A DNA stretch of 38,980 bases from Deltaproteobacteria bacterium (GTDB taxonomy: Bacteria; Desulfobacterota; GWC2-55-46; UBA9637; GWC2-42-11), in contig JACRNI010000008.1 in assembly GCA_016234925.1 (NCBI GenBank), forward strand, positions 1-38,980. Reading direction: 5' to 3'. The notes under the pieces are model-generated. The model was not told the DNA's origin. It searched no databases and was given only the letters and a program-made list of their open reading frames with translations. Positions within the stretch are counted from its first letter, which is position 1. The number at the start of each line of letters is the position of its first letter. Shown in pieces: positions 1 through 38,980 of the stretch. The translations under genes were made by a program, and so were the position numbers.

Positions 1-366
1 AATCTGGTCAAGGCTGCAAAAAAGATTATGTCGTATGGGCCGCATATACTGATAATAAAAAGGGGCGAATACGGCGCCTTGATGTTTAACGGCACATCAA
101 TATTTTCAGCGCCTGCATATCCGCTTGAATCCATATTTGACCCGACAGGCGCAGGGGATAGTTTTGCGGGCGGTTTGATTGGATACCTTGCAAATACCGA
201 TAATCTGAGCGAAGATAATATCAGGCAGGCGATTATATACGGGAGCGTGATGGCATCGTTCAATGTGGAGGACTTTAGTTTAAACCGCATGAGGACATTG
301 ACATTAAAAGAAATCAATGAACGGTATAAAGAATTTAAAAAATTGACGCATTTTGAGGATATATGA
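1..366 (+). CDS. PfkB-family carbohydrate/nucleoside kinase, C-terminal part (5' end outside window)
   Basis: The frame is open from base 1, so this is the C-terminal ~121 residues of a longer protein. It carries the PfkB family signature DPTGAGDSFAGG, which holds the anion-hole glycines and the catalytic Asp of ribokinase-like sugar and nucleoside kinases. These enzymes phosphorylate a sugar or nucleoside with ATP in the cytoplasm. The substrate cannot be told from this end alone. The stop overlaps the start of the next gene (ATGA), indicating translational coupling. An internal ATG at 28 is not the real start because family residues continue upstream of it. Confidence 0.85.
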   Translation, partial: NLVKAAKKIMSYGPHILIIKRGEYGALMFNGTSIFSAPAYPLESIFDPTGAGDSFAGGLIGYLANTDNLSEDNIRQAIIYGSVMASFNVEDFSLNRMRTLTLKEINERYKEFKKLTHFEDI

Positions 367-1187
367 AAAAAGAAAGTCAAAAGTCAAAAGTCAAAAGCCT
401 GCCCCAGCAGGCAGTAAGCAGGGGTCAAAAGTCAAAAATTTTGTATTTGTTTTTACTGTTCACTGTTCACTGTTCACTGTTCACTGTCTTATACGGCTGC
501 GCTGCTACAGACCTTAAGGAAGAGGCGTCAATACATTATCGTCTTGGCGTGGTTCATTTAAACGAGGGCAATCTGCCGTCTGCATTGAAGGAATTGACCG
601 CTGCTGTTGAAAAAAATCCCGATGATGTTGCATATCACAATGCATTTGGTCTTGCCTATTATTACAGAGACCTTGATAATGATGCGATAAAGCATTTTAA
701 AGAGGCGATAAGGCTTGATTCAAAATTTTCTGAGGCGCGCACAAATCTTGGCGTTGTATATCTAAAACAAAAAAGATGGGATGATGCTATTTCAGAGTTT
801 CAGATTGCCGCTGCAAATATATTCTATACTGCGGCTGAAACAGCATATACCAATATGGGCTGGGCATATTTTCAAAAAGGGGATAATGAAAAGGCTATTG
901 ACAGTTATAGAAAGGCAATAAATGTGAACCCAAGATATAGTCTTGCATATAACAATCTAGGGCTTGCATATATGAAGGTGAATAGAGATAAAGATGCTGC
1001 AGAGTCTTTTATGAGCGCAATAAGATATTCTCCCAATTATGCAGATGCGCACTATAATCTTGGTCTGGTTTCAATAAAATTAAAGGATAAAAGCAAGGCT
1101 CAAGAATCATTTCAAGAGGTCATAAGACTCTTGCCAAACAGCGAGATGGCAAGGTCAGCGCAGGAAAAATTGAACCTATTGAAATGA
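363..1187 (+). CDS. TPR-repeat lipoprotein (PilF/PilW-like)
   Basis: A 274-residue protein with a lipoprotein signal: a basic N-terminus, a hydrophobic stretch and lipobox LYGC with the acylated Cys at about residue 46. Roughly five to six tetratricopeptide repeats follow (about residues 55-270), with repeating A..NLG..Y patterns. This is the build of outer-membrane TPR lipoproteins such as PilF/PilW, though no pilus gene is nearby, so the partner is unknown. The N-terminal 40 residues are odd. They are encoded by AAAAGTC heptamer repeats, a GC-rich palindrome (397-424) and ACTGTTC heptamer repeats that form the hydrophobic core of the signal peptide. The original start may therefore have been remodelled by repeats. 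Confidence 0.8.
   Translation: MKKESQKSKVKSLPQQAVSRGQKSKILYLFLLFTVHCSLFTVLYGCAATDLKEEASIHYRLGVVHLNEGNLPSALKELTAAVEKNPDDVAYHNAFGLAYYYRDLDNDAIKHFKEAIRLDSKFSEARTNLGVVYLKQKRWDDAISEFQIAAANIFYTAAETAYTNMGWAYFQKGDNEKAIDSYRKAINVNPRYSLAYNNLGLAYMKVNRDKDAAESFMSAIRYSPNYADAHYNLGLVSIKLKDKSKAQESFQEVIRLLPNSEMARSAQEKLNLLK
397..424. repeat. GC palindrome inside TPR lipoprotein gene, flanked by heptamer repeats
   Basis: A palindrome with halves CCTGCCCC and GCAGGGG lies inside an array of AAAAGTC words on both sides. It resembles the 24-bp coding palindromes found in six other genes of the window but is not an exact member. It is translated as part of the signal-peptide n-region. Confidence 0.6.
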
Positions 1188-1200
1188 TAATATATATTCT

Positions 1201-2073
1201 ATGGTAGAAAGACAACTCTGGCTAAAAGGTGTTACAGAAAACCCCGGTGAATATCTAAAAAGGCAAAGGGAGATGAGGGGTGTCAGCCTTGAGGATATAT
1301 CTAAAGTTACCAAGATAAATATAAAACTGCTTAATGCGCTTGAAAGCGACAGCCACGAAAACCTTCCGCACCAAACATTTGTCAAGGGTTTTATAAGGTC
1401 ATACTGCAAATATGCAGGCATTGATGCTGACGATGCTGTGCTTCATTATGAGGAGTATCTTAATAAAAAGGCGGAAAAGGAATCAAATGTTGTATTTGCC
1501 CCGTCTGATGCGCCAAAACAAGATAATAACATTCCATTAGTTTCTAAAAAGTTTGCTGTCATTGCATCTGTTGCATTGCTTATTGCAGTTTCTTTTATAG
1601 GCTATATTTTTTATTATCCACGACCTGCGGCCCACGACCCGCAGCCCGCAACTCGTATTGATGAGACCCCAAAAAATACCACTGCCCTTGCCCCTCAAAC
1701 AGCATATCCTTCTGTTGATGCTGAAGAACCTAAAAAAGAACCTGAAAAAACCAATGAAGCGGTTGAGCCTCAAAAGGATGCTGTGCTAAAGGGTGCAAAA
1801 GAAGCGGAAAACACAAAGAAGATGCCGCTGCAACTTGTTGTATCAGCGCATAAGACAACATGGATTAGGGTGGAGGTTGATAAGGAGAAGCCGTTTGAGG
1901 TTTCTTTGCGTGACGGCGAAAATATAACATGGGAGGCAAAAGAGAAGTTCTTGCTTATAATTGGAAATGCAGGCGGGGTTGAATTAACATTTAATGGAAA
2001 ACCCGTTGGCAAGATCGGCGAGAATGGACAGGTAGTCAAACTTGTCCTGCCGCAGGATAAAACAGGCAATTAA
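1201..2073 (+). CDS. rodZ: RodZ-like helix-turn-helix membrane protein
   Basis: A 290-residue protein with three parts: an N-terminal HTH of the HTH_25/XRE type (about residues 15-85, with RQREMRGVSLEDISKVTKI), one transmembrane helix (about 117-139) and a C-terminal DUF4115-type beta domain (about 200-285). This is the architecture of RodZ, which links the MreB cytoskeleton to the wall elongation machinery in rod-shaped cells. MreB is not in the window. The linker contains a repetitive Pro/Ala/Arg stretch (near 1,617-1,655) that looks like coding low-complexity repeat. The ATG at 1201 has no clear Shine-Dalgarno, but the HTH begins soon after, so no later start fits better. Confidence 0.82.
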   Translation: MVERQLWLKGVTENPGEYLKRQREMRGVSLEDISKVTKINIKLLNALESDSHENLPHQTFVKGFIRSYCKYAGIDADDAVLHYEEYLNKKAEKESNVVFAPSDAPKQDNNIPLVSKKFAVIASVALLIAVSFIGYIFYYPRPAAHDPQPATRIDETPKNTTALAPQTAYPSVDAEEPKKEPEKTNEAVEPQKDAVLKGAKEAENTKKMPLQLVVSAHKTTWIRVEVDKEKPFEVSLRDGENITWEAKEKFLLIIGNAGGVELTFNGKPVGKIGENGQVVKLVLPQDKTGN

Positions 2074-2074
2074 A

Positions 2075-2920
2075 TTGCATTTAGATAAAAAAACAAAAAC
2101 TGCGCTAAATGCAATAAGGAATAAGACTAAAAAAATTAGTGGTATTGGAATCATACTTGGCTCTGGTTTTGGCAGGTTTGCAGATAGGTTAAAAAATGCA
2201 GATGAAATATATTACAGAGACATACCGCATCTTGCTGCGCCAAATGTTGCCGGACACAAAGGCAGACTTGTAATTGGAGAAATTAGAGATAAGGTTGTAT
2301 TTGTATTTGACGGAAGGCTGCATCTCTACGAGGGACATTCAGTTGAAGAAGTGGTTTTCCCTGTAAGGATTTTAAACGCACTCGGCATTAAAAATCTTAT
2401 TGTTACATGCTCTAGCGGCGGCATATCAAACAAACTGAATAAAGGTGATATGTTTTTTATAGACGACCATATAAACCTGCTAGGTGTGAACCCATTAACA
2501 GAACTTATTAAACATGCCCCTGCAGGTATTAAGCAGGGGAAGGCGGGGAGCGATGTATTTATTGATATGACATATGCCTATGAAAGATGGATGTTTAAAG
2601 ACCTCTCGAAATATGCAAAATCAATCGGCATTAAATTGCAAAGTGGTGTTTTGTGCGCTGTTCATGGGCCTAGTTATGAGACACCTGCTGAGATAAAGAT
2701 GTTAAAGATCATTGGCGCAGACGCAGTATGCATGTCAACTGTTCCAGAGGTAATAATGGCAAAATATCTTGGCATGAAGGTCATTGGGCTTTCGCTTATT
2801 ACAAACACAATAAAAAATAAACATACAACCCATGCGGATGTTGTAAGGACTGCAAAAGAAGGCAGCAAGGGATTTGGCGATTTATTGGAAAGGGCAGTGT
2901 TATTATTTAGTTCACGCTGA
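2075..2920 (+). CDS. punA: purine-nucleoside phosphorylase (MTAP/PNP family)
   Basis: This trimeric-type phosphorylase cleaves purine nucleosides with phosphate in purine salvage. Visible family motifs are GSGFG (phosphate loop), GHKGRLVIG, FDGRLHLYEGHS, VTCSSGGI, and VCMSTVPEVI followed by LSLITN. The Asn and the MSTVPE context favour PNP over methylthioadenosine phosphorylase. The start is uncertain: TTG at 2075 just after the rodZ stop gives 281 aa, and an in-frame TTG at 2042 would overlap rodZ. An extra peptide APAGIKQG, encoded by a 24-bp palindrome at 2516-2539, sits between the NPLT region and VFIDMT, where homologues are shorter. The stop codon lies inside the next repeat element. 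A cytidine deaminase follows, so the pair forms a nucleoside-salvage group. Confidence 0.85.
   Translation: MHLDKKTKTALNAIRNKTKKISGIGIILGSGFGRFADRLKNADEIYYRDIPHLAAPNVAGHKGRLVIGEIRDKVVFVFDGRLHLYEGHSVEEVVFPVRILNALGIKNLIVTCSSGGISNKLNKGDMFFIDDHINLLGVNPLTELIKHAPAGIKQGKAGSDVFIDMTYAYERWMFKDLSKYAKSIGIKLQSGVLCAVHGPSYETPAEIKMLKIIGADAVCMSTVPEVIMAKYLGMKVIGLSLITNTIKNKHTTHADVVRTAKEGSKGFGDLLERAVLLFSSR
2516..2539 (+). repeat. 24-bp coding palindrome, copy in punA
   Basis: The halves are GCCCCTGCAGG and TAAGCAGGGG around a 3-nt centre. It is in codon phase 0 and encodes APAGIKQG. It shares the 24-nt length, phase and orientation of copies in four other genes (peptidase-MA, mtnA, lysS, msbA). Confidence 0.8.
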
Positions 2921-3034
2921 AAAATACTCATCTACTTCGTTGGCTTCGTCGCTGTGCTGCTCACATACCTAAAAGAGTATGCTCCGCTGCTCGCTCCTTG
3001 CCGCCTCGTATCTGAGATATTTTTGAGTGTGAAC
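2910..3034. repeat. ~125-bp inverted-repeat element (family C, copy 1)
   Basis: The outer arms GTTCACGCTGAAAAATACTC and, inverted, GTTCACACTCAAAAATATCT pair over about 25 bp. The centre is a small palindrome (CATACCTAAAAGAGTATG). The preceding gene's stop codon lies in the left arm, and the right arm ends just before the cytidine deaminase gene. No ORF is contained. Sister copies are at 20374, 26563, 32136 and 34878, with a variant at 8440. Confidence 0.8.
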
Positions 3035-3068
3035 TTTGATGAAGGTATTTTTCAATATTAACTATTTA

Positions 3069-3464
3069 ATGAAAGCCAAGACAGACAATAAGGATTTAAT
3101 AGGCATTGCAGAAAAGGCAAGACAGAACGCTGTTGCTGATTTTTCTGGTTTCCGTGTCGGGGCTGCAATACTTGCAGATGATGGAAGGGTTTTTACAGGA
3201 TGCAATGTTGAAAATCCGTCTTTAATGCTTACAATATGCGCTGAAAGGGTTGCGATATTAAAGGCATTATCAGAGGGCGCAAGAAGTTTCAAAAAAATAG
3301 CGGTTTTTGCAGCAAGGAATCCTTGTTTCCCATGCGGTTCTTGCAGGCAGATGCTTTTTGAATTTGCGCAAGGATTAGAGGTTATTACAGTTGATTCAAC
3401 AGGCAGGATAAAATGCGTCAGGATTGATAAACTTTTGCCAAAGGCATTCAAATATAAGAAATAA
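3069..3464 (+). CDS. cdd: cytidine deaminase
   Basis: A cytoplasmic zinc enzyme deaminating cytidine and deoxycytidine to uridine forms. The zinc ligands and catalytic Glu are visible in CAERVA and in PCGSCRQ, and the N-terminal FSGFRVGAAI and GCNVEN substrate-binding motifs are intact. From ATG 3069 the protein is 131 aa, the normal length of homotetrameric CDAs. In-frame TTG 3036 or ATG 3039 would add about ten residues derived from sequence abutting the upstream repeat, so 3069 is preferred. It pairs with the upstream nucleoside phosphorylase in salvage. Confidence 0.9.
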   Translation: MKAKTDNKDLIGIAEKARQNAVADFSGFRVGAAILADDGRVFTGCNVENPSLMLTICAERVAILKALSEGARSFKKIAVFAARNPCFPCGSCRQMLFEFAQGLEVITVDSTGRIKCVRIDKLLPKAFKYKK

Positions 3465-3479
3465 TCTTTTGGGGGCTAA

Positions 3480-4202
3480 ATGGAAACCATCACAAGATGC
3501 AGAAAATGCGGAAAAAAGATGAAAAGCGAAAGGGTTGATGACTATAGGATAAAACTTTCATGCTCATGCGGGTTCTGGGAGTTCAAGACAATGCCATCAG
3601 CAAGCAAGACAATAAACCCATACTATCCAAAGGACGCTTTTTCTCATGTAAAGGTTGCTGAAGAAGGCGGGCTTGTTTTTGAGATGGAAAAGGCAAACCG
3701 GGAAAAAAGAGAGATTATAACGCTTGAAGAAATCAGCATGCTTGCGAGTTCTGATTATGAACTGGATGATGTTCTGCAGACTGTTGTGGAAAAGACCGCA
3801 AAGAGGCTTGGCGTGGATGTCTCGTCAATATATCTCTGGGATGGAAAGGAACTTGTTTTGACGGCTACCACAAGTTTTAGAAAAGAGGCGATTGGAAAGG
3901 TTCGTCTTAAAATAGGGGAGGGGGTTACAGGCGCTGCCGCAAAAGAAGGCAAGCCCATTGTTGTAAAGGATGTGTCCAAAGATGCTAGATATAAGAAGTT
4001 TGCTGAATTAAGAGAGCAGGAATATACCACAATGCTGTCCCATCCGATTATCCATAAAGGCGAACTCTTTGGCGTCCTTAATGTGCAGACAGTTGAGCCA
4101 AAGGAATTTCAGGAAGATGAGATTTATTTCATATCAATCATTGCAAATCTTTTGCTCGGCGCAATAAGGATAAGAAAGGCTCAAGCGCCAAAGAAGCCGT
4201 GA
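3480..4202 (+). CDS. zinc-ribbon / GAF-domain protein
   Basis: A 240-residue protein. The first 35 residues hold CRKC and CSC pairs (Cys 7, 10, 28, 30), which look like a small zinc ribbon. From about residue 85 to 235 there is a GAF domain with typical LDDVLQTVVEKTAKRLGVDVSSIYLWD and GVTGAAAKEGKPI blocks. GAF domains bind small ligands or mediate dimerisation. No kinase, cyclase or HTH output domain is attached, so the role is unknown. It overlaps the next gene by a GTGA start/stop and is probably co-translated with it. It follows cdd by 15 bp. Confidence 0.75.
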   Translation: METITRCRKCGKKMKSERVDDYRIKLSCSCGFWEFKTMPSASKTINPYYPKDAFSHVKVAEEGGLVFEMEKANREKREIITLEEISMLASSDYELDDVLQTVVEKTAKRLGVDVSSIYLWDGKELVLTATTSFRKEAIGKVRLKIGEGVTGAAAKEGKPIVVKDVSKDARYKKFAELREQEYTTMLSHPIIHKGELFGVLNVQTVEPKEFQEDEIYFISIIANLLLGAIRIRKAQAPKKP

Positions 4203-5236
4203 TTAAGCGGATTACAGCCCTTACCATATTTCTGCTGATTATAATCGGCGGTATATTCCTGTTTTACAAGCCGTCTGAAAAAGTGCCTGCTGATAATCCT
4301 GTCCCTGCAAGTTTTAAGCAGGGGGAAATTGCATCAATTCCAGAGAAAAATGCTGGCACTTATGAGCCAGAAAATCCAGCAAATATTGATAAACTAAAAT
4401 CCGATGTTATACAAAAAGAAATTTCAGAAAAGATTTCAGAATCATTTGCCAGCCAGAAAACTCAAGATGAAAAACCATTAAATCCAGAAGCCAGTCCTGC
4501 TGTTCAGCAGAGAAAACCTTCTTTTGATATTGCAGACGACCATGTTTCAAAAAATTTTCAGCAAAATGACGGAAGCCATTTTACTGTAAAGATTGAAGGC
4601 TCTGAAAATGCAGTTGTAGGGCAGATTATTATGATTTTACTTGAAGAGGCATATATAAAGATTGGGGGGGATTTGGGTTATTATCCGGAAGACAAGATTA
4701 CAGCAGTCCTTTACAGCAAAGAGCAGTTCAGCGATGTTACAAAAAGCCCGTCATGGGTAAGCGCCTTATATGACGGCAGGATAAAACTCCCTGTCGGCGG
4801 CATAACGCAGAGGACAAATCTTCTTGAAAAGGTCTTGTTCCATGAATACACGCATGCCATTGTCCACAGGCTTTCAAAAGGCAGGGCGCCGACATGGCTG
4901 AATGAAGGCATTGCGCAATATGAAGACGGCACGAGAGGCAGTGAATACGCAGAGATATTGGCATCTATTGCAGACAACAAGATTTCTGTCAGCCTCATGG
5001 CCATTGAAGGCTCTTTTATGGGCTTGAATGCTGCTTCTGTTCAAGTTGCATACATTGCAAGCATTTCAGCGGCAGAATATATTATAAATGAATTCGGGAT
5101 TAGCGCTGTCAGAAACATATTTGAAAGAATCGGCAATGGAGAACCATTAAGCAGCGCAGTCTCAAACAGCCTTCATATGTCTTATGCAGACCTTCAGGCA
5201 AGTTGGCTCAGGAATTTGAAAAATAGATACAGGTAA
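4199..5236 (+). CDS. peptidase-MA-like membrane-anchored metalloprotease
   Basis: A 345-residue protein with an N-terminal transmembrane anchor (about residues 5-23), a low-complexity linker (25-120) and a gluzincin-type domain. The zinc motif HEYTH is at about 215-219 and the third ligand Glu lies in WLNEGIAQYEDG (about 233-244), the arrangement of the peptidase-MA (M1-like) family. It is probably an envelope-facing protease; the substrate is unknown. The start is GTG at 4199, overlapping the GAF gene stop. A coding palindrome at 4301-4324 adds VPASFKQG to the linker. The gene ends directly against the convergent mtnA with no spacer. Confidence 0.78.
   Translation: MIKRITALTIFLLIIIGGIFLFYKPSEKVPADNPVPASFKQGEIASIPEKNAGTYEPENPANIDKLKSDVIQKEISEKISESFASQKTQDEKPLNPEASPAVQQRKPSFDIADDHVSKNFQQNDGSHFTVKIEGSENAVVGQIIMILLEEAYIKIGGDLGYYPEDKITAVLYSKEQFSDVTKSPSWVSALYDGRIKLPVGGITQRTNLLEKVLFHEYTHAIVHRLSKGRAPTWLNEGIAQYEDGTRGSEYAEILASIADNKISVSLMAIEGSFMGLNAASVQVAYIASISAAEYIINEFGISAVRNIFERIGNGEPLSSAVSNSLHMSYADLQASWLRNLKNRYR
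4301..4324 (+). repeat. 24-bp coding palindrome, copy in peptidase-MA gene
   Basis: The halves are GTCCCTGCAAG and TAAGCAGGGG, in codon phase 0, encoding VPASFKQG in the linker after the membrane anchor. It is the same type as copies in punA, mtnA, lysS and msbA. Confidence 0.8.
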
Positions 5237-6301
5237 TTACTTTCCAAACAACCCCTTCAAACTCTTTTCAAAAGATTTTTTTGCTATCCCTTTTTCAGTG
5301 ATGATAGCAGTTATAAATTTATTAGGCGTTACATCAAAGGCAGGGTTTTTAACCTTTATATTATGAGGCGCAATCTGGATGTTTTTCCCCTGCTTAATGC
5401 TTGCAGGGGCAGGTATATGTGTAACCTCTCTTGTGTCTCTTTCTTCAATCGGTATCTTATCTCCGTTTTTGATTTTTAAATCAATAGTTGATAAAGGCGC
5501 TGCAACATAAAATGGGATTTTATGCTCTTTTGCTAAAACTGCAACAGAATATGTTCCGATTTTATTTGCAGTATCGCCATTAGCAGCAATCCTGTCAGCG
5601 CCGACAATCACCAAATCAATAAGCCCCTTTTTCATCATATAGCCTGCCATGTTGTCAGTTATAAGCGTTACATCAATATTATCTTTCATAAGTTCCCATG
5701 CAGTTAATCTTGAACCTTGAAGAAACGGTCTTGTCTCATCTGCAAACACCTTTATTTTTTTCCCATCTTCAACTGCTGCCCTTATAACACCAAGCGCTGT
5801 GCCGTATCCTGCGGTTGCCAATGCGCCTGCATTGCAGTGAGTAAGAATCGTATCACCGCTTTTTATGAATTTACTCCCATTCCTCCCCATCTGTTTATTT
5901 ATTAAAATATCCTCTTTATGGATAGTCTTTGCCTCTTGAACAAGTCTTTGCTTCAATTCTTCTATGTTTAATTTTGGGTTTTTTCTGACAACCCCCTTCA
6001 TCCTCTCAACTGCCCAGAAAAGATTTACTGCTGTCGGTCTTGTTGATGCAATGACCTTGCAGACATTTTCAAATGTCTTCAAAAATCCTTTTTTATTTTT
6101 TGTCTTTATATCCAATGCGCCTAATGCAATGCCCATTGCTGCCGCAACGCCAATTGCAGGCGCGCCCCTCACAACCATCTCCCTTATCGCCTCTGCAACA
6201 TCAAGAAAGTCTTTATATTTTCTATAGACCTCTTGTGTAGGCAAAAGCCTCTGGTCAATCATCACGACACTGTTATTTTTCCATTCAATTGTTTTGAACA
6301 T
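5237..6301 (-). CDS. mtnA: S-methyl-5-thioribose-1-phosphate isomerase
   Basis: This methionine-salvage enzyme converts 5-methylthioribose-1-phosphate to the ribulose form and is related to eIF2B subunits. Signature blocks are [30 protein letters not shown] with the catalytic Cys, [17 protein letters not shown], and [18 protein letters not shown] with the catalytic Asp. The start ATG at 6301 is preceded by GGAGGA. Length is 354 aa, slightly long because a 24-bp palindrome inserts APASIKQG (about residues 298-305) between EVTHIP and the conserved IAP...NPAFDVTP block. It is the last gene of the minus-strand gatB / AsmA-like / mtnA set. Confidence 0.92.
5387..5410 (-). repeat. 24-bp coding palindrome, copy in mtnA
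   Basis: On the coding strand it reads GCCCCTGCAAG, a 3-nt centre, then TAAGCAGGGG. It is in codon phase 0 and encodes APASIKQG in a surface-loop position where homologues lack these residues. Confidence 0.8.
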
Positions 6302-6324
6302 TTAATCCTCCAATGAATTGATTG

Positions 6325-6380
6325 CACAGATTAAAATATAAATCAGTGTAATCGGTTTTTAGAATCTGTGTAATCTGTGT
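6325..6380. repeat. ACAGATT/AATCTGTG word palindrome ending the AsmA-like gene
   Basis: Repeated CACAGATT / AATCTGTG words form an imperfect hairpin between mtnA and the AsmA-like gene. The last ~12 codons of the AsmA-like ORF are read from it, so it probably arrived after the gene was cut. Confidence 0.55.
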
Positions 6381-6903
6381 TTCTCTTAAAACTTACATCC
6401 TGCAATTTCTTAATCTCTCCATTTCCTAAATCTATCTTCGCATCTTTGATTATTACATTGTCAATGCCAAATGATGCGATGATTGGTTTTAATAGATGCG
6501 CAGATTCCTTTTCTCCGACCTTTAAAAAATATTTCAGGTTTTTGTCAGATTGTAAATAAAATGTCGGGGAATTCAAAACAATGCCTGCAATGTCTATATT
6601 TCCAGATAAAATAGACAGCAGGTTGATTTTTACATCAACTGCTGCTGCATTTGCAAATATTTTATCTGACGCCTCTTTTGACTTATAAATCTTTACATCA
6701 TTTATCCTTATGCCAGGACCTTGCCATATCAAAAATCCAATATGTCCTGCCTCAATCTTTTTCCCAATCCTGTTTTCAATTACAGGCAGATAATCGGATT
6801 TGTATTTATCAAGGTCAATGATGAAAGGTATTGTTACGATGGCTAGAAAAATTGCAAAAATCAGGCAGAGGCTTGCAATGCCGATTATTTTTAGGAACTG
6901 CAT
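6343..6903 (-). pseudogene. AsmA/DUF748-like membrane protein, probably 3'-truncated
   Basis: The N-terminus has a transmembrane helix (about residues 3-27) followed by the AsmA-type N-terminal domain (IDLDKYKSDYLPVIENRIGKKI, then a typical V.I..L..ILSG.I.I..I.L..P pattern). Such proteins are usually 600-1,100 aa and bridge the periplasm in lipid transport. Here the ORF stops at 186 aa and its last ~12 residues are translated from repeated ACAGATT words. It may be a remnant or a short stand-alone domain. The start ATG directly abuts the gatB stop, suggesting coupling. Confidence 0.6.
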
Positions 6904-8406
6904 TTATCGTGAAAGTTTTTCCTTTAATAATTTATTTAATAGCGCTGGGTTTGCCTGACCTTTTGTAGCCTTCATAACCTGACCAACAAAAAAACTAAAT
7001 AGTTTTTCCTTGCCTGCCTTATAATCTGCGGCGCTTTGCTGGTTTGCATTAAGCACATCGTCTATTGCCTTTATAATAGCCGATTCATCAGAAATCTGGA
7101 CAAGCCCTTTTTCCTTTACAATTGCATCAGGGTCTTTGCCAGTCTTGAACATCTCTTCAAACACATCTTTTGCAATCTTATTGCTGATTGTTCCCTCATC
7201 AATCATTTTTAAAAGTTTTGCAAAGGATTCAGGCTGAAGGCCGAAGACTGAAGGCTGATTTATGTCTTTCCCATCTTCTTTTAGCAATCTTAATAACTCA
7301 CCCATAACCCAGTTGGATACAACCTTTGGAATTTCCTGCCCCCCCACCCATCCTTCGGATGGGTACCCGCCCTTGACCCCTTGACCCCTATATGCTTGAA
7401 CGCATTTCTCATAATAATTTGCCAATGCCTTGCTGCTAGTCAAAACACCTGCATCATATTGAGGTATGCCATATCCTTTAACAAACCTTTCCCTTTTTGC
7501 GGCAGGAAGTTCTGGAAGATTTTTTTTAATCTCCTCTATCCATTTTGCGTCAATCTCAAGCGGTAGCAAATCAGGCTCTGGAAAATATCTGTAATCATGC
7601 GCCTCTTCCTTGCTCCTCATTGAGATTGTTATGCCCTTATCAGAATCAAAAAGCCTTGTCTCTTGAATAATCTTTCCGTTGTCTTCAAGAACATCAATCT
7701 GCCTTTTGATTTCATATTCGATCGCCTTTTGAATAAACCTGAAAGAATTTATGTTTTTAAGTTCTGTCTTTGTGCCTAATTCTTTTTGCCCGATTTTTCT
7801 AACTGAAACATTTGCATCGCATCTGAAACTTCCTTCTTCCATATTGCCATCGCATATCTCAAGATAAACTAAAATATCCCGCAAAGCCTTCAGGTATTCA
7901 ACCGCCTCATCAGAAGTCCGCATATCAGGTTCGCTTACAATCTCAATCAAAGGAACGGCTGCCCTGTTCAAATCAACAAAACTATAGTTTATATCTTCAT
8001 TGGTCTCGCCGTGCAGGAGTTTGCCTGCATCCTCTTCCATGTGGATTCTCGTTATTCCAATCCGTTTTTTACTGTCATTAACATCAACGTCTATAAATCC
8101 TTTTTTTGTGAGAGGCTCGTCATACTGCGAAATCTGGTAGCCCTTTGGCAAATCCGGATAAAAATAATTTTTCCTTGCAAATATGCTTTTAGGGTTTATA
8201 GCGCAGTTTGTCGCCAAAGCCATCTTTATTGCAAATTCAACAGCCTTTTTGTTTAAAACAGGCAGGACCCCCGGCATTCCAAGACAAACAGGACAGACCT
8301 GCGTGTTAGGTTCAGCGCCGAATTTTGTTGAGCATCCGCAGAACATCTTTGAATTTGTCAAAAGCTGCGCATGGATCTCTAAACCGATTACTGCCTCGTA
8401 GGACAT
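6904..8406 (-). CDS. gatB: aspartyl/glutamyl-tRNA(Asn/Gln) amidotransferase subunit B
   Basis: GatB is the tRNA-binding, kinase-type subunit of GatCAB, which converts Glu-tRNA(Gln) or Asp-tRNA(Asn) to the amide forms. Family blocks include [21 protein letters not shown]-like [35 protein letters not shown] and the C-terminal YqeY-like tail (NPALLNKLL). ATG at 8406 (MSYEAVIG) is preferred over the longer frame from 8430. Length is 500 aa against about 475-480 usual. The excess is explained by about 25 residues containing [10 protein letters not shown], encoded by a hairpin and GGGGTCAA repeats (7337-7385) just before the conserved NWVMGELL block. gatA and gatC are not in the window. Confidence 0.93.
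7337..7385 (-). repeat. Coding hairpin (GGYPSxGxVG type) in gatB
   Basis: A perfect hairpin (ACCCATCC/GGATGGGT, 7346-7364) is bordered by GGGGTCAA words. On the coding strand it encodes [11 protein letters not shown] within GatB. A second copy of the hairpin, encoding GGYPSKGRVG in the same phase, is at the start of lpxA (19480-19510). Confidence 0.75.
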
Positions 8407-8439
8407 CTTGATGCTCCTGTGTAAAAGCAAAGTAAAATT

Positions 8440-8587
8440 TACAGAGCGTCATCACTTTGCATACCTGCGTTGCTCCTCGGCTCGTCGTTGCGGCGTATGC
8501 TTAAAATACGCCTCACTCCTCGCCCGACCCACGCCGCTTGGCGTGGGTGCCCCGGCGCCTTGGTCTGCTTTGTTCTGACGCTCTGTA
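8440..8587. repeat. ~148-bp inverted-repeat element (family C variant) upstream of gatB
   Basis: The ends TACAGAGCGTCA and TGACGCTCTGTA are perfect inverted repeats. The middle has a GGCGTATGCTTAAAATACGCC palindrome, matching the central CATAC..GTATG palindrome of family C, and a nested hairpin ACCCACGCC/GGCGTGGGT. It contains no credible gene and lies in the gatB upstream region. Confidence 0.7.
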
Positions 8588-8742
8588 ATGCTGTTCTACT
8601 TATGACGCTGTGTATAGCAGATAATATCTTTGAAATCAAGGATTGTTTCGGACAGAAAGAAAACAACTTGATTAGGGATATATAGGTATGCTACAAAAGA
8701 GCCAGAATAAAATAACAGTAATTATTTGAATTTACAAACAAT

Positions 8743-8819
8743 CGGGGCGTGGCTCAGTCTGGTAGAGCACTGCGTTCGGGACGCAGGGGCCGGAGGTTCG
8801 AATCCTCTCGCCCCGACCA
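8743..8819 (+). tRNA. tRNA-Pro (anticodon CGG)
   Basis: The cloverleaf is complete. The acceptor CGGGGCG pairs with CGCCCCG, the anticodon stem CTGCG/CGCAG encloses loop TTCGGGA (anticodon CGG), the T arm is GGAGG-TTCGAAT-CCTCT, and the CCA end is encoded. The last 21 nt are repeated twice downstream (8999-9019 and 9198-9218), the pattern expected where elements integrate at a tRNA 3' end. Confidence 0.95.
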
Positions 8820-9019
8820 TTAAAAACAGGGGTTAGGGATTAGGTGTTAGGGGTTAGTTAGACATTAAATAAAGGCAAAAGAGGATTCGAAGCGAGGCAG
8901 CCGCCGAACAAATGTGAGGAAAAGCAGACAGGATGTCTGCGGCAGGCTGCCGAGGTGAGCCTACGCAGACTTTGGCAGGAAGCCAAAGGCGTAGTAGGCG
9001 AATCCTCTCGCCCCGACCA
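8820..9019 (+). mobile_element. 200-bp tRNA-Pro 3'-end module 1
   Basis: The module starts directly after tRNA-Pro and ends in an exact copy of the tRNA 3'-terminal 21 nt including CCA (8999-9019). Its first ~63 nt (a GGGGTTAGGGATTAG-type spacer ending ...GGCAAAAGAG) are repeated identically in module 2. The rest is a GC-rich structured segment inserted between the two halves of a T arm: GAGGATTCGA before, CGAATCCTC after. It has no ORF. It is called mobile because the tRNA 3' end repeat looks like an attachment core; no integrase is in the window. Confidence 0.55.
8881..9007 (+). ncRNA. Candidate structured RNA in module 1 (unrecognised class)
   Basis: Predicted pairings are: P1 8881-8889 with 8999-9007 (9 bp perfect), P2 8896-8902 with 8945-8951, P3 8924-8929 with 8935-8940 capped by AGGAT, P4 8960-8966 with 8989-8998, and P4a 8970-8976 with 8982-8988 capped by AGGAA. 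A 21-nt unpaired linker (8903-8923) between P2 and P3 is 17/21 identical to that of module 2, while the stems differ but still pair. The strand and whether it is transcribed are inferred from the adjacent tRNA. Confidence 0.5.
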
Positions 9020-9218
9020 TTAAAAACAGGGGTTAGGGATTAGGTGTTAGGGGTTAGTTAGACATTAAATAAAGGCAAAAGAGAGGTTCGAAGCCAGTTT
9101 CACGCCGAGTAAATGCGAGGATAAGTCCGCAGGGATGCGGACGAAAGTGAAACTGGCCGGGTCTGAAGGAAAAAGCAGGATGCTTTTGACTGAAGACCGA
9201 ATCCTCTCGCCCCGACCA
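9020..9218 (+). mobile_element. 199-bp tRNA-Pro 3'-end module 2
   Basis: The arrangement matches module 1: an identical spacer from 9020 to about 9083, a divergent structured segment, then an exact copy of the tRNA 3'-terminal 21 nt (9198-9218). The 5' T-arm half here reads GAGGTTCGA, closer to the intact tRNA-Pro T arm than module 1. Confidence 0.55.
9083..9206 (+). ncRNA. Candidate structured RNA in module 2 (unrecognised class)
   Basis: Predicted pairings are: P1 9083-9090 with 9198-9206 (one bulge), P2 9093-9103 with 9147-9157 (11 bp), P3 9125-9130 with 9137-9142 capped by AGGGAT, and P4 9160-9164 with 9194-9198 plus an inner stem 9171-9176 with 9182-9187 capped by AGGAT. The linker 9104-9124 is 21 nt, the same length as in module 1, with GCCGA, AAATG and GAGGA conserved. 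Every stem shows compensatory change relative to module 1. Confidence 0.5.
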
Positions 9219-9283
9219 AAAAACAGAAATAAGAAATCAGAGATTAGGAATTGGCAAGAAAAAATTAGAGGCAAGAGAGGATT

Positions 9284-9433
9284 AGCAGGCTGTTCCAAAA
9301 TGCAGGGGTTCATGGGACAGATAAATAACTTTCTTTCTTACCAATCCCGATTTATTGAACCCGATATCTCGGGCTTGATGAATCAAGCCCCTACGATGCT
9401 TTAGGGTAGAATGGAATTTTAGGACAGCCTGAT
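9284..9433. repeat. 150-bp inverted-repeat element before lysS
   Basis: The left end AGCAGGCTGTTCCAAAAT and the right end ATTTTAGGACAGCCTGAT are inverted repeats. The interior has stacked palindromes (AACCCGATATCTCGGGCTT and CTTGATGAATCAAG). It contains no ORF. Just upstream (about 9244-9283) is sequence resembling a worn third copy of the module spacer. Nothing else is seen between 9219 and 9453. Confidence 0.6.
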
Positions 9434-9453
9434 TAGTTGTTAGAGGGGAAAAA

Positions 9454-10962
9454 ATGGAACAAAGAAGCGAAGAAGAATTAAACAGGATAAAAAAACTTGA
9501 AGGTTTGAAAGGCATAGGGATAAATCCATTTCCTAATGACTTCAAGGTCAAAGATACAACCGCTGATATTATAAACAAATTCGGCAGTCTTACAAAAGAA
9601 GAACTGGATGCAAAAAACGATGCAATTACAGTTGCAGGGAGGATTATTGCAATCCGGGACTTTGGCAAGGCATCTTTCATTCATATTCAAGACAGGCTTG
9701 GCAAGATTCAGACATATATTAAGAAAGATATAATCGGAGATGAGGCGTATAATCTATACAAACATATTGATATCGGCGATATAGTTGGAATTTCTGGCAA
9801 GGTCTTTCGCACAAAGACAAATGAATTAACGATTGAGGCAAAAGAATTAAGACTCCTTACAAAATCTTTAAGGCCTTTGCCTGAAAAATGGCACGGTCTG
9901 ACTGATGTTGAGACAAGATACCGTCAGAGGTATGTTGATTTAATTGTCAACCAAGAGGTTCGGGATGTATTTCTAAAAAGGGTAAAAATCATTCAGCTCA
10001 TCAGGCAGTTTTTAAATAAAATAGATTTTATAGAGGTTGAAACGCCGATGATGCAGTCAATCCCCGGAGGCGCGGCTGCAAAGCCGTTCAAAACCCATCA
10101 CAATGCGCTTGGGATGGACTTGTATTTAAGGATTGCGCCTGAATTATATCTTAAAAGGCTTGTTATAGGCGGTTTTGAAAGGGTTTATGAAATAAACAGA
10201 AACTTTAGAAACGAGGGCATATCAACACAGCACAACCCTGAATTCACAATGCTTGAGTTTTACCTTGCACACGCAACATTTGAAGATTTAATGGATTTGA
10301 CTGAAGAGATGATTGCATCCGTTGCAAGAGAAATCTGCGGCACATTAAAGATTGAATATCAGGGCAAAGAAATAGATTTAACCCCACCTTGGCAGAGGAT
10401 AAGCGTTAAAGATGCAATATTGAAATACAGCAGCGCCAGCGAAGATATTTTTAATGATAAAAATAAGGCAATAAGATTTGCAAAAGAGTTGAATTTAAAG
10501 ATGCCTGTCCCTGCAGGCTTTAAGCAGGGATTGGAAGGTTTAAGCCACGGCAATATTATTTTAGAAATCTTTGAGCATGTTGCAGAGCCTAAATTTATCC
10601 AGCCTACATTTGTAACCCATTATCCCCTTGATGTATCCCCGCTTTCAAGAAAGACGGAGAAAGACCCGACAACCGTTGACAGATTTGAACTCCTTGTCGC
10701 AGGCAGAGAAATCGCAAATGCGTTTTCAGAATTAAATGACCCGATTGACCAGAAAGAAAGATTTGTCCAGCAGGTAAAAGAAAAAGAGGCAGGCGATGAA
10801 GAGGCGCACCTTATGGATGATGATTTTATAAGGGCCCTTGAATATGGAATGCCGCCGACAGCAGGAGAAGGCATAGGCATAGACAGGCTTGTGATGCTTT
10901 TAACAAATTCAGCGTCAATAAGAGATGTTATATTGTTCCCGCAGTTGAGAGAAAGGTTATAG
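9454..10962 (+). CDS. lysS: lysyl-tRNA synthetase, class II
   Basis: Charges tRNA(Lys) with lysine. It has an N-terminal OB-fold anticodon domain (about residues 55-165, VAGRIIAIRDFGKASFIHIQD) and a class II catalytic core with motif 2 FRNEGISTQHNPEFTMLEFY and motif 3 GIGIDRLVMLLT. The 502-aa length is normal to slightly long. A 24-bp palindrome at 10507-10530 adds VPAGFKQG in a variable loop before the conserved EIFE..EPKFIQPTF block. The start ATG at 9454 follows an AGAGGGG stretch that can serve as a ribosome site. Confidence 0.95.
   Translation: MEQRSEEELNRIKKLEGLKGIGINPFPNDFKVKDTTADIINKFGSLTKEELDAKNDAITVAGRIIAIRDFGKASFIHIQDRLGKIQTYIKKDIIGDEAYNLYKHIDIGDIVGISGKVFRTKTNELTIEAKELRLLTKSLRPLPEKWHGLTDVETRYRQRYVDLIVNQEVRDVFLKRVKIIQLIRQFLNKIDFIEVETPMMQSIPGGAAAKPFKTHHNALGMDLYLRIAPELYLKRLVIGGFERVYEINRNFRNEGISTQHNPEFTMLEFYLAHATFEDLMDLTEEMIASVAREICGTLKIEYQGKEIDLTPPWQRISVKDAILKYSSASEDIFNDKNKAIRFAKELNLKMPVPAGFKQGLEGLSHGNIILEIFEHVAEPKFIQPTFVTHYPLDVSPLSRKTEKDPTTVDRFELLVAGREIANAFSELNDPIDQKERFVQQVKEKEAGDEEAHLMDDDFIRALEYGMPPTAGEGIGIDRLVMLLTNSASIRDVILFPQLRERL
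10507..10530 (+). repeat. 24-bp coding palindrome, copy in lysS
   Basis: The halves are GTCCCTGCAGG and TAAGCAGGGA, in codon phase 0, encoding VPAGFKQG at about residues 352-359 of LysS. Confidence 0.8.
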
Positions 10963-11037
10963 GTTATTAGGTTTCAGGTTTTATTTTTCCTAACATCTAA
11001 TAACTGATAATAACTGACACCTATCACCTGATTTTTT
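10963..11037. repeat. Word-repeat hairpin between lysS and lolC/E
   Basis: The left side carries AGGTTATTAGGTTTCAGG words, and the right side the complementary CCTAACATCTAATAACTG and ACACCTATCACCTG words, making a long imperfect hairpin. The following ATG has no Shine-Dalgarno. It may act as a processing or attenuation structure. Confidence 0.5.
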
Positions 11038-12288
11038 ATGTCATACGAACTTTTTATAGGGCTTAGATATTTAAAGGCAAAGCGAAAGCAGACCTTTATC
11101 TCGGTTATAACACTCATTTCAATACTCGGTGTTACTGTTGGGGTTATGGCTTTGATTATAGTCCTTTCTGTGATGACAGGTTTTGAAGAGGACTTGAGGG
11201 AAAAGATACTCGGAGTGAATGCCCATCTCGTTGTGCTTGAACTCGGAAGGGGCATGAAAAATTATAATGAGGTGGCTCAAAAGGTAAAAAATGTAAAAGG
11301 TGTTATCGGTGCAACGTCGTTTACATACAATCAGGCGATGATTTCTTCAGCAAGCGGTGTTATGGGTGTTGTAGTCCGCGGGCTTGATATTAACACAGTT
11401 GGAGAGGTTACTACCCTGCCAAACAAGATGAAACAAGGGAGTCTGGACGGCTTGCGTTTGCCAATCCGTGAAACCTATGATACACCTGACACATCAACAC
11501 CGGGCATTGTTATTGGTAAAGAGCTAGCCAAGAATTTAAGCATCTCAATCGGCGAGGAGATAAACCTTGTATCGCCTTTAGGCACAATGACAGCAATGGG
11601 CGCAATTCCAAGGATGGCAAGGTTTAAGGTTGTCGGCATATTTGAGTTCGGAATGTATGAATATGATTCAAGCATTGCATTCATATCCATTGAAAACAGC
11701 CAGAAATTTTTCAGGCAGTATGATGTCGCAACCGGCATTGAGGTCAAGATAGATAACATATATAAAGCAAAGGAAATAGGCGATAGGATACAGAATGCGC
11801 TTGGCGCACCCTTCTGGACAAGGACATGGATGGAGATGAACAAAAATCTTTTCTCAGCATTGAAATTGGAAAAGATTGCAATGTTTATAATCCTGATACT
11901 TATTATAATGGTTGCTGCATTTAATATAATATCCACGCTCATAATGGTTGTTATGGAAAAGTCAAAGGATATAGCAATATTAAAATCAATGGGCGCAACA
12001 AGCGGTAGCATAATGAAGATATTTATGATAGAAGGGCTTGTGATTGGGATTGCCGGCACGATTATCGGGACATCTGGAGGGGTTTTAAGTTGCATGCTGC
12101 TTAAAAAATATCAGTTTATAAAACTGCCAAGCGATGTATATTACATATCAACACTGCCGGTGAGAATGGATCCAATTTTGATAAGTGTAATTGCGGTTGC
12201 TGCCATCTGCATAACATTTTTGGCAACCCTTTATCCGTCATGGCAAGCGTCGAAACTTGACCCTGTTGATGTTATAAGGTATGAATAA
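11038..12288 (+). CDS. lolC: lipoprotein-releasing ABC transporter permease (LolC/LolE family)
   Basis: This inner-membrane subunit of the LolCDE complex extracts lipoproteins for transfer to the outer membrane. At 416 aa it has the standard topology: one N-terminal helix (about 20-50), a large MacB-type periplasmic domain (about 50-265), then three FtsX-type helices (MFIILILIIMVAAFNIISTLI and two more at the C-terminus). The TLYPSWQASKLDPVDVIRYE ending is characteristic. Only one permease is present with lolD, so it may work as a homodimer (LolF-like). It could equally be labelled LolE. Confidence 0.9.
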   Translation: MSYELFIGLRYLKAKRKQTFISVITLISILGVTVGVMALIIVLSVMTGFEEDLREKILGVNAHLVVLELGRGMKNYNEVAQKVKNVKGVIGATSFTYNQAMISSASGVMGVVVRGLDINTVGEVTTLPNKMKQGSLDGLRLPIRETYDTPDTSTPGIVIGKELAKNLSISIGEEINLVSPLGTMTAMGAIPRMARFKVVGIFEFGMYEYDSSIAFISIENSQKFFRQYDVATGIEVKIDNIYKAKEIGDRIQNALGAPFWTRTWMEMNKNLFSALKLEKIAMFIILILIIMVAAFNIISTLIMVVMEKSKDIAILKSMGATSGSIMKIFMIEGLVIGIAGTIIGTSGGVLSCMLLKKYQFIKLPSDVYYISTLPVRMDPILISVIAVAAICITFLATLYPSWQASKLDPVDVIRYE

Positions 12289-12300
12289 AATCAAAATGAA

Positions 12301-12420
12301 GGGTTCTGGGGGTCTAGTGGTCAAGGGTTCTAGGATTTAAGGTAGCCGCACTTTATGCCTGCGGTAAAACGCAACCGTAAAGGTTGCGACTACCAGAACC
12401 CTTGAATCCTAGACCCCTTA
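12301..12420. repeat. Nested palindrome with 56-bp double-hairpin element, copy 1
   Basis: The core at 12341-12394 starts GGTAGCCGCA and ends GACTACC, with two internal hairpins (the second is CGCAACC-GTAAA-GGTTGCG). Around it, GGGTTCT/GGTCTAG/TCAAGGG words on the left pair with CAGAACCCTTGAATCCTAGACCCC on the right. It occupies most of the lolC to cyclic-nucleotide gene spacer. Confidence 0.75.
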
Positions 12421-12445
12421 TATTTGACTTTTGAACTTTAATTAT

Positions 12446-13672
12446 ATGGCAAACGGCATTGACATATCTCAAATAAAGGATAAGGCAGAGAAATACTTTT
12501 CAAAAGGTCAGTTCTCATCCAGCCTTGATGCATACCTGTCTATAAAAACACAGGCTGGGAAAGACCCAAGGATATATTTAAGGCTTGGCGATATATACCG
12601 CAAATTAAATAAATCGCAGGAGGCTGTGGAGGAATATAAGAATGCGGCAGAGGTCTTTGTAAAACAGGGCTTTATTGTAAAGGCAATCGCTGTATTCAAG
12701 ATGATAATAGATATTGACCCTTCAAAGACAGATGTGCAGAAAAGGCTTGCTGATCTATATGCAAAACAAGGGCTCGGTCAAAAGCCAGAACCTATACCTG
12801 CAAAAATTGAAGGGCCGAAACCAGAGGCGCCGCCTGCTGAACGAAAGAAAAAAATACCCAGAACGCCGCTGTTTTCTGATTTAAACGCAGATGAACTTTC
12901 AGAGGTGATAGATAAAATCAATGTGGCAAATTTTTCTAATGGCGATTTTGTATTCAAAGAAGGCGATAAGGGCGAGTCTATTTACATTATTGCCGCAGGT
13001 ACGGTTGAGGTTATATGCAGGGATAAAGACGGCAAAGAGATTGTGGTGGATAAACTCGGCGAAGGGGATTTTTTTGGCGAGTTCGGTTTTTTCTCCCACG
13101 GCATAAGAATGGCGTCTATCCGCGCTGCAGGCAATGTTGATATTCTTGAACTTTCAAAAGACCGCATGAATGCAATTGCTGAAATGCATAGGCCAAGGGT
13201 GTCTGAGGTTTTGTTTGATTTTTACAAGGAGCGGGTTGCAGACAGGCTGCTTGCGCTTTCTCCTTTATTTGGGCAGCTTACTGCCAAAGATAGAAAGGTT
13301 GTCCTGAGCAAGGTGATACCTGAGGCATATGAGGCAGGAGATATTATAATCAAAGAGGGCGAGATTGGCGATGCGATGTATCTTATAAAGGACGGGAGTG
13401 TTGAGGTGTCATCGTATGACTCAAAAAAAGGCAAGGTTGTCGTTGCTGCATTAAAAGAAGGAGAGTTTTTTGGCGAGATAGGGCTTGCGACAATGAAGCC
13501 GAGGACCGCCACTGTAACTGCAATTACAAAAACTGAACTTGTGCTTTTTTCAAGGATAATGATAAAGGAAATAATTGAAAGGTATCCGGCTGCCAAAAAG
13601 GTATTGGAAGGATTTGTAAAATCAAGAGTGACTGATATTGCAAAACTTAAGAGCGGGACGGTTTTGACATAA
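12446..13672 (+). CDS. TPR protein with two cyclic-nucleotide-binding domains
   Basis: About 408 aa. TPR-like helices occupy the N-terminus (about residues 10-105). Two cNMP-binding (CAP_ED) domains follow: the first about 140-255 with GEGDFFGEFGFF, the second about 270-385 with EGEFFGEIGL followed by PRTATV, matching the phosphate-binding cassette with its Arg. There is no DNA-binding or catalytic output, so it probably acts by protein-protein contact; the ligand is unknown. ATG 12446 is preferred over an upstream in-frame TTG (12431). It lies between the Lol permease and Lol ATPase genes, which are normally adjacent. Confidence 0.8.
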   Translation: MANGIDISQIKDKAEKYFSKGQFSSSLDAYLSIKTQAGKDPRIYLRLGDIYRKLNKSQEAVEEYKNAAEVFVKQGFIVKAIAVFKMIIDIDPSKTDVQKRLADLYAKQGLGQKPEPIPAKIEGPKPEAPPAERKKKIPRTPLFSDLNADELSEVIDKINVANFSNGDFVFKEGDKGESIYIIAAGTVEVICRDKDGKEIVVDKLGEGDFFGEFGFFSHGIRMASIRAAGNVDILELSKDRMNAIAEMHRPRVSEVLFDFYKERVADRLLALSPLFGQLTAKDRKVVLSKVIPEAYEAGDIIIKEGEIGDAMYLIKDGSVEVSSYDSKKGKVVVAALKEGEFFGEIGLATMKPRTATVTAITKTELVLFSRIMIKEIIERYPAAKKVLEGFVKSRVTDIAKLKSGTVLT

Positions 13673-13675
13673 GAA

Positions 13676-13761
13676 GTGATGAGTTAAAGAGTTGGAGAGT
13701 TATGGAGTTAAAACTCCTAAACTCCTAAACTCCTAAACTCCTAAACTCCTAAACTCCTACG
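13676..13761. repeat. Octamer array and hairpin before lolD
   Basis: Left-hand GAGTT words (GAGTTAAAGAGTTGGAGAGT) face six perfect tandem copies of AAACTCCT (13711-13758), giving a long hairpin that ends three bases before the lolD start. No Shine-Dalgarno is present before that ATG. Confidence 0.75.
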
Positions 13762-14460
13762 ATGGAACTTATAAAGGCAGAAGGGCTTCACAAAATATAC
13801 GGAAATAAAGAAAAGAAGGTTGAGGTTCTTAAAGGCATAGACATTTCAATTGCAAAGAAAGAGACTGTTGCTATTGTCGGAGCATCAGGTGTTGGGAAAA
13901 GCACATTCCTGCACATACTTGGCGTTTTGGACAGGCCTACAGCTGGCGGCCTGTTTTACAACGGCAATGCCATATTTAAGCAAAGCGATAAACAATTGGC
14001 ATATTTCAGAAATAAAAGAATTGGTTTCGTATTTCAATTTCACCATCTCCTGCCGGAATTTACAGCCGTTGAAAATGTGATGATGCCGCTGCTCATCGCA
14101 GGTATTGATAACAGGGCAGCCGCTGCTCAGGCGGAAAAACTTTTGACAGAGGTCGGATTAAAGGATAGATTAACGCATAAGCCGGGCGAATTGTCAGGCG
14201 GAGAGCAGCAAAGGGTCGCAATAGCAAGGGCGCTTATCCAAACCCCGGATGTGCTTCTTGCCGATGAACCGACCGGCAATCTTGACACACATACAGGGGA
14301 TGAAGTATTTAATCTTTTGCTTGAATTCAATAGGGATAAAGATATTACAATAGTTGTTGTTACGCACAACGAGCGTCTTGCTGATAAGATGTCAAGAAAG
14401 ATAACTATGGTTGACGGCAGAATATATGAGGATACAGGAAAGACAGAGTTTAAGAGTTGA
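13762..14460 (+). CDS. lolD: lipoprotein-releasing ABC transporter ATPase LolD
   Basis: This cytoplasmic ATPase drives lipoprotein release by the Lol permease encoded 1.5 kb upstream. At 232 aa it has Walker [10 protein letters not shown] (about 40-48), the Q-loop in [13 protein letters not shown] with the LolD-type [10 protein letters not shown] sequence, signature LSGGEQQR, Walker [12 protein letters not shown] and the switch His in VVVTHN. The start ATG directly follows octamer repeats and lacks a Shine-Dalgarno, so its translation may be unusual. Confidence 0.93.
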
Positions 14461-14520
14461 AGAGATATAGAGTTTAGGAGTAAAAACTCCTCAACTCCTT
14501 AACTCCATAATTCATTTTGA
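14461..14520. repeat. Word-repeat hairpin between lolD and bamA
   Basis: AGAGTTTAGGAGT words on the left pair with ACTCCTCAACTCCTTAACTCC on the right. The bamA ribosome site AAGGAG lies just after the hairpin. Confidence 0.55.
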
Positions 14521-14532
14521 AAGGAGTTTAAT

Positions 14533-17220
14533 TTGAAAAAGACAATATTTGCTGCATTTTTACTTTTATTTGCATCCTTTGATTTTTTAAATAGTGCGGC
14601 AGCGCAGGAGAACATCAATGTTGTTGTCCTGCCGTTTGAGGTGCATTCAAGGGATGACATATCAGGGTTCAGGATACAGATGCTTGAGGCAATAGCAGGA
14701 AAGTTGGACGAAACAAAGGAGATGAAGGTTATTGCCGGCGACAGGCTTAAAAAGGTTATCCTTGAAAAAGGCGTCGGAGTATTTGATGAAGGCGCTGCAA
14801 AAATTATAGGCAGAGAGTTAAAGGTTGATTTTGTAGTGTTAGGGAGCATTACAAAACTCGGCAGAAGATACTCCATTGATGCAAAGGTGTTTAATGTGCA
14901 GCAGGACAGGCTGTCAGCGCTCTCTTTTATTGAAGGCGATGACACAAGAGACCTTGCAAAAAGGGCTTCTGACCTTTCATTTACTATTTCAAGCGAGATG
15001 TTAAAAGAGGCGCTCGCTGCGGGCAGGGTATTTGCGCCTCAGGCAGGAATAGTCGGGAAGATAAATATAACAGGCAACAGAAGGGTAGATGCTGACGCAG
15101 TAACAGCAAAAATAAAAACAAAGGTTGGAGATAAATTTGACAGCGAACAAATCAGGGAGGATATAAAGGCAGTATATGACACGGGATTTTTTGATGATAT
15201 TGTTGTTGACCTCGCTGACACAGCGCTTGGCAAGGAACTGACATTCATCGTAAGGGAAAGGCCTATAATCAAGCAGATAACAATAACGGGCAATAAGGAA
15301 TTGACCGAAGAAAAATTAAAAGAGTCAATAACAATAAAGACAAATACAACGTTGAACAGGATAATCCTTAAAGAGAATGCAGAAAAGATAAAGGCGCTTT
15401 ATGCCAATGAAGGCTATTATGTCGCAAAGGTAGAGCCTGTTGTAAATGTAGAAAAAGATGTTGAGGCTCAAGTCAATTTTCAGATTGATGAAGGTGAGAA
15501 GGTCAGGATCAAAAGGATAACCATCATAGGCAATAAAAAGATGGCGGAAAAACAGATAAAGAAGGTTATGAACACAAGCGAGGCGGGTTTTTTCTCATTT
15601 TTTACAAAGTCAGGGGTGTATCAGGAATATATCTATCAGAATGACCTTAATCTAATCATGGGGCAATATTTTGACAACGGTTATATTCAAGCAAACATAA
15701 CTGATTCAAAGGTTACGCTTTCCAGCGATAAAAAGTGGCTTTACATTACAATAGCAGTTACTGAAGGGGAGCAGTTCAAGATTGGCAAGATTGATGTTCA
15801 GGGTGATATATTAAAAACAAAGAAGGATATTCTGGAAAATGTAAAAACCAAGACCGGCAATGTATTCAGCAGAAAGGCGCTGATGAATGACATTACAAAG
15901 GTTGGAGATGTATACGGCGATGCAGGTTACGCAAATGTGGATATAAATCCTATAACAAAACTTAATGAGGATAAAACTGTTGACCTAACCTTTGACATAC
16001 ATAAGGGAGAGCCTGTATATATAGAAAGAGTGAATATAGCGGGCAATATCAATACAAGGGACAAGGTAATAAGAAGAGAGGTTGAGGTTGAAGAAGGCGA
16101 ACTCTATTCGTCAACAGGCATTAAGAGGAGCAGGAATAATCTTAAAAGGCTTGGTTATTTTGAAGATGTTGAGATAACAACCCAGCCGGGAAGCGCTGAA
16201 AATAAAATGGTAGTGGATGTTAATGTTAAGGAAAGGCCCACAGGCTCTTTTTCTGTCGGCGCAGGATATAGTTCTGCGGATAATTTTATTGCAACTGCAT
16301 CTGTTACACAGAAAAATCTTTTTGGCACAGGCAAAATACTTGATCTTTCAGCGACAGTAAGCGGCTCCAGCCAAAAATACAATTTAAGTTTTACAGAGCC
16401 GTGGCTGTTTGATAAGCCGATTGCCGCAGGCATTGATTTATTTAACACATCAAAGGAATGGCCTGATTTTACCAGAAGGAGCAATGGCTTTGACTTAAGG
16501 CTTGGTTTCCCCGTGTATAAAAGGGATACAAGGGGTTATTTGACATATAAATTTGAAGAGGTTGAGGTTACCAATATTGCTTCAAATGCGTCAAAACTGA
16601 TAAAGGAGCAGGAAGGCAAAAATATAAATTCCAGCATCACTGCGTCAGTAAGAAGAGACACAAGGGATGATGCATTTTTTCCAACAGAGGGTTCAACACT
16701 CCTTTTTTCAGTAGAGTTTGCAGGCGAGGCAATTGGCGGAGATGTAAATTTTATAAAGTATATATTTGAAGGTGTAAGATATTTCTCAATGCCGTGGGAC
16801 ACTGCTATTGCCACAAGGGGTGTTGTAGGCTTTTTACAGGATTATGGCGGTAAAGAAGCGCCTGTATATGAAAGGTTTTTCCTGGGCGGCATAAATACAC
16901 TCAGGGGTTTCAAAACAAGGTCTGTTGGTCCAAGAGATCCCAGAACAAATGAACTAATAGGAGGTGACACTGAGGCATTGTTGAATGTAGAATATATATT
17001 CCCGATATTCCCTGAACAAAAGGTAAAAGGGGTTTTATTTTTTGACACAGGAAATGCATGGGATGGCGAGTTCCTGAGCGATTTAAGATACTCTGCAGGA
17101 CTTGGTTTCAGATGGTATTCACCGTTCGGGCCTTTAAGGCTTGAATGGGGTTATAATCTTGATAAAAAACCAGGCGAGGGTGCAAGTCAGTTTGAATTCA
17201 GCATTGGCACAGGATTTTAA
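14533..17220 (+). CDS. bamA: outer membrane protein assembly factor BamA with extra N-terminal TolB/CsgG-like domain
   Basis: The central subunit of the BAM complex that inserts beta-barrel proteins in the outer membrane. At 895 aa it is longer than the usual ~760-810. A signal peptide (about 1-25) is followed by about 140 residues resembling a TolB N-terminal/CsgG-type domain (INVVVLPFEVHS through FVVLGSITKLGRRYSIDAKVFN). Five POTRA domains (from about residue 172 to 585) are marked by repeated I.I.GN blocks, then a C-terminal barrel with the lid-loop RGF (NTLRGF) and terminal Phe. The start is TTG at 14533 behind AAGGAG. It lies with ompH and the lpx genes, the conserved envelope order. Confidence 0.93.
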   Translation: MKKTIFAAFLLLFASFDFLNSAAAQENINVVVLPFEVHSRDDISGFRIQMLEAIAGKLDETKEMKVIAGDRLKKVILEKGVGVFDEGAAKIIGRELKVDFVVLGSITKLGRRYSIDAKVFNVQQDRLSALSFIEGDDTRDLAKRASDLSFTISSEMLKEALAAGRVFAPQAGIVGKINITGNRRVDADAVTAKIKTKVGDKFDSEQIREDIKAVYDTGFFDDIVVDLADTALGKELTFIVRERPIIKQITITGNKELTEEKLKESITIKTNTTLNRIILKENAEKIKALYANEGYYVAKVEPVVNVEKDVEAQVNFQIDEGEKVRIKRITIIGNKKMAEKQIKKVMNTSEAGFFSFFTKSGVYQEYIYQNDLNLIMGQYFDNGYIQANITDSKVTLSSDKKWLYITIAVTEGEQFKIGKIDVQGDILKTKKDILENVKTKTGNVFSRKALMNDITKVGDVYGDAGYANVDINPITKLNEDKTVDLTFDIHKGEPVYIERVNIAGNINTRDKVIRREVEVEEGELYSSTGIKRSRNNLKRLGYFEDVEITTQPGSAENKMVVDVNVKERPTGSFSVGAGYSSADNFIATASVTQKNLFGTGKILDLSATVSGSSQKYNLSFTEPWLFDKPIAAGIDLFNTSKEWPDFTRRSNGFDLRLGFPVYKRDTRGYLTYKFEEVEVTNIASNASKLIKEQEGKNINSSITASVRRDTRDDAFFPTEGSTLLFSVEFAGEAIGGDVNFIKYIFEGVRYFSMPWDTAIATRGVVGFLQDYGGKEAPVYERFFLGGINTLRGFKTRSVGPRDPRTNELIGGDTEALLNVEYIFPIFPEQKVKGVLFFDTGNAWDGEFLSDLRYSAGLGFRWYSPFGPLRLEWGYNLDKKPGEGASQFEFSIGTGF

Positions 17221-17320
17221 AAAAAGTTTTGGAGTTTAAGAGTTAAGGAGTTTAGGAGTTAGAAATTAATCGTTTAACTCCTCAACTCTCTAACTCCTTT
17301 ACTCTGAAACTCAAATTAAT
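17221..17320. repeat. Word-repeat hairpin between bamA and ompH
   Basis: GGAGTTTAAGAGTTAAGGAG words face TTAACTCCTCAACTCTCTAAC words, forming a long imperfect stem. The ompH ribosome site TAGGAGG follows outside it. Confidence 0.55.
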
Positions 17321-17332
17321 AGGAGGATACAG

Positions 17333-17869
17333 ATGAAAAAGTTTGGTATGTTTTTAGCAACAGTTTTATTTTTGTGGTTTTCAGGAGAGGCAGTTGCAGC
17401 AGAGGCAAAGATTGCATATGTAAATCTGCAAAAGGCGTTAAATGAATCCACTGCCGGCAAGGATGCAAAGGCAGAAATGGCTGCTGAGATAAAAAAGGGT
17501 CAGGAGCAGGTAAACGCAAAACAGGAAGAACTTAAAAAACTTAAAGAGGATATTGAAAAAAAGGGGGCAATATTAAGCAAAGAGGCGCGGGAACAGAAGG
17601 AAGCAGAGTTCAACAGAAAGAGTCAGGAGTTTCAAAAGTCTTTTATGCAGTCAGAAGATGTCTTGAGGAAAAAAGAACAGGAATCTGTAAGGGAGATAAT
17701 TAAAGAACTTGAAGAGATTGTTAAGGTTCTGGCAAAGGAAAAAGGATATGCCTATGTAATAGAAAAAACAGAAAGCGGACTTATAGTGGGTCCCCCTGAT
17801 ATGGACTTAACAGACGATGTTGTAAAGATATATAACAAACAATATAAGAAAGAGAAAGAAAAGAAATAA
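17333..17869 (+). CDS. skp: periplasmic chaperone OmpH/Skp family
   Basis: A 178-aa secreted protein with a signal peptide (about 1-23, cleaved near VAAEA), the family opening KIAYVNLQKALNES, a charged helical coiled-coil (about 45-130, rich in Lys/Glu/Gln) and the closing segment YAYVIEKTESGLIVG. Skp trimers hold unfolded outer-membrane proteins in the periplasm and deliver them to BamA, which is encoded just upstream. The start ATG 17333 has TAGGAGG at proper spacing. lpxD follows after 2 bp, so the two are co-transcribed. Confidence 0.88.
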   Translation: MKKFGMFLATVLFLWFSGEAVAAEAKIAYVNLQKALNESTAGKDAKAEMAAEIKKGQEQVNAKQEELKKLKEDIEKKGAILSKEAREQKEAEFNRKSQEFQKSFMQSEDVLRKKEQESVREIIKELEEIVKVLAKEKGYAYVIEKTESGLIVGPPDMDLTDDVVKIYNKQYKKEKEKK

Positions 17870-17871
17870 TC

Positions 17872-18900
17872 ATGGAAAAGAGCCTGAATGAACTTGCTAA
17901 AATTGTCAATGGCGAGGCAATTGGCCATGGTTCTGTATTGATAAACGGCGCTGCAGGCATAGAAGATGCTAAATCCGGGCAGATAACATTTATTGCAAAT
18001 CCGAAATATGCGCATCTTTTGTCAAAGACTTTAGCATCTGCTGTTATTGCCTCGCCTGATATTGCCCAAACATTAAAGGGTAAAAATATACTCTGCGTTA
18101 AAAATCCTTATCTTGCATTTGCAAAGGTGCTTAAGGAATTCACTCCAATTGAAAAATTATATCAGGGCATACATCCAAACACAGAAATCAACTCTGATGT
18201 TCAAATTGGTTCATCTCCCTCAATATATCCGAATGTGTATATTGATGAAGGCGCAAGGATTGGTTCAAGGGTTGCATTATACCCAGGGGTTTATGTGGGT
18301 AGAGATGTTCATATAGATGATGATGCGCTTATATATTCAAATGTATCAATAAGGGAAAGGTGCAAAATCGGCAAGAGGGTTATTATTCACTGTAATTCAG
18401 TGGTCGGCAGCGACGGCTTCGGTTTTGCAAAGGATGGGTCAAAACTTTATAAAGTTCCGCAAACTGGCATAGTTCGCATTGAGGATGATGTTGAGATAGG
18501 CGCATGCGTGACAATAGACAGGGCGACTCTTGGCGAGACAGTGATAAAACGCGGCACAAAGATAGACAACCTTGTTCAGATTGCCCACAATGTTGCAATT
18601 GGCGAGGATTCTATCATTGTTGCGCAGGTTGGCATATCAGGAAGCACAAAGATAGGAAACAGGGTTACGCTTGCAGGTCAGGTTGGCGCTGCAGGACATA
18701 TTGAAATCGGCGATGATATTGTGATTGGCGCAAAATCTGGTGTTACAAAAGATTTATGTGAAAAAGGTGTATTCTCCGGGTTTCCTGCGATTCCACACAA
18801 AGACTGGCTCAAGGCAGTAAACATATTTGCGAAACTGCCTGAAATGAGAAAGACTATACTGGATTTGGAAAAAAGGGTAAAGGAGTTGGAAAAAGATTAA
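17872..18900 (+). CDS. lpxD: UDP-3-O-(3-hydroxyacyl)glucosamine N-acyltransferase
   Basis: Third enzyme of lipid A synthesis; it adds the N-linked hydroxyacyl chain. At 342 aa it has an N-terminal uridine-binding domain (about 1-100), a left-handed parallel beta-helix of hexapeptide repeats (about 100-300) and a C-terminal helix (LPEMRKTILDLEKRVKELE). The catalytic His is in VQIAHNV at residue 239, the same number as in the E. coli enzyme. The GFGFAKDG segment is also conserved. Confidence 0.95.
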   Translation: MEKSLNELAKIVNGEAIGHGSVLINGAAGIEDAKSGQITFIANPKYAHLLSKTLASAVIASPDIAQTLKGKNILCVKNPYLAFAKVLKEFTPIEKLYQGIHPNTEINSDVQIGSSPSIYPNVYIDEGARIGSRVALYPGVYVGRDVHIDDDALIYSNVSIRERCKIGKRVIIHCNSVVGSDGFGFAKDGSKLYKVPQTGIVRIEDDVEIGACVTIDRATLGETVIKRGTKIDNLVQIAHNVAIGEDSIIVAQVGISGSTKIGNRVTLAGQVGAAGHIEIGDDIVIGAKSGVTKDLCEKGVFSGFPAIPHKDWLKAVNIFAKLPEMRKTILDLEKRVKELEKD

Positions 18901-19020
18901 GAGGTTAAGAGATTAAAAGGCTAATAGACTAAAAGGTTAAGAGGTTAAGAGATTAAGAGGTTAAGAGGTTAAAAACCTTTTTACCTTTTAACCTTTTTAC
19001 CTCTTCATCTTTTCACCTTC
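18901..19020. repeat. Word-repeat hairpin between lpxD and fabZ
   Basis: AGAGGTTAAGAGATTAAAAG words repeated about eight times face AAACCTTTTTACC/TTTTAACC words. The fabZ ribosome site GGAGG lies just outside the hairpin. Confidence 0.6.
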
Positions 19021-19035
19021 AAACTGGAGGTTCCT

Positions 19036-19467
19036 ATGATAGACATAAACGAAATATTAAAAATCCTGCCTCATAGATACCCATTTTTGCTGGTTGACAG
19101 GATAGTTGAATTTGAATCCGGCAAGATGGCAAAGGGCATAAAGAATGTTACAATAAATGAGCCGTTTTTTCAGGGGCATTTCCCCGGTCATCCAATAATG
19201 CCCGGTGTTCTTCTAATAGAGGCAATGGCGCAGGTCGGCGGCATACTTGCATTCAAATCTGCGAGTGTTGAAAACAAGGTTGTTTATTTTATGGGCATAG
19301 ACAAGGCAAGGTTTAGAAAACCTGTAATGCCGGGGGACAGGGTTGAACTTATATTGAATGTTATAAAAAACAGAGGCGATATATGGGTGTTTAAGGGCGA
19401 GGCTAATGTCGATGGAAAACTTGCTGCTGAGGCAGAAATTATGGCAACAATAATGGAGAGGGAATAA
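19036..19467 (+). CDS. fabZ: 3-hydroxyacyl-[acyl-carrier-protein] dehydratase FabZ
   Basis: Dehydrates 3-hydroxyacyl-ACP in fatty-acid elongation and competes with LpxA/LpxD for the same substrate, which explains its place between them. At 143 aa it is a single hot-dog fold with the active-site segment [20 protein letters not shown] (His 48, Glu 62). ATG 19036 has GGAGG at good spacing. The stop is 1 bp before the lpxA start. Confidence 0.95.
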
Positions 19468-19468
19468 A

Positions 19469-20347
19469 ATGCAGAGTCAGGGCGGGTACCCGTCCAAAGG
19501 ACGGGTGGGGATCAAAGGTCAAGAGATAAAAATACATCCAACTGCCATTATCCACCCAGACGCAGAGATAGGAGATGATGTAGAAATAGGCGCATATTCT
19601 ATCATTGGAGAAAATGTAAAGATTGGCAGTAATGTCAAAATACATCCCCATGTTGTTATTGACGGCTGGACAACCATTGGCAAGGGTTGCAGTATATACC
19701 AGTTTGCATCCATTGGCGCGCCTCCCCAAGATTTGAAATTTGGCGGTGAAAAATCAGAGGTTGTAATCGGAGAAAATAATACAATAAGGGAATTTGTCAC
19801 AATAAACAGGGCAACCCTGCACGGCGGCGGAAAGACTATTATAGGAAATAACAATTTTCTGATGGCATATGTGCATGTAGCGCATGACTGCAAGATTGGC
19901 AGCCATATTGTGCTCGCAAATGCAGCGACACTTGCAGGACACATTGAGGTGTTTGACCATGTCATCATAGGCGGGCTTGTCGCAGTTCACCAGTTTGCTA
20001 GGATAGGCTCTTATTCAATTGTGGGAGGGGCTTCAGCAGTTACGCACGATATACCTCCGTATGTTATGGCTGTCGGCAACAGGGCGAAACTTTACGGACT
20101 GAACAAGATAGGACTGCGAAGGCATGGTTTTTCCAGAGAGGAGATAACAAACCTTAAAAAGGCATATGACATAATCTTTAGAAATGGAATGGGTCTCAAA
20201 GATGCCCTGGAAAAGGTTGGTAAAGAAATAAAAGATTCTGCGCATATAAAAAACCTGATAGAATTTATTAAGAATTCAAAAAGAGGCATAACAAGGGCAA
20301 AACCTACCAGCAGAGAAGAAGGAGCGGATGAAGTTGAAGAAGATTAG
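19469..20347 (+). CDS. lpxA: UDP-N-acetylglucosamine O-acyltransferase
   Basis: First enzyme of lipid A synthesis. Hexapeptide beta-helix (about residues 22-205) with catalytic His in VHVAHDC (residue 139 here) and the C-terminal helical domain (GLNKIGLRRHGFSREEI). Length is 292 aa against about 260 usual. Two oddities explain this: the first ~17 residues (GGYPSKGRVG) come from a hairpin repeat at 19480-19510, and the C-terminus has an extra charged tail (TSREEGADEVEED). The repeat appears to have been placed at the start of the gene, so the present ATG may not be ancestral. Confidence 0.93.
   Translation: MQSQGGYPSKGRVGIKGQEIKIHPTAIIHPDAEIGDDVEIGAYSIIGENVKIGSNVKIHPHVVIDGWTTIGKGCSIYQFASIGAPPQDLKFGGEKSEVVIGENNTIREFVTINRATLHGGGKTIIGNNNFLMAYVHVAHDCKIGSHIVLANAATLAGHIEVFDHVIIGGLVAVHQFARIGSYSIVGGASAVTHDIPPYVMAVGNRAKLYGLNKIGLRRHGFSREEITNLKKAYDIIFRNGMGLKDALEKVGKEIKDSAHIKNLIEFIKNSKRGITRAKPTSREEGADEVEED
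19480..19510 (+). repeat. Coding hairpin (GGYPSxGxVG type) at the start of lpxA
   Basis: A GGGCGGGT-ACCCGTCC / GGACGGGT hairpin (19488-19506) is followed by GGGGATCAAAGGTCAAG words. It encodes GGYPSKGRVG and matches the gatB element in sequence and phase. Confidence 0.75.
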
Positions 20348-20373
20348 CAGGTTGATGAAAAACTCAAAATTTG

Positions 20374-20500
20374 TTCAGGCTGCTCAAAAACGTCCAGATG
20401 CGAGGCGTCGAGAAGCGACGAATGAGGCGCACTTTGTTGTGCGCCACAGTTAGGAGCGACGATGACAACGAAGCAGATGGGCGTTTTTCAGCAGCCTGTT
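20374..20500. repeat. ~127-bp inverted-repeat element (family C, copy 2) spanning the gfo/idh start
   Basis: The left arm TTCAGGCTGCTCAAAAACGT and the right arm, inverted, AACAGGCTGCTGAAAAACGC pair over about 28 bp. The centre is GGCGCACTTTGTTGTGCGCC. The right arm contains GGAG and the ATG at 20462, and is translated as TTKQMGVFQQP at the N-terminus of the next gene. Confidence 0.78.
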
Positions 20501-21437
20501 AGGGTTGGGGTTGTCGGCGTGGGCTATCTCGGTAAATTTCACGCAGAAAAATATTCAAATATCCCTGATGTTGAATTGGTCGGTGTCTGCGATATTGATA
20601 AAAAGGCGGCGGATGAAACTGCATTAAAATTCAATACAAAGGCATTTTATGATTATAAAAATCTGTTTGGCCATGTTGATGCAGTCAGCATTGTTGTCCC
20701 GACACAGATGCATCATGCCATTGCAAAAGACTTCATTGAAAACAAGATAGACTGCCTTATAGAGAAGCCGATAACAACAACAATTGAAGAGGCGGATGAC
20801 CTGATAAGTCAGGCTGAAAAAAAAAGTGTGATACTGCAGGTCGGACACCTTGAAAGATTCAATCCGGCGATTACTGCATTAGGCAGCAGGGTTAATAACC
20901 CTATGTTTATTGAATCTGACAGGCTTGCGCCGTTTAACATAAGAGGGACTGATGTATGTGTTGTGCTTGATTTGATGATACATGACATAGACATTATATT
21001 AAACCTTGTAAATGCAGATGTTGTAAAAATAGACGCAGTAGGCGTGCCTGTCATATCAAAAGAGGCTGACATAGCAAATGCGCGGATAGAATTCAGCTGT
21101 TACTGCAAGCAGGATTTCAAGGGAGAAACTGCGCAAGATGAGGATATTTCAAAGCGATGCATATATCTCAATTGATTACATGCAGCAAAAGATAACAGCA
21201 TTAAAACTTGTCCCCGAACGCTTTAATCGGGGAATGGATAAAGACGGGAGCCTGCCAAATATAATTGAGGATAATCTTGACATAGAAAAAGGGGATTCCC
21301 TTATGACCGAGATTAAGGCATTTGTCCATTCGGTTGCAACAAGAAAAGAACCGCCTGTTACAGGCAGAGACGGAAAAAGGGCTTTAGAAGTGGCAATCAA
21401 GATAAAGGAGTGCCTTGTAAAAACAGGCAATAGGTAA
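20462..21437 (+). pseudogene. Gfo/Idh/MocA-family oxidoreductase (GnnA-like position), frameshifted
   Basis: NAD-binding Rossmann fold (VGVVGVGYLGKFH), the EKP motif (CLIEKPITT) and MIHDID are typical of the family. The first frame ends at 21175, but the family's later region continues in another frame that can be read upstream as TASRISREKLRKMRIFQSDA and on to 21437. Bases have been lost, or miscalled, near 21097-21110, in the block normally encoding a CGC..N.TASR segment. It lies between lpxA and lpxB, where GnnA (oxidising UDP-GlcNAc for a 3-amino lipid A) is found in some bacteria. No GnnB aminotransferase is seen. The N-terminus comes from a repeat. Confidence 0.8.
21210..21233 (+). repeat. 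24-bp coding palindrome variant in gfo/idh gene
   Basis: The halves are GTCCCCGA and TCGGGGA around ACGCTTTAA. It has the same 24-nt length and phase as the CCCTGC type and encodes VPERFNRG in the second-frame part of the oxidoreductase. Confidence 0.7.
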
Positions 21438-21461
21438 TAGGCAATAAAAAACATAGCCTAT

Positions 21462-22604
21462 ATGAAAAAACTTCTCATAGTTGCAGGCGAGGCGTCTGGC
21501 GACCTTCATGGCTCAAACCTTATAAAATCCATTCTTGAAATAGACCCTTCAATCAGACTTTACGGCATAGGCGGAAGCAGGATGCAATCGCTTGGCTTCA
21601 ATGCTGTCTTTGATTCCAAAGACCTTTCTGTTGTCGGCATTGTTGAGGTTTTAGCCAAACTGCCAACAATAAAAAAGGCATTTGATAGATTAAAAAATAT
21701 CCTTGATAATGACATGCCTGATGCAGTTGTGCTGATAGATTATCCTGATTTCAACCTTCGTTTTGCAAAAGAGGTAAAAAAAAGGAATATCCCTGTTGTA
21801 TATTACATAAGCCCTCAGGTCTGGGCATGGAGAAAAGGGAGGGTTAAAAAGATTGTGCGGCTTGTTGACAAGATGCTGGTCATCTTTCCATTTGAGGAAA
21901 AGATTTATAAGGATGCCGGATTAGATGTTGAATATGTTGGGCATCCGCTTGTTGATGAGGTGAAATGCAGTCTTTCAAAAAAAGAGGCAAGGGAGCGGCT
22001 TGAGATTGAATATGATAAAAAGGTTATTGCTATCGCCCCTGGCAGCAGGGAGAGCGAAATCAGCCGCATCATGCCGGAGATATTGGGCGCTGCTAAAATA
22101 TTGAAAAGAGAAATCCCAGATATAGAGTTTATCCTTCCGCTTGCAAACACGCTTACACGGGATTTTATAGAGCGTTTTTTAAAAGATATTCCAATCAAGA
22201 TATTTGAAAACAAGATGTATGAAGTAATGAGGGCATCTGATATTGCAATAGTCGCATCCGGCACAGCAACGTTAGAAACAGCCTTGATGGAAACTCCGAT
22301 GGTGGTTGTTTATAAGGTCTCTCCCATTACATATTGGATAGGCAGGATGCTTGTCCATGTTGCTCATATAAGCCTTGCAAACATAGTTGCAGGCAAAAGG
22401 ATTGTGCCGGAATTGCTCCAGAATGACGCAAATCCGAGTAAAATTGCAGATGAGGTTTTAAACATATTGAAGAATACGGATATTTATAATAATATGACTG
22501 CTGGATTAAAAACAGTGAGGGAAAAACTTGGCAAAGGCGGCGCATCAAAAAACGCCGCAGAGGCAATACTGAAAACTCTAAACGACAAGGGATCAAGGGG
22601 GTAG
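21462..22604 (+). CDS. lpxB: lipid-A-disaccharide synthase
   Basis: GT19 glycosyltransferase that joins UDP-diacylglucosamine and lipid X to the lipid A disaccharide. At 380 aa it has the hallmarks AGEASGDLHGSNLI, YYISPQVWAWRKGRVKKI, FPFEEKIY, YVGHPLVDEV, LPGS-like APGSRESEI and ASGTATLETAL. The last residues (KGSRG) are read from GGGATCAAGGGGG repeat words at the edge of the next intergenic palindrome, suggesting the 3' end was trimmed by the repeat. No Shine-Dalgarno is visible before ATG 21462. Confidence 0.94.
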   Translation: MKKLLIVAGEASGDLHGSNLIKSILEIDPSIRLYGIGGSRMQSLGFNAVFDSKDLSVVGIVEVLAKLPTIKKAFDRLKNILDNDMPDAVVLIDYPDFNLRFAKEVKKRNIPVVYYISPQVWAWRKGRVKKIVRLVDKMLVIFPFEEKIYKDAGLDVEYVGHPLVDEVKCSLSKKEARERLEIEYDKKVIAIAPGSRESEISRIMPEILGAAKILKREIPDIEFILPLANTLTRDFIERFLKDIPIKIFENKMYEVMRASDIAIVASGTATLETALMETPMVVVYKVSPITYWIGRMLVHVAHISLANIVAGKRIVPELLQNDANPSKIADEVLNILKNTDIYNNMTAGLKTVREKLGKGGASKNAAEAILKTLNDKGSRG

Positions 22605-22700
22605 AGGGGTCAAGGATTCGAGGTAGCCGCAGGCTTTATGCCTGCGTTAAAACGCAACCGTAAAGGTTGCGGCTACCAGAACCCTTGATCCCTTGAATCC
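22586..22700. repeat. Nested palindrome with 56-bp double-hairpin element, copy 2
   Basis: The core at 22622-22677 has outer stem GGTAGCC/GGCTACC and inner hairpins CGCAGGC-TTTAT-GCCTGCG and CGCAACC-GTAAA-GGTTGCG. It is flanked by GGGATCAAGGG / CCCTTGATCCC words. It fills the lpxB-msbA spacer. Confidence 0.8.
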
Positions 22701-22709
22701 TATTTTCTT

Positions 22710-24542
22710 ATGAAACTCTATTTTAAACTTCTAAAATTTGTTGTGCCGCATTGGCTTTGTCTTGCCGGGGCAATATGCTGCATGATATTGCTCGCTCTTT
22801 CTACAGGTGCAATGGCATATCTAATCGGGCCCGTGCTAAAGTTTCTTTTTACAAACGAGGGCGGCGATATAATAAAGATCATACCTTTTGGACTCCTTGA
22901 TATTGACAGGGCAAGCATGATAATCGCCATCCCTCTCTTGATTATTGCAGTGGCTGTTATAAAAGGTGTTTCATTTTTTTGGCAGTCATATCTAATGGGT
23001 TATGTTGGACAAAGGGTTGTTTTAGATATAAGGGAAAAACTCTATAAACATATGCTTGCCATGCCGATACCATTTTTTACAAAGACGCACACAGGCAGCC
23101 TCATATCAAGGGTTACAAATGATGTAAACCAGATACAAAACACTGCGACAGATTCCCTTGCATCTTTGATTAGAGAGAGTTTAACTATCATTGTCCTTGC
23201 GGCAGTTGTCATTAAGCAGGACTGGAAACTTGCGGCAATTGCATTTATTGCATTCCCGCTTGCTGTTTATCCAATGATAAGGTTTAGCAAGAAACTCAGA
23301 AAGGTAAGCACTCAGGGGCAGGTAACAATGGGGACAATAACATCTCTTCTGCAGGAGGCAATCTCCGGCATAAGGATAGTCAAGGCATTCTGCATGGAGG
23401 CATATGAGGAAATCAGGTTTAATAAAGAGAGCGAAAGGCTGAATAAACTACAGATGAAGTCAATAAAAGTCCGGGCAGTCTCATCGCCGATGATGGAGAT
23501 GTTCGGGGTTGTTGGATTTGCAGCAACCATCTGGTATGCGTCATATCGGATAAATATGGGCGATTTAACACCAGAGGGGTTTATATCGTTTTTTGCAGCA
23601 GTCCTCATGCTGTATCAGCCGATAAAGGCATTGAACGGTGTGAACCTTAATATCCAGAAAGGGCTTGCTGCTGCATCAAGGGTGTTTGAAATATTAGAGA
23701 TGCAGGAGGAGAAAAAGGATAAATCTGGCGCTGTTGAATTAGAGGACATAACAAATGAGGTTGCATTTAAAGATGTTTCTTTTAAATACGGCGAGAACCT
23801 TGTCCCTGCAAGCAGTAAACAGGGATGGGTTTTAAAAGATATAAATCTCAATGTGAAAAAAGGCGAGATTATTGCCATTGTCGGCACAAGCGGCGGCGGT
23901 AAAACAACGCTTGTAAATCTTATCCCAAGATTTTATGATGTTGTAGATGGCTCAATAATAATAGACGGCATTGATACAAGGGATATTAAATTAAAATCTT
24001 TGCGTGAGCAGATAGCCATTGTTTCTCAGCAGGTAATCTTGTTCAATGACACGGTCAAGAGAAATATTGCCTACGGCGATTTTGCAAAAACAGACGAGGA
24101 AATAATTATGGCTGCAAAGGCTGCAAATGCCCATAATTTCATAGAAAGACTGCCGGAAGGTTATAACACCGTTATTGGCGAGGGGGGTGTAAGGCTTTCT
24201 GGAGGGGAAAGGCAGAGACTTTCTATTGCAAGGGCGATCTTAAAAAATGCGCCGATTTTGATATTGGACGAGGCAACCTCATCCCTTGATACTGAATCAG
24301 AGATGGAGGTGCAAAAAGGGCTTAATAATCTTATGCAAGGCAGAACAACATTTGTTATTGCGCACAGGCTTTCCACAATAAGAAACGCAGACAGAATAAT
24401 AGTCCTTGCGCATGGCACAATAAAAGAAGAAGGCAGACACGAAGAACTTTTAAAACTGAACGGCGAATATTTCCGCATCTACAATATGCAGTTTCATGAT
24501 GTTTCAAAAGAATCTTCAAATACTGAAAAGGCAGCGACATAA
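22710..24542 (+). CDS. msbA: lipid A flippase ABC transporter MsbA
   Basis: A half-transporter (homodimer) that flips lipid A-core across the inner membrane. At 610 aa it has an ABC exporter membrane domain with six helices (about 15-310) and a nucleotide-binding domain with Walker A GTSGGGKTT, signature LSGGERQR, Walker B ILILDEATSSLD and His in VIAHRLSTI. A 24-bp palindrome at 23802-23825 inserts VPASSKQG between FKYGEN and VLKDI, right in the beta-strand region that positions the A-loop; the A-loop aromatic in FKYG is retained. No Shine-Dalgarno precedes ATG 22710. Confidence 0.92.
   Translation: MKLYFKLLKFVVPHWLCLAGAICCMILLALSTGAMAYLIGPVLKFLFTNEGGDIIKIIPFGLLDIDRASMIIAIPLLIIAVAVIKGVSFFWQSYLMGYVGQRVVLDIREKLYKHMLAMPIPFFTKTHTGSLISRVTNDVNQIQNTATDSLASLIRESLTIIVLAAVVIKQDWKLAAIAFIAFPLAVYPMIRFSKKLRKVSTQGQVTMGTITSLLQEAISGIRIVKAFCMEAYEEIRFNKESERLNKLQMKSIKVRAVSSPMMEMFGVVGFAATIWYASYRINMGDLTPEGFISFFAAVLMLYQPIKALNGVNLNIQKGLAAASRVFEILEMQEEKKDKSGAVELEDITNEVAFKDVSFKYGENLVPASSKQGWVLKDINLNVKKGEIIAIVGTSGGGKTTLVNLIPRFYDVVDGSIIIDGIDTRDIKLKSLREQIAIVSQQVILFNDTVKRNIAYGDFAKTDEEIIMAAKAANAHNFIERLPEGYNTVIGEGGVRLSGGERQRLSIARAILKNAPILILDEATSSLDTESEMEVQKGLNNLMQGRTTFVIAHRLSTIRNADRIIVLAHGTIKEEGRHEELLKLNGEYFRIYNMQFHDVSKESSNTEKAAT
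23802..23825 (+). repeat. 24-bp coding palindrome, copy in msbA
   Basis: The halves are GTCCCTGCAAG and TAAACAGGGA, in codon phase 0, encoding VPASSKQG at the start of the ATPase domain. Confidence 0.78.
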
Positions 24543-24543
24543 A

Positions 24544-25202
24544 ATGAAATCTTTTCTGGATAAAATTACAATGACAGCAGTTCCATATCTTGGCTATCTC
24601 TTTATAAGATTTCTAGAAAAGACCATGAGAATTTCATATGTGAATTTTGAAAACATATGGAAAGACTGGCAGGACAACAAAAAGTGTGTTTTGGCATTCT
24701 GGCACGGAAGGCTGATGATGATGCCTCTTATGTATAAAGGAAATGGAATTACAGTGCTTGTAAGCCAGCATAAAGACGGCGAACTTGTCAGCCGAACAAT
24801 GAAAAGATTTAATATAGACTCTGTCAGGGGGTCGTCCACAAGGGGCTGGTTTGGAGGCGTAAAAGGGCTTTTAAAAGACGCAAGAAAAGGGCGCGACCTT
24901 GCCATAACGCCTGACGGCCCAAAAGGACCGAGGTATAAGGCGCAGATAGGAATAATCAATATTGCGAAAAATACAGGACTCCCAATATTCCCGATAGCAT
25001 TTTCTGCCTCAAAAAAAAAACTTTGAAGAGTTGGGACGCATTTATAATTCCCTATCCATTTTCAAAAGGCGTTTTTATTTGCGGCGAGCCGATTATTGTA
25101 AATGCTGATTCAAGCCCTGAAGCATTAGAAGAAAAAAGACTTATCCTTGAAAAGACTTTAATAGACATAACTGAAAGGGCGGATAACTATTTTAGAGGCT
25201 GA
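24544..25202 (+). pseudogene. DUF374 lysophospholipid acyltransferase-like protein, frameshifted at a poly-A run
   Basis: The first frame from ATG 24544 (just after the msbA stop) has the acyltransferase motifs FWHGRLMM and ITPDGPKGPR and ends at 25026 just after a run of ten A (25011-25020). The family C-terminus (SWDAFIIPYPFSKGVFICGEPI, here split from its start) continues in the next frame to the TGA at 25200-25202. Eleven or eight A's would restore one ~220-aa protein. This could be a sequencing error, an on/off slippage switch or transcriptional slippage. The likely role is acyl transfer to a lipid or lipid A precursor. Confidence 0.8.
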
Positions 25203-25247
25203 TAACCGAATTTCTTTGACTCTCTGACCCTCTGACTCTCTGATACC

Positions 25248-26567
25248 ATGTATCTCATCTACGACATCTTTATTCATCTATCCTTCATCCTTTTCCTACC
25301 ATATTTTCTCTTTAAGATAATCTTTGTCGGCAAGTATAGAAAAGGGATGCTTGAAAGATTTGGTTTTATAGCCAATGAAAAGGTAATCTCCAATAAAAAT
25401 AGAATTTGGTTTCATGCAGTGTCTGTTGGCGAGACAAAGGCAGTTATGCCGCTTTTAAAAATGTTTAAACAGAGACATCCTGATATATGTATAATCTTTT
25501 CAACAACCACGTATACTGGAAATAAAGTTGCAAGGGATTACGGCATCGGATGTATGGACTCAATCATCTATTTTCCGTTAGATTTTTCATGGGTTGTTAA
25601 AAGGGTTGTAGATAAAATAAATCCAAAGGCATTGATAGTTGTTGAAAAGGAGATATGGCCGAATATCCTGAATGTTTTAAACAGCAAGGGAATTCCCATT
25701 ATTGTTGTAAATGGCAAAATCTCTGACCGTTCATTCAAGAGGTATGTCTTTTCTGGTTTTTTCTTTAAAAGGATTTTTCAAAACATAACCGCCTTTTGCG
25801 GACAGACAAACAAAGATTGTGAAAGGGCGGTTAAGGTCGGGATTGACCCTAAAAGAATATTTGTTACAGGCAATATAAAGTTTGATATGGAAACACAGAG
25901 TTTAAATTATGATGAGAAAGAGAAGATTATGCAGACAATGGGCATAACTAATTCTGATATTGTTTTCGCTGCAGGCTCTACGCACAAAGGAGAAGAAGAT
26001 ATAATCCTTGATGTATTTGGCAGATTAAAGAATGAAATAAAAAATCTTAAACTTATAATCGCGCCGAGACATCCTGAAAGATTTAAAGAGGTTGAAAATC
26101 TAATAAAAAACAAAGGTTTCTCTTTTTTAAAAAGAACTGAATCTCTCAACCCTCAACTCTCCCCTGCTTACAACCTGCAGGGGCAGGCAACTCTCAACTC
26201 TTATGATGTTATCTTCCTTGATACAATCGGCGAACTTGGAAAGATTTACAGCCTTGCAAATGCCGCATTTGTCGGCGGCAGTCTTGTTAATGTCGGCGGC
26301 CACAATCTATTAGAGCCTGCGCTCCATAAAAAACCTGTGATATTTGGACCGCATATACAAACCTTTTCTGAAGGGGCTGACATGCTTACAAAGGGCGGCG
26401 GCGGCATAATGGTGAAGGACAGCAATGAACTTGAGGAAAGGTTAAGGCAGATATTTTTACATGACAGCCTTGCGCAAAAGATTGGAGAGGCAGGATATAA
26501 GGTGATTGAATTAAACAGAGGGGCAGCGGAAAAAAGCCTTGAAATAATAGAAAGGGTCATGAGTTGA
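25248..26567 (+). CDS. waaA: 3-deoxy-D-manno-octulosonic acid (Kdo) transferase
   Basis: GT30 glycosyltransferase adding Kdo to lipid IVA at the inner membrane. At 439 aa it has an N-terminal membrane helix (about 5-28), WFHAVSVGETKAV with the catalytic Glu region, VEKEIWPN, VNGKISDRSF, VTGNIKFD, APRHPERF and GGSLVNVGGHNLLEPA. A reverse-oriented 24-bp palindrome, nested in CAACTCT words (26,141-26,200), adds about 20 residues including SPAYNLQGQ before the conserved FLDTIGELG. The stop codon lies in the next inverted-repeat element. Confidence 0.94.
   Translation: MYLIYDIFIHLSFILFLPYFLFKIIFVGKYRKGMLERFGFIANEKVISNKNRIWFHAVSVGETKAVMPLLKMFKQRHPDICIIFSTTTYTGNKVARDYGIGCMDSIIYFPLDFSWVVKRVVDKINPKALIVVEKEIWPNILNVLNSKGIPIIVVNGKISDRSFKRYVFSGFFFKRIFQNITAFCGQTNKDCERAVKVGIDPKRIFVTGNIKFDMETQSLNYDEKEKIMQTMGITNSDIVFAAGSTHKGEEDIILDVFGRLKNEIKNLKLIIAPRHPERFKEVENLIKNKGFSFLKRTESLNPQLSPAYNLQGQATLNSYDVIFLDTIGELGKIYSLANAAFVGGSLVNVGGHNLLEPALHKKPVIFGPHIQTFSEGADMLTKGGGGIMVKDSNELEERLRQIFLHDSLAQKIGEAGYKVIELNRGAAEKSLEIIERVMS
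26161..26184 (-). repeat. 24-bp coding palindrome, inverted copy in waaA
   Basis: On the plus strand the halves are CCCCTGCTTA and TGCAGGGGC, the reverse complement of the common type. It is translated as SPAYNLQGQ and is embedded in CTCAACTCT words on both sides, suggesting it landed in an earlier word repeat. Confidence 0.75.
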
Positions 26568-26686
26568 CGCTGAAAAATGCCCATCTGCTTTGTTGTCGCT
26601 ACGGCTTCTGCGCTCAACATACTATAAAAGTATGCCTCGCTTGAAGCCTTGCTCCGCCTTGCATCTGGGCATTTTTGAGCGTCAAC
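26563..26686. repeat. 124-bp inverted-repeat element (family C, copy 3)
   Basis: The outer arms GTTGACGCTGAAAAATGCCC and, inverted, GTTGACGCTCAAAAATGCCC pair almost perfectly. The central palindrome is CATACTATAAAAGTATG. It carries the waaA stop codon. It is very similar to copy 4 at 32136. Confidence 0.82.
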
Positions 26687-26728
26687 TTGTCATATAGAAC
26701 TGTAGAGATTTTAGGCTGAAGGTAGGAC

Positions 26729-27784
26729 ATGAATTTAATCAAATACATAGACGGCACATATAATTCTTTTCTCTCAAAGGTATTTCTCTTTCCTTTATAT
26801 ATCATTTCTCTTATTTATGGTCTTATTATCAGGATTAGATTTTTTTTCTACAGCGCAGGCATTTTTAAAACAAGGCAACTGCCTTGCATTGTTGTATCTA
26901 TTGGAAATATCACAGTCGGCGGCAGCGGCAAAACGCCGATGGCGATATACCTTGCAGGAGAATTAGCCAAAAAAGGCAAAAAGGTTGTTGTATTAAGCAG
27001 GGGCTATAAAAGTAAAAACAAAGATATTGACATTGTTTCTGACGGCAAAAATATTCTTTTAAATCCTGATGAAGCAGGGGATGAGCCGTTTCTAATTGCG
27101 AAAAAAACTAAAAATATTCCTGTGGTGATTGGCATGGATAGATACAAGGCAGGGCTTTTTGCAATAGAGAAATTTCATCCTGATATTATAATCCTTGACG
27201 ATGGTTTTCAGCACATAAGGCTAAAGCGGGACAAAGACATTGTGCTTATTGATTCAATCAGGGGTTTTGGAAATGGCTGCCTTCTGCCGAGGGGGATATT
27301 GCGGGAACCGATTGACAGTTTTAAAAGGGCGGACAATATATTTGTCAGTAATGATAAAAACGAGGAGATAATTCATAAAATCAGGGCAGCAGGCGCAGCC
27401 GCTCCTGTTAAATCTTTTAAATATAAACCAAGCGGCTTTGTAAATCTTGCAGACGATACTATGATTGAACCAGACAAACTAAAAAATAAAAATATTCTGG
27501 CATTTGCAGGCATAGCAAATCCGATTTCATTTTTTAAGACACTCGAAGGGCTAGGCATTATAATAAAAGGAAAAATGGTTTTTCCTGACCACCATAAATA
27601 CAATATTAAAGATATTGAAAAAATTAAAACACGCGCAAACAGTATTGACTGCTTTATTACAACTGAAAAGGACGGCGTGAAGATAAAAGATTTATTATCA
27701 GAAAACATTGTCATTTACGCATTATTAATAGATGTTGAGATTTACAAAGAAGCGGAGTTTATAGAATGGGTATGCGGCTGTTAA
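26729..27784 (+). CDS. lpxK: tetraacyldisaccharide 4'-kinase
   Basis: Membrane-associated kinase that phosphorylates the 4' position of the lipid A disaccharide. At 351 aa it has an N-terminal hydrophobic helix (about 17-45), the Walker A GNITVGGSGKTP (about 59-70), VLSRGYKSK, DDGFQH and LPRGILREP, all characteristic. ATG 26729 is used. The 3' end overlaps lpxL by 19 bp, so the two are translationally coupled. Confidence 0.95.
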   Translation: MNLIKYIDGTYNSFLSKVFLFPLYIISLIYGLIIRIRFFFYSAGIFKTRQLPCIVVSIGNITVGGSGKTPMAIYLAGELAKKGKKVVVLSRGYKSKNKDIDIVSDGKNILLNPDEAGDEPFLIAKKTKNIPVVIGMDRYKAGLFAIEKFHPDIIILDDGFQHIRLKRDKDIVLIDSIRGFGNGCLLPRGILREPIDSFKRADNIFVSNDKNEEIIHKIRAAGAAAPVKSFKYKPSGFVNLADDTMIEPDKLKNKNILAFAGIANPISFFKTLEGLGIIIKGKMVFPDHHKYNIKDIEKIKTRANSIDCFITTEKDGVKIKDLLSENIVIYALLIDVEIYKEAEFIEWVCGC

Positions 27785-28665
27785 AGGTTGTTAGTTTTTT
27801 AATCGGCTGCCTTCCGCTTGGGTTTGGAAGGTTTTTTGGCAGACTCGCATTTTATCTTGATAAAAAGCACAGAGGCATTGCCCTAAAAAATCTTGAGACT
27901 GCATTTGGCAAAGAAAAAGATAATAATGAAATATATCAGATTGCAAAAAAGGTTTTTGAAAATCTCGGCATGAACTTGATAGAATTTTGCAGGATACCCC
28001 GATTAAATTCAGGAAACATTGATAAAATAGTAGTTGTCAAAGGCTTTGATAATTTTTTAAATGCCTATAAAAAAAGTAAAGGCGTGCTGTTTTTAACCGC
28101 CCATTTTGGCAATTGGGAACTTATGGCTGCTGCGCATGCCTTAAAAGGTTATCCTTTAAATGTGGTTGTTAGAGAACCAGACAGCCCTGTATTTGCAAGG
28201 TTTATAAATTATGTAAGGTCGTCTTGCGGCAATAAGATTATGGATAAGAGGTCTCAGATGCGAAAACTTTTAGATGTCCTCAAAAAAGGGGAATGCGTAG
28301 GGGTTTTGCTTGACCAGAATGTAACATGGAGCGAGGGCGTGTTCGTTGATTTCTTTGGAAAACTCGCTGCAACAAACAAAGGGTTTGCGCTCCTTGCTAT
28401 AGGCAGTCAATCTCCTGTCATACCTGTATTTATGATAAGAAAGGATAATGGAAAACATGAATTATTTTTTGGAGAGGAAATCCCTATCCAGATAACAGAA
28501 GATAAAAAACTTGATGTGCTTGCAAATACCGCCAGATTTACAAAGGTGATAGAAGACATGATAAGAAAAGAGCCTTCTCAGTGGTTCTGGGTTCACCAGA
28601 GATGGAAATCAAGACCAGAGAATGACCCTAACAAAGGAAAGAAAGGCGAGGCAATGGTGGCATAG
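27766..28665 (+). CDS. lpxL: lipid A biosynthesis acyltransferase (LpxL/HtrB family)
   Basis: Adds a secondary acyl chain to Kdo-lipid A. At 299 aa it has an N-terminal membrane helix and the catalytic HX4E box HFGNWE (His 113, Glu 118), followed by LLDQN and WFWVHQRWKSRP near the C-terminus. The start ATG 27766 overlaps the end of lpxK; a second ATG two codons later is also possible. It is the last gene of the envelope cluster before a promoter-bearing gap. Confidence 0.92.
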   Translation: MGMRLLKVVSFLIGCLPLGFGRFFGRLAFYLDKKHRGIALKNLETAFGKEKDNNEIYQIAKKVFENLGMNLIEFCRIPRLNSGNIDKIVVVKGFDNFLNAYKKSKGVLFLTAHFGNWELMAAAHALKGYPLNVVVREPDSPVFARFINYVRSSCGNKIMDKRSQMRKLLDVLKKGECVGVLLDQNVTWSEGVFVDFFGKLAATNKGFALLAIGSQSPVIPVFMIRKDNGKHELFFGEEIPIQITEDKKLDVLANTARFTKVIEDMIRKEPSQWFWVHQRWKSRPENDPNKGKKGEAMVA

Positions 28666-28766
28666 ATAAATATTTATCTTTACACCTTAAGCCATATATG
28701 ATGCAGGATGTGTAAACAAAAAATTACGCAACTATTTATGCGCTGTGTATAACAAGATGTTAAGGG

Positions 28767-28795
28767 TTGCCAAACTTGACCTTAAAGGCTATAAT
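28767..28795 (+). promoter_or_regulatory. Sigma-70-type promoter before acetyl-CoA synthetase gene
   Basis: TTGCCA (28767-28772), a 17-bp spacer and TATAAT (28790-28795) match the sigma-70 consensus closely. The GTG start at 28819 follows, with AAGGGGG (28808-28814) as ribosome site. Confidence 0.65.
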
Positions 28796-28818
28796 CTGTT
28801 GGATTTTAAGGGGGCTAT

Positions 28819-30963
28819 GTGCTTGATTCTTTCTTCAAACCAAAATCTGTCGCAGTTATCGGCGCATCAAGGGAAGAAGGGAAAACAGGCTTTAGCATCC
28901 TTTCAAACCTTATAAACAATAAACTTGTCCTCGCAGGCCTGCCCTCGAATGATTCTATCGGGGGCAGTAAGCGGGGATTCCCCGGCAGCATATTCCCAGT
29001 AAATCCTAAAGCCTCTGAAATACTTGGACTCAAAACATTTCCATCCCTTGAAAATATAGATTCTGAAATAGACCTTGCAATAATTGTAATCCCTCCAAAA
29101 TTTATATCTTCTGCGATTGATGACTGTGCAAAAAAAAATGTCAAGTCTGCAATCATCATATCTGCCGGCTTTAAAGAAACAGGCGCAGAAGGCGCAAGGC
29201 TTGAAAGCGAAATAACATCAAAGGCAAAAAAACTCGGCATAAGGCTCCTTGGTCCAAACTGTCTCGGTCTCATTGATACAAATTCAAACTTAAATGCATC
29301 ATTCGCAAAAGGTATGCCTCCAAAGGGCAAGATTGCATTCTTCTCCCAATCAGGCGCATTATGCACGGCAATATTGGATTGGGCAATCGGCACAAATGTC
29401 GGGTTTTCAAAATTCATAAGTTTAGGCAACAAGGCTGACTTGTCAGAAATTGATTTGTTATCCTATCTTGCAGATGACCCTGAAACAAATGTCATACTCG
29501 GCTATCTTGAAGGCATTGAAAACGGCAGGGCATTTATGGAGATTGCAAAAAAGGCTGTCCAGAAAAAGCCTGTTATACTTATAAAGGCAGGAGGAACTTC
29601 TGCAGGCGCAAGGGCAGCATCATCGCATACTGGCACGCTTGCAGGCTCTGACAAGGCATTCAATGCCGCATTTTTACAGTCAGGGATTGTCAGAGCAATG
29701 TCTATTGAAGAACTCTTTGACTATGCAATTCTTTTTGCGGAACAGCCTGTGCCAAAAGGGAATAGACTTGCAATCATAACAAATGCAGGGGGCCCCGGCA
29801 TTATTGCTGCGGATGCGGTAGAAAATACCAAAGGCATAGAGATGACACAATTTTCAAATACCACGCTTGATAATTTAAGGCAGAAACTCCCTTCAACAGC
29901 AGGCATATTCAATCCTGTTGATGTTATAGGCGATGCAAAATCTGACAGATACAAAGATGCGCTTGAAATTGTATTGAATGACAATAATGTTGATGCAGGG
30001 CTTGTCTTGCTAACACCGCAGGCAATGACAGATGTTGATAATATTGCAATGGCTGTTAATGAGGCATCAAAAATAAAAAAGACCATTATGACATCATTCA
30101 TGGGAGAGGTGTCTGTGAGGAATGCAATAAATTTATTGCAGGAAAACGGGATTCCGAATTATCCATATCCTGAAAGGGCTGTCCGGTCTTTTGCAAGGAT
30201 GGCGCAGTATGCAGAAACACTTAATTTGCCTGATGAAAAACCACAAATATTTGATATTGATAAAACCTCTGCTGCGAACATATTAAAAAATGCAATTGAT
30301 AACGGCAAGACAACAATATTAGATGAGGCAAAATCTATTATAGAGGCATACGGTTTTAAAACGCCTCAAATGATTTTAGCAGAGACATCAAATGAGGCAG
30401 TTAAGACAGCAGAAAAAATGGGCTATCCTGTTGTGATGAAGATTGCCTCTCCTGATATTATCCATAAGACAGAGGTCGGCGGCGTGCGGGTTGGATTGAA
30501 GGATAAAAGTGAGGTAAAAAATGCCTTTCTTGAAATGACATCACAGGCAAAAAGACACATGCCAAATGCAATAGTTCTTGGCGTCTATATACAGAAAATG
30601 GTAAAAGGCAAGGAGGTAATCCTCGGCATGAGCCATGACAGGAGCTTCGGCCCTCTCATAATGTTCGGGCTTGGCGGCATTTATGTAGAGGTGATGAAGG
30701 ATGTTGCCTTTCGGGTAGCGCCGCTTTTGCGTAGGGATGTTGAGTCCATGCTGGAAGAAGTCAAAGGCTTTCCAATTCTAAAAGGGGTGCGGGGCGAGAA
30801 AAAATCTGATATAAATGCCTTGATAGATGCAATATTAAGGCTCTCTCAACTTGTCACAGATTTTCCAGAGATTATTGAGATGGACATAAATCCTTTGATG
30901 GTGATGGCAGAGGGTGAAGGGGTGGTTGCAGTGGATGTGAGGATGGGGATTAGTTCGCGATGA
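28819..30963 (+). CDS. acdA: acetyl-CoA synthetase (ADP-forming), fused alpha-beta
   Basis: Converts acyl-CoA + ADP + Pi to acid + CoA + ATP, giving substrate-level ATP, or the reverse. At 714 aa the order is: CoA-binding Rossmann domain (SVAVIGASREEGKTG), ligase domains with the phosphorylated His in SSHTGTLAG, and a C-terminal ATP-grasp domain (VVMKIASPDIIHKTEVGGV). About 20 residues (36-56, from hairpin repeats 28,929-28,990) are extra compared with homologues, where NNK leads straight to SIFPVNPK. The start is GTG at 28819. The last ~35 codons are duplicated 1.2 kb downstream, so the 3' end was probably involved in an integration event. Confidence 0.9.
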   Translation: MLDSFFKPKSVAVIGASREEGKTGFSILSNLINNKLVLAGLPSNDSIGGSKRGFPGSIFPVNPKASEILGLKTFPSLENIDSEIDLAIIVIPPKFISSAIDDCAKKNVKSAIIISAGFKETGAEGARLESEITSKAKKLGIRLLGPNCLGLIDTNSNLNASFAKGMPPKGKIAFFSQSGALCTAILDWAIGTNVGFSKFISLGNKADLSEIDLLSYLADDPETNVILGYLEGIENGRAFMEIAKKAVQKKPVILIKAGGTSAGARAASSHTGTLAGSDKAFNAAFLQSGIVRAMSIEELFDYAILFAEQPVPKGNRLAIITNAGGPGIIAADAVENTKGIEMTQFSNTTLDNLRQKLPSTAGIFNPVDVIGDAKSDRYKDALEIVLNDNNVDAGLVLLTPQAMTDVDNIAMAVNEASKIKKTIMTSFMGEVSVRNAINLLQENGIPNYPYPERAVRSFARMAQYAETLNLPDEKPQIFDIDKTSAANILKNAIDNGKTTILDEAKSIIEAYGFKTPQMILAETSNEAVKTAEKMGYPVVMKIASPDIIHKTEVGGVRVGLKDKSEVKNAFLEMTSQAKRHMPNAIVLGVYIQKMVKGKEVILGMSHDRSFGPLIMFGLGGIYVEVMKDVAFRVAPLLRRDVESMLEEVKGFPILKGVRGEKKSDINALIDAILRLSQLVTDFPEIIEMDINPLMVMAEGEGVVAVDVRMGISSR
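28929..28990. repeat. Coding hairpin repeat in acdA
   Basis: CTGCCCTCGA and TCGGGGGCAG (28939-28967) form a hairpin followed by GCGGGGATTCCCCGG. It encodes AGLPSNDSIGGSKRGFPG, absent from the family at this position. It resembles the GTCCCCGA palindrome variant. Confidence 0.65.
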
Positions 30964-31005
30964 AAAATGAAAGACGCAATGAACTTATAAATAAGGAATT
31001 TTAAC

Positions 31006-32010
31006 ATGATAAACGATAAACAAAAAACAGGCGAAATCATTATTTATCAAGCACAGGATAAAGAACATAGAATTGAGGTAAGATTAGTTGATGATACTGT
31101 TTGGCTTTCGCAAAAACATATGGCTGAGTTGTTTGATAAAGACAGCGATACTGTTGGATTGCACCTTAAAAATATTTATACTGAAGGGGAATTAAATGAA
31201 AGATCAACTACCGAGTTTTTATCGGTAGTTCAAAAAGAAGGCAATAGAAATGTAAAAAGAAATATTAAGTTCTATAATCTGGATGCGATAATTTCAGTTG
31301 GTTATAGGGTTAACTCAAAGAGGGGTACACAATTTAGGATATGGGCAACAAGAACCCTCAAAGACCATCTTATTAAAGGCTACACAATCAACGAAAAACG
31401 GCTTTTAGAGACAAAAGATAAACTAAGGAATCTTCAAGAAACTATTTCTTTCTTGCAAGAAAAGTCCAAGCATGAATTACTGTCAGGGCAGGGACAGGAA
31501 ATTCTTAATCTGCTTGCCAATTACTCAAAGACGCTTACCCTGCTTGAGCAATACGACAAAGAAAAACTTTCTGCTTCTAAAAAAGGCAGAGCCAAGTTTG
31601 CATTAGACATAGATGACTGCAAGGGGATTATAGAAAATCTAAAACAAAACCTCATAGTCAAAAAAGAAGCCGGCGAACTTTTTGGAAAAGAGAACTCAGG
31701 CAGGTTTGAGGGTATTATTAAGGGGCTGTATCAGACCTTTGGAGGAAAAGAGATTTATAAGAGCATAGAAGAAAAAGCAGCGCATCTTTTGTATCTTATC
31801 ATCAAAGACCATCCGTTTTTAGACGGCAACAAACGGATTGCCTCCATACTGTTTGTTTACTTTCTTGAGCGGAATAATTATTTATATAAGAAAAGCGGGG
31901 AGCGAAAGATAAATGACAATGCATTAGCAGCATTGGCGCTTTTGATTGCCATAAGCGATCCGAAAGAAAAAGAAACCATGATTAACATCATTACCAATTT
32001 GATAGGGTGA
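31006..32010 (+). CDS. RhuM-family protein fused to a Fic/Doc domain
   Basis: A 334-aa protein. The N-terminal part (about 1-130) is the RhuM (virulence RhuM/KilA-N-associated) domain, recognisable from [34 protein letters not shown] and [23 protein letters not shown] coiled linker (130-200) leads to a Fic/Doc domain with HPFLDGNKR (269-277). The Lys in NKR is the Doc-type variant seen in the P1 Doc kinase, whereas AMPylating Fic has GNGR. No antitoxin gene (phd-like) is adjacent, and no inhibitory helix motif is obvious. It is probably a toxin or phage-defence effector, inserted next to a duplicated acdA 3' end. Confidence 0.85.
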
Positions 32011-32011
32011 T

Positions 32012-32146
32012 ATGGAAGTTTACCTGCAACTCGTTACAGATTTCCCAGAGATTATTGAAATGGATATAAATCCTTTGATGGTAATGCCGGAAGGCGAAGG
32101 GGTGGTTGCGGTGGATGTGAGGATGGGGATAGGGAGTTCATGCTGA
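32012..32146 (+). pseudogene. Duplicated 3' end of acdA
   Basis: 104 nt (32027-32130) match 30847-30950 of acdA with 11 differences by eye. Nearly all are at synonymous positions (one codon change, Ala to Pro), and the reading frame is kept to a stop at 32144-32146. A chance ATG at 32012 gives a 44-codon ORF. The synonymous pattern suggests both ends came from functional genes, so one was brought in with the RhuM-Fic DNA from a related genome. The following inverted-repeat element begins inside its last codons. Confidence 0.85.
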
Positions 32147-32259
32147 AAAACGCCCATCTGCTGTGTTGTCGCTGTGGCTTCGGCGCTCAACATACTACAA
32201 AGTATGCCTCGCTTGAAGCCTTGCTCCGCCTTGCATCTGGAGCATTTTTGAGCATGAAC
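32136..32259. repeat. 124-bp inverted-repeat element (family C, copy 4)
   Basis: The outer arms GTTCATGCTGAAAAACGCCC and, inverted, GTTCATGCTCAAAAATGCTC pair, with central palindrome CATACTACAAAGTATG. The interior is close to copy 3. It separates the acdA tail duplicate from the AIPR gene. Confidence 0.82.
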
Positions 32260-32270
32260 TATATAAAGGG

Positions 32271-32327
32271 ATGACTACAAACGCAATACTTTTGAGAGCA
32301 AAGTTAAGGGAGGACAACTATGGATGA
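32271..32327 (+). CDS. Possible 18-codon leader ORF overlapping AIPR start
   Basis: ATG 32271 is preceded by AAAGGG and encodes MTTNAILLRAKLREDNYG. The stop overlaps the AIPR start region (ATG 32320), an arrangement suited to translational coupling. There is no homology claim, and it could be chance. Confidence 0.25.
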   Translation: MTTNAILLRAKLREDNYG

Positions 32328-34107
32328 AAGAGATTTTTTTGATAGGTTTATCTCATTACTTGAAAACACTAAAGAGAGATATGAGTTAGATAGTATACAC
32401 GATGCCCTTATTTTATGGGTTGGAGAGAATTATTTATCTCTTGACCCAGAGGAAGTAAAAGAAAGAATAGTAAGCGATAAACATGCGGAAGGAATAGATG
32501 CTGTTCTAATAGATCAGAGAGATTACAATCTTTTTTTTATCCAAGCAAAAACAGTAACTACATTTGATAATACGAAGAAGAATTTTCAAGAGAATGATGT
32601 AAAATTAACATTAGAAGGTGTTAGGTTTCTTGTGAAGGGTGATTATAAAAGAAAAATAACCCCCGAATTAGAAAACCTTATTGATGAGTATCACGAATTA
32701 GACAGGACTGGCGATTATAAAACTACGGTTTTATTTTTAACTTTAAAGAAAGATCCAGTAGACAACAAGTATATAGAAGATTTCAAAAAGAACCATCCCA
32801 AAGCAGGAGTTGATTTTTATAATTTTGAATGGCTATTTGATTTTTATGTAAATAAATATTTACCTATGAGAGATGCTCCGCCAAAAAGAATTTCTTTTGA
32901 GGTATTAAGCAATGTACTTACTAAAGACTCTCCTGATAAATCCAGAGTATTTACTTGCAAAGGCAAGGAACTCGCCAAAATTTATAATGATTATAGAGAG
33001 GCAATATTTCAACAGAATGTAAGATATTCTCTAGGATTGAGACCCAAGAGTATCAATAGGCAAATTTTAGAAACAGCTGTTGATAATACAAGAAGTGTTT
33101 CTTTTTGGTATTTTAATAATGGAATCACAATAGTTTGTAAGACAATAAATGAATCTATATCTGGAAAGGTTATTAACCTTGACGAGGCTCAGATAATAAA
33201 CGGAGCACAAACAACCTATGCATTGTATGAAGCATATAAAAAGGGAGAGTTAAAAGACAATGTGGAGGTTTTAGTTAAGGCAATAGAAAGTAATAATAGA
33301 GATTTTATAGAAAGCGTTACCTTATATACAAATTCGCAGAATGCAATCAGATTAAGAGATCTATGTTCTAAAGATGAGATTCAGACCAAAATACAGAAAA
33401 TACTATTAGATTCCTATAAATATTTCTATGAACGTGCAAGGGGGGAATTTGACTCGTTATATCCAACACCTGAGGCAAAAGAAAAATTATTAGATGAAGA
33501 CTATAAATCTAAAATAATTAACAATGAGAATGCTGCACAATCGTTTTTGGCAATGTATCTAAATAAACCTGCTCAAGCAAAAAGTGAGAAGGGAAGAATT
33601 TTCATGAAGGATACGGCAGGATTTTATGATGATATTTTTAAAAGGAATGATGATATTATTCCAGAAAAAATCTTAATGTCTTGGAAACTCTTGAAATATA
33701 TTGAAACGCAGAAAAAAGAGTATAAGAAAGAGTATAAAATAGCTGAAGATTTGCCAGAGGACAAAAGAAATGAAATTTATAAATATGATTTCTTACTGCA
33801 TAGTGAATATTTCATACTGAATCTTTTTAAAGATTTCTTAAAAGATGGGGAATTTAATATTGATTCTGAAAAAGATGATTTGTTAAATGTAATTAAGAAA
33901 ATTGGTAGTAATGACGCTAAATTTTTAGAGTACTATGAAAGTATTAAGAATTTATTAGCAGAATATATTGATGATAGGAGAAAAAAAGCAGGCTACTATC
34001 ATAATAAATTTTTTAAAAACGAACAGAGTATTGCATTGGTTAGGAACTTCTTCAATCAGAAATATGCCTTTATAGAAGTGATGCCACCTATCAAGAAGAG
34101 TTGTTAA
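32320..34107 (+). CDS. AIPR (abortive infection phage resistance) family protein
   Basis: A 595-aa protein of the AIPR family, associated with abortive-infection phage defence. The N-terminal region has a PD-(D/E)XK-like nuclease pattern: Asp in EGIDAVLID (about 58-65), then a strand ending FIQAK (Gln75-x-Lys77, the QxK variant seen in Mrr-type enzymes). Family hallmarks follow: NVRYSLG (233-239), FWYFNNGIT (262-270) and QIINGAQTT (291-299). Base composition is visibly more AT-rich than the neighbouring lipid A genes, consistent with transfer. RBS GGGAGG precedes ATG 32320. It stands alone between two repeat elements. Confidence 0.85.
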   Translation: MDERDFFDRFISLLENTKERYELDSIHDALILWVGENYLSLDPEEVKERIVSDKHAEGIDAVLIDQRDYNLFFIQAKTVTTFDNTKKNFQENDVKLTLEGVRFLVKGDYKRKITPELENLIDEYHELDRTGDYKTTVLFLTLKKDPVDNKYIEDFKKNHPKAGVDFYNFEWLFDFYVNKYLPMRDAPPKRISFEVLSNVLTKDSPDKSRVFTCKGKELAKIYNDYREAIFQQNVRYSLGLRPKSINRQILETAVDNTRSVSFWYFNNGITIVCKTINESISGKVINLDEAQIINGAQTTYALYEAYKKGELKDNVEVLVKAIESNNRDFIESVTLYTNSQNAIRLRDLCSKDEIQTKIQKILLDSYKYFYERARGEFDSLYPTPEAKEKLLDEDYKSKIINNENAAQSFLAMYLNKPAQAKSEKGRIFMKDTAGFYDDIFKRNDDIIPEKILMSWKLLKYIETQKKEYKKEYKIAEDLPEDKRNEIYKYDFLLHSEYFILNLFKDFLKDGEFNIDSEKDDLLNVIKKIGSNDAKFLEYYESIKNLLAEYIDDRRKKAGYYHNKFFKNEQSIALVRNFFNQKYAFIEVMPPIKKSC

Positions 34108-34111
34108 TTAT

Positions 34112-34136
34112 ACAGATGAGCATTTTTCAGCGTGAA
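34112..34136. repeat. Solo half of a family C element
   Basis: ACAGATGAGCATTTTTCAGC followed by GTGAA is the outer arm of a family C element (compare the left arm at 2910, inverted) without a partner arm nearby. It lies right after the AIPR stop and before the MNT/HEPN pair. Confidence 0.65.
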
Positions 34137-34149
34137 TAGTGGAGGTTGA

Positions 34150-34467
34150 ATGAAACCAAAAGATTTTGAAATAGCCAGAAAACTAAAAGAAAAATTATCT
34201 GAGGTTGTTCCCTTGATTGATTTCAAAGTTTTTGGTTCCAGAGCCAGAGGGGATTATGATGAATATTCGGATATGGATGTCTTTCTTGAGGTTGAAAGTC
34301 TGAATATATCGCTCAAGAAAACTATCCGTGAGATTGTATGGGAAATTGGGTTTGAAAACTCAATATATATATCTCCGCTTATTTTTACCCGCTATGAGTT
34401 GGAAGAATCGCCTCTGCGGGCGTCTCCCATAGTAAAAAATATTAACGAAGAAGGGGTTAAAGTATGA
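34150..34467 (+). CDS. MntA-like minimal nucleotidyltransferase (antitoxin)
   Basis: A 105-aa protein with nucleotidyltransferase motif GSRARGDYDEYSDMD (about residues 29-43), with catalytic Asp 41 and 43. In MNT/HEPN toxin-antitoxin systems this protein adds AMP units to the HEPN toxin and inactivates it. It overlaps the HEPN gene by ATGA, the usual coupling. GGAGG precedes ATG 34150. Confidence 0.88.
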   Translation: MKPKDFEIARKLKEKLSEVVPLIDFKVFGSRARGDYDEYSDMDVFLEVESLNISLKKTIREIVWEIGFENSIYISPLIFTRYELEESPLRASPIVKNINEEGVKV

Positions 34468-34853
34468 CAGATAAGGAGACTCTCTATGCACATCGGCTCA
34501 AGCAGGCTGAAGAAACGCTTTTAGATGCGGAAAGAATGCTGCAAGGCAGTTTCAGCCCAAGGTCTATTATCAACAGGGCATACTATTCAATGTTTTATGC
34601 AGTATTAGCCCTTTTCCTTAAAACCGGTGTTAATATCAAAACCTCCAAACATATTGGGGTTATTTCTATGTTTGATAGAGAATTTGTTAAAACCGGGAAG
34701 ATAGATAAACACTATTCAAAAATCCTTCATGATGTGTTTGATGCAAGACAGGAAAGCGATTATAAAGAATTTGTTGAGCTGTCATACGAAGATGCTGATG
34801 GTTTTGTTAAACTTGCGAAAGAGTTTCTTGATGGCATGAAAAAGGCTATGTAA
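34464..34853 (+). CDS. HEPN-domain protein (toxin partner of MntA)
   Basis: A 129-aa helical protein with the HEPN (UPF0332-type) hallmarks NRAYYSMFYA (about 37-46) and DARQESDY (about 93-100). HEPN toxins are RNases with an RX4-6H motif; here the C-terminal motif reads R-x3-D-Y, so RNase activity is uncertain. It is paired with the upstream nucleotidyltransferase in a two-gene toxin-antitoxin or defence unit. Confidence 0.85.
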   Translation: MTDKETLYAHRLKQAEETLLDAERMLQGSFSPRSIINRAYYSMFYAVLALFLKTGVNIKTSKHIGVISMFDREFVKTGKIDKHYSKILHDVFDARQESDYKEFVELSYEDADGFVKLAKEFLDGMKKAM

Positions 34854-34877
34854 GCAGAAACGCGGAAGTATTTTTTA

Positions 34878-35008
34878 GTGCAAACACAAGATTTGAGTCA
34901 AAGACAAGGAAAGGCTGGCTGGACAAGACGGAGCATACTTATTTAGAGGTATGTGAGTATTTGGACAGTCAGATTTGACGCAGTATTTGACCAAAGATTG
35001 GTTTGCAT
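34878..35008. repeat. ~131-bp inverted-repeat element (family C, divergent copy 5)
   Basis: The arms GTGCAAACACAAGATTTGAG and, inverted, ATGCAAACCAATCTTTGGTC are imperfect repeats. The centre GGAGCATACTTATTTAGAGG/TATGTGAG matches the core of copy 1 in inverse orientation. It lies between the HEPN gene and the DRTGG gene. Confidence 0.65.
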
Positions 35009-35024
35009 AACATAGGAGGCAAAT

Positions 35025-36059
35025 ATGATTTCGGTATATATAGGTTCTACATCTGAATATTCAGGCAAGGGTATGATTGCAATCGGGCTTGGTTTAAAGA
35101 TGCAGGCGCAAGGGCTTAAAATCGGTTACATAAAGCCCTTTGCAAAATCTCTTGAAATACATGTCGAATCTATAAAAGAGGTTTTAAGTTTAAAAGAACC
35201 GATTGAAAGCATGTGTCCTGTGATACTCACGCATGATTTGTTTATGCAGGCGATGAATGACAAGGTAAAATCTCTGGAAGAAAAAGCATCATCTGCATTT
35301 GAAAAGATTTCAAAAGGCAAGGATGCGGTTTTAATCGGCGGTGCTGGAAATCTTGCAGACGGCAGTATGCTTGGCATATCAGGCATAAAAATTACAAAAC
35401 TATTTAAGGCAAAAGTCCTCTTGGTTGAAAGATATAAAGACAGTTCAACAATAGATGATATCCTTTCTGCAAAGGACTATTTTGGAAAAAATCTTAAAGG
35501 TATTATATTAAACTTTGTGCCTGCAAACGGCATTGATTATGTTCAGAAGACCATTGTGCCTTTTCTAAAAAATAAAGGCATTGATGTATTCGGCATATTT
35601 CCTGAAGAGCCTATTCTGAATTCTATATCAGTTGACGAGGCAAGAGAGGCGTTAAATGGAGATATAATCTGCGCTAAAGAAAAAACAAATGAACTCATTG
35701 AACGGTTGAGCATCGGCGCAATGGATGTTGACAGCGCAATGAGATATTTTAGAAAGATGCCGAACAAGGCTGTAATTACAGGCGCGCACAGGACAGACAT
35801 ACATCTTGCTGCGCTTGAGACTTCCACCAGATGTTTAATATTGACAGGCGGACAGATGCCGAATAATATTATAATCGGAAGGGCAGAAAATGCAGGCATT
35901 CCCATAATGATTGTAAAGGATGACACGCTTTCAACTGTTGAAAAGATAGAAAGGGCGATTGCAATGCTCCATTTGAGCGGAAAGAATAAGATTGAAAAGG
36001 CGAGGCAGATGTTTGAGGAAAGGTTTGAGTATGATTTGTTTATGAAGAAGTTGAAATAA
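35025..36059 (+). CDS. BioD-like / DRTGG-domain protein (phosphotransacetylase N-terminal type)
   Basis: A 344-aa protein with an N-terminal dethiobiotin-synthetase-like P-loop domain (about 1-200) and a C-terminal DRTGG domain (about 215-325, KAVITGAHRTDIHLAALE and LILTGGQMPN). This pair is found at the N-terminus of some phosphotransacetylases and as stand-alone proteins, often near ADP-forming acetyl-CoA synthetase; here acdA is 4 kb upstream across the accessory island. The Walker A-like segment SEYSGKG lacks the usual Ser/Thr after GK. The function is probably regulatory and linked to acetyl-CoA metabolism. AGGAGG precedes ATG 35025. Confidence 0.82.
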   Translation: MISVYIGSTSEYSGKGMIAIGLGLKMQAQGLKIGYIKPFAKSLEIHVESIKEVLSLKEPIESMCPVILTHDLFMQAMNDKVKSLEEKASSAFEKISKGKDAVLIGGAGNLADGSMLGISGIKITKLFKAKVLLVERYKDSSTIDDILSAKDYFGKNLKGIILNFVPANGIDYVQKTIVPFLKNKGIDVFGIFPEEPILNSISVDEAREALNGDIICAKEKTNELIERLSIGAMDVDSAMRYFRKMPNKAVITGAHRTDIHLAALETSTRCLILTGGQMPNNIIIGRAENAGIPIMIVKDDTLSTVEKIERAIAMLHLSGKNKIEKARQMFEERFEYDLFMKKLK

Positions 36060-36060
36060 T

Positions 36061-36173
36061 GGGTTCTAGGGTTCAAGGATTCAAGGGTTCTGGTAGTCGC
36101 AACCTTTACGGTTGCGTTTTAACGCAGGCATAAAGCCTGCGGCTACCTTAAATCCTAGACTCCTCGAACCCTC
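36061..36173. repeat. Nested palindrome with 56-bp double-hairpin element, copy 3 (inverted)
   Basis: The core at 36092-36147 is the reverse complement of copies 1 and 2 (GGTAGTCGCAACC start, GGCTACC end). GGGTTCTAGGGTTCAAGG words on the left pair with CCTAGACTCCTCGAACCC on the right. The tolQ ribosome site GGAGG lies outside it. Confidence 0.8.
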
Positions 36174-36193
36174 ATTTTAATACGGAGGTTTCC

Positions 36194-36811
36194 ATGTATT
36201 CTTTCAACATCACCGAATTTTTTGTAAAGGGCGGGATATTCATGTATCCCATAGCCGTCTGCTCAGTTATATCCCTTGCCATATTCATGGAAAGGCTGTG
36301 GAATGTAAGGAGAAAAAAAATAATGCCAAATGGTTTTGCAGACAGGATAGAGAAGTTTTTAAATGACGGCAAACTCGGCGAGGCAACGGGCTTCTGTGAA
36401 AGAGAGAATTCTCCTTTGGCGCGGATACTTTCTACAGGCATAAAAAACCGCGGGAAAGCCAGAGAAACAATTAAGGCAATGATGGAAGAAACCGGCAGAA
36501 AAGAAACCATGCGGCTCTTTAAGAATATTGAGGCGCTTTCAACCATTGCAAGCATATCCACACTTCTTGGACTTCTCGGCACAATATCAGGCATGATAAA
36601 GATATTTGCTGTCATATCGCAGCAGACTGTTGTAAATCCTACCACGCTTGCAGGCGGAATATCAGAGGCGCTTAACACAACAGCATACGGACTTACTGTG
36701 GCGATACCAACAATAGTATTTTACAAATATCTTTACGGCAAGGTGGATGCCTTTATTCTTTCAATGGAAGAATATTCTGTCCATATATTGGAAATTTTAA
36801 AGAAGGAATAA
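36194..36811 (+). CDS. tolQ: MotA/TolQ/ExbB proton channel family protein
   Basis: A 205-aa inner-membrane protein with three transmembrane segments (about 15-35, 110-135, 155-180) and the family block ALSTIASISTLLGLLGTISGM. With TolR/ExbD it forms a proton channel that energises the outer membrane. Only the Q and R type genes are present here, without tolA/tonB, tolB or pal, so Tol versus Exb cannot be decided. GGAGG precedes ATG 36194. Confidence 0.88.
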   Translation: MYSFNITEFFVKGGIFMYPIAVCSVISLAIFMERLWNVRRKKIMPNGFADRIEKFLNDGKLGEATGFCERENSPLARILSTGIKNRGKARETIKAMMEETGRKETMRLFKNIEALSTIASISTLLGLLGTISGMIKIFAVISQQTVVNPTTLAGGISEALNTTAYGLTVAIPTIVFYKYLYGKVDAFILSMEEYSVHILEILKKE

Positions 36812-36814
36812 TCC

Positions 36815-37228
36815 ATGCATTTCAAAAGACCTGAAAAACACGACATAGGGCTTGATATGACGCCGATTATTGATACGGTGTTTAATCTCCTCATATTCTT
36901 TGCGCTGTCATTTAATTTCGGCATAACCCCGGGGATACAGGTAAAACTGCCCTCTGCAAAGGCAGATGTTTTAAAGCATGAGAAAAAAGAGGTCATAGTT
37001 GTTGTAACAAAGGATGGCAGCATATTTCTTGAGCAGAAAAGGATAGACCTTGACGAAATTCTAAAGGAATTTAAAATCATCTTTCGTTCAAATCCTGATA
37101 TTGCATTGATAATACAGGGCGATGAAGAGTCTCTCTACGGCAAGGTTGTAAGGATTATGGATTTTGCAAAAAGGGCAGGCATCACAAAGATTGCAGTTGC
37201 AACAAGGCCAGAAGAGAAGGTGGAATAA
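36815..37228 (+). CDS. tolR: ExbD/TolR biopolymer transport protein
   Basis: A 137-aa protein with one N-terminal transmembrane helix containing the proton-carrying Asp (DMTPIIDTVFNLLIFFA, Asp 20) and a periplasmic domain (about 45-130). It is the partner of the upstream TolQ/ExbB protein, 3 bp away. It converges on purQ with only 2 bp between stops. Confidence 0.9.
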   Translation: MHFKRPEKHDIGLDMTPIIDTVFNLLIFFALSFNFGITPGIQVKLPSAKADVLKHEKKEVIVVVTKDGSIFLEQKRIDLDEILKEFKIIFRSNPDIALIIQGDEESLYGKVVRIMDFAKRAGITKIAVATRPEEKVE

Positions 37229-37230
37229 AT

Positions 37231-37911
37231 TTAAGACAGGATTGATTCAAATATTCCCTTGCCGTCCTTGCCTCCAAGTATTGATTCGCAAGCCCTTTCA
37301 GGATGAGGCATTGTGCCGAATACATTGCCGTCCTTATTTATTATTCCGGCAATATTATGAAGAGAGCCGTTTGGATTTGAATCATCTGTTGTCCTGCCGT
37401 CAGAATCACAGTATCTGAACAATATCTGATTATTATCTTCAAGTTTTTTAATTGTGTCTTCGTCTGCAAAATAGTTTCCATCAGCATGCGCAATCGGGAT
37501 ATTCAAGACCTGATTCTTTTTATATGTTTTTGTAAATATTGTTTGATTATTTTCTATTTTTATGGAAACATTTTTACAGATAAATTTTAATGTTTTATTT
37601 CTCATCAAAACACCCGGTAAAAGCCCTGCCTCTGTGAGTATCTGAAACCCGTTGCATATGCCGATAACAATACCGCCGTTTTTTGCAAACTTAACAACCT
37701 CATTCATTACAGGCGAAAACCTTGCAATAGCGCCTGTCCGCAGATAATCGCCATAGGAAAAACCGCCGGGAAGGATTATGCAGTCAAAACCTTTGATGTT
37801 TGTGTCTTTATGCCAGATGTATTCTGCGCTTTGATTAAATACATTTTTAACAACATGATAACAGTCCTGTTCACAGTTTGAACCGGGGAATACTATGACG
37901 CCGAATTTCAC
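37231..37911 (-). CDS. purQ: phosphoribosylformylglycinamidine synthase subunit PurQ
   Basis: Glutaminase subunit of FGAM synthase in purine synthesis. At 226 aa it is a class I glutamine amidotransferase with nucleophile Cys 86 in GICNGFQIL, opening [15 protein letters not shown], and His/Glu in PHPERACES. The start is GTG at 37911 with a strong AGGAGG five bases upstream; the longer frame to 37992 adds only non-conserved residues. purS and purL are not in the window. Confidence 0.93.
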
Positions 37912-38039
37912 AAAACCTCCTGTAAGAAAAAGGATATTAAAAAAAGCGGTTAATGATTTTAATAAGATATTATAGATTTTTAAAGGTGTCAAGTATTTGT
38001 AACTTTATTTGTAACTTTACATAAAGCGCAAAATAATTC

Positions 38040-38068
38040 TTGACAAGTATTTGAAAGTATTTTATAAA
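38040..38068 (+). promoter_or_regulatory. Near-consensus sigma-70 promoter of the tRNA-tuf operon
   Basis: TTGACA (38040-38045), exactly 17 bp, then TATAAA (38063-38068); tRNA-Thr begins 37 bp later. A strong promoter is expected for a tRNA/elongation-factor unit. The purQ promoter must lie on the opposite strand in the same 190-bp gap (TTGACA at 37987-37992, with an uncertain -10). Confidence 0.8.
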
Positions 38069-38105
38069 TTATTACTTCTATTATTTTCAGCCAAAAATAG
38101 TTTTT

Positions 38106-38180
38106 GCTGGCGTAGCTCAATGGCAGAGCAGCTGATTTGTAATCAGCAGGTTGCGGGTTCAAATCCCATCGCCAGCTCCA
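38106..38180 (+). tRNA. tRNA-Thr (anticodon TGT)
   Basis: The acceptor GCTGGCG pairs with CGCCAGC, the anticodon stem GCTGA/TCAGC encloses TTTGTAA (anticodon TGT), the T loop is TTCAAAT and CCA is encoded. It is the first of four tRNAs before tuf. Confidence 0.95.
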
Positions 38181-38312
38181 GAAGACAACATTCTTGCGAA
38201 TGTTTAATTGGAAATTGAAGATTGCAGACTGTAAATTTTAAAATTAAAGCAATTCAATTTGCAATTTAGAATTTACAATTTTCATTTTACAATTCTCACG
38301 AAGTGAGTAAAG
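38181..38312. repeat. ~130-bp tRNA spacer repeat, copy 1
   Basis: AATTGGAAATTG...TTAAAATTAAAG...CAATTC words form a long AT-rich hairpin and end in TCTCACGAAGTGAGTAAAGG. A closely similar sequence follows the second tRNA-Thr (38753-38886), ending identically before tuf. Confidence 0.75.
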
Positions 38313-38397
38313 GGAGAGGTACCCGAGTGGCCAAAGGGGGCAGACTGTAAATCTGCTGGCGCTGCCTACGGAGGTTCGAATCCTCCCCTCTCCACCA
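38313..38397 (+). tRNA. tRNA-Tyr (anticodon GTA)
   Basis: A class II tRNA with long variable arm: acceptor GGAGAGG/CCTCTCC, anticodon loop ACTGTAAAT centred on GTA, variable arm GGCGCTGCCTAC, T arm GGAGG-TTCGAAT-CCTCC, encoded CCA. Confidence 0.95.
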
Positions 38398-38403
38398 GCG
38401 AAA

Positions 38404-38506
38404 TGCAGGGATTTGTGGTTAGAGATTAGGGATTAGTTACTCATAAGGATTGTATGGTTGGTATTTAACTATACCCTAATCCCTAATTACTAATCCCTGT
38501 AGTTAG
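38404..38506. repeat. Word-repeat hairpin between tRNA-Tyr and tRNA-Gly
   Basis: CAGGGATTTG and AGAGATTAGGGATTAG words face complementary CCCTAATCCCTAATTACTAATCCCTG, giving a long hairpin in the tRNA precursor. Confidence 0.6.
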
Positions 38507-38580
38507 GCGGGTGTAGTTCAATGGTAGAACTCCAGCCTTCCAAGCTGGATGCGTGGGTTCGATTCCCATCACCCGCTCCA
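38507..38580 (+). tRNA. tRNA-Gly (anticodon TCC)
   Basis: Acceptor GCGGGTG/CACCCGC, anticodon stem CCAGC/GCTGG with loop CTTCCAA (TCC), T loop TTCGATT, encoded CCA. Confidence 0.95.
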
Positions 38581-38584
38581 AAAA

Positions 38585-38668
38585 GCAGGGATTAAAAGGC
38601 AGGGATTAGGGGTTAGAGTTTAGGGGTTAGTAAATAATAAAAAATTTATTCTAATCCCTAACCCCTGT
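38585..38668. repeat. Word-repeat hairpin between tRNA-Gly and tRNA-Thr
   Basis: AGGGATTAGGGGTTAG words on the left face CTAATCCCTAACCCCTG on the right. It is similar in wording to the spacer after tRNA-Pro at 8822-8860. Confidence 0.6.
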
Positions 38669-38675
38669 ATTTATT

Positions 38676-38752
38676 GCCCATGTAGCTCAGTTGGCAGAGC
38701 ACTTCCTTGGTAAGGAAGAGGTTCACCGGTTCAATCCCGGTCATGGGCTCCA
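38676..38752 (+). tRNA. tRNA-Thr (anticodon GGT)
   Basis: Acceptor GCCCATG/CATGGGC, anticodon stem CTTCC/GGAAG with loop TTGGTAA (GGT), T loop TTCAATC, encoded CCA. It is the last tRNA before tuf. Confidence 0.95.
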
Positions 38753-38886
38753 GACAACATTTTTACAAATATTGAATTGGAAATTGTAGGTTGCAAATTA
38801 TAAATTTTAAAATTAAAGAAATTCAATTTACAATTTAAGATTTACAATTTTCAATTTACAATTCTCACGAAGTGAGTAAAGGGAGG
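38753..38886. repeat. ~130-bp tRNA spacer repeat, copy 2 (tuf leader)
   Basis: A paralogue of 38181-38312 with the same AATT-rich hairpin words and identical TCTCACGAAGTGAGTAAAGG end. Its last bases supply the tuf ribosome site (GGGAGG). Confidence 0.75.
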
Positions 38887-38891
38887 ACAAT

Positions 38892-38980
38892 ATGAGCAAG
38901 GCTAAATTTGACAGGACAAAGCCGCACATCAACATAGGGACAATAGGGCATGTTGACCACGGCAAGACCAGCCTGACAGC
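38892..38980 (+). CDS. tuf: elongation factor Tu, N-terminal part (3' end outside window)
   Basis: From ATG 38892 it encodes [20 protein letters not shown] then [10 protein letters not shown], the EF-Tu start with the G1 P-loop [14 protein letters not shown] precedes the ATG. EF-Tu delivers aminoacyl-tRNA to the ribosome. The order Thr-Tyr-Gly-Thr tRNAs then tuf is the same as the tufB operon of E. coli. Confidence 0.97.

Follow-up and report, generated by a model that had tools for sequence, protein, structure and literature searches.

A 27-nucleotide hairpin-forming palindrome inserted in coding and intergenic DNA of a Deltaproteobacteria bacterium and its relatives

The window, that is, the whole stretch of 38,980 nucleotides analysed here, corresponds to contig C18 of the host genome (G000, 2.42 Mb), an assembly of 177 contigs. 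Searching it with the pattern CCCYGN7YAANCRGGG as an exact core returned seven intact copies of a palindromic element, compared with a mean of 0.01 in shuffled sequences (0 of 100 shuffles reached seven), and the window was enriched in the element, with seven copies against 1.24 expected (Poisson p = 3e-4). These copies, together with a decayed one, are the following:

398..424, plus strand: decayed copy with CCCAGC for CCCTGC, embedded in tandem AAAGTCA repeats in the 5'-terminal part of a TPR ORF (363-1187)
2513..2539, plus strand: pattern match in punA (purine nucleoside phosphorylase, ORF 2042-2920); peptide HAPAGIKQG, inserted between codons
4298..4324, plus strand: pattern match in the peptidase-MA gene (ORF 4199-5236, PF13485); peptide PVPASFKQG
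5387..5413, minus strand: pattern match in mtnA (ORF 5237-6301, minus strand, TIGR00512), in the gene's own sense; peptide PAPASIKQG
10504..10530, plus strand: pattern match in lysS (ORF 9454-10962); peptide PVPAGFKQG
21207..21233, plus strand: copy of stem class CCCCGA/TCGGGG towards the 3' end of a gfo/idh gene; peptide LVPERFNRG
23799..23825, plus strand: pattern match in msbA (ORF 22710-24542, TIGR02203); peptide LVPASSKQG
26161..26187, minus strand: pattern match antisense to waaA (ORF 25248-26567, plus strand); read as SPAYNLQGQ

Six of the intact copies lie in coding sense (punA, peptidase-MA, mtnA, lysS, gfo/idh and msbA), all of them in the same codon phase, and the seventh is antisense (waaA). 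A first-pass annotation of this DNA had described in-frame palindromes of 24 nucleotides in unrelated enzymes; the palindromes are real, as are the inverted copy that it placed in waaA and the variant in gfo/idh, but the unit is 27 nucleotides long and the mtnA copy, which had been listed in the common orientation, is on the minus strand, like mtnA itself. A further match to TAAGCAGGG at 26994 was discarded because it is native to an lpxK-like gene, in which it codes for LSRGYK.

The boundaries of the element were unambiguous at mtnA, where the host genome and its relative G001 carry CATATA-CCTGCCCCTGCAAGCATTAAGCAGGGG-AA and seven other relatives carry CATATA-AA. The unit thus defined spans nine codons and has the layout CYTG-YCCCYGN-ARGYTTTAA-NCRGGGR, in which a 4-nucleotide tag, almost always C[CTA]TG, is followed by a 7-bp hairpin (YCCCYGN and NCRGGGR) with a variable 9-nucleotide loop, and the hairpin is predicted to be stable. 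Among 54 distinct copies, 99.5% of the stem cells were paired, and both sides had changed in 59 stem cells compared with a mean of 21.8 after shuffling, a value reached in none of 500 shuffles; the covariation score of the stem was 0.405, against 0.07-0.13 when the stem was slid. Three of the seven stem pairs (0/22, 4/18 and 6/16) varied on both sides, and the same three gave the highest mutual information in a scan that included wide flanks. Across the host genome and its relatives these variable pairs occurred in 10 well-formed combinations, so that the copies are not a few founder families. Stem quality was comparable in antisense, intergenic and sense copies. Stem pairing of the element is thus maintained.

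Relatives belonging to different genera, not strains, were used to compare filled and empty sites. The lysS site was filled in the host genome and empty in the seven relatives aligned (G001-G007), and comparison of its product with LysRS structures showed a clean nine-residue gap (mpvpagfkq versus nothing). The punA site was empty in G001, and the corresponding residues are absent from PNP structures, whose alignment opens an eight-residue gap at this position; the msbA copy, near the start of the nucleotide-binding domain, was likewise gapped against ABC transporter structures. The antisense copy in waaA was missing from G001, G002 and G003, and those in dxs and in one gene borne on L001 were absent from the relatives found. 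An antisense copy in exbB was identical in the host genome and G002, with a precisely empty site in G001. In all these comparisons (lysS, punA, mtnA, waaA, dxs, exbB and others) the difference was a precise gain of 27 bp or nine residues; target-site duplications were found at none of the filled/empty sites, with zero duplicated bases in mtnA. At locus L173 one copy was nested within another, and deleting 27 nucleotides restored the intact older copy, CCCTGATTAAAGCCTTCAGGGG. The favoured insertion target was AAR^NNNG, noncoding copies included; tandem arrays of the AAAGTCA type harbour intergenic copies, as does the loop of a GTCATTCCTGCGAA/AGCAGGAATCC repeat. As judged from these sequence comparisons, the element has been copied to new sites by insertion that is precise and shows a target preference. 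The first-pass annotation had each copy adding eight residues, but the unit adds nine; the LysRS and PNP alignments show insertions of eight to nine residues. An ancestral origin of the octapeptides, which it had named as the finding that would speak against it, is at odds with the lysS, punA, dxs and waaA sites, empty in all sampled relatives, and the presence/absence variation to which it had pointed was observed at mtnA (filled in the host genome and G001 only) and at exbB (host genome and G002 only). Precise excision was also considered as the cause of this conflicting sharing and was set aside, given that loss, recombination and ancestral polymorphism fit equally well; excision is not separable from recombination here because the host/G001/G002 split has a bootstrap of 59.

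Scanning the whole host genome gave 77 exact core copies, compared with 0 for a reversed-pattern control, which is fewer than the hundreds per genome first proposed. The family was present in all ten same-order genomes sampled, at 20-120 copies each (41 in G001). The rest of the class mostly showed scattered matches (0-5), with the exception of G024, which belongs to a different family and has 51 copies, and the full 27-nucleotide pattern was matched in 14 of 297 genomes of the phylum. Spread by phages was rejected as an explanation, since 8 matches in 2.9 million viral contigs are near chance.

On a codon-usage score, which underlies all the coding calls, 38-57 of the 77 copies in the host genome were coding, depending on the threshold, whereas in G024 only 5-8 of 48 were, at least 40 of the 48 being noncoding, i.e. 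mainly intergenic (Fisher p = 6e-6 to 3e-10). Main-class copies begin exactly on a codon boundary, preceded by Lys in 16 of 24 cases, and encode the pattern [PLH][VA]P[AE]xx[KN][QR]G. Target preference and stop avoidance together predict that this xPAxxKQG frame should make up 33% of coding insertions; it accounted for 24 of 36 in the host genome (p = 4e-5) and for 31 of 48 when the relatives were added (p = 1e-5). Besides this frame, a second sense frame and several antisense frames are open and in use. Thus the single phase and orientation reported at first holds for the six sense copies of the window but is a non-exclusive bias genome-wide, and the TAA of the element does not by itself fix the phase, as had been suggested; the bias needs the AAR preference plus selection on the peptide. 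A replication-strand origin of the sense bias was set aside, because the orientation of noncoding copies was unlinked to GC skew (12 of 20 in the host genome and 20 of 40 in G024, local skew being a weak proxy for the replication strand), and the sense bias therefore probably arises from coding. Hence purifying selection on the encoded peptide appears to be the simplest reason for the main-frame excess (65-67% versus 33%). Residues 4 and 7 were coupled in 46 of 46 sense-frame peptides (A-K 24, E-N 18, D-N 2 and V-K 2), since their codons hold the two partners of a single stem base pair, and this coupling by base pairing identifies the DNA hairpin, and not the peptide, as the conserved object.

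The architecture of the element recalls that of REPs, which carry GTAG or CGTC tags and of which intragenic examples are documented (Di Nocera et al., 2013, PMC3733652). REPs are likewise 20-40 nucleotides long, with a tetranucleotide at one foot of the hairpin and alternative complementary stem residues, and occur in tens to hundreds of copies, with single units within some ORFs (PMC3733652). In contrast, the 27-nucleotide element is tagged CYTG, has a 9-nucleotide ARGYTTTAA-like loop, lacks a linked RAYT, has a defined AAR^NNNG target with proven empty sites, and is mostly coding in the host genome instead of predominantly extragenic, although the G024 copies are mainly extragenic. The tag and the missing RAYT linkage place it outside the GTAG and CGTC REP superfamilies. 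RPEs, which lie in frame within Rickettsia proteins (Ogata et al., 2000, as cited in PMC2229807) and of which RPE-4 and RPE-6 are CGTC REPs (PMC3733652), resemble it as palindromes that occur between genes as well as within unrelated conserved proteins, where they keep the reading frame and are tolerated by the host protein. The 27-nucleotide element shares in-frame insertion in unrelated protein genes and orthologous empty sites, and the first-pass annotation, which likened it to RPEs while noting that it is far shorter, was well founded in this; however, RPE-1 type elements measure 105-146 bp (PMC2229807), compared with 27 bp, and sequence, tag and bacteria are unrelated, so that sequence and length exclude it from the RPEs. 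Short palindromes derived from IS200/IS605 also have a hairpin end and insert precisely 3' of a short target, with no target-site duplication, but the 27-nucleotide element has no second end, internal cargo, adjacent Y1 gene or detected strand bias. Bacterial MITEs (Correia/NEMIS, ERIC, RUP and YPAL) are non-autonomous, short and sometimes fused to ORFs in frame (PMC2229807); they are 70-300 bp long, several with terminal inverted repeats and target-site duplication, neither of which the element has. The element thus works like REPs and RPEs, yet its tag, length and target site set it apart as a separate family. No published description of it was found in the open-access literature searched.

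Taken together, these data make it highly probable that the element is a 27-nucleotide DNA palindrome of the REP/RPE type, mobile but non-autonomous, and moved in trans through a folded single-stranded hairpin, the single-stranded step being deduced. By analogy with what is thought of REPs, an endonuclease or transposase acting in trans would recognise the folded hairpin, so that compensatory changes would keep the stem paired while loop and peptide drift. The comparisons show that it inserts precisely, without target-site duplication and with a preference for AAR^NNNG; genes, intergenic DNA and the element's own copies all serve as targets, and either orientation occurs. Owing to a length of nine codons, several stop-free frames and a favoured target whose AAR is a Lys codon (AAA/AAG), insertions often fall between codons and add a turn-rich nonapeptide, presumably without function of its own, which the host protein appears to tolerate; insertions of other kinds appear to be purged by selection.

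That the element is instead a bona fide REP, mobilised in trans by a RAYT or IS200-IS605-type Y1 HUH transposase, is conceivable but doubtful. Its tag-plus-hairpin architecture, its precise insertion without target-site duplication, its short target motif and its complementary alternative stem residues, which REP subfamilies also show (PMC3733652), all agree with this reading, and so do the PF01797 (Y1_Tnp) genes that a profile search of 26 genomes recovered from the host, which has five such proteins, and from 9 of 10 other genomes of the order. However, the tag CYTG is neither GTAG nor CGTC, no orientation bias by GC skew was detected, and the guide model, by which a T3-G4 tag would give a CT/CA target rule (PMC8266576), does not fit an AAR target. 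Moreover, PF01797 was not detected in G001 or G024, both rich in the element with 41 and 51 copies, respectively, although multicopy IS genes are often missing from MAGs. Around 45 Y1 loci, one with an exact copy and four with loose variants, copies were not enriched over a density-based chance estimate, and a RAYT/Y1 transposase as a linked mobiliser was rejected on this lack of linkage and on the two genomes without PF01797 matches. When 1211 ORFs in the vicinity of copies were clustered all against all to find a co-occurring neighbour gene, the ten cluster representatives that were identified belonged to large and common families (such as NtrC-type regulators, ABC, TPR and glycosyltransferase), with no transposase among them.

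The remaining explanations are far less probable than mobility of a DNA hairpin. A stable predicted hairpin and a sense bias could indicate an mRNA hairpin or pseudoknot (riboregulator, translational pause or bypass) that spread for that role, but antisense and intergenic stems are comparably good and Rfam matches in the window were to tRNAs only, none to the element. A pseudoknot between tag and loop (RCYT with ARGY) can form in many copies and was rejected, as its covariation was not above that of shuffles; we consider an RNA role improbable. Still less credit is due to selection of the nonapeptide in host enzymes as a functional module, be it a tag, a linker or a regulator: the strong single-frame excess speaks for it, yet numerous copies lie between genes, on the antisense strand or in another frame, the amino-acid pairs track base pairing rather than chemistry, and sister-genus orthologues lack the insert. 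An assembly error or binning contamination of the MAG, to which the 177 contigs might point, has virtually no chance of being the cause, because copies lie within conserved genes with normal flanks, those in mtnA and exbB recur at orthologous sites of the independent genomes G001 and G002, respectively, and the family is present in all ten same-order genomes.

The element accounts for the recurrent odd loops xPAxxKQG and xPExxNRG in proteins of this group, and its amino-acid covariation, for which DNA base pairing is wholly responsible, could mislead analyses of protein coevolution. Its occupied and empty orthologous sites, its nested copies and its measurable target motif make it a clean and well-polarised natural system for studying the movement of very short palindromes, and it bears on how selfish DNA persists within coding sequence. 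More tentatively, and with the odds against it, the element may represent a new class of minimal mobile DNA, resident in housekeeping genes and coding-compatible through its fixed nine-codon length, stop-free frames and AAR preference, which is moved by an enzyme other than RAYT/Y1. If so, insertions of nine residues would have arisen through it again and again in a whole order of uncultivated bacteria, and it would also pass between distant lineages, as G024 and scattered families of the phylum with the same 27-mer suggest. Among the matches listed, named records with the element were mostly groundwater MAGs labelled Deltaproteobacteria (e.g. GWC2_42_11), Nitrospinota and Nitrospirae, with some others.

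Several copies of the 27-nt hairpin element were found nested or adjacent inside one protein at three loci (L173, a 1236-aa ORF, L175 and L178; for example HVPESSNQGAEGRHVPEGLNRG), which shows that the same loop has been used repeatedly. In a P-type ATPase-like gene of the source genome (position 2275 of L160, on contig C44), the insert was composite, consisting of a GTCATTGCGAGC...GCGAAGCAATCT repeat that carries the palindrome in its own loop and reads in frame.

Another repeat, roughly 110 bp long (GAGTTSAYGCTGAAAAAYGCCCATCTGCT...AAAGTATGCCTCGCTTGAAGCC), is also dispersed, and it contains a related hairpin, CCCCGACAGTTTCAATCGGGG, at L161 and at L195. Many window spacers are made up of 7-8-nt tandem arrays of varying sequence, with units such as AAACTCCT, AGTTTAGG, TTAAGAGG, CAATTTA and AAAGTCA. 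Comparable arrays composed of such units are also present in coding DNA, in the waaA loop of both the source genome and relatives.

Repeats in the window
2908-3015, 26561-26668, 32134-32240: ~110-bp dispersed repeat
20455-20493: ~110-bp dispersed repeat, inverted
373-397, 13711-13759, 17225-17260, 18897-19019, 38255-38294: tandem-array spacers
8743-8819, 8999-9083, 9190-9218: copies of the tRNA-Pro 3' end

An exact repeat of the 3' end of tRNA-Pro (cgg) plus about 65 bases downstream of it lies at +200, the two being identical over 85 bp, and the 3' end occurs a third time at +399, an arrangement that resembles stacked integration scars.

The gfo/idh gene (20462-21440) is spread across two frames, an ORF at 20462-21175 followed by a 115-codon frame containing the element, reflecting either a frameshift or an assembly error.

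Among the relatives, some Y1 transposase loci (L228, L377) contain inverted copies of TGGGGACAGATTT...AAATCTGTCCC; these loci represent tyrosine transposases with another type of terminal repeat.

Follow-up and report, generated by a model that had tools for sequence, protein, structure and literature searches.

A multicopy, apparently undescribed structured RNA family adjoining tRNA genes, with a possible role as a dispersed CsrA sponge

Our analysis describes element E, the name we give to a family of modules of about 130 nt that is almost certainly a structured RNA family. It occurs in multiple copies and in several phyla, adjoining tRNA genes. We found no account of such a structured RNA downstream of tRNAs in the open-licence literature, and the family is apparently undescribed. 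The whole explanation that we propose, a tRNA-adjoining family whose loops bind CsrA and whose copies form a dispersed sponge, stands evenly balanced between right and wrong on the sequence comparisons presented here. The locus that led to it lies in a window of 38,980 nucleotides (the whole stretch of DNA that was analysed) on contig C18 of a 2.4-Mb draft genome.

Two structured modules behind tRNA-Pro(CGG)

The host gene of the array is tRNA-Pro(CGG) at 8743-8819 (ARAGORN and Rfam); this gene and all array features below lie on the plus strand. Its 3' part, from T-loop position 56 to the CCA end (8799-8819, CGAATCCTCTCGCCCCGACCA), is the source of P1 and of the tail, and an exact copy of it closes each of the two modules, A and B. 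Furthermore, a repeat search showed that an 85-bp unit made up of the tRNA 3' part and the spacer to P1 (8799-8883) recurs at 8999-9083 with 100% identity.

Module A extends over 8880-9019. Its 5' arm (AGAGGATTCGAA, 8880-8891) forms the 5' strand of P1 and is the antisense of tRNA positions 54-64, as judged from the sequence and from position statistics. P2 (8896-8902/8945-8951) encloses P2a and P3 within 8896-8951; P2a (8904-8909/8914-8919) carries a tandem G.A step and P3 (8924-8929/8935-8940) the loop AGGAU. P4 (8959-8964/8994-8999, spanning 8959-8999) contains an inner stem (8970-8976/8982-8988) with the loop AGGAA. The 3' tail (8999-9019; repeat and tail statistics) is a copy of the tRNA-Pro 3' part ending in CCA, and its first ~9 nt are the P1 3' strand. 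Module B (9081-9218) has the 5' arm GAGAGGTTCGAA as P1 5' strand (9081-9092; cmsearch match 9081-9208), P2 (9093-9103/9147-9157) enclosing P2a and P3 (9093-9157), P2a with its tandem G.A (9105-9110/9115-9120), P3 with the loop AGGGAU (9125-9130/9137-9142), P4 with tandem G.A steps (9160-9164/9194-9198, spanning 9160-9198), a P4 inner stem with the loop AGGAU (9171-9176/9182-9187) and, as tail, the second copy of the tRNA-Pro 3' part (9198-9218). In both modules, P2 to P4 were delimited by folds and covariation.

Beyond module B, the stretch 9219-9287 consists of spacer and a further 5' arm remnant (AGAGGATT, then unrelated sequence). By eye it is similar to the spacer that separates tRNA-Pro(UGG) from module A' on contig C72, and it is probably a truncated third unit. 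The array is flanked by a 508-aa ORF upstream on the minus strand and a 502-aa ORF downstream, which we take to be gatB-like and lysS-like, respectively. A promoter and terminator scan of 8600-9460 gave nothing above chance.

The window also holds other repeats. Intergenic arrays of an 8-nt unit (AACTCCTA/AGAGTTTA type) lie at 13674-13764, 14446-14515, 17225-17312 and 18891-18986; they are present in both orientations and can thus pair mutually. A 68-nt intergenic repeat at 12351-12418, 22634-22701 and 36068-36135 (copies 90-96% alike) is likewise found in both orientations, at a spacing of about 10-24 kb. Directly 3' of tRNA-Thr(UGU) and tRNA-Thr(GGU), a 134-nt repeat (38183-38316 and 38752-38885, 89%) is AT-rich, palindromic and not related to element E.

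The first-pass annotation had proposed that the two modules share a covarying fold, with stems that differ in sequence yet remain paired. Both modules are present where it placed them and fold well beyond shuffled sequence (z of -4.9 for A and -6.7 for B, 0/200 shuffles being as good). P2, P3 and P4 do differ in sequence while remaining paired, and a second locus adds compensatory changes: type A P3 reads GCAGAC/GTCTGC in the window and GCCCTAC/GTAGGGC behind tRNA-Pro(UGG) on contig C72 (G000:C72). Two points of the proposed layout had to be corrected. The 21-nt linker, described as conserved and unpaired, is not unpaired and corresponds to the hairpin P2a plus its 3' junction. This hairpin has the form GCCGASC-loop-GSGAGGA with a tandem G.A step, the strict tandem-G.A form being kept in 135 of 174 copies of the genome-search series, and its inner pair covaries between G-C, C-G and A-U. 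P1, in turn, is paired as proposed but has no covarying sequence of its own, P1 and the tail being taken from the adjacent tRNA-Pro; 8999-9019 and 9198-9218 are repeats of 8799-8819.

A consensus from 20 copies (MAFFT) comprises P1, P2, P2a (CCGASC-loop-GSGAGG), P3 with the loop CANGGANG, the P2 3' strand, P4 (alternating Watson-Crick and tandem G.A steps, loop AGGAN), the P1 3' strand and the tRNA tail. P2a contains a tandem G.A step, as P2 often does. P2, P2a and P3 meet in a junction, and P4 comes after it. In this alignment, which was not fitted to the model, 85.6% of cells were paired compared with 70.3% after shuffling and at most 41.0% when slid. Both sides changed in 26 of 41 pairs, and the covariation score was 0.436 (shuffled 0.166, slid at most 0.094). 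For 107 further copies, gathered by a pattern in which parts of both P2a and the P3 loop are fixed, and aligned by fitting to the model, pairing was 86.0% (shuffled 59.3%, slid at most 44.4%), both sides changed in 39 of the 41 pairs and the covariation score was 0.515 vs 0.129. Since this set was pattern-fixed and model-fitted, conservation of its P2a and P3-loop columns is no evidence. The apparent covariation of P1 across copies follows from which tRNA a copy adjoins, and P1 should be set aside in covariation arguments because its match is acquired at the target tRNA. By these alignments, the covariation of P2 to P4 is genuine and that of P1 is target-derived. The case carries a caution, namely that stem "covariation" can arise from target copying rather than from compensatory mutation.

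Rfam 15 gave no match, in agreement with the first-pass annotation, which did not recognise the modules as a known riboswitch, ribozyme or intron, and at the gathering threshold and up to an E-value of 1 no known class was found for element E. Weak matches to sX4 and YrlA at a relaxed threshold were rejected, as they cover the tRNA part. A hammerhead-like core (GAUGAG...CGAAA around P3) in some copies was also rejected: inspection showed no conservation of the catalytic CU, and GAUAAG or GAAAAG stands in other copies.

The first-pass annotation had called for a covariance model and an Rfam check, and had named two outcomes that would speak against it, a known Rfam class or a lack of homologues and covariation beyond the two copies. 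Neither was found, since Rfam gave no match, the homologues run to hundreds and covariation was upheld, being strong in P2, P2a, P3 and P4. The reading as a functional RNA, or a folded-DNA substrate, outside the known classes is thus supported, and RNA and folded single-stranded DNA may both fit the sequence of E.

Copies, host tRNA genes and spread

This genome carries six copies of E, including modules A and B. A second A-B pair lies 3' of tRNA-Pro(UGG) on contig C72, and B-type copies lie 3' of tRNA-Ser(CGA) on C33 and of tRNA-Leu(UAG) on C145; the third tRNA-Pro (GGG, C93) has no element E. The bodies of the Ser and Leu copies are near-identical to B, and their P1 and tail match the Ser or Leu tRNA, reading GGGGAGTTGAA...CAACTCCCCCCTCTCGCACCA in the copy behind tRNA-Leu. 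With the covariance model, E was found in 37 of the 63 class genomes, with as many as 14 copies in one genome, and in 21 of 297 sampled genomes of the phylum. A degenerate DNA pattern matched at least 119 stretches in named genomes, foremost in Spirochaetes (including Treponema and Brucepastera), as well as "Deltaproteobacteria" metagenome bins and Deferribacteres (Seleniivibrio and Mucispirillum). The 107 matches aligned by the model came from the named-genome stretches and two viral contigs; of the viral-contig matches, the model upheld one (L212) and not the other (L211). An origin from phages or plasmids was rejected because the phage and plasmid collections contained no match to E. Cultured carriers include Brucepastera parasyntrophica, Mucispirillum schaedleri and a Treponema isolate, and these make E testable.

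A tRNA, tmRNA or tRNA-Sec gene lies upstream on the same strand within 700 nt for 174 of 220 distinct elements and for 38 none does; 8 elements at a contig edge or with an unparsed T-loop were unscored, which leaves 174 of 212 judged. E lies a median of 49 nt from the tRNA, and its hosts comprise 33 tRNA or tmRNA kinds. For 172 elements the nearest tRNA precedes E on its own strand; for none does the nearest tRNA lie upstream on the other strand. The 3' end of E is a copy of the host tRNA from position 56/57 to its end, with a mean identity of 0.86 between the tail and its upstream tRNA and of 0.54 when it is compared with tRNAs of a different isotype. The 5' arm is antisense to positions 54-64 of the host tRNA. 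It is complementary to the host at position 57 in 98% of cases (other tRNAs 72%), at T-loop position 59 in 98% (43%), at 63 in 81% (40%) and at 64 in 57% (24%) and fades beyond, positions 54-56 being no evidence because the copies were aligned on the conserved GAA. In copies with a diverged tail, 28 positions of the arm agree with the tRNA and 10 with the tail. No compensatory change between arm and tail was seen where the tail had diverged from the tRNA, so the matching of P1 stems from acquisition at the target. Together these comparisons show that P1 and the tail are set by the host tRNA.

E also stands behind tmRNA (L226 and L238, in G026 and G029) and tRNA-Sec (L225), with P1 and tail copied from those genes; any T-arm can thus be a target. 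At five loci in Deltaproteobacteria bins (L093, L102, L126, L150 and L166), an E body lies between or before protein genes with no tRNA nearby, and a tRNA-free lineage of E may exist.

The arm data could also be explained by a cis-acting element on the tRNA precursor that steers tRNA folding, processing or termination, with CsrA incidental. In that case the arm would base-pair with the co-transcribed tRNA at positions 54-64, or the tail would serve as a second tRNA 3' half. The arm does reach the antisense of T54-C56, which is absent from the E tail, it fits the tRNA where tRNA and tail differ (28 vs 10), and strand and order are constant in nearly all copies. However, the arm bias is expected if both ends were copied at insertion and then drifted, and E lies behind some tRNAs alone, which differ between congeners. 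Terminators often lie between tRNA and E, and tRNA-free copies exist. We consider such an element improbable. An intron-like or trans-splicing ribozyme, with the 5' arm as a guide across the T-loop junction 56|57, would account for an arm that is complementary to both sides of the junction joined to the E 3' end. Yet among the copies read E never lies inside a tRNA gene, Rfam gave no match in E to a group I/II intron core or a known ribozyme, and most carriers have no reverse transcriptase, all of which makes a ribozyme very improbable.

E bodies very probably spread between tRNA genes, with arm and tail changing to match. In a tree of the bodies, which has few columns and many forks without resolution, the four B copies of this genome (Pro, Pro, Ser and Leu) group with one copy from G002 in a supported clade, which indicates movement between tRNA genes. 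By the look of this tree, the Tyr, SelC and Ser-GCU loci within one genus are vertically inherited. The junction between tRNA-Leu(UAG) and tig is filled here and empty in the two nearest genomes, and at the Ser(CGA) site G018 has an element where its congener G022 has none. Some copies are in tandem, truncated or nested. One composite, an E body inside the P2/P2a region of another (L051, L256, L273, L274 and L279), recurs behind different tRNAs in several genomes.

A direct repeat of the tRNA 3' end flanks E and the tRNA is intact, as for an integrative element at a tRNA site. The E body of about 110 nt cannot encode an integrase, and none lies beside the copies read. RVT_1 was found in 10 of the 63 class genomes. 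Reverse transcriptase is absent from most carriers, including the complete genome G018 with its 8 copies, and retrotransposition by a resident enzyme was rejected for this reason. As a weaker inference, E may spread as a non-autonomous element via a DNA-level event at T-loop C56|R57, which would duplicate the tRNA 3' part by machinery other than a resident reverse transcriptase. On arrival behind a tRNA, the element would gain an antisense T-arm copy of ~11 nt at its 5' end and the sense tRNA 3' part at its 3' end.

Spread of this kind raises the possibility that E is a selfish, MITE-like repeat targeted to tRNAs, of no gain to the host, whose fold (as single-stranded DNA or RNA) and loops would be recognised by a recombinase or transposase. 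Rickettsia palindromic elements and MITE-like repeats are about 100-150 nt, non-coding, foldable and multicopy, with no transposase of their own, and E is similarly short, non-coding, foldable and multicopy. Presence and absence between relatives, spread between tRNA genes, the occurrence of copies in tandem, truncated or nested, the target-derived ends and persistence in csrA-less genomes are all consistent with a selfish repeat. Unlike MITE-like repeats, however, E is confined, in a single orientation, to sites 3' of tRNA-like genes, takes its ends from the target and has internal helices that covary across phyla. Furthermore, no recombinase is encoded by or seen beside E, and arm and tail are copies of the target in opposite orientation, which fit no transposition product familiar to us. 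Some loci (Tyr, SelC and Ser-GCU) are inherited vertically, and the loop sequence tracks csrA presence. A purely selfish repeat is in our view unlikely, though a serious rival.

GGA loops and csrA

SELEX gave RUACARGGAUGU as the consensus for CsrA, its GGA lying in a hairpin loop that AC/GU closes (PMC7652899). The P3 loops ACAGGAUGU, GCAGGGAUGC, GCAUGGACGC and GCAAGGACGC fit this consensus. Most SELEX ligands have shorter stems (PMC7652899) than the 6-7 bp of P3. The P4 loops of Spirochaetes are often without GGA (CACGAUG). csrA was identified in this genome by Pfam within flgL-csrA-fliW, its neighbours being presumably flgL and fliW.

In the class, csrA was found in 26 of 37 carriers and 11 of 26 non-carriers of E (63 genomes, p 0.04), a weak co-occurrence in which absence of csrA or E is uncertain for any one genome, many being drafts. 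Among the named Spirochaete and Deferribacteres carriers, the only genomes counted there, csrA is present in 41 of 44. The link to CsrA is informative for the split in loop type alone, compared with this weak co-occurrence. P3 loops of the ANGGA type are present in 29 of 33 csrA+ genomes vs 4 of 14 csrA- genomes (Fisher p 1.3e-4, kinship ignored), and a lineage effect may lie behind the association.

Among called P3 loops in csrA+ genomes, ANGGA accounts for 97 of 146, and copies with GGGA tetraloops also occur there. In the csrA-less genomes G019, G032, G038, G040, G042 and G043, GGGA tetraloops make up 17/17 called P3 loops. In two csrA-less genomes of another family, G158 and G320, the stems P2, P2a and P3 persist along with P1 or what is left of it, and the P3 GGA has been lost (CTGAT and TTTAT in G320, CTTGG in G158); in the complete genome G280 the P3 and P4 tips are rearranged. 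Several near-complete carriers are without csrA, mostly with altered loops. The exceptions, with ANGGA and no detected csrA, are G033, G056, G258 and one copy in G124; the assemblies of G056 and G258 are fragmented drafts, and both have congeners that are csrA+.

We read this pattern as loss of csrA followed by relaxation of the loops, which is what the CsrA-site reading predicts. The GGA loops of E are thus rather likely to be CsrA ligands. The body of E persists without csrA and so must have another reason to exist, either a second function or selfish persistence, and FliW, which is present here, may suffice to control CsrA. That a sponge is the main role of E is a proposition we rate a little short of even. 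Two Spirochaete copies (L130 and L143), both from genomes without a csrA match, carry similar insertions of 50-70 nt in the P3 loop beside the GGA.

A proposed growth-coupled sponge and comparison with known systems

In 66 of 178 copies E starts at most 30 nt from the tRNA end, which leaves no room for a promoter of its own, so that these copies are read with the tRNA if at all. A T-run resembling a tRNA terminator lies between tRNA and E in 75 of 178 copies, and read-through would be needed there. We propose that E would be transcribed with the tRNA, or via read-through of its terminator, and that processing would trim the transcript to an RNA closed by P1. The P3 and P4 loops would bind CsrA; the two CsrA-type loops are about 45 nt apart, and one CsrA dimer could bridge both. 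With 6 to 14 copies per genome, the summed sites would approach the number in CsrB, and the copies together could act as a dispersed CsrB. Such a sponge would be linked to growth rate because it would rise with tRNA transcription. Tentatively, then, E may represent a class of tRNA-targeted elements that takes its closing stem from the target and has been domesticated as a growth-coupled CsrA sponge.

In E. coli, the tRNA 3' external transcribed spacer 3'ETS-leuZ is a sponge that comes from a tRNA precursor; it lacks structure and base-pairs with sRNAs. E would likewise be a regulatory sponge from the 3' side of a tRNA precursor, but it is folded and conserved, and its proposed partner is a protein. 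Similar to CsrB/CsrC and RsmX/Y/Z of Gammaproteobacteria, E has GGA in C-G closed hairpin loops with a flanking A and offers several sites per genome. Most of the carriers counted have csrA, and several near-complete ones do not. In contrast to these RNAs, E has about two GGA sites per RNA and reaches many only when summed over copies. It is also multicopy, tied to tRNAs and found in other phyla, and its conserved body is three-dimensional-looking, with tandem G.A steps. Rfam families for CsrB and RsmX/Y/Z gave no match to E at the gathering threshold or up to an E-value of 1. Characterised RNA antagonists of CsrA come mainly from Gammaproteobacteria; none has been characterised in Geobacter, for example, where FliW has been proposed instead (PMC13407953). 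If E binds CsrA, it would fill this gap outside Gammaproteobacteria and provide a sponge in phyla without a described CsrB-type RNA.

The copying of the tRNA at both ends of E suggests a mechanism by which a T-arm segment becomes duplicated and inverted, and we know of no system that works in this way. As with islands and prophages at tRNA 3' ends, E is bounded by a direct repeat from T-loop to CCA and leaves an intact tRNA. Unlike these, E is geneless, its repeats can reach beyond the tRNA and into the terminator, and an inverted copy of a T-arm segment lies at its other end. In the region at about 1863.8-1912.5 kb of G018 contig C1 (L222 and L223), a tRNA-Pro(GGG)-E pair was observed, and about 49 kb from it lies a 5'-truncated tRNA-Pro 3' half followed by a near-identical E. 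The two look like the ends of an integrated island whose attachment region carries E.
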